Virus record (IMG/VR): IMGVR_UViG_3300029625_000012
Location: 1 to 25,723 of that record
Source of the DNA: a virus
Strand: one strand, 5' to 3'
Length of the DNA: 25,723 nt
Shown: positions 1-25,723 of the stretch, piece by piece
Position numbering within the stretch: the first letter of the stretch is position 1
Layout of the letters: each line of letters starts with the position of its first letter
Program-made: the position numbers and the translations under genes
Notes under the pieces: model-generated
Databases searched by the model: none
What the model saw: the letters and a program-made list of their open reading frames with translations, nothing else
What the model was told of the DNA's origin: nothing

Positions 1-291
1 AGCGTAGGATCTAATACGATTAAAACATCTAGAAAGAACGAGCATATTATAGATGCCTTAGGTTTAGCATGTTATGCAATCTATTCAAGCATCGAAGATG
101 AAATTAAATTTAAAGCTGCCAGTGAGGTAGTTTCGCTTCCGGCTCCAAAGGTCGTTCCTTCTGCTGTTACGATAAAGAGACACAAAGATTTGTTTGAAGG
201 AATGTCGGCTGCATTTAATGACCGCAGTATAACTAGAGGATTTAGCAGGGGAACCTTAGCTTCTAATACACCTAGTAGGAGCAAGTTTTAA
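1..291 (+). CDS. terL: Terminase large subunit, C-terminal fragment
   Basis: The reading frame is open from base 1 and ends with TAA at 289-291, giving the last 96 residues of a protein whose start lies upstream of the window. Residues 14-24 read EHIIDALGLAC. This matches the last conserved motif of the RNase H-fold nuclease of large terminases (H-x-x-D-A-L), whose Asp is a metal-binding catalytic residue. The large terminase is the ATP-driven motor that pumps DNA into the prohead and cuts the concatemer. After the motif comes a polar tail rich in Ser, Arg and Lys with no recognisable fold. The stop overlaps the next start (TAATG), so translation is probably coupled. Its position upstream of the portal gene supports the call. 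The assignment rests on one short motif plus context. Confidence 0.75.
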   Translation, partial: SVGSNTIKTSRKNEHIIDALGLACYAIYSSIEDEIKFKAASEVVSLPAPKVVPSAVTIKRHKDLFEGMSAAFNDRSITRGFSRGTLASNTPSRSKF

Positions 292-1550
292 TGCCCTTAG
301 ATGATCTGAGACGTAAGAGACGACTTAAGTATGTAGCTCCTGAACCTATTCCGGATAGTCAAAGTACCTCTTTGACAGAACTGGGGGCCTCCTCCCCCGG
401 TAATTTTCAAAGTGTAACTGAGGATCATATAGTTACACTAAAACAAGAATTAGCTGCATGGAACAATATTCTGGAAAATCTTGAAGTCGCATTATCTAAT
501 GTGAGCATACCTGTACCAATAGGACCGAAGGGGGAGACTGAAGAGGTAACTCTGGAAACGTTGAAATCGTGGATGGATAGCGGTGTAGAGATGGCTGACA
601 ATATTATTGCATATGAAACCGCTTCTATTGAACATGAAAATTTTGCCGGTCTTCTTTTCGGTATAGCTAGGGATATTCGTGACGAGATAGTTTCTGAAAT
701 AGGAGACCATATTGAGGGTTTACACGTACCACCTCTCCTTGACTTATCTAGAAAAAAAGTATCACTCGAAAAACAAGTACGAAATCGAATAGAAGGAATA
801 GATGTATCTGTTCCGCCTGGCGGTAAAAAGTCACAAAGTGGAATTTTATCTGATATTAATAAAGCTCTTAAGAATGTTCCCGAGTGTTTTGTCGAGAAAT
901 TAATTCGCTATTGGAACTTGACTGAACCTGGATTATCAAGTAACGTCGGATTTAATCAGACCGGTACGCAGATTATAAATATGGTAAATGCCTATCGACT
1001 TGCTACGGCATTATCTAAAGATAGAAGTAAAGTAAATTGGGCTAAGACAAGGAGGAATATAGGTAATGCTTTTGTTGGTAGGTTAATATCTAGGGGATTT
1101 AATGAGTTTAATTCTCTTCTTTTTAAAGCTTCTGAGGCTACAGCGAATCCCGTATCAGCGCTTTTGCATTCTCTGGGTTTGGATGCGTTTCGAGATTGCG
1201 ACTATTTTATTCAATGGGCAAATAAATGGTCTGGAGAAATTCTTAAGATTAAATCTGATTTAATAGGTCATATAGCTCAAGAAGAAAATAGAATAATGCG
1301 TAGGTACGATGGATACAATAAGCTTTTAGATATCGTGGACGAACAGGTACAGCATAAATCGGATCGAGAAGTTTTGGATTTAGTAGATCAGGTTCTTAAG
1401 CAGCTAAGTCCGGAACAAAGGGCTGCACTTAGAGAAGTCCCCGCTTATTCTATGAAGCTTGCACATTATATAGTAACAAATAAAGATAAGATTTCTGATG
1501 TACAGGTTATTCTTGACTACGTTAGGAAATTAGTTCCTGCTTACGGTTAG
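291..1550 (+). CDS. Unrecognised 419-aa protein between terminase and portal
   Basis: I do not recognise a family. The protein is soluble, charged and mostly helical, with no signal peptide or membrane segment. Residues about 1-45 are basic then low-complexity (DLRRKRR, then a Ser/Thr/Pro stretch). Helical segments around 48-75 and 325-415 could pair as coiled coils. The start ATG overlaps the terminase stop, so the two are translationally coupled. Its place between terminase and portal suggests a role in packaging or a minor virion role, but that is inference. The codons for GASSPGNF (residues about 32-39) carry the first copy of the dispersed G-rich motif, on the opposite strand, next to a GGGGG...CCCCC inverted pair. 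Confidence 0.8.
   Translation: MPLDDLRRKRRLKYVAPEPIPDSQSTSLTELGASSPGNFQSVTEDHIVTLKQELAAWNNILENLEVALSNVSIPVPIGPKGETEEVTLETLKSWMDSGVEMADNIIAYETASIEHENFAGLLFGIARDIRDEIVSEIGDHIEGLHVPPLLDLSRKKVSLEKQVRNRIEGIDVSVPPGGKKSQSGILSDINKALKNVPECFVEKLIRYWNLTEPGLSSNVGFNQTGTQIINMVNAYRLATALSKDRSKVNWAKTRRNIGNAFVGRLISRGFNEFNSLLFKASEATANPVSALLHSLGLDAFRDCDYFIQWANKWSGEILKIKSDLIGHIAQEENRIMRRYDGYNKLLDIVDEQVQHKSDREVLDLVDQVLKQLSPEQRAALREVPAYSMKLAHYIVTNKDKISDVQVILDYVRKLVPAYG
391..405 (-). repeat. G-rich motif copy 1
   Basis: Reverse-strand core TACCGGGG (395-402 on +, read as CCCCGGTA) inside the 419-aa gene, followed by GGAGGAGG and CCCCC. An upstream GGGGG makes a GGGGG/CCCCC hairpin with it. Confidence 0.8.
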
Positions 1551-1554
1551 AAAA

Positions 1555-1995
1555 ATGAGATTGAGTCTAGAGAGTTTTATTATTCTTCTTCTTTGCGCAA
1601 TTGATACTGAACTTACTTGCTTTATGTTATCAGGGGTTAGTGACTTCGATGAAGCTAATCCGATTATGGCTTGGTACCTTAGGTTCGGAGTGGGCTGGTT
1701 TATCTTTATCAAGGTATTGATTACGGTTTTTGGTGTGGCTATTTTAGAGTGGGCCGGATATAAAAAGCCTAGGTTTGTGACTTTAGCTAGCAGAATACTC
1801 ATCGTTCTTTATGCAATTTTGTTGCTGTTTGGTTTAGGTAAAGCAATTAAGGAGAGGAATGAATATTACCACCCGAAAGATTTCGGGCCCGAGCTGAACC
1901 TAGCGGTGGAGAAAGGCACTGCGATACAAACAGTTGAAGAATCCCGATGGGCCAGCTGTAGCCGGGCCTGGAAAGAAAGTGTAAGTAATGCTTAA
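1555..1995 (+). CDS. Small membrane protein, DUF5658-like, with an odd GC-rich C-terminal tail
   Basis: A 146-aa protein with three predicted membrane segments at about residues 7-27, 43-66 and 78-95. The pattern D17-x-x-x-T21 in the first helix and EANP at 33-36 just after it resembles the DUF5658 family of small integral membrane proteins of unknown function. That family link is from memory and untested. The last ~40 residues (from about 106) are polar and are encoded by a GC-rich, strongly foldable stretch, so the original protein may have ended soon after the third helix. ATG at 1555 follows the previous stop by four bases. The end overlaps the next gene's ATG (1988). The role is unknown; a host-envelope function such as lysis or superinfection exclusion is possible. 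Confidence 0.75.
   Translation: MRLSLESFIILLLCAIDTELTCFMLSGVSDFDEANPIMAWYLRFGVGWFIFIKVLITVFGVAILEWAGYKKPRFVTLASRILIVLYAILLLFGLGKAIKERNEYYHPKDFGPELNLAVEKGTAIQTVEESRWASCSRAWKESVSNA
1872..1968 (+). other. Candidate structured RNA or inserted element remnant within the 3' end of the membrane gene
   Basis: This block is about 58% GC in an AT-rich surrounding and folds well by eye. CCCGAAA (1872-1878) pairs with TTTCGGG (1881-1887). GGCCCG (1886-1891) pairs with CGGGCC (1963-1968), sharing two bases with the first stem, so the two are partly exclusive. GCGGTG (1903-1908) pairs with CACTGC (1917-1922), and CAGTTG (1931-1936) with CAGCTG (1953-1958). A small CCC-GAT-GGG hairpin lies inside the last stem. 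Together they suggest a three-way junction. GAAGAATCCC followed by a hairpin is reminiscent of the 3' part of IS200/IS605 TnpB guide RNAs, but I cannot confirm that and no transposase is present. Confidence 0.3.
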
Positions 1996-2437
1996 AAAAT
2001 TCTGGTATTGGATTCAGGACATTATTCTCTATAAAGTACTTAACACTAAATACGTAGAACTTGCTTATAATAAAAGAATAGAAATAGTAAGAAATATTAT
2101 CTGTGATCTATTTCCAATAGATGAGCCTTACGTTTTTCAAGGTCGTTGGAGCTGGTGTAAGGACTCCGAAGGCAATCCGCAGGAAATAACACTAGTCCTT
2201 TTAGATAAAAAACTTTTCATTCATGTCCTCAGGCCGGAGGTGGGAGACTGGTATCAAGTTCGTAATCTGTGTAAGAACAGGAAAGAGTGGGAAAGGATTA
2301 ATGCAGATTATGCGCTGATGGAAGGAGTAATGGATGCGCTTAAAGAGGAGGTCGCATTCATATCAATACCTTGGGGATATCCGGTAAATAAGTTTTCTTT
2401 GAGGGAACTCGTTGGCAATTATAGAACCACAAAGTAA
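1988..2437 (+). CDS. Unrecognised 149-aa protein upstream of portal
   Basis: I recognise no family. The N-terminus (MLKKFWYWIQDIILYKVL) is aromatic and amphipathic and could lie on a membrane. The rest looks like a compact alpha/beta domain containing FQGRWSW, a strand pair around 65-82 and an acidic helix near the C-terminus. It has four cysteines with no metal-binding spacing. ATG at 1988 overlaps the end of the membrane-protein gene by eight bases, and its own end overlaps the portal start by 26 bases, so it belongs to the same coupled translation unit. The function is unknown. Confidence 0.75.
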   Translation: MLKKFWYWIQDIILYKVLNTKYVELAYNKRIEIVRNIICDLFPIDEPYVFQGRWSWCKDSEGNPQEITLVLLDKKLFIHVLRPEVGDWYQVRNLCKNRKEWERINADYALMEGVMDALKEEVAFISIPWGYPVNKFSLRELVGNYRTTK

Positions 2438-4091
2438 AAAGATTAGGACCGGTTTAGGATCTAATATAAAAACGATAAAGTCTGCTCAAGCTAAAGGATT
2501 TAAGAATCCTGTATTAAATGCGCAGATAGGAAGTGGTTTTCGAGCAACACAGGTAACTACTAAACCTCCGTTTGATCTTGAAGCCCTACGAAACGCCTAT
2601 CTTGTAGATAGCTATGTTCGTCAAGGGGTTGATAAATATATCGAGATAATGCTTAAAGAAGGTTATTATCTCGACGGAAAAAAGCGACCTAAAGAATATT
2701 TAGAAGATAGACTTATGGAGATAGCTCGAGCTACAGATATCCCTTGGGCTGTAACCGTAGAAAATACCGTCAGGGATTTTATAAAATATGGAAATGCATT
2801 TTTAGTCGTTGTTCGTAATAGTGATGGTACGGTTGGTGGATACTTTAATCTCCCCGCGCACCAGATGTTCCCAGAACTAGATGAGAACGGAAATATTTTA
2901 AGCTGGGTACAAGTTGCATCTAGAGATCGAAAGAAGTCATTTAATCCTAAAGATATTTTGCATTTTACTTACGCTAAGGAATCCGGAGGAATTTGGGGGA
3001 TTCCTTATATTGTATCTGTAATTGAAGATATTAGAGCCTTGCGACAAGCTGAAGAGAGTGTGCTTAAGTTAATCTATAAATCTCTTAGTCCTCTAATTCA
3101 CGTTCAAGTTCCTGATATTACGAATACCGGGGAGGGGAGGCAGGAAGACATTGACGATGCCGTCCGGCAATTTCAGACCGCAGCTCCTGATGGAATTCTC
3201 GTTACTCCTCCGGGACATAAGATTACGGCTATTGGTGTCGAATCTCAAGCCCTCCGTGCAGAGGGCTACTTGAAAATGTTCAAGAACAGGGTCTTCTCAG
3301 GACTTGCGGTTTCTCCCCTCCTTATGGGTGAGAACGCCGGGGCTCCTGGAGGAACGGCCGATGCGCTTGTTGTTGAACTGCATCATAAGGCTAAAAGATT
3401 TCAGGTAGCTCTTTCTCAATATTTTGAATTTTATATCTTTAATCCTCTCTTAGTAGAGGGTGGATTTGATCCTTGGGGTCAAGCCGATCATAGAGTTAAA
3501 TTCGCATGGAATGAGATAGAGCTTGATCGAAGGATTAAAGAAGAGGCTCATATTGTCAACCTTTGGACCGGTGGAATACTTACGTTTGCGGAAGCACGAG
3601 ACATGCTGAAGCTTGATCCGAATGCTTCTTCTGATGATACATACGTTCATCATTCTTCGATCCCGCAGGTGATTGCTTCCAGGTTGGGAATTGATCCCAA
3701 GGATCTTTCCGAAGACGAACTTAAAGATTTGGTGATGGGTGGACTTGGGGGCCCATCTTTTAAAGGAGGTTCCACTAAAGAGCCTAAGGTGAGTAAGCTT
3801 CCCCAGAATATCGTAAGTCCGTCTAATAAGACTACCGGACCGAATGCAAGGGTAAAGGTTCCGGTTTCTAATTCGGCAGACGAAGAATTAAGAAACAAAC
3901 TAATAGGTTTAGTGTCTGCAGGTTGTGATCGAAAGCTGTTGGAATCTCATATAGATGATCCAGAGTTAGTAGAATTAATAGATAGCTGGCAAAAGGATTT
4001 CGGCACATTAGAAACAATGTTGCGGATTAATGCTTATTTTTCAATAAAGAACAAAATAGGAGTCCAAAATGAAATGGATCACGGAGATTAA
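2412..4091 (+). CDS. Portal protein
   Basis: A 559-aa protein with the typical portal architecture. The wing and stem region has DSYVRQGVDKYIEIMLKEGY near residues 57-76. A beta-rich clip-side section includes NAFLVVVRNSDG, FNLPAHQMFPELDENG and the PKDILHFTYAKESGGIWGIP block (about 178-197). Helical VIEDIRALRQAEESVLKLIY, then GLAVSPLLMGENAG and the C-terminal helices follow. Portals form the dodecameric DNA gate at one capsid vertex and dock the terminase. The start is TTG at 2412, with GAGGGA at 2401-2406 placed five bases upstream; the next in-frame ATG is too far inside the conserved region. The C-terminal ~140 residues are Pro/Ser/Gly-rich and then helical. A copy of the G-rich motif lies at 3124-3140, encoding NTGEGR. 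Confidence 0.9.
   Translation: MAIIEPQSKKIRTGLGSNIKTIKSAQAKGFKNPVLNAQIGSGFRATQVTTKPPFDLEALRNAYLVDSYVRQGVDKYIEIMLKEGYYLDGKKRPKEYLEDRLMEIARATDIPWAVTVENTVRDFIKYGNAFLVVVRNSDGTVGGYFNLPAHQMFPELDENGNILSWVQVASRDRKKSFNPKDILHFTYAKESGGIWGIPYIVSVIEDIRALRQAEESVLKLIYKSLSPLIHVQVPDITNTGEGRQEDIDDAVRQFQTAAPDGILVTPPGHKITAIGVESQALRAEGYLKMFKNRVFSGLAVSPLLMGENAGAPGGTADALVVELHHKAKRFQVALSQYFEFYIFNPLLVEGGFDPWGQADHRVKFAWNEIELDRRIKEEAHIVNLWTGGILTFAEARDMLKLDPNASSDDTYVHHSSIPQVIASRLGIDPKDLSEDELKDLVMGGLGGPSFKGGSTKEPKVSKLPQNIVSPSNKTTGPNARVKVPVSNSADEELRNKLIGLVSAGCDRKLLESHIDDPELVELIDSWQKDFGTLETMLRINAYFSIKNKIGVQNEMDHGD
3124..3140 (+). repeat. G-rich motif copy 2
   Basis: Forward core at 3125-3132 in the portal gene (ATACCGGGGAGGGGAGG), with two further G-runs. 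Confidence 0.8.
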
Positions 4092-4593
4092 AGATAGGCT
4101 GGTTAGGAGGATATTTAATATCCAGTACGATCTTGCAGAGCTTCAGCTTATAATTTCAGGTATACTTTTAGGCATTATGCTTTTGAGTGACTTTAAGAAT
4201 AGTGAAGTCCATAGGATGCTAGAACCATATTCTTTATATTATGTTAGTTGGTCATTGATTATTTCTTCGATTTGTTCTTTGATTGGGATCAGCTTTGATA
4301 ACATACGTGCTAGGATGGTGGGAAGTTTGTTGGCTTCCATGGCTTGGGTTTATGTTTTGGCAGCATCCGGAATTACAGGAAGTTTATTTTCCGTAGCCTC
4401 TTTAGTTTTTGCTTTATCATCGGCTTTTGTTTACTTAAAGCTCTCGGCTAAGTTTTATAGGAGTAATGAGAAACATGGATTTATTACAGAAGCTACTCGT
4501 TCCGCTGGGAACTTCCATAATTTCCGGAGTCATAGTCGTTCTGATTGGACACATTTTTTCGAGCATAACAGAACGCCTAAGGGCAAACTATGA
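4069..4593 (+). CDS. Small polytopic membrane protein
   Basis: A 174-aa protein with four hydrophobic helices at about residues 23-42, 54-76, 85-102 and 104-124, and a basic N-terminus (KDRLVRR). I recognise no family. It starts inside the end of the portal gene, with the AGGAG at 4060-4064 as a ribosome site. Its last ~42 residues overlap the next gene for 128 bases in another frame; that polar tail (rich in His, Ser, Asn and Arg) may simply be tolerated read-through. Two membrane genes between portal and protease could be holin-like or exclusion proteins, but neither has a diagnostic motif. Confidence 0.65.
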   Translation: MKWITEIKDRLVRRIFNIQYDLAELQLIISGILLGIMLLSDFKNSEVHRMLEPYSLYYVSWSLIISSICSLIGISFDNIRARMVGSLLASMAWVYVLAASGITGSLFSVASLVFALSSAFVYLKLSAKFYRSNEKHGFITEATRSAGNFHNFRSHSRSDWTHFFEHNRTPKGKL

Positions 4594-4789
4594 ACTGCCT
4601 TTGAGGGAGCTAGCCGATGATCGAAGAGCTGTAGAGAATCTTTCTCAACTGCTTCTTTCTTATATTGATCAGCTAGATGAATGCACGAAGGAGAAACTTA
4701 AATTGGAGGGATTGGTCGAAAAGCTTTCTAGAAAATTATCCGAAAATGTGGAAAATAAATCAAGTAAAGGCCCATCCCCCGGTAATTAA
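4466..4789 (+). CDS. Single-pass membrane protein with coiled coil (i-spanin-like shape)
   Basis: A 107-aa protein with one N-terminal membrane helix (about residues 9-30, LLVPLGTSIISGVIVVLIGH) followed by a charged helical stretch to about residue 95 with heptad-like leucines. This is the topology of inner-membrane spanins (Rz-like), though I see no lipoprotein partner inside it, and other single-pass phage proteins share the shape. The start is uncertain. AGGAG at 4459-4463 is only two bases from ATG 4466 but 11 bases from a second in-frame ATG at 4475, which gives MDLLQ. The last codons (GPSPGN, stop) coincide with a copy of the dispersed G-rich motif at 4777-4784. Confidence 0.65.
   Translation: MRNMDLLQKLLVPLGTSIISGVIVVLIGHIFSSITERLRANYELPLRELADDRRAVENLSQLLLSYIDQLDECTKEKLKLEGLVEKLSRKLSENVENKSSKGPSPGN
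4770..4788 (-). repeat. G-rich motif copy 3
   Basis: Reverse core at 4777-4784, spanning the last codons of the spanin-like gene; flanked by AATTAAGG, which also serves the protease ribosome site. Confidence 0.8.
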
Positions 4790-4803
4790 GGAAATAATAA
4801 GAA

Positions 4804-6714
4804 ATGGCAAATAAAATTAGATTAGTTGAATCCGTTCTTATAGATAATAAAAACATTCTAGAAAGTTCTCCAGTTAAGAAGATTCGTGAAGAGCAGGAAC
4901 TTCCTAAGGTTTTATATCCGGAGATTTGTGCGATTAATGCCAACCAGGTAACTAGAAATAAAACCTATTATCCTGTGGAAAGCCTGGTTCCTGCAGACGG
5001 TAAAAAGTACGGCTTCGTTACAATGCTGGATCCTTACCCGATTCCGGTGATTAAAGATCATGAAACCGGGGGAGGGTTTTTCGGTGGAGAAGCAAGCGAC
5101 ATATTTGGAAGAGTTATCTATTCGGAATTTGTTGCGGATCCTACGTCCGGTGGATATGTATCTTGTGTTGCTTCAATTACTGATGAAGAAGCTATCAAGA
5201 AAATTCTTTCTGATCGATGGCTTACCGTTTCCATAGGTGTTGAGTCAGAATGGGTTAAGTGCTCGATTTGCGGAGAGGATCCCTTCGGTCCTGAATGTGA
5301 TCATAAAAAGGGCACTACCTATATGGTAAATGGTAGTCCCAAGGAATGTTTTTGGATCATCGGTCCTGTGACGTTCTTGGAGCTTTCGTTTGTAACGGTT
5401 CCGAGTGATCCTAAAGCTAGAATAATTAGCAAAAATAGGTTCGGAGAATCCTTGAAGTTGCTTGCTACTGAGCTTCCCGGTGGAGAGGAGCTCGTTATCA
5501 AAGGTTCTAAAGAGCGGCTTCATTACATTAAAGAGAGGTGGAAAATTGAAGAAATGAGCGAAAATGTCAAGAATGAAGGGCCGCAGGATGACAAGTTCTG
5601 TACGTATGGCGAGCTCTTCGGTTTAGACGAATCTGATGAGGATTACCATAAGGAGGCAAAGCTCAGAGCAAAAGATAGGAAGAAGCTACCCGATTCTGCT
5701 TTTTGTGGTCCGGGCAGGTCTTTTCCGGCACATGATGCAACGCATGCCCGTGTAGGTCTTTCTCTATTGGGGCGCTATAAGGGTCCGGGAGATAAAGATC
5801 GAATTCGAGCTTGTTTGCAGAGAAAGCTGGCCTCTTTTAAAAAGGGAGGAAAAAAAGAATTGTTCCCTCTAGCTAAAATCAAAGTAGGAAATGAGGAGCT
5901 TGAGATTCTCCCTGTGAGTAAAAGCCGAGTAATGGTTGTAGCCGAGGATCTTAAAGGTTTGAATGCTTCTGAAAAAATGAAGTCTCAGCTCATCGCATTG
6001 CTGGTGAAATACTGCAAGGAGAACAAACTTCCCATTCCCAAAGCCTACAAAGAAATTACGCCGAGTGAAAATCTAGAATCTGTTTCTCTAGATCCGAATA
6101 CCGATGCTTCTTGGGCTCTTCCCCTTTGGATGGATTACGTCCAACGAGAATCCATGGGTCCGAAAAAGAAAAAGCTTCAGAAAGAAATGAAGAAGCAGGA
6201 GAAGAAGTTCAAGAAGGAGGCAAAGAAGTTTGAGAATGAGATCAAAGAGCTGAAGGAACAAGTAGATGTACTTAATAAGCATTCGGTGGAAGTACATTCC
6301 AAAGCTCTTCGGAGATCTTGTGAACTCGCTGCGTTTCTTTCTTTGAGTCTCAATTCTTCTCTGGCAAAGGATAGGTCCTTCGATAACCTTGTAGAGGAAT
6401 TCGTAAAGCGCGGACCTCAATATGTTGAGGAGACGCTTGGTGATCTTTTTAAGGAATACAAGGAATCAGGGCCTGTTCCCCCGGTAAAAGAATTAAAGAA
6501 AGTCGAGCACATAGAAAGTCCGGTAATTAAAGAAGATGAGCGAAAGCCGTTATCTCAATTGGTTGTAGATCCGGATACAGGAAAGACTACGGTAGACGCC
6601 AAAATTACCGAAGAAGAGGATGAAACGGTTTTTCTCTATACTGGTCTTTCTAAGGAAGAGCTTCAAAAGAAAATTAGTGAGCGACTTGCTTCAGACAGAC
6701 TTAAGTCCAAATAG
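4804..6714 (+). CDS. Prohead maturation protease fused to a scaffold-like coiled coil
   Basis: A 636-aa protein. Residues about 38-210 form a prohead serine protease of the T4 gp21/herpesvirus-assemblin type, with catalytic His86 in IKDHE, Ser143 in TVSIG and the closing strand ELSFVTVPSDP (193-203). A Cys-x2-Cys...Cys-x-His knuckle (C153, C156, C165, H167) is inserted before the last strands, as in several phage homologues. Residues about 266-346 resemble the DUF6582 module (LPDSAFCGPGRSFPAHDATH). Residues 451-495 are a Lys/Glu-rich coiled coil, followed by an acidic tail. Such fusions act as protease and internal scaffold, and are removed after capsid assembly. The loop after His86 (TGGGFFGG) looks expanded and is encoded by a near-copy of the G-rich motif (5064-5076). 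Confidence 0.88.
   Translation: MANKIRLVESVLIDNKNILESSPVKKIREEQELPKVLYPEICAINANQVTRNKTYYPVESLVPADGKKYGFVTMLDPYPIPVIKDHETGGGFFGGEASDIFGRVIYSEFVADPTSGGYVSCVASITDEEAIKKILSDRWLTVSIGVESEWVKCSICGEDPFGPECDHKKGTTYMVNGSPKECFWIIGPVTFLELSFVTVPSDPKARIISKNRFGESLKLLATELPGGEELVIKGSKERLHYIKERWKIEEMSENVKNEGPQDDKFCTYGELFGLDESDEDYHKEAKLRAKDRKKLPDSAFCGPGRSFPAHDATHARVGLSLLGRYKGPGDKDRIRACLQRKLASFKKGGKKELFPLAKIKVGNEELEILPVSKSRVMVVAEDLKGLNASEKMKSQLIALLVKYCKENKLPIPKAYKEITPSENLESVSLDPNTDASWALPLWMDYVQRESMGPKKKKLQKEMKKQEKKFKKEAKKFENEIKELKEQVDVLNKHSVEVHSKALRRSCELAAFLSLSLNSSLAKDRSFDNLVEEFVKRGPQYVEETLGDLFKEYKESGPVPPVKELKKVEHIESPVIKEDERKPLSQLVVDPDTGKTTVDAKITEEEDETVFLYTGLSKEELQKKISERLASDRLKSK
6476..6488 (-). repeat. G-rich motif copy 4
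   Basis: Reverse core at 6479-6486 in the protease/scaffold gene, encoding PVPPVK. Confidence 0.75.
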
Positions 6715-6771
6715 TAATTCATTGAAGAAGTAAAGCTTCTGATATTTATCCGATTATAAGGAGATAAGAAC

Positions 6772-8034
6772 ATGGCGTTAATAGGTTCTCAACAGTTTAG
6801 CGGAAGGATTTGGGCACCTGGGATCAAGATCTCGGGTATGAACTCTCCTGCAGAGGAGTGGACAATCGACCCGAACTTGCCCCCTCTTGGTACCGATCCG
6901 CGATATCCTACCTTGGATCAGATCGTTATTCCGCGTGGTCGACTTCTTGCAGTTCGACCTGATACTACTTCGTATACCGGCCTTGCTGTTCTTACTATCG
7001 CAGATGGTGTGAGCAACAAGCCTGCCGGTTATACAGAAACGAATATCTTCCGTCAGTGGCAGGAAAAGATCCAGTGGATGCCTTCGATGAGTCGACAGGA
7101 ATTCATTGAGGTGCCGTATGTTCAGTCTATTAATGGGGCGTATGGTACTCCTGCTGCCGGTGATCGTATTACCGCATACTTTGGATCTGCAAGCTCTACG
7201 GCTCCTGTGCCGCAGGATAGGGGCAAGATCGTGAAGTGGGTGGAAAAGAAGGTGTTTGCAATGCCCACACAGACGGCTGCTACTTCGGCGGCTCTTATGT
7301 CTGCAAACCTTCCAGCTTTTCAGCCCACGATTATTATGGCTCTTAACGCCGGTACAGTAGTTTATCCCAGCGGTTCCAATTCTGTAAGCCTTGCATGGAA
7401 CGCTACTCTTGGTGCTTGGGTGGCTACGTTTAATGTAGCTGTTACCAACGTGCTTTACAGCTTTGGGCAAGCTGCAGATCAAATCGCCGGTGAGGTAATC
7501 CGTGTTGAACCGATTTCTTCTTCGCATCACCTTAGCGGTTGGCTTGAGTGGGTAACGGATAACTTCCTTGCTTGGGAATATCCGCCTCAGCTTCTGCGTG
7601 TACCTACTACTTCGGTTACCGGTGAAGTTCCGGCGACAGTGGTTGCGGGTCAGCAATATAGGTTGGGCAATAAGCCCATTGCTCCGTGGCTTCAGATTAA
7701 CGTGTACGTAACCGGTAGCCTGACGAATCCTGATGGCTCTGTGACTACGTTGAATAACACGTTGATGAGCACGGCAAATCTTCCGTTTGTTGATTATACT
7801 CTTGGCCAATACTATAACATCAATCCTGTAACAGGTGATCTCTTCTTCAGTTCTAATGTGACTGTAACCTCGGTTTCGGTTGATTATAGCTATGAGACCG
7901 CTTATCGGGATGGTCGTCTGTTTAATGCAGGTGTAATTGGTCTTACCGATGGTCGCTATTCCGGCGTTCCAGGCACTCCGGCGAATCTTGAAGTAGCAGG
8001 TGTCGTTGGATCGCTTAGGTGCATTGTTTATTAA
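6772..8034 (+). CDS. Probable head structural (decoration or minor capsid) protein
   Basis: A 420-aa, beta-rich protein low in Lys and rich in Gly, Thr, Ser, Pro, Trp and Tyr, without membrane segments. It lies between the protease/scaffold and the major capsid gene, behind a strong GGAG ribosome site. Its codons are markedly more GC-rich and uniform than those of the flanking genes (GGT, CGT, CTT and ACC preferred), as in the capsid gene, which argues for high expression. I do not recognise a family with certainty. In this position phages usually encode a decoration, cement or vertex protein; the C-terminal half (TTLNNTLMSTANLPFVDYTL onward) looks like stacked beta strands. A long antisense frame here is a codon-bias shadow. 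Confidence 0.7.
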   Translation: MALIGSQQFSGRIWAPGIKISGMNSPAEEWTIDPNLPPLGTDPRYPTLDQIVIPRGRLLAVRPDTTSYTGLAVLTIADGVSNKPAGYTETNIFRQWQEKIQWMPSMSRQEFIEVPYVQSINGAYGTPAAGDRITAYFGSASSTAPVPQDRGKIVKWVEKKVFAMPTQTAATSAALMSANLPAFQPTIIMALNAGTVVYPSGSNSVSLAWNATLGAWVATFNVAVTNVLYSFGQAADQIAGEVIRVEPISSSHHLSGWLEWVTDNFLAWEYPPQLLRVPTTSVTGEVPATVVAGQQYRLGNKPIAPWLQINVYVTGSLTNPDGSVTTLNNTLMSTANLPFVDYTLGQYYNINPVTGDLFFSSNVTVTSVSVDYSYETAYRDGRLFNAGVIGLTDGRYSGVPGTPANLEVAGVVGSLRCIVY

Positions 8035-8053
8035 TACCGGGGAAGCCCTGGGG
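8033..8053 (+). repeat. G-rich motif copy 5
   Basis: Forward core at 8035-8042, beginning at the stop codon of the head protein gene, followed by a second GGGG at 8050-8053 in the downstream hairpin. Confidence 0.8.
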
Positions 8054-8068
8054 ATTTATTTTCCCAGG
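8047..8068 (+). terminator. Hairpin after the head protein gene, possible attenuator
   Basis: CCTGGGGA (8047-8054) pairs with TTCCCAGG (8061-8068) around a TTTATT loop, giving an 8-bp stem just after the stop and just before the major capsid gene. No long T-run follows, so it may act as a partial terminator, RNA-processing site or mRNA stabiliser. It sits immediately downstream of a G-rich motif copy. Confidence 0.5.
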
Positions 8069-8071
8069 CCT

Positions 8072-8089
8072 TGTTCCAATTTCGGAACA
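8072..8089 (+). other. Second hairpin in the head protein/capsid gap
   Basis: TGTTCC (8072-8077) pairs with GGAACA (8084-8089) around a six-base loop. Together with the hairpin at 8047-8068 it forms a tandem pair in the leader of the major capsid mRNA, suggesting mRNA stabilisation or processing rather than simple termination. Confidence 0.4.
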
Positions 8090-8127
8090 GAAATCCTGTG
8101 TAACAACTGTAAAGGAGAATATATTCT

Positions 8128-9300
8128 ATGGCACAGCTATTTTCTGAGATAGTTAAAGAACACGCTCAAAAGGAGTTAAGTGCCCTGGCGCTGCCGGATG
8201 GGAAGTCTATTGATGTGAAGGAGTTCTATAAGGGTGTTGAGATTTTGAGCAATATGATGCGAACGGACAGCGCCTCGCGAACTCCACGCATTCCCATTGA
8301 GGAAGCATTGAGGGCAGCTGACGTTTCCATTCTTTTCCCGAAGGTAATTTCTGACGTACTTTTGCGTCCGAAAGAGCCCCTCTTTATCGGTCAGACGCTT
8401 CTTGCGCGTACCGTTCAGGTCGATAACGTAAGGTCGGTAGAGTTTCCGACCATGGGTGCAATTCGCGCCTTCGATATTCCGGATACCGGTGAATACCGCG
8501 AGCAACTTCCAGCCTTCACCGAGAACCTGATTGAGATCAAGGTGAACAAAGCCGGTCTCATGATTGGGATTAGCGAAGACGTAATTAAAGACAGCATGTG
8601 GGACATTCTGGCCCTTTATGTAGAGTCTGCCGGTTATGCTATGCTTCGCCATAAGGAAGAGAAAATCTTCCTTGAGATGCAGAATCACGGACATAAGGTA
8701 TTCGACAACAGTTCGACCAATCCGGCTGCGTGGACGCACGGCAGGGCCTACAACCAGACCCCGAACTATAGTGTAACCTTCGACGACATGATCGATACTA
8801 TGGGTGCTCTGGTGTCTCACGAGTATGTTCCTACGGACTTTATCATGCACCCCCTGGCTTGGGCGGTGTTTGCTAAGGACCCGATTATCCGTAACGTGAT
8901 GTACACACGCGGTCAGATCGGGCAGTCCGTATGGACCTCTATTCCGCAGTTCGATCAGCAGATTAACGTCCCGTGGAACGTGAATTATCAGGTTTCGCCT
9001 TTCGTTCCGATTACCATTAATGGAACGCTGGCGACCGGTCCTGCAAGTGGACTTCCTGCTACTAACATCACGGATATTTACGTTATTGATCGAAATCATA
9101 GCGTAGTGGTGTTGCAGCGAGATCCCATTAGTACCGAGGAATTTACGGATCCTCGTCGGGACATCCAGAACCTGAAGATTCGAGAGCGGTATGGCGTTGG
9201 TACGCTAAACGGCGGTCGGGCTACCGCGGTGATCAGTAATGTTCGATTGGAGCAGAACTGGGCTCCTATCAATAGCTATATTACTGTTACACCCTCGTAA
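8128..9300 (+). CDS. Major capsid protein (HK97-fold)
   Basis: A 390-aa protein of the right length and order for an HK97-fold capsid subunit. An N-terminal helical arm (residues about 1-60) precedes ISDVLLRPKEPLFIGQTLL (about 75-93), which fits the start of the P-domain region. VRSVEFPTMGAIRAFDIPD fits an E-loop, and EIKVNKAGLMIGISEDVIKD (about 137-156) is the typical strand then spine helix. PTDFIMHPLAWAVFAKDP lies in the A domain, and IYVIDRNHSVVVLQRDPIS with IRERYG in the closing strands. It would form most of the capsid shell. It directly follows the protease/scaffold pair, has a strong AAGGAG ribosome site, and uses the GC-richest and most biased codons in the window. Confidence 0.9.
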   Translation: MAQLFSEIVKEHAQKELSALALPDGKSIDVKEFYKGVEILSNMMRTDSASRTPRIPIEEALRAADVSILFPKVISDVLLRPKEPLFIGQTLLARTVQVDNVRSVEFPTMGAIRAFDIPDTGEYREQLPAFTENLIEIKVNKAGLMIGISEDVIKDSMWDILALYVESAGYAMLRHKEEKIFLEMQNHGHKVFDNSSTNPAAWTHGRAYNQTPNYSVTFDDMIDTMGALVSHEYVPTDFIMHPLAWAVFAKDPIIRNVMYTRGQIGQSVWTSIPQFDQQINVPWNVNYQVSPFVPITINGTLATGPASGLPATNITDIYVIDRNHSVVVLQRDPISTEEFTDPRRDIQNLKIRERYGVGTLNGGRATAVISNVRLEQNWAPINSYITVTPS

Positions 9301-9316
9301 TGGTTCTGTTCATATA

Positions 9317-9341
9317 GGGGAGGAGGATTCCCCTCCTCCCC
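9317..9341 (+). terminator. Strong GC hairpin after the major capsid gene
   Basis: GGGGAGGAGG (9317-9326) and CCTCCTCCCC (9332-9341) form a perfect 10-bp stem with a five-base loop, 17 bases after the capsid stop. No T-tract follows, so it is more likely a transcription-pausing or 3'-end-protecting structure that sets the capsid message apart from the neck genes. The left arm contains two AGGAGG sequences and resembles the G-tail of the dispersed motif. Confidence 0.6.
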
Positions 9342-9363
9342 AAGCTGAATAGGGAGGCGAACC

Positions 9364-10905
9364 GTGGATCTTTCGAGCTTTTTTCCTGCGGTTGTAAGTT
9401 TCAGTCCGAATTCTTTAGATCAATTTGTTCCAGTTCGTCCTCTCATCGAGGTTCGATTTAATACCGAACTTCTTGCTTCGGCAATAAATACGGATGCCGG
9501 ACTCAATCAATACGTAATCTTGGTTGAGGAAAAAACAGCCCGTACTATTCCGGTAACCTTCGTATCTTACCAAAACAGAATTCTCCGTTTTACTTCTTCC
9601 CAGGATCTGAATCCCGGTATGACCTACCAGGTTACGATCCTAAAGGAGATTCAATCGGACCAAGGGCGGACAGCGTCGGCTAACAGGTCCTTCGCTTTTA
9701 CTGTTTCTCAATCGAATATTCCTCAAGTTGTTCTTCTTGAACCGGCAAATTTCACCTCATATTCTACGATTCCTGCATTTAGCTGGTCTCCTGTCGTCGT
9801 AGCTTCGACGGGAACTCTTCTTTATCATGTTCAACTTGATACGAATTTAGCATTTAACTCTTATCAGACTCAAGGATGGGAAACTTGGACTCCTGCTACC
9901 AGTGCGATTCCTTCGATTTCATTAAATCCCGGACAGAATTATTTTTGGAGAGTTAGGGCGGAATTAACTACAAGTACCGCGAGCGGTGTAGGAGCTTGGT
10001 CTGTGCCTTTCGTATTTTATCTAGGCACGTTTCTTCAGCCTTCTCCCAGTACCGCTCAAACCTACCCGAAAGCGGTGCCTCTGGCAGTGGATGATAGAAG
10101 TTCGATTCCCGACGGTCTTAGTAACCAACCACAATGGCCTGATATTAGGATAGTGTTTACTTCACCAATTGATCCAAATACGGTTAGTGTTTCGTTAACT
10201 CAGGAATATGTAGATGGCTGGCCCAGGCCTGGAACATTGCCTGTTAATATTTCGTGGTCTGTTACTGGAAATGTACTTGAGATTATACCGTTAGATACTA
10301 TAATTCCTAATTCTCGCTATACCATAGGCCTGTCCCCCGGTATATGTGATACATTAGGAAATCAATTAGGTACATATGAGACAAGGTATTTCACGAGTAA
10401 GTATAGACCACTCTATATGTCGGCTAATGTTTTAAGAGCGAACTTCGGCAGATTCTTGATTAATGTGCCTGACGATTTGTTGAACTTTCAGATTTACAGA
10501 GTTAGTCTTGATGTAAATAGAGAATGGATTCTTTATTACAACCCACTAGTTGGAGGGCCTACAGAAGAACAGGTTAGAAATCTTGAATTCCTTCTTACTT
10601 ATGCAATGGAACGCTGGGTAGAATGCGAATCTGCTTTGCGCATTCTTACTATGCGTTATTATGAGCTTCTTGAAGTCGCAGATGAAACCAAAAGGCTTTC
10701 CGATTACCAGGAATCTCACGGGGCATCTATTTTGCAGGATTTAAGAAATGAGATAGACTCACTTAAGAAGCAGTCCCTAAAATGGATATCAGAATTCTCA
10801 AGGCATAGGGCAAGAATTAATTCAGCTAGAAAAAGCGAACGGTGGCCTTTGTGGCAAAGAAATACCGATTATAGTTGGGCTCAATATAGGAGAGATAAGA
10901 TTTGA
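9364..10905 (+). CDS. Neck/connector protein with N-terminal Ig-like domains
   Basis: A 513-aa protein. Residues about 1-112 form an SbsA-type (Big_5-like) Ig domain (PLIEVRFNTELL ... ILRFTSSQDLNPGMTYQVTI). Residues 118-222 look like a fibronectin III-like domain (PAFSWSPVV, then NYFWRVRAEL). Residues 235-350 are a second SbsA-like domain (DIRIVFTSPIDPNTVSVSL ... LGNQLGTYETRYF). The remaining ~160 residues are helical and include ANFGRFLINVPDDLLNFQIY, consistent with a head-tail adaptor. Ig domains of this type often decorate phage surfaces and bind glycans weakly. The start is GTG at 9364, six bases after GGGAGG (9352-9357). The connector role rests mainly on gene order just after the capsid gene. 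Confidence 0.7.
   Translation: MDLSSFFPAVVSFSPNSLDQFVPVRPLIEVRFNTELLASAINTDAGLNQYVILVEEKTARTIPVTFVSYQNRILRFTSSQDLNPGMTYQVTILKEIQSDQGRTASANRSFAFTVSQSNIPQVVLLEPANFTSYSTIPAFSWSPVVVASTGTLLYHVQLDTNLAFNSYQTQGWETWTPATSAIPSISLNPGQNYFWRVRAELTTSTASGVGAWSVPFVFYLGTFLQPSPSTAQTYPKAVPLAVDDRSSIPDGLSNQPQWPDIRIVFTSPIDPNTVSVSLTQEYVDGWPRPGTLPVNISWSVTGNVLEIIPLDTIIPNSRYTIGLSPGICDTLGNQLGTYETRYFTSKYRPLYMSANVLRANFGRFLINVPDDLLNFQIYRVSLDVNREWILYYNPLVGGPTEEQVRNLEFLLTYAMERWVECESALRILTMRYYELLEVADETKRLSDYQESHGASILQDLRNEIDSLKKQSLKWISEFSRHRARINSARKSERWPLWQRNTDYSWAQYRRDKI
10331..10343 (-). repeat. G-rich motif copy 6
   Basis: Reverse core at 10335-10342 in the Ig-bearing connector gene, encoding LSPGIC. Confidence 0.75.
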
Positions 10906-11489
10906 GCACGGATATATTTAGACTCCAAAAATCTTATTCGAAAAATCCTTTTGGATTGCCTTCTGGATTTAATCTTAGAAAAGGATTTAATGATTTTCTA
11001 GGAGCACACCCAAATTGGTTTGTATATGTCCGTAGGGATCTTAGATACCCATATCCTGGAGGATTTGATCCTGCTACACGAAGTCCTGAAGCTTTAGTAC
11101 CGGAAACGTTTGGCTTAGGTTATAAAGTAACTTACGAAAAGCACAGGGTTCGTCGGGTCATAGTTCCCAAGATGATAGATAACCCCATTCAAGAATATGG
11201 ATTCTTGGGGCGTTATAGGACGATTATCTATACGGCGAGAGAAAATTATCCACAGAATAAAGATGTTTATCTTGAAGTAGAATGGGATTCGGATCTCAAA
11301 GATATTCCGAAAATCGGAAAGCCCATTAATATAATTAAAGCGTATTTGGTTGACGAGGTTATTTCCCTAAATGAAGATGAGGTTACGTATTTTGGTTGTG
11401 GTTGTGATGTTTATGATTTTACTAAAGACCTTATGGATGCTTGGTTAAAAAATTTAGGCAATGTGTGGGTAATCAATGAGCTTTCATGA
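10902..11489 (+). CDS. Probable head-closure/neck protein
   Basis: A 195-aa protein beginning at TTG 10902, which overlaps the previous stop, with AGGAGAG at 10889-10895 as ribosome site. It has an N-terminal basic helical part, then a beta-rich body (FGLGYKVTYEKHRVRRVIVP, YRTIIYTAREN, VYLEVEWDSDLKDIP) and a helical C-terminus. I see no diagnostic motif. The size, beta-barrel-like pattern and place between the connector and the sheath-like gene fit a head-completion or stopper protein that seals the portal after packaging. Confidence 0.6.
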   Translation: MSTDIFRLQKSYSKNPFGLPSGFNLRKGFNDFLGAHPNWFVYVRRDLRYPYPGGFDPATRSPEALVPETFGLGYKVTYEKHRVRRVIVPKMIDNPIQEYGFLGRYRTIIYTARENYPQNKDVYLEVEWDSDLKDIPKIGKPINIIKAYLVDEVISLNEDEVTYFGCGCDVYDFTKDLMDAWLKNLGNVWVINELS

Positions 11490-12933
11490 TCTTGTTATTG
11501 TAGGTGTAGCGGGAGACGGTCCAGATGGAGAGATACTAGATTTCTCTTCACTGGATGAGATTTACGATACATTTGGCAGGCGCTTTAAGGAATATATATT
11601 AGTCGGACCGTCAGCCACCGGAGTTACATTGTCATATCCAGCAGTAGACGGAAGCTTGAAGGTATATGGGTTGAATCGTTGGGGAAGGGTTATCAATCAA
11701 CCACTTTATAGCTTGAGTCTGAGCGGAAATTCGGTTAGCTTTGGAAGTATTGGTGCAAGCGCGGTTCTTCAATTCGAATATTTAATAGATGAACCTTATT
11801 CTTCGATAAACATTGCTGCTGAAGCATTAAGTTCGGATTCCGGAATCGTACCGTCAGTTTATAGACTGAACGGATCACCTGCTTACGTAGATCTCGGATC
11901 TATAAAGTTGCGATCACAATATTCCGGTTCTAGATATAATAATATTCGAGTAGATGTTTTAGATAATACTTTGTCCATATGGTGGCCTTTTAATTTCGAT
12001 ATAAATAATACTTTTAATTATTCTATCAGCGAAGGAGTGGAAGCGCTTGCCGGATCGATAATGGGAGACTTCTTAAGGGGAAGTCATCCGCTAATACCCG
12101 AGGTAATCAATTTAAACAATACGATTTCAACTGGAACATTTTATAGTTCCGGAGGATTGGATGGTAATCTGGACGTTAATTCTATAGCAGCGTTTTTAGA
12201 TTCTCTAGAACCGAGTGAGGTGGGCATGGTTCTTTTAGTGGGTGATCCGGACGAAAGTATAGTTTCCAGTATTTATACTGAAGTAAGACAGCCCGCTACT
12301 CTTAGTACTATTGCCTGGAAGGATCAAGGACCGACGTGTTTCATCACAGGATTACCCGCATCCTATTATCTTGCTCCATCCGGGTCTATTCAAAGTTATC
12401 TCTCCGGACTTAATTATTTAGACGACAGAATTTATTATGTTCCTGGATGGGCTACAATAGAATTGAGGGATTCAGGTTGGAAGACGGTTCCTGGAACTTA
12501 TTTATTTTCTTCTCAGCTCTTGTCGAGTCCAGATTGTGCAACTAATAGGCCCTTAAAAATAGCTAATTATTATCCAATTTGGCCTAGTACGTGGTCATCA
12601 AATTACATTTTAGTTAGAGATTTTATTCGCAGCGGGTTGGCGTTTTGGAATTCTAACCCTACGGATGGATCTGATAGCCTACTTAATAAGATTAAGATAG
12701 AGATTGCAAAACTTGTTACTGATACGGTTGAATCATTCATTGGTGATAACGAGGTAGAGTTAAGTCAGTTACAATCAGAGCTCGCAACAGGTATTAGAAA
12801 TATAACTAATATTTCCCAGTCCGATGTAGACGTATATAGGTTTAGAAACTTTATAGTTGTTCAAATATATTTCAAACCATATGGTGAGACCAGGGTCTTC
12901 TCGTTTGCAGTTTCATTTAATGTTGGGGGATAG
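11476..12933 (+). CDS. Divergent tail-sheath-fold protein
   Basis: A 485-aa protein whose opening residues mirror those of the true sheath gene at 13838: DLVIVGVAGDGPDGEILDFS...EIYDTFG here against ALLIIGNALDGPAGVPVKVS...AEVVFG there. The (V/I)(I/V)G...DGP...FG signature is the usual start of contractile-sheath domains. Its middle and C-terminus (VGMVLLVGDPDESIVSSIY; FVVQIYFKPYGETRVFSFAV) also have the sheath alpha/beta pattern. It is probably a specialised collar, neck or terminal sheath ring rather than the bulk sheath, since its codon usage is not that of an abundant protein. It starts inside the end of the previous gene. Confidence 0.65.
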   Translation: MSFHDLVIVGVAGDGPDGEILDFSSLDEIYDTFGRRFKEYILVGPSATGVTLSYPAVDGSLKVYGLNRWGRVINQPLYSLSLSGNSVSFGSIGASAVLQFEYLIDEPYSSINIAAEALSSDSGIVPSVYRLNGSPAYVDLGSIKLRSQYSGSRYNNIRVDVLDNTLSIWWPFNFDINNTFNYSISEGVEALAGSIMGDFLRGSHPLIPEVINLNNTISTGTFYSSGGLDGNLDVNSIAAFLDSLEPSEVGMVLLVGDPDESIVSSIYTEVRQPATLSTIAWKDQGPTCFITGLPASYYLAPSGSIQSYLSGLNYLDDRIYYVPGWATIELRDSGWKTVPGTYLFSSQLLSSPDCATNRPLKIANYYPIWPSTWSSNYILVRDFIRSGLAFWNSNPTDGSDSLLNKIKIEIAKLVTDTVESFIGDNEVELSQLQSELATGIRNITNISQSDVDVYRFRNFIVVQIYFKPYGETRVFSFAVSFNVGG

Positions 12934-12938
12934 GTCTA

Positions 12939-13817
12939 TTGCCCGATCAAAATGATGAACTTTATGCTAGCTCGTTTCATTTCGACCTAAGTAAGCATTA
13001 TCCGGTTACTTACTATACCCTGCCACTTGCATTATGGGATTTGATTCAAAAGAATTGGGCCGAAGAGCAGGTTAACTTTACCGAGGACTATCCTCGCGAT
13101 TCTGTTAAGGGTCCAACTATTGTTTGGAGCATTTATAGGAGAATACCGGGGAGGGAGGGGGTAGAAGTTAACAAACCTAGACTCAGAGCAACAACTTCAG
13201 ATCCATCAAATCCAACCCAGCAAATGCAGACATATGCTCAATGGATGACAATCATTTACCAATTTGATATTTACCATATAAGCAACCAAGAAGTCGATGC
13301 ACTTACAGAAAAATTTGACAATTTTCTTTTCTTCTCTGTGCCATTATTAAAGCAATTGGGCGTCAGTGAGTGGCTTTTTGATGAACAGCTTTCAGACTAT
13401 GATATCGAAAAGCTACACCAACAAAATATATATAGGAGAAGATTGCGCTATCGGTGCATTCTTGAAAAAATATACAACAAGCCTGTTCCTTTGGTTCAGC
13501 AGGTATGGACTCAGGTGGGCGCTTCTATGATGAATGTGGTAACCATGGAACAGGTAACAAGGGGAAGTTTAAGCCCGAAGGATCAGTTGTCCAAGCCTTG
13601 GGCTGCTTCCCCGGTAATATACATTTCGCGAATTCCTGCTGTATCTGGAGCTTCGGAATTTGTCGAGGATGTTGATTTTAAGCTGGATGTCAGTTTTCCT
13701 TCTGGTGTATCGAACATAGAGTGGTTGCCAAACGGAAAACATCCGGCACCTGGAGAAGTTTATTATGTAACTTATAACACAGTGATCATGGCTTACAGAT
13801 CGCCGTCTAGTCCGTGA
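12939..13817 (+). CDS. Probable tail terminator/tail completion protein
   Basis: A 292-aa protein beginning at TTG 12939 (LPDQND..., read as Met). Residues about 20-160 contain the pattern IVWSIYRRIPG...QTYAQWMTIIYQFDIYH...EVDALTEKFDNFL, which fits tail-terminator or tail-completion proteins that cap the tube and join it to the neck. The C-terminal part (about 225-285) is a beta module (EFVEDVDFKLD ... NIEWLPNGKHPAPGEVYYV) like small domains found in phage tail and baseplate proteins. It lies between the sheath-like gene and the sheath gene. Two G-rich motif copies fall inside it: forward at 13144-13151 (encoding RIPGREG) and reverse at 13609-13616 (ASPVIY). Confidence 0.6.
   Translation: MPDQNDELYASSFHFDLSKHYPVTYYTLPLALWDLIQKNWAEEQVNFTEDYPRDSVKGPTIVWSIYRRIPGREGVEVNKPRLRATTSDPSNPTQQMQTYAQWMTIIYQFDIYHISNQEVDALTEKFDNFLFFSVPLLKQLGVSEWLFDEQLSDYDIEKLHQQNIYRRRLRYRCILEKIYNKPVPLVQQVWTQVGASMMNVVTMEQVTRGSLSPKDQLSKPWAASPVIYISRIPAVSGASEFVEDVDFKLDVSFPSGVSNIEWLPNGKHPAPGEVYYVTYNTVIMAYRSPSSP
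13143..13161 (+). repeat. G-rich motif copy 7
   Basis: Forward core at 13144-13151 followed by AGGGAGGGGG in the tail-terminator gene, encoding IPGREG. Confidence 0.8.
13604..13619 (-). repeat. G-rich motif copy 8
   Basis: Reverse core at 13609-13616 in the same tail-terminator gene, 465 bases from copy 7 and in opposite orientation. Confidence 0.75.
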
Positions 13818-13837
13818 TTGACTGTTAGGAGGTAATT

Positions 13838-15553
13838 ATGGCGACATTGAATAAAAAATTGCCCGGTTTTATGTTCACCTATAGGGATGGTGGACTTGTT
13901 CCTGCGCAGCTTGCTCCGTCAACTGAAGCACTGCTTATTATTGGCAATGCTTTGGACGGACCTGCTGGAGTTCCAGTTAAGGTAAGTAATTTGGCACAAG
14001 CAGAAGTCGTGTTTGGTCCGCTGATCTATTCTGGAGATTATCTAAATCCTCAGACCGGGGTGGCAGATGGAGCTTACGCAGATAATAATCTAGTTAAGGC
14101 GTTGGGTGAGGCTGTAGGAGCCGGAGCGAATAACGTGTATTGTGTTCGAGCAGGTGGTAACACAGCTTCGGTTTCTAATGTTCTAGGAATTACCGGGGCT
14201 ACGGCTACTGCAAAGGCTCCTGGGAGGATTTATAACTCGGTTACTTTTTCTGCTTCCATAAGTGGTAACATTCTTACCTTCACGATTAACCAGCCCCCCA
14301 GCAAGGGCGGTACCGCAGTGCTTACGTTTAATACTACCAATACAAGAATCGCTGATTTCCAAATGCAGGTAGCTTCTGCTGCTTCGAATCAGACTCTTGT
14401 ATTGAACTTTCCCGGAACTGTTCTGAATAATCTGATCAGTACTTTGGTTGCAGGTACGTGGGCTCTATCGGGTACCACTGCCGGGACCAACGGAACGGGT
14501 GCTCCTGGTGAAGACTTTTATAACAACAAGCCTGCGTATTACCGGGTTCTTACCCAAAGTGGAGGAATTTTTGATAGCATTATCGATGTTCCATTTGATC
14601 TAGCTTTGTTGGTAGGAGTTTATGGAGACGATGTTGTAGATAATGCTAATCCTACAACTACTTCTGTAGCCAATGCTTTTGCACAGTGGCTTTATAATGT
14701 TAGTTCTGAAACAAGACCTGTCTATGGCTTTTTGGGTTTGAGGCCTAGTGGACTTACTCGAAGCGTAGATCTCGGTGCTCTTGCAACCAACAATTATTTG
14801 AATACTAGTGCGGGTTATTATAATCAAGCGTCCAACTGGATCAATTTTGGGTACTTTATGAATAACGGTTTCTATTATACGGATCCTGTTACGAATCAAA
14901 CGGTGGATATTGGACGTCATCTAGTTGTGGTAGCAGGTCCTGATTGTGTGTTTGCTCAACCCGAGATAGGTTGGTACCTGGAAAATCCCGCTGCTGCACT
15001 CGCCGGTCTAGCAAGTACGCTTGCGCCGCAAAATGCTCTTACGCACAAGACTCCGCCAAACATAAAATCCTTGCGCGGAAATTTCTCCAAGGTTATTCAT
15101 GAGCAACTGAATCAGGGTGTAGGTTATACGCTGAATCCCAACGGACAGGATCTAGGATCTGGAGCTTATGTTACCTTAAAATCAAACCCGCTTACCCAGG
15201 CGATCCAGATTGTCTCGGACAATACTTGTGCTCAGAGATCTTCTGATTATGCATCTTTGCAGATCTTGAGGATTGTTAATACTGCATCTGCTGCAGTGAA
15301 ATCCGTTCTGGAGCCTTATATTGGACAGCCTAACAACGTAGAAGCCCGAACTGCTATGAAGACTCAGATTACTTCTGTACTCGATTCTATGGCAGCAGCC
15401 GGAGCGCTTCTTGGTGGGAATGGCGTTGGGTATACCTTTGCTCTTTCTTCGGATCCGGTAGAGATGATGATGGGACAGATTACCGTTACCCTGTTCCTAA
15501 GACCGGTGATGCAAATTAAGTATATTAGAGTTATCGTTTCGGTAGGACAATAA
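13838..15553 (+). CDS. Contractile tail sheath protein
   Basis: A 571-aa protein. The N-terminus (residues about 5-55) has the sheath opening PGFMFTYRDGG...ALLIIGNALDGPAGVPVKVS...VFG. An inserted outer beta domain follows (about 100-220, Thr/Ala/Gly-rich), then DVPFDLALLVGVYGDD and the long C-terminal domain with TSVLDSMAAAGALLGGNGVG and the final strand pair QITVTLFLRPVMQIKYIRVI. The last strands are where sheath subunits exchange beta strands with neighbours to make the contractile mesh. An AGGAGG site lies just upstream of ATG. Placement directly before the tube gene is the standard myovirus order. Confidence 0.9.
   Translation: MATLNKKLPGFMFTYRDGGLVPAQLAPSTEALLIIGNALDGPAGVPVKVSNLAQAEVVFGPLIYSGDYLNPQTGVADGAYADNNLVKALGEAVGAGANNVYCVRAGGNTASVSNVLGITGATATAKAPGRIYNSVTFSASISGNILTFTINQPPSKGGTAVLTFNTTNTRIADFQMQVASAASNQTLVLNFPGTVLNNLISTLVAGTWALSGTTAGTNGTGAPGEDFYNNKPAYYRVLTQSGGIFDSIIDVPFDLALLVGVYGDDVVDNANPTTTSVANAFAQWLYNVSSETRPVYGFLGLRPSGLTRSVDLGALATNNYLNTSAGYYNQASNWINFGYFMNNGFYYTDPVTNQTVDIGRHLVVVAGPDCVFAQPEIGWYLENPAAALAGLASTLAPQNALTHKTPPNIKSLRGNFSKVIHEQLNQGVGYTLNPNGQDLGSGAYVTLKSNPLTQAIQIVSDNTCAQRSSDYASLQILRIVNTASAAVKSVLEPYIGQPNNVEARTAMKTQITSVLDSMAAAGALLGGNGVGYTFALSSDPVEMMMGQITVTLFLRPVMQIKYIRVIVSVGQ
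14189..14198 (+). repeat. G-rich motif copy 9 (core only)
   Basis: Forward core at 14191-14198 in the sheath gene, without a second G-run. ACCGGGG also occurs nearby at about 14054 without the leading T. Confidence 0.6.
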
Positions 15554-15561
15554 TACCGATT

Positions 15562-15584
15562 CCGTGAGAATACAATTCTCTCGG
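15562..15584 (+). other. Hairpin between sheath and tube genes
   Basis: CCG-T-GAGAAT (15562-15571) pairs with ATTCTC-T-CGG (15575-15584), with one T/T mismatch and an ACA loop. It lies immediately upstream of the tube gene's AGGAGG. No T-run follows, so mRNA stabilisation or processing for the abundant tube protein is more likely than termination. Confidence 0.5.
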
Positions 15585-15605
15585 TGACAGGAGGAAATGT
15601 AGAAT

Positions 15606-16322
15606 ATGCCTAGCAATATTGGAAATTCATATAATCTGATGGTACAAGATACCAAGAAGACGTGGAGTGCATTTACCGGTGCTGATATTACTGCATATAT
15701 GGGGAACGTGCAAATTGCCACACTTGAGGGTATCACGGTATCCGTCACACGCGAGGTGATGCCCATCTTTGTGATGGGCGATCCAAGCCCCAAGGCCTTT
15801 GCGAAAGGTAAGCGGGCTATCGCTGGCAGCCTTATTTTTAGCCAGTTCGACAAGCATGCTGTGTTGCGATATGCCAAGGGTGTAACAACGCTTTATGACC
15901 TGTTTAGCCCGAGTGCTCAAGCGAATGTAAAGCAACCCAGTAACGTACAGACTATCTCCGATTCGTTTACGTACGGTTCGTGGCAAAGACACCTGAATTC
16001 CGACGGGACGTTCGATAATATTTCGTCTGCGCTTCTTCAGGATATTAATGAGACGCTCTTCTTGGTGTCCCAGCGGAAGGCGCATTTCGCGGATCAAATC
16101 CCGCCTTTCGATGTTACGATTACCCTTGTAAACGAAAATGGTGATGCGTCTTATACGGCAATTCACGATGTTCAGCTTGTGAACGAAGGCTGGGGCTACA
16201 GTTTGGACGACATTTCGAGCCAGGTGTCTTTCACTTTCCTTGCTCGGGATATTGATCCTCTCGATAGCCTGGCCGACCTTAATTCAATCCAGAGCAATAC
16301 TGGTGGTGGGGCAATCGTATAA
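15606..16322 (+). CDS. Tail tube protein (main)
   Basis: A 238-aa tube subunit. It has the typical opening TGADITAYMGNVQIATLEGITVSV, then REVMPIFVMGDPSPKAFAKG, KRAIAGSLIFSQFDKHAV (about residues 75-92) and, near the end, QIPPFDVTITLVNENGDASYTAI. The tube subunits stack as hexamers inside the sheath and carry DNA and tape measure. Codon usage is GC-rich and biased like the capsid gene, and the gene is framed by hairpins on both sides, so this is the abundant copy of three tube-like genes in a row. An AGGAGG ribosome site lies a few bases upstream of ATG. Confidence 0.9.
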   Translation: MPSNIGNSYNLMVQDTKKTWSAFTGADITAYMGNVQIATLEGITVSVTREVMPIFVMGDPSPKAFAKGKRAIAGSLIFSQFDKHAVLRYAKGVTTLYDLFSPSAQANVKQPSNVQTISDSFTYGSWQRHLNSDGTFDNISSALLQDINETLFLVSQRKAHFADQIPPFDVTITLVNENGDASYTAIHDVQLVNEGWGYSLDDISSQVSFTFLARDIDPLDSLADLNSIQSNTGGGAIV

Positions 16323-16338
16323 TTATATATTAGCTTAT

Positions 16339-16364
16339 GGGCCCCCGAAAAAATTCGGGGGCTC
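16339..16364 (+). terminator. GC hairpin after the main tube gene
   Basis: GGGCCCCCGAA (16339-16349) pairs with TTCGGGGGCTC (16354-16364), with one G-T wobble, around an AAAA loop, 17 bases after the tube stop. The stem is as strong as an intrinsic terminator's but lacks a T-tract, so it may only reduce read-through or protect the tube mRNA 3' end. The same gap carries a G-rich motif copy. Confidence 0.6.
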
Positions 16365-16384
16365 TGGCTAAAACTAAATAAATG

Positions 16385-16403
16385 GCCCCCATTCCCCGGT
16401 ATT
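16385..16403 (-). repeat. G-rich motif copy 10
   Basis: Reverse core at 16394-16401 in the non-coding gap before the second tube-like gene; the paired C-run at 16385-16390 gives AATACCGGGGAATGGGGG on the opposite strand. Confidence 0.8.
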
Positions 16404-16419
16404 AGGAGAAAAATATTAG

Positions 16420-17277
16420 ATGGCAGGAGTAGGAATGGAAAGAGATAGGTGGATAGGAGATTTAAAAAGAAATCGACAAGAAAATCCTATTTTCTCTGCT
16501 ACAGACATATCTGCCTATTTTTGTATTCCTCAAGATCCTTATAGCATTTCTAGGAACAAGACTGAGCCTACTCGAAACTATTTAATTGGTAATCTCTCGG
16601 TTGTGTCAATTTCTACACATAGAGATAAGTTTCCGGTAACTGCTTTAGGAAATGTTGGAGTTCGCGGATTCACTAGAGGACATCGTATAATAGGTGGAAC
16701 ATTGGTTTTCCAGACCTTCGACAGACATGCGTTCTACGATTTCTTTATTGATTTGGAAGTAACTAGAACAGGCGCATCTAGAGAAGATTTAACATCAGCA
16801 ATTTCAACAATATTAGCAGATGAGATGCCTCCGTTCGATATAATAATTTCTATGGTGAATGAAGATGGTGCGGTAGCTTTTACAAGCATCTTAGGTGTCG
16901 TTATCCAGGATGAAGGAAAAGCTATGAGCGTGGATAACATAAGTATTTCTGAGACCTATTCGTATATGGCTGCAGCATATCTTCCGATGCAGCCGACTTT
17001 GCCAAAACCACATAAACCAACAAGTTCAGATGCATCATATCATAACAACATTTTCAATAAGTATAGATTATCATTGAATCCCAAATATCAGTCTTCGTTT
17101 AATATCGGTATCGGATACTCTGGTTCTGGTTCTAGTTTAAACCTCAATACCGGATACTCTGGTTCTGGTATGGACCTTAGTCTTTCTGGAGCGTCTCTTT
17201 CATCATTGGGTGGTGGTAGTGCTACCTATGTGATTAATGGTAATTCACTTCCGAATCCGAATTCTACTCTTCCTTAA
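16420..17277 (+). CDS. Second tail-tube-fold protein with Gly/Ser repeat tail
   Basis: A 285-aa protein. Residues 20-190 align with the main tube protein: FPVTALGNVGVRGFTRG/HRIIGGTLVFQTFDRHAF here against MPIFVMGDPSPKAFAKG/KRAIAGSLIFSQFDKHAV there, and EMPPFDIIISMVNEDGAVAF against QIPPFDVTITLVNENGDASY. It has a ~20-aa longer loop near residues 38-58 and a C-terminal extension (about 190-285) rich in Ser, Gly, Asn and Leu with a GYSGSG repeat. Codon usage is AT-rich, unlike the main tube gene, so it is probably a minor component such as a tube-initiator or baseplate-proximal ring. It follows the hairpin and motif copy at 16339-16401. Confidence 0.8.
   Translation: MAGVGMERDRWIGDLKRNRQENPIFSATDISAYFCIPQDPYSISRNKTEPTRNYLIGNLSVVSISTHRDKFPVTALGNVGVRGFTRGHRIIGGTLVFQTFDRHAFYDFFIDLEVTRTGASREDLTSAISTILADEMPPFDIIISMVNEDGAVAFTSILGVVIQDEGKAMSVDNISISETYSYMAAAYLPMQPTLPKPHKPTSSDASYHNNIFNKYRLSLNPKYQSSFNIGIGYSGSGSSLNLNTGYSGSGMDLSLSGASLSSLGGGSATYVINGNSLPNPNSTLP
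17112..17169 (+). repeat. Short direct repeat encoding GYSGSG
   Basis: CGGATACTCTGGTTCTGGT occurs at 17112-17130 and again, identical over all 19 bases, at 17151-17169, 39 bases (13 codons) apart and in frame. The perfect match at the DNA level suggests a recent duplication in the flexible tail of the second tube-like protein. Confidence 0.9.
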
Positions 17278-17283
17278 TAGGCG

Positions 17284-18096
17284 ATGAGATTTTATAGAAA
17301 AGGTTATGAAGAAGTAGCGTCTTATGGAGACGCTAGTACAATTCTAGTAGACGAGTTTAACTCGGCTTACTGGTCTGGGCTGGATGTAAGAATTTATTTT
17401 AATGGAATTTATATTGATGAGGTTGTTAATATCCAATTCCAGGTATCAGAAAACGTAATTCCCATTTACGGATATGGGGATTATGAAATGCGTTCTATTT
17501 TGCGTGGTTCGAAAAGCGTTCAAGGTGCGTTTTCTATTAACTTTAAGCGTTCCGGTTATTTACTTCAAGTAGCACGCGAAGTAGCAAATCCGGAATCCGG
17601 GTTAATTCCTACTCACAAAGGAGAAGAGCAGTTTAGGAAGAGCCTGCTAGATGACAGAACTATCGAACAATATCTTAAGGTTCTTATGAGCAGTAAAACG
17701 AGTTCAGGATCTTCTTCTGGTAGCATTGCAGGCAAGATTAATTCTAATGACTCTTTAATTAATCTTGAACTGCTGGATAGTATTGCGAAACGTCAATCGG
17801 AAAAATTTTGGGGAAAAATAGAAGCAGATGTTACGTCTGTCAATCCTCCCAAGAATGCTCCCTTGATATCGACTGCTTCTGGATTTTCCATTATAATAAG
17901 ATATGGAGAACCCGTAGGATTAGAAACATCACAGATTCAGAATGACGTGTTTTACAGGTATCCAGGAACTGTGGAGATCATTCGGGGAGTAGTACTTACG
18001 GGAATGAACAAATCAATTGATGATAGTGGTAGAAACATCCTGGAAGTCTACTCATTTATAGGTTCTAACTTGTTATCAGAAATATCTGAATTCTGA
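17284..18096 (+). CDS. Third, divergent tail-tube-fold protein
   Basis: A 270-aa protein. Residues about 34-100 match the tube pattern: NGIYIDEVVNIQFQVSENVI, PIYGYGDYEMRSILRG and SKSVQGAFSINFKRSGYL, the same order of strands and the same G-x-x-x-x-G-x-(F/L)-x-F core as the two preceding genes. A helical, Ser-rich insertion (about 100-190) follows, and a final beta part (FSIIIRYGEPVGLE ... VEIIRGVVLTGMNKSIDDSG) closes the fold. In myoviruses, proteins with this fold at the tube end serve in the baseplate hub or tube initiation, which is the likely role here. It starts seven bases after the previous stop. Confidence 0.7.
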   Translation: MRFYRKGYEEVASYGDASTILVDEFNSAYWSGLDVRIYFNGIYIDEVVNIQFQVSENVIPIYGYGDYEMRSILRGSKSVQGAFSINFKRSGYLLQVAREVANPESGLIPTHKGEEQFRKSLLDDRTIEQYLKVLMSSKTSSGSSSGSIAGKINSNDSLINLELLDSIAKRQSEKFWGKIEADVTSVNPPKNAPLISTASGFSIIIRYGEPVGLETSQIQNDVFYRYPGTVEIIRGVVLTGMNKSIDDSGRNILEVYSFIGSNLLSEISEF

Positions 18097-18113
18097 TAGA
18101 AAGGAATGATTTA

Positions 18114-18785
18114 ATGGAAAAAATTGAGCTTACAGACGAAATTAAAGAGCAACTCAAGGAAGAAGCAGGGGGGAGGCCCCTATTCAAGAAGACAATCGCC
18201 GGACAAGATTTTGTTTTTACTTATCTTACTCGCTCGCAGTATGTAGCTATTCAACAATGGATTGCTGATAATCAGGACTCTGTTACTGTCGCGCATATTG
18301 ATGAAAAAGTAGTAGGTACCGCGCTTTTGTGGCCTAAGCTAACTCCTCAACAATGGGCTATGCTTCCTGCAGGCGTGGTTCCTAATCTTTCTGTGAATAT
18401 TCAAGAAAAATCGTATATTCGTACGGACAATGTTGAATCGTTTCGTGAGTTTTCTGTTGAAGATTTAAGTCCAGGTACTTTTGAACGACGCACAATATCT
18501 GAAGAAGAAAAAGAAAAGCTTAAGGCTACAGTTCCACATGCTTTGAGGCTTGTTCGTATACTAGGTAATGATTATATAATTCGACCAATGCTTCGACCTG
18601 AATATTCTGCTTTGCAAAAGCTTCCAAGAGATTCCGATAGCGAAGCTGAGGGAGTAAAGAGATGTGTAGTGTGGCCGAAGAATCTTAACCTTGAGGAGTT
18701 GCCTGCAGGAATTCCAACACAGTTGGCAAATCAAATCATGGCAATTTCCGGATTTTTGGATGAGGGAATTATTGAGGAGCTTTAA
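18114..18785 (+). CDS. Tail assembly chaperone with two tandem copies of one domain
   Basis: A 223-aa protein placed between the tube genes and the tape-measure-like gene, where tail assembly chaperones are encoded. It has an internal duplication. Residues about 28-95 (GQDFVFTYLTRSQYVAIQ ... VVGTALLWP ... LPAGVVPNL) and about 143-220 (GNDYIIRPMLRPEYSALQ ... VKRCVVWP ... LPAGIPTQLANQIMAISGF) follow the same pattern. Chaperones of this kind bind and hold the tape measure during tail assembly and are not in the virion. The downstream gene holds a third copy. In many phages the two are joined by a -1 frameshift; here the -1 frame is blocked by TGA at 18773-18775 just before the stop, so separate initiation is favoured. 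Confidence 0.75.
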   Translation: MEKIELTDEIKEQLKEEAGGRPLFKKTIAGQDFVFTYLTRSQYVAIQQWIADNQDSVTVAHIDEKVVGTALLWPKLTPQQWAMLPAGVVPNLSVNIQEKSYIRTDNVESFREFSVEDLSPGTFERRTISEEEKEKLKATVPHALRLVRILGNDYIIRPMLRPEYSALQKLPRDSDSEAEGVKRCVVWPKNLNLEELPAGIPTQLANQIMAISGFLDEGIIEEL

Positions 18786-18787
18786 TC

Positions 18788-19252
18788 TTGCAAAAAACTT
18801 ATCGAGTTACTGTAAACGGGGTAGCCTATACTATTAGGCAGGCGGTACGCGCTGAAGTAGATGAGGCCCTCAGCTTCGACAATGCCGTCGATGCTGAGGA
18901 TTTTCTTTGTAAGGCGTGTGTAATTTCTCCTAAGTTAGATCTTAATACGTGTCCTGCGTCAACCCCCAGCATTCTTGCTAAAAGAATTTTGGAAGTTTCC
19001 GGTGCCACTCCTGAAGCTGAAGCAGAGATACTTCAGAAGGTTCAAGAATGGTCTGATTCCAAAGCCGGAAAAGCTGAGATTCTTATGATGGCTACGCTCC
19101 ATTATACTCCGGAACAAATAGAACAGATGACCGCTCTTCAATGGAATAAGGCTGTCATGGCTGCACAACTTGTAGGACAAGCTATGGGAATGAATGTTGC
19201 TGAATTTCTAGGACTTGAGGTTCCTAAGGGAAGAGCTAGACGTAGGGGTTAG
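18788..19252 (+). CDS. Second tail assembly chaperone (third domain copy)
   Basis: A 154-aa protein beginning with TTG at 18788, two bases after the previous stop, with GAGGAG (18774-18779) eight bases upstream. Residues about 9-80 (NGVAYTIRQAVRAEVDEA ... LCKACVISPK ... CPASTPSILAKRILEVSGA) follow the same pattern as both domains of the preceding chaperone. The remaining helical part and very basic end (KGRARRRG) are specific to this gene and may contact the tape measure. Coupled, TTG-initiated translation would give it a lower yield than the first chaperone, an alternative to the ratio control normally set by frameshifting. Confidence 0.7.
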   Translation: MQKTYRVTVNGVAYTIRQAVRAEVDEALSFDNAVDAEDFLCKACVISPKLDLNTCPASTPSILAKRILEVSGATPEAEAEILQKVQEWSDSKAGKAEILMMATLHYTPEQIEQMTALQWNKAVMAAQLVGQAMGMNVAEFLGLEVPKGRARRRG

Positions 19253-19258
19253 GTTTAG

Positions 19259-22200
19259 ATGTATTCATATCAGGACAGAGATTCTAAAGGTAATAACTTA
19301 TTTAAAGCTGCAGTATTTGGCGGTGCTATTGCGTTTGGAATCTGGCACAACCCTGAAGCTACAGCAGCATTTACCAGAAGTGCAATAACTGCGTACCATG
19401 CTATGGCGTCCTGGCTTGAAAGGGGCGTCTCTCACGGTCTTCTGTCCGACGTTAGAAGCTCTCTTGCTGCATTTCGCCGGGGATCCCTTGGACGTATAAG
19501 ACTTGTTAGAAATCTTTCTGAATACTCGAGTGCAGTACGAACATATCGTGTAGATATTAGAGAGGGACTAGTTAGAGAGAATATTAAATACGAACTCCAA
19601 CAAGCGAGTGATCTCGGATTTAACGAAGAGATGGCTGAGATATTTACTCGAAATCCAGGTACATCTCTTGATATAGCTGCTACAAGTGTAAATCTAGCAG
19701 AAGTACTACAATCTCCCCACTATGTTGAAGAAGTTTTCCCTGAACTACAACGAAGATTTGGGTTCGTGGTTAGAAATCGAGATGAGTTTTTAAAAAGGAT
19801 TGAAGAAATTGTATCGAATGCTCATATAAGGACTAATGCGCGAATTCCGCAAGAAAGCGTGGTAGCTGCAGGTGGAGGAGACCTCTATAGAGCGCAGGTG
19901 GGTTTCTCTAGGGAATTTGTGCAAAATCAGCTTATTCCCATGGAAGAGGCTAGAAGAGCGAGAGCAGAAGCACTTAGTGCTAGATTCGGATTAAACGAAG
20001 TTACACTGGGTGAAATATTAGATGAAGATGACTTAGTTAGAAATGCTGCAGATAGGTATATTAGGCAGAGAATAGACCTTGCAAGAAATCCTGGCAGATA
20101 TCAGGAGTTAGTCCATCAAAGGCAGTTTTTCTCAGATATGAGAGAAGCTATTAAAGAAGAGAAGTTTCAAGCGTTACAAGGAGATCAGCATGCACCTAGA
20201 AGTCGCAGAGGAATGCCGGTATCGGAAAACGAAGATTTTATTTCAGGCATGGTAGAGCTGCTTGTTAATGCGAATGATGAACGATTAAGAAATAATGAAG
20301 TTACCGAAGACGAATTCGTTCGCGGGATCATGAATCAACTTCGCAGTATCGGTACTGGAGTCTATAGAATAGATCAGGGTACTGATAGAGAAATGCTTTT
20401 TGACTGGACCACAAATGCAAAATTCTTAAAAGCAATATTAGGAAAGGTTGCCGACGAATTTCAGATTCCGATTGCTCCCGGAATTATTGGCCTTCCCGTT
20501 CTTAAATTTTTCCCCTGGTTACGTGGGCATGCTAAAGACGTAGTAGGATCTCTAGGGGCAGGAAGTTTCCAAAGAGACATTTATGAAGCGCTTAGAGCCC
20601 ATCCTTCACGTAGAAACCGAGAGTTGTTAAGGAATTTATTTAGATTTGATGAAAATAATACTACTGATTACAGGCTAAGAAGAGATTTAATCTATGTCAG
20701 AGGGGCGTTAATCGATCCGACAACCGGAGAGAAATTGCCTGGAACCTTTGACGTTCGGGATGTGCGATACGGTACCCAACGCGAGATGGCTAGGGTGAGA
20801 AATCAACAAGTACCTTCAGCACCTGGGTCAATTAGGCAAAGGGCAGGAGGTTCTTTTATAGGTCGACTTATGGATTTCTTCTCTCTAGGACAGCAGTCCG
20901 GTACTACCAAACCGGCGCGTTGGATTTCAACAGTTGGAAAATTTGCTCATCCCGATGAGGGAGTTAATCGTTATCAGCCCCTTAATGCGTTTGCTGCTCT
21001 GGAACATGGTAACCTACAAGAAATGAGCTATGAAGAACGTTTCAGACTCGCTCGTGCAGTCCATCGAGGGGTATCGCGTGCAACAGAATTTCCAGAAGAG
21101 CTGCGTTTAAGCGATGTATTTGACATTGATATGTTCAGAGATAGGGAGGGGGGAATTCAATCCAATGCTGGACTAGTAAGATATATTAAAAGAGTTCTTG
21201 CAAGTCCGGAACTAGAAGATGAAGATCAACAAGTAGTTTTTGAGCACCTTCTTTCTGATGAACATCTTGCGGAACTACTGGAACAAATCGATGTGCTAGC
21301 TGTTCAGGGGATGCCTAGGAGTCGAACAACCATTCAGCTTCCAAGTGGTAGAGACTTTCAAATTCCGGTTCTAGAATATAGAGAGTATAGAGATTTGTCA
21401 GGAATGCGCACTCGACTGGAAGCACGAAGATTTGGACAGGATGAATTTTCAGCTTTTACGGAAGAATCGATAAGCGCCGGTAGACAATTCGGATTTCCTT
21501 CAACGGAGCCGCTGTTAGGAAGCCAAGGAGGATCTAGTGGAGCACAAAGAATTCGAAGCATATTCTTTGAGGAATTATTAGAACAAGCTGCAACGGTAGA
21601 TTCTGGATCCATAGAAGTAGATCTAGACTCGGCTAATGAAGTTATGGATCGGGTTAATCGATATCTATTCCACCCAATTTTTGAAAACATTGACAGACAA
21701 GTCGAATTAGGTAGGCTAAGCGATTCTAAAGCAAATGAACTTAAGGCACGAACATGGGCTTTGTATGCAGGCGCGTTAACAGAAAAGAGATATGATAGGG
21801 GTCCGGAATTACTTCATGCCTTTTTGATTACCTTATTTAGATATGGGGAGGAAGAAAGAACTCCTACAGAAATAGGAGAAATAGTTCGACAGAATCTGTC
21901 AAAGAATTATGGACTTCTTTCTACATGGACCGAGAGTGAACACGAAGCACTTCAAGCAACGGGTATGCAACTTTATGCGGCTGCTAGTGGTCCAAGGCCC
22001 GGAGTAAATGCAGAGGGTACTGGACTTCTTAATTGGCTTACTAATGTAAGAGATTGGAGGAGTTTAGGACAAGCAATTGCTGGAGCAATTAATCGAGCTC
22101 CTAGCGATATGCCAGGAACACAGCCTTTTAATGCTGCATATCATTTAGCTTTTCGTTTGAATGAAATGCTACAACATGCACCGATACCTTTAGGCCTTCC

Positions 22201-25200
22201 TGATAAGGATATTCAGGATACTTATAGCATTTATAAGAATCTTTTCCTAAAGCGGGTACTTCCGGTCTTCGGTGCTGTTGAAGCTTGGAAATATATTAAT
22301 TTCCAATCACATCAACTCTTTGGCTATGGTCCAGATGATTCGATCTCTGATGCTAGACGAGATATAGCACTTGCAGGTTCCTACACCGCAGACGCCTTAG
22401 GAGCCACAAAGCTGCTAAAGAAATTCGAACAATTAACTCCTGGAATGGAAGAATATCATCAGGCGAGATCTTATGAGGAACAAAAGGAGTATCTGGAAAG
22501 TGGTTGGGAACCGGTTAGACGGGGCCGGTGGTGGATGAGTGGGTGTCTCCATCCGAATGTCGAAGTATTAACTCTTTATGGAGCGAAAAAGATTTCTAAG
22601 ATTGAGGTTGGAGATTATGTTTTAAACATAGATGGAAAGGCAGTAACTGTTACCGAGAAATCTTCAAGACATGTGGAAGAAAACCTCCTTGAAATTAGAA
22701 CAACTGCCGGAGATCGCGCGAGACTTTACCTCACCGAACTCCATCCACTCCCGGTTTATGTAGCCGAAACTAACTCTTGGGAGTGGAGACCGGCAAATCA
22801 AGTTAAGGTCGGAGATTATTTGGCCTATCCTATCCCCCACCCCTCCCCCGGTATTTCTCAAATACCTGATAAGCTTTTAGATGAACTTCTGAATATTCTA
22901 CCAAACTGGATACTAGAAGGTAAACTTGTGCCTTTTGGAAACAGTTCTCTAGCTTTTTCTCTTCCAAACAAGGGTTCTCATAATAGCAGGAGTCTTTTTG
23001 AGCGAGATAAAACAAGTTCCAAGATAATTCAGGATCCGTTGATATCCTCCCTTCTTCTTGAAATATTTGTTGATAAGCCTTCCGGATTTAAAACCCTTCG
23101 TAAGGTTCCGTACTGGTTTTCCTATGAGAATATTGTTGAAATATTTTGGGAGGTTTTAAATGCGTTAGATCCGGACATCGCAGAGGATGAGATTCATGTA
23201 AATACAATTAATTCAGATTACCAAGTAGATATGCAGAGGATGGCCCTGTCGTTGGGCATGTATGTGCAGGTTAATTCCTGTTTTTCAATGGATGGGCAAG
23301 ACTATGCAGGATTAGTAATTCGTTCGAATGATGAATCAGCATTATTTACAGATACTCACGTCTATTTCCGAGTTACAGAAATTCACGAGTACCCATATTC
23401 AGGCGACGTTTATGATATTGCTGTTAGTGACGGAGAAAGTTTTTGTACAATAGGATGTGCAGTTCATAATAGCAGACAGGCTTGGGTAGGTGAAAGGGTT
23501 CAGTATTTCTCTCCTTCTTGGTATAGATTGCAACGAAGCCACTGGCAGGAAGCCGATAATGCAGATCTTAACTCAGAAGATTATTGGTCACATTCTCTCA
23601 TACCAACTCCTGGATATCCGTTCAGTCCCATTATGCATTTCCTAGATCCGTACTGGTTTGAGGAAAAGCACTCTATAGGTCCTAATGCAGATAGGCCATA
23701 TGTAATTAGTGGCGAGATGGCGGATCCGAACACGATTTGGGGAGTAGCATTCAATCAAACCTTAGGTAGAATAATTAAACCCCAGAAAGTCTATTATCCG
23801 GAATATCTAGATCCTAATTATGCAGCCGAACAAGAAAATGCGGAAAGACCAACAAAGTTTAGAATAAGGTATCAAACCGCCGGAGATTATAGGATTCTTG
23901 GAGCTAACGAACCGAGTGTTCCTGATGAGGAGGATACCGGGGGAGGTGGGGGCTTTGATTTCGATTCCGGGACAGGATCTTCAGGAGGCGCGCGACAAGG
24001 AACATCTGGAGGAAGTTATGGAGCTGGAGGAGGTTCGGTTTACGGAACCGGAGGTTCAGGAGGCGGTAGAGGAAGAGCCGTTTCTGGAGGGGGTCTTGGT
24101 GTAACCGGAGATACCTATGAATCTACTCCTGTACAGGCCGGCGGGGGCATGGTTGCTTCTACAAACATGCCTGGAAGATATTTTCCTGTACGAACAGATC
24201 AGCTTCAAGATTCGGAGTGGGAAGATCAGAACCTGGTTAATCCATTAAATCCTGTTCAGAGTGCTCAGAACTATTGGAATCAGGCTTTTGATATTCAAGG
24301 AATTTATGGATATCAGCAAAGACTGCTTTCTAGAATGGTCGGTTTGGATCCTTCTTCAGCTATAACAGATCCGATAATTCAATCACCTGTTCGTGCTTAC
24401 GGTTGGGAACGAAGATTTTGGGATAAATCTTTGGGTGGAATTCCGGGAGAGCTTTCTGAATATTGGCGTCGTATGCTGCCCCACAGAAATAGAAACGTAG
24501 ACGAATATAATCCCGTTCCTAATACCCAGCCAAACTGGATGCCCGGAAGTGATTACATGATAAACTTCCGGACCGGTGACCCATATGTCAAGATTCCAAT
24601 GGGTGAAATCCGAATTCCGGGTCAAGCCTACGAGATGGTGAATCCGGTTGATAAGCCTGGAATTCGTGCATCTTCTATTGGGTATAGCGTAGAAGAAATG
24701 ATGAACCATTTCGCTCAAGAGTATGGATTAGGTGGAACTGAAGGTTCATCATCCGGTCAGATGATAGACTATGATAGAGATGCACCTAATAATGATTCTT
24801 ATGCGATTAAATTTGGAAATAAATTCCACGCAGAAATGGAAGCGAAATGGCGATCCCTGGGAATCCTAGTTTCTTCCGAACGCAGAGTTTACGATAAAGA
24901 GCATAACATTTCCGGACACTATGACGCCCTGCTTCATCTGACTCCACAAAATAATCCGTTTGCTGGAGACGGATTTTACGTTGACCAGCCCGGTGAATAC
25001 ATGGTCGACATTAAGACCATGGGTGCTGAACAATTTGCAGAAGCTATGAAAGAGAATGCTCCTAGATCTGAACACGTTCAGCAGCTCAATTTTTACCTAA
25101 AAATGACGAATACTCAAAGGGGGCTTCTTTATTATGTAAATCGCGATGATCCCAAACAGAGAAGGGTATTTCCTATTCAGCTAGACGAGTCGCTCTACGA

Positions 25201-25723
25201 ATACAGTGTTAGCAAGGCAGATATGGCCATGCAACTTCTCAGGGAGAAATACGGACCTAGTATAGACATGCTTTATGATTCCGTATCAAGAGTTGAAATA
25301 CTTGCCAACTCTGCTCCTTGGTCCAATGAATTCAAGCTGGCGCTTACGGAAGCTAGAACTGCTATAAGAGAGGAACACGACCCGGATTATGCAAGGAAGA
25401 TGCAGGATCGATTGAATGCTGCCTTGGAACGTGCTCAAAAAATTAAGCAACAATATAATCTTTACGACTATAGGTATAACCGACCGGTTGAAGAACAAGA
25501 ATTTACCGTAGATAGGATTTCTGATAACGGTACGATTAAGACCAAGGAGGGGCCCTACATTAAGCTTGCAGGAGCAAGACTCAGTGCAGAAAGAATTCGT
25601 CAAGCAAATATCGCTGTTAAAGAGGGTGAAAGGCCGGTTGATGCTCTATTTAAAGCATATGGAATTGAATCTGGAAGCGTGATTCGCGTTCAATATGATC
25701 CTAATGAGTCTCCGTCTGAAGAC
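19259..25723 (+). CDS. Giant tape-measure-position virion protein with intein and nuclease domain (partial)
   Basis: ATG at 19259 opens a frame of at least 2155 codons that runs off the window without a stop. Residues 14-29 are hydrophobic; up to about 1095 the protein is Arg/Glu-rich and helical. An intein interrupts it at residue 1096 inside the extein block RGRWWMSG|SRQAWVGERVQYF. From memory, a similar WW-x-x-G-S block is conserved in large phage structural proteins; I could not check this. Residues about 1559-1625 are a glycine-rich linker. Residues about 1850-1950 form a PD-(D/E)XK nuclease of RecB/Cas4 type: H1857, D1889 in GHYDALL, D1917-x-K1919 in VDIKT and Q1942-x3-Y1946. Residues from about 2080 resemble a staphylococcal-nuclease OB fold without its acidic residues. 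Position after the chaperones suggests tape measure, possibly ejected with DNA. Confidence 0.75.
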   Translation, partial: MYSYQDRDSKGNNLFKAAVFGGAIAFGIWHNPEATAAFTRSAITAYHAMASWLERGVSHGLLSDVRSSLAAFRRGSLGRIRLVRNLSEYSSAVRTYRVDIREGLVRENIKYELQQASDLGFNEEMAEIFTRNPGTSLDIAATSVNLAEVLQSPHYVEEVFPELQRRFGFVVRNRDEFLKRIEEIVSNAHIRTNARIPQESVVAAGGGDLYRAQVGFSREFVQNQLIPMEEARRARAEALSARFGLNEVTLGEILDEDDLVRNAADRYIRQRIDLARNPGRYQELVHQRQFFSDMREAIKEEKFQALQGDQHAPRSRRGMPVSENEDFISGMVELLVNANDERLRNNEVTEDEFVRGIMNQLRSIGTGVYRIDQGTDREMLFDWTTNAKFLKAILGKVADEFQIPIAPGIIGLPVLKFFPWLRGHAKDVVGSLGAGSFQRDIYEALRAHPSRRNRELLRNLFRFDENNTTDYRLRRDLIYVRGALIDPTTGEKLPGTFDVRDVRYGTQREMARVRNQQVPSAPGSIRQRAGGSFIGRLMDFFSLGQQSGTTKPARWISTVGKFAHPDEGVNRYQPLNAFAALEHGNLQEMSYEERFRLARAVHRGVSRATEFPEELRLSDVFDIDMFRDREGGIQSNAGLVRYIKRVLASPELEDEDQQVVFEHLLSDEHLAELLEQIDVLAVQGMPRSRTTIQLPSGRDFQIPVLEYREYRDLSGMRTRLEARRFGQDEFSAFTEESISAGRQFGFPSTEPLLGSQGGSSGAQRIRSIFFEELLEQAATVDSGSIEVDLDSANEVMDRVNRYLFHPIFENIDRQVELGRLSDSKANELKARTWALYAGALTEKRYDRGPELLHAFLITLFRYGEEERTPTEIGEIVRQNLSKNYGLLSTWTESEHEALQATGMQLYAAASGPRPGVNAEGTGLLNWLTNVRDWRSLGQAIAGAINRAPSDMPGTQPFNAAYHLAFRLNEMLQHAPIPLGLPDKDIQDTYSIYKNLFLKRVLPVFGAVEAWKYINFQSHQLFGYGPDDSISDARRDIALAGSYTADALGATKLLKKFEQLTPGMEEYHQARSYEEQKEYLESGWEPVRRGRWWMSGCLHPNVEVLTLYGAKKISKIEVGDYVLNIDGKAVTVTEKSSRHVEENLLEIRTTAGDRARLYLTELHPLPVYVAETNSWEWRPANQVKVGDYLAYPIPHPSPGISQIPDKLLDELLNILPNWILEGKLVPFGNSSLAFSLPNKGSHNSRSLFERDKTSSKIIQDPLISSLLLEIFVDKPSGFKTLRKVPYWFSYENIVEIFWEVLNALDPDIAEDEIHVNTINSDYQVDMQRMALSLGMYVQVNSCFSMDGQDYAGLVIRSNDESALFTDTHVYFRVTEIHEYPYSGDVYDIAVSDGESFCTIGCAVHNSRQAWVGERVQYFSPSWYRLQRSHWQEADNADLNSEDYWSHSLIPTPGYPFSPIMHFLDPYWFEEKHSIGPNADRPYVISGEMADPNTIWGVAFNQTLGRIIKPQKVYYPEYLDPNYAAEQENAERPTKFRIRYQTAGDYRILGANEPSVPDEEDTGGGGGFDFDSGTGSSGGARQGTSGGSYGAGGGSVYGTGGSGGGRGRAVSGGGLGVTGDTYESTPVQAGGGMVASTNMPGRYFPVRTDQLQDSEWEDQNLVNPLNPVQSAQNYWNQAFDIQGIYGYQQRLLSRMVGLDPSSAITDPIIQSPVRAYGWERRFWDKSLGGIPGELSEYWRRMLPHRNRNVDEYNPVPNTQPNWMPGSDYMINFRTGDPYVKIPMGEIRIPGQAYEMVNPVDKPGIRASSIGYSVEEMMNHFAQEYGLGGTEGSSSGQMIDYDRDAPNNDSYAIKFGNKFHAEMEAKWRSLGILVSSERRVYDKEHNISGHYDALLHLTPQNNPFAGDGFYVDQPGEYMVDIKTMGAEQFAEAMKENAPRSEHVQQLNFYLKMTNTQRGLLYYVNRDDPKQRRVFPIQLDESLYEYSVSKADMAMQLLREKYGPSIDMLYDSVSRVEILANSAPWSNEFKLALTEARTAIREEHDPDYARKMQDRLNAALERAQKIKQQYNLYDYRYNRPVEEQEFTVDRISDNGTIKTKEGPYIKLAGARLSAERIRQANIAVKEGERPVDALFKAYGIESGSVIRVQYDPNESPSED
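22544..23470 (+). other. Intein (309 aa) with degenerate LAGLIDADG-like region
   Basis: The intein runs from Cys1 (TGT 22544-22546, CLHPNVEVLTLYG, block A) to His-Asn at 23465-23470, with Ser as the first C-extein residue. Block B has Thr64 and His67 in LTELHPL. Block F/G reads VYDIAVSDGESFCTIGCAVHN|S: the penultimate His and terminal Asn are present, but the usual His of block F is Ser. These are the residues a class 1 intein needs, so splicing is probably active. The middle (about 100-275) follows the layout of a LAGLIDADG endonuclease (KVPYWF...FWEVLNALDPD at 201-211, then QRMALSLGM), but its acidic motif residues are altered, so DNA cleavage is probably lost. A G-rich motif copy lies at the junction with this domain. 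Confidence 0.9.
22834..22855 (-). repeat. G-rich motif copy 11 (inside the intein)
   Basis: Reverse core at 22846-22853 with three C-runs, encoding PHPSPGIS at the intein's splicing-domain/central-domain junction. Confidence 0.8.
23934..23952 (+). repeat. G-rich motif copy 12
   Basis: Forward core at 23935-23942 followed by GAGGTGGGGG, encoding the first glycines of the glycine-rich linker in the giant protein. Confidence 0.8.
24813..25110 (+). other. PD-(D/E)XK nuclease domain within the giant protein
   Basis: The segment has the RecB/Cas4-family order: H1857 in KFHAEME, D1889 in GHYDALL, the D1917-I-K1919 pair in MVDIKT, and Q1942-L-N-F-Y1946 downstream. All metal-binding and catalytic positions are intact, so it should be able to cut DNA. 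It is not separated from the virion protein by any stop or start. Confidence 0.75.
25502..25723 (+). other. Staphylococcal-nuclease-like OB fold, apparently inactive (partial)
   Basis: From residue 2082 the order EFTVDRISDNGTI, then YIKLAGARLS, then GSVIRVQYDPNE parallels the nuclease strands around DGDT, RL-VD-TPE and the following strand. The active-site Asp, Arg and Glu positions are not conserved (DNGT, YIKLAG, GARL), so a binding rather than cutting role is likely. It is cut off by the window end. Confidence 0.45.

Follow-up and report, generated by a model that had tools for sequence, protein, structure and literature searches.

Locus and Related Phages

The window, meaning the whole stretch of 25,723 bases that was analysed, is an IMG/VR virus record and represents a fragment of a contractile-tailed phage. 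The following genes were assigned:

1-291: C-terminus of the large terminase, by its likeness to terminases
2412-4091: portal
8128-9300: major capsid protein
13838-15553: tail sheath
19259-25723: tape-measure-like gene, open-ended

Besides the sheath gene, ORF 11476-12933 gave a weak match to the sheath profile, and the region 15606-18096 was listed together with these two sheath-related stretches. Two sheath genes are annotated likewise in Moorella phage MTATph1 and Bacillus phage KLEB27-3. The tape-measure-like gene carries an intein-like insertion (22544-23470, plus strand) that begins with CLHPNVEV, terminates with VHN and was matched by Hint and intein-splicing profiles, both under the curated cut-offs.

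Two proteins of the window, the sheath and the product of ORF 6772-8034, gave access to four related records:

G001: IMGVR 3300005573_000064, 117.6 kb, 51.5% GC, near-full
G003: 3300035180_001452, 122.4 kb, 41% GC, near-full
G004: 79.6 kb, with loci that closely match G003
G002: 10.9 kb, 97% identical to G003

The proteins common to the window and these relatives are about 40-75% identical. No relatives turned up in viral_contigs with the portal or major capsid protein of the window alone as the query, and the conserved protein of ORF 6772-8034 had no match in genome_contigs. The G001 homologue of the tape-measure-like gene has no CLHPNVEV-type start and shows an alignment gap where the insertion of the window sits. 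In G003, intein-like domains were found in the terminase, a helicase and a class II ribonucleotide reductase (L055:15813-18338, L057:10475-13024 and L057:16380-19856), so that, judging by the insertions in the window and G003, the clade looks rich in inteins. An Rfam search returned no match in the window or in the stretches of G001 and G003 that were searched.

An Octamer in Excess

According to the original prediction, the octamer TACCGGGG occurs 12 times in the window (5 forward, 7 reverse) where less than one copy would be expected by chance. A recount over the 25.7 kb returned the same 12 exact copies, 5 and 7, and dinucleotide shuffles of the window (n = 100) gave a mean of 0.34 and a maximum of 3, in agreement with both figures. 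The copies and one near-copy are:

395-402, minus: in ORF 291-1550 (..SSPGN..), followed by GAGGAGGCCCCC
3125-3132, plus: in the portal gene (NTGEGR)
4777-4784, minus: near the stop of the 107-aa ORF 4466-4789; extended form GGGGGATGGGCC
6479-6486, minus: in ORF 4804-6714, within a 4-residue insertion relative to G001
8035-8042, plus: in a gap, immediately 3' of the stop codon of ORF 6772-8034
10335-10342, minus: in ORF 9364-10905; LSPGI against LNPPL in G001, with no indel
13144-13151, plus: in ORF 12939-13817 (RIPGREGV)
13609-13616, minus: in ORF 12939-13817 (ASPVIY)
14191-14198, plus: in the tail sheath gene, adjoining a 1-residue indel
16394-16401, minus: between genes (gap 16323-16419), ahead of the start codon at 16420 and opposite to transcription
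22846-22853, minus: within the intein-like insertion of the tape-measure-like gene, which is absent from G001
23935-23942, plus: in the tape-measure-like gene, within a stretch rich in Gly
5064-5071, plus: near-copy AACCGGGG, in which position 1 is A instead of T; GAGGG comes next

Two copies thus lie in gaps (8035 and 16394), as had been described, whereas the copy said to run across a stop codon reaches it only in its extended AATTACCGGGG form, the core at 4777 ending 2 bases short of TAA.

The excess persisted when the proteins were held constant. Synonymous-codon shuffling with all proteins kept gave 2.65 ± 0.74 copies of TACCGGGG for the whole window (maximum 5 in 300 trials), a value that includes the two intergenic copies, which stay unshuffled. 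With the non-coding DNA masked, 9 coding copies were counted against 0.51 expected (-log10 P 8.4). TACCGGGG was the strongest among all octamers of the window in this codon-preserving test, with ranks 2 and 3 taken by overlapping forms of it, and it likewise came out on top when Markov models of order 1 or order 3 set the expectation and when dispersal was scored by the number of occupied bins.

Dialects in Related Phages

In G001, TACCGGGG is rare, with 2 copies in 117 kb (5.7 expected in the codon-preserving control). This apparent refutation was overturned by the finding that the top enriched octamer of G001 is a one-base variant, CACCGGGG, with 41 copies seen and 5.6 expected; 37 of these are coding, against 5.7 ± 2.4 or 6.2 in codon-preserving estimates. 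The form in G003 is TACCGGGA (40 seen, 1.8 expected), with 33 coding copies against 3.2 ± 1.7 or 3.0, and TACCGGGG is enriched there as well (18 seen, 1.4 expected). When occupied bins were counted, so that local repeats have no effect, a form of the motif ranked first in the window, G001 and G003 alike, TTACCGGG being narrowly ahead of TACCGGGA in the last. The copy numbers of the relatives are therefore far above shuffles, and not at the shuffled expectation that the original prediction had named as a refuting outcome.

No comparable octamer was found in G499, a more distant phage with a sheath 45% identical, or in the parts tested of MTATph1, KLEB27-3 and Acinetobacter phage ME3, which indicates that the trait belongs to one clade. 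A further contig, L193, seemed enriched, but several of its copies belong to local repeats. A text search of the literature for the octamers returned only unrelated papers.

An origin in codon use, in CCGG richness or in the choice of the best among many octamers can draw on the fact that CCGG itself is enriched in the window (132 seen against 93 expected from trinucleotides). Such an origin is hardly tenable in view of the codon-preserving tests over all octamers, the order-3 Markov models and the replication of the excess in two relatives but not in the four distant phages.

Placement and Turnover of the Copies

Both strands are used equally, and so are the two orientations relative to the genes: sense and antisense copies number 4 and 5 in the window, 40 and 41 in G001, and 32 and 38 in G003. 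Three of the 12 copies in the window lie between genes or at gene edges, as do about 9% of those in G001 and 11% of those in G003. The gaps between neighbours fit random placement and not a regular spacing overall. When orientations were shuffled, same-orientation sites came out less evenly spaced than they are in the three genomes (P = 0.066, 0.029 and 0.006), as would suit a polar signal required on each strand; this observation is post hoc and only suggestive. An alternation of orientation was suggestive in the window and G003 and disappeared in G001 once close pairs were removed. The evenness, together with the polarity of the word and its presence on both strands about once per kb, would also fit a mark for a transaction of the phage DNA, be it priming, site-specific nicking (compare the nicks of T5) or packaging. 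Known primase words are shorter, at 3-4 bases, and a role of this kind is very unlikely.

Sites were rarely kept at orthologous positions (1 of 12, 0 of 13 and 7 of 84 comparisons), and among the copies of the window only that at 3125 has a counterpart motif at the matching place in G001 (CACCGGGGAGGG). Residue identity at the sites was lower than at random positions (0.22 against 0.42, 0.31 against 0.46 and 0.39 against 0.45). The GREG residues at the copy at 13144 are conserved in G001 without the motif. An explanation of the copies by conserved codons, the other outcome named beforehand as refuting, was thus not borne out in the aligned genes of the relatives. The non-conserved positions and the use of both strands argue against position-fixed regulatory sites.

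Between G003 and G002, 9 of 12 sites are in common and 3 differ by one base each, in all three cases apparently at a third codon position. Taken together with the rare retention of orthologous sites, this single-base turnover indicates that the positions of the sites change through point mutation and their density is upheld. It also bears on the proposal that the copies are a tiny mobile or insertion-generating element. The copy at 6479 within a 4-residue insertion, the copy at 14191 next to a 1-residue indel and the somewhat raised share of sites near alignment gaps (20 of 84, against 14% for random positions) would suit that proposal, but all three G003/G002 differences are single substitutions and not insertions of a constant unit, alignment to G001 shows no indel at 10335 or 13144, and nothing constant extends beyond the core. 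A mobile element is therefore extremely improbable.

Structure of the Word

The profile of the word was obtained by a scan of single substitutions against the codon-shuffled expectation in the window, G001 and G003. Positions 1-5 are strict, nearly all alternatives being near or under expectation, with weak excesses for T at positions 2 and 3 in G001 and for A and C at position 1 in G003. The window and G003 have T at position 1, and G001 has C. Tolerance at positions 6-8 is mainly for purine changes: G001 allows A for G there, and in G003 position 8 can be A, G or T. Strictness at positions 1-5 combined with purine tolerance at 6-8 does not correspond to a mutational gradient.

In the window, all 12 copies are preceded by A or T, and 11 of them have G or A directly after the core; the upstream side is A/T-rich, and positions +11 to +15 are G/C-rich. 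A weak GGGCC-like tail around +12 to +16 is common to the window and G001. Within 20 bases downstream, GGGC was seen 28 times against 6 and GGCC 25 times against 8 in G001, and GGCC 5 times against 0.4 in the window. Intergenic copies in G001 resemble YACCGGRRGGTGGGCCGG, of about 20 bp, and the extended site measures about 17-20 bp in the window and G001. G003 shows no G/C tail beyond the core and instead has inverted pairs such as TTACCGGGAATGTGAGACACTCTCCGGTAA, about 20 bp apart, several of them in early intergenic regions. A scan for close inverted pairs of the type TTACCGGGA..TCCCGGTAA yielded hits in diverse genomes and viruses, without consistent enrichment.

The G-rich tail of the original prediction is thus present in the window and G001 and absent from G003, and is no constant part of the word. 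The same holds against a G-quadruplex as a general explanation: four G-runs per copy are not found, since the G003 version TACCGGGA ends without the tail. A hairpin does not explain the word either, as a clear gain in folding stability of the motif strand over controls is confined to the window, and in G001 and G003 this strand barely exceeds other CCGG sites. Selection had been placed on DNA or RNA rather than on protein. The codon-preserving excess and the poorly conserved residues uphold a nucleic acid as its object, while the equality of sense and antisense copies speaks against RNA. Taken together, the features of the window, G001 and G003 reject chance, codon bias, a mobile element, RNA and a G-quadruplex as the general explanation.

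The main rival to the reading preferred below is a site, or half-site, for a putative phage protein that binds double-stranded DNA, either organising the genome (nucleoid-like, partition-like or packaging-related) or acting as a stoperator-like repressor. The extended site of about 17-20 bp with its weak GGGCC tail, and the inverted pairs in the early intergenic regions of G003, would be expected of such a protein. The spelling of the word is specific to the lineage, and the stoperator motifs of mycobacteriophages likewise diverge along with their repressors (PMC6550527). The stoperators of cluster A mycobacteriophages (L5, Bxb1) are similar in being many, asymmetric and dispersed, and their motif also differs among related phages. 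However, they number 20-30, follow transcription and lie in short intergenic spaces, whereas the present sites number about 90-100 per 120 kb, are randomly oriented with respect to transcription, are mostly intragenic and are not conserved in position among relatives. A binding site of this kind is a possible but doubtful explanation.

Search for a Host Signal

The phages might also mimic a signal imposed by their host, such as a self-marking, modification or DNA-uptake dialect. The DNA uptake sequences (DUS/USS) of Neisseriaceae and Pasteurellaceae occur about once per kb, on both strands, mostly in coding DNA and sometimes as inverted pairs, and differ as dialects between species, and in density, strand use, dialects and intergenic inverted pairs the phage word resembles them. 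To our knowledge, they have been described only in competent bacteria, and an uptake signal would bring a phage no obvious gain. Another massively over-represented octamer is HIP1 of cyanobacteria, of unclear function; HIP1 is a palindrome, whereas the phage word is non-palindromic and polar.

About 590 genomes contained nothing near the density of the word in the phages. The pattern YACCGGGGRA reached at most about 28 per Mb in 48 diverse genomes, compared with 350 per Mb for the window and 77 for G001. A longer pattern reached at most about 2 per Mb in 548 genomes of four phyla, against 78 in the window and 17 in G001, densities that rest on two copies in each of these, with none in G003. 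A host might share the core only. The search is therefore weak evidence against a host signal and no refutation, and a host-imposed signal is judged unlikely.

If the word is not a host signal, it could be a label of the clade, genome-wide and selected for density, with a phage-encoded reader and the co-evolved dialects TACCGGGG, CACCGGGG and TACCGGGA. This idea is speculative and rather less likely than not to hold, but, if true, it would represent a whole-genome self-label of a type new to viruses.

A Proposed Chi-Like Reading

A word of the TACCGGGG type is, with high confidence, a selected signal at the level of DNA, and probably a recognition signal of which the abundance and not the position counts. 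The known system that it most resembles may be Chi, and a Chi-like recombination or exonuclease signal is tentatively preferred here. Coliphages without a recombinase of their own over-represent Chi, GCTGGTGG, with a median observed/expected ratio of 3.12 and 0.2 per kb (PMC3784561). Like Chi, the phage word is a polar, non-palindromic octamer with a G-rich 3' end, dispersed in coding DNA without conserved positions, with an octamer-scale excess beyond composition and codon use. It differs in its sequence, in its excess (6- to 18-fold, where Chi has a median of about 3), in its density (0.35-0.8 per kb, against 0.2) and in its weak downstream GGGCC tail. The Chi-like reading is favoured by the codon-preserving excess in three phages, in each of which the word is the top octamer, and by the equal use of strands, the positional turnover, the even spacing of same-orientation sites and the strictness of positions 1-5.

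The proposed mechanism would operate as follows. Large contractile-tailed phages of the clade would carry YACCGGRR (TACCGGGG in the window phage) as a polar word at roughly 0.5-1 per kb across their genomes, the selected quantity being the number of copies per strand. A DNA-processing enzyme, putatively a helicase-nuclease of the RecBCD/AddAB type from the host or a phage counterpart, would travel along the phage DNA starting at breaks or ends. It would respond to the word in one orientation and switch from degradation to recombination or repair, so that phages with sufficient copies would survive and recombine better. We infer three things here: that the reader is an enzyme, that it is linked to recombination and that the dialects reflect differing specificities of the reader. 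Dialects would be equally natural for a phage-encoded binding protein.

Several observations speak against the Chi-like reading. None of the roughly 590 genomes has a phage-like density, whereas Chi is abundant in its host too; the excess is above that reported for Chi in coliphages; the GGGCC tail and the intergenic copies of about 20 bp exceed a bare Chi octamer; and the close inverted pairs in the early intergenic regions of G003 resemble operators or hairpins more. G003 also encodes a RecA-like recombinase. This favours the reading in being compatible with recombination-dependent growth, though it is no proof of it, and counts against the reading in that the excess of Chi is strongest in phages that lack a recombinase.

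Few genome-wide words of phages are well understood, Chi and the stoperators being the main examples. Neither the phage nor a host had to be cultured for the present word to be found; its over-representation exceeds that of Chi in coliphages, and from one relative to the next it changes by a single base at defined positions. Its reader should thereby be findable, either as a protein that differs in specificity between the G001 and G003 lineages or through a host that shares the word. The word could also serve as a signature that links contigs of these uncultured phages and perhaps their hosts.

Other Features of the Related Genomes

At about 84.7-92.1 kb of G003 (L056:4700-12100) lie nineteen similar intergenic modules built around GGCTAACGCC. 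Most contain the perfect hairpin AAGGAGGAGGGGCTAACGCCCCTCCTTCTT, after which a further stem-loop (GAGTGC..AGAGGACATGAGCCTCT..GCACTC) often comes; the modules have no Rfam match. A conserved protein of 520-530 aa is encoded in G001 (L017:4516-6108) and G003 (L056:15407-16975) and has no Pfam or PHROG match; the AlphaFold model of the 530-aa protein was too poor to judge. It contains HQGDCDGDRxGxH, which resembles the NADFDGD catalytic motif of the RNA polymerase beta-prime subunit, and in both genomes its gene adjoins that of a conserved unknown protein of 635-647 aa.
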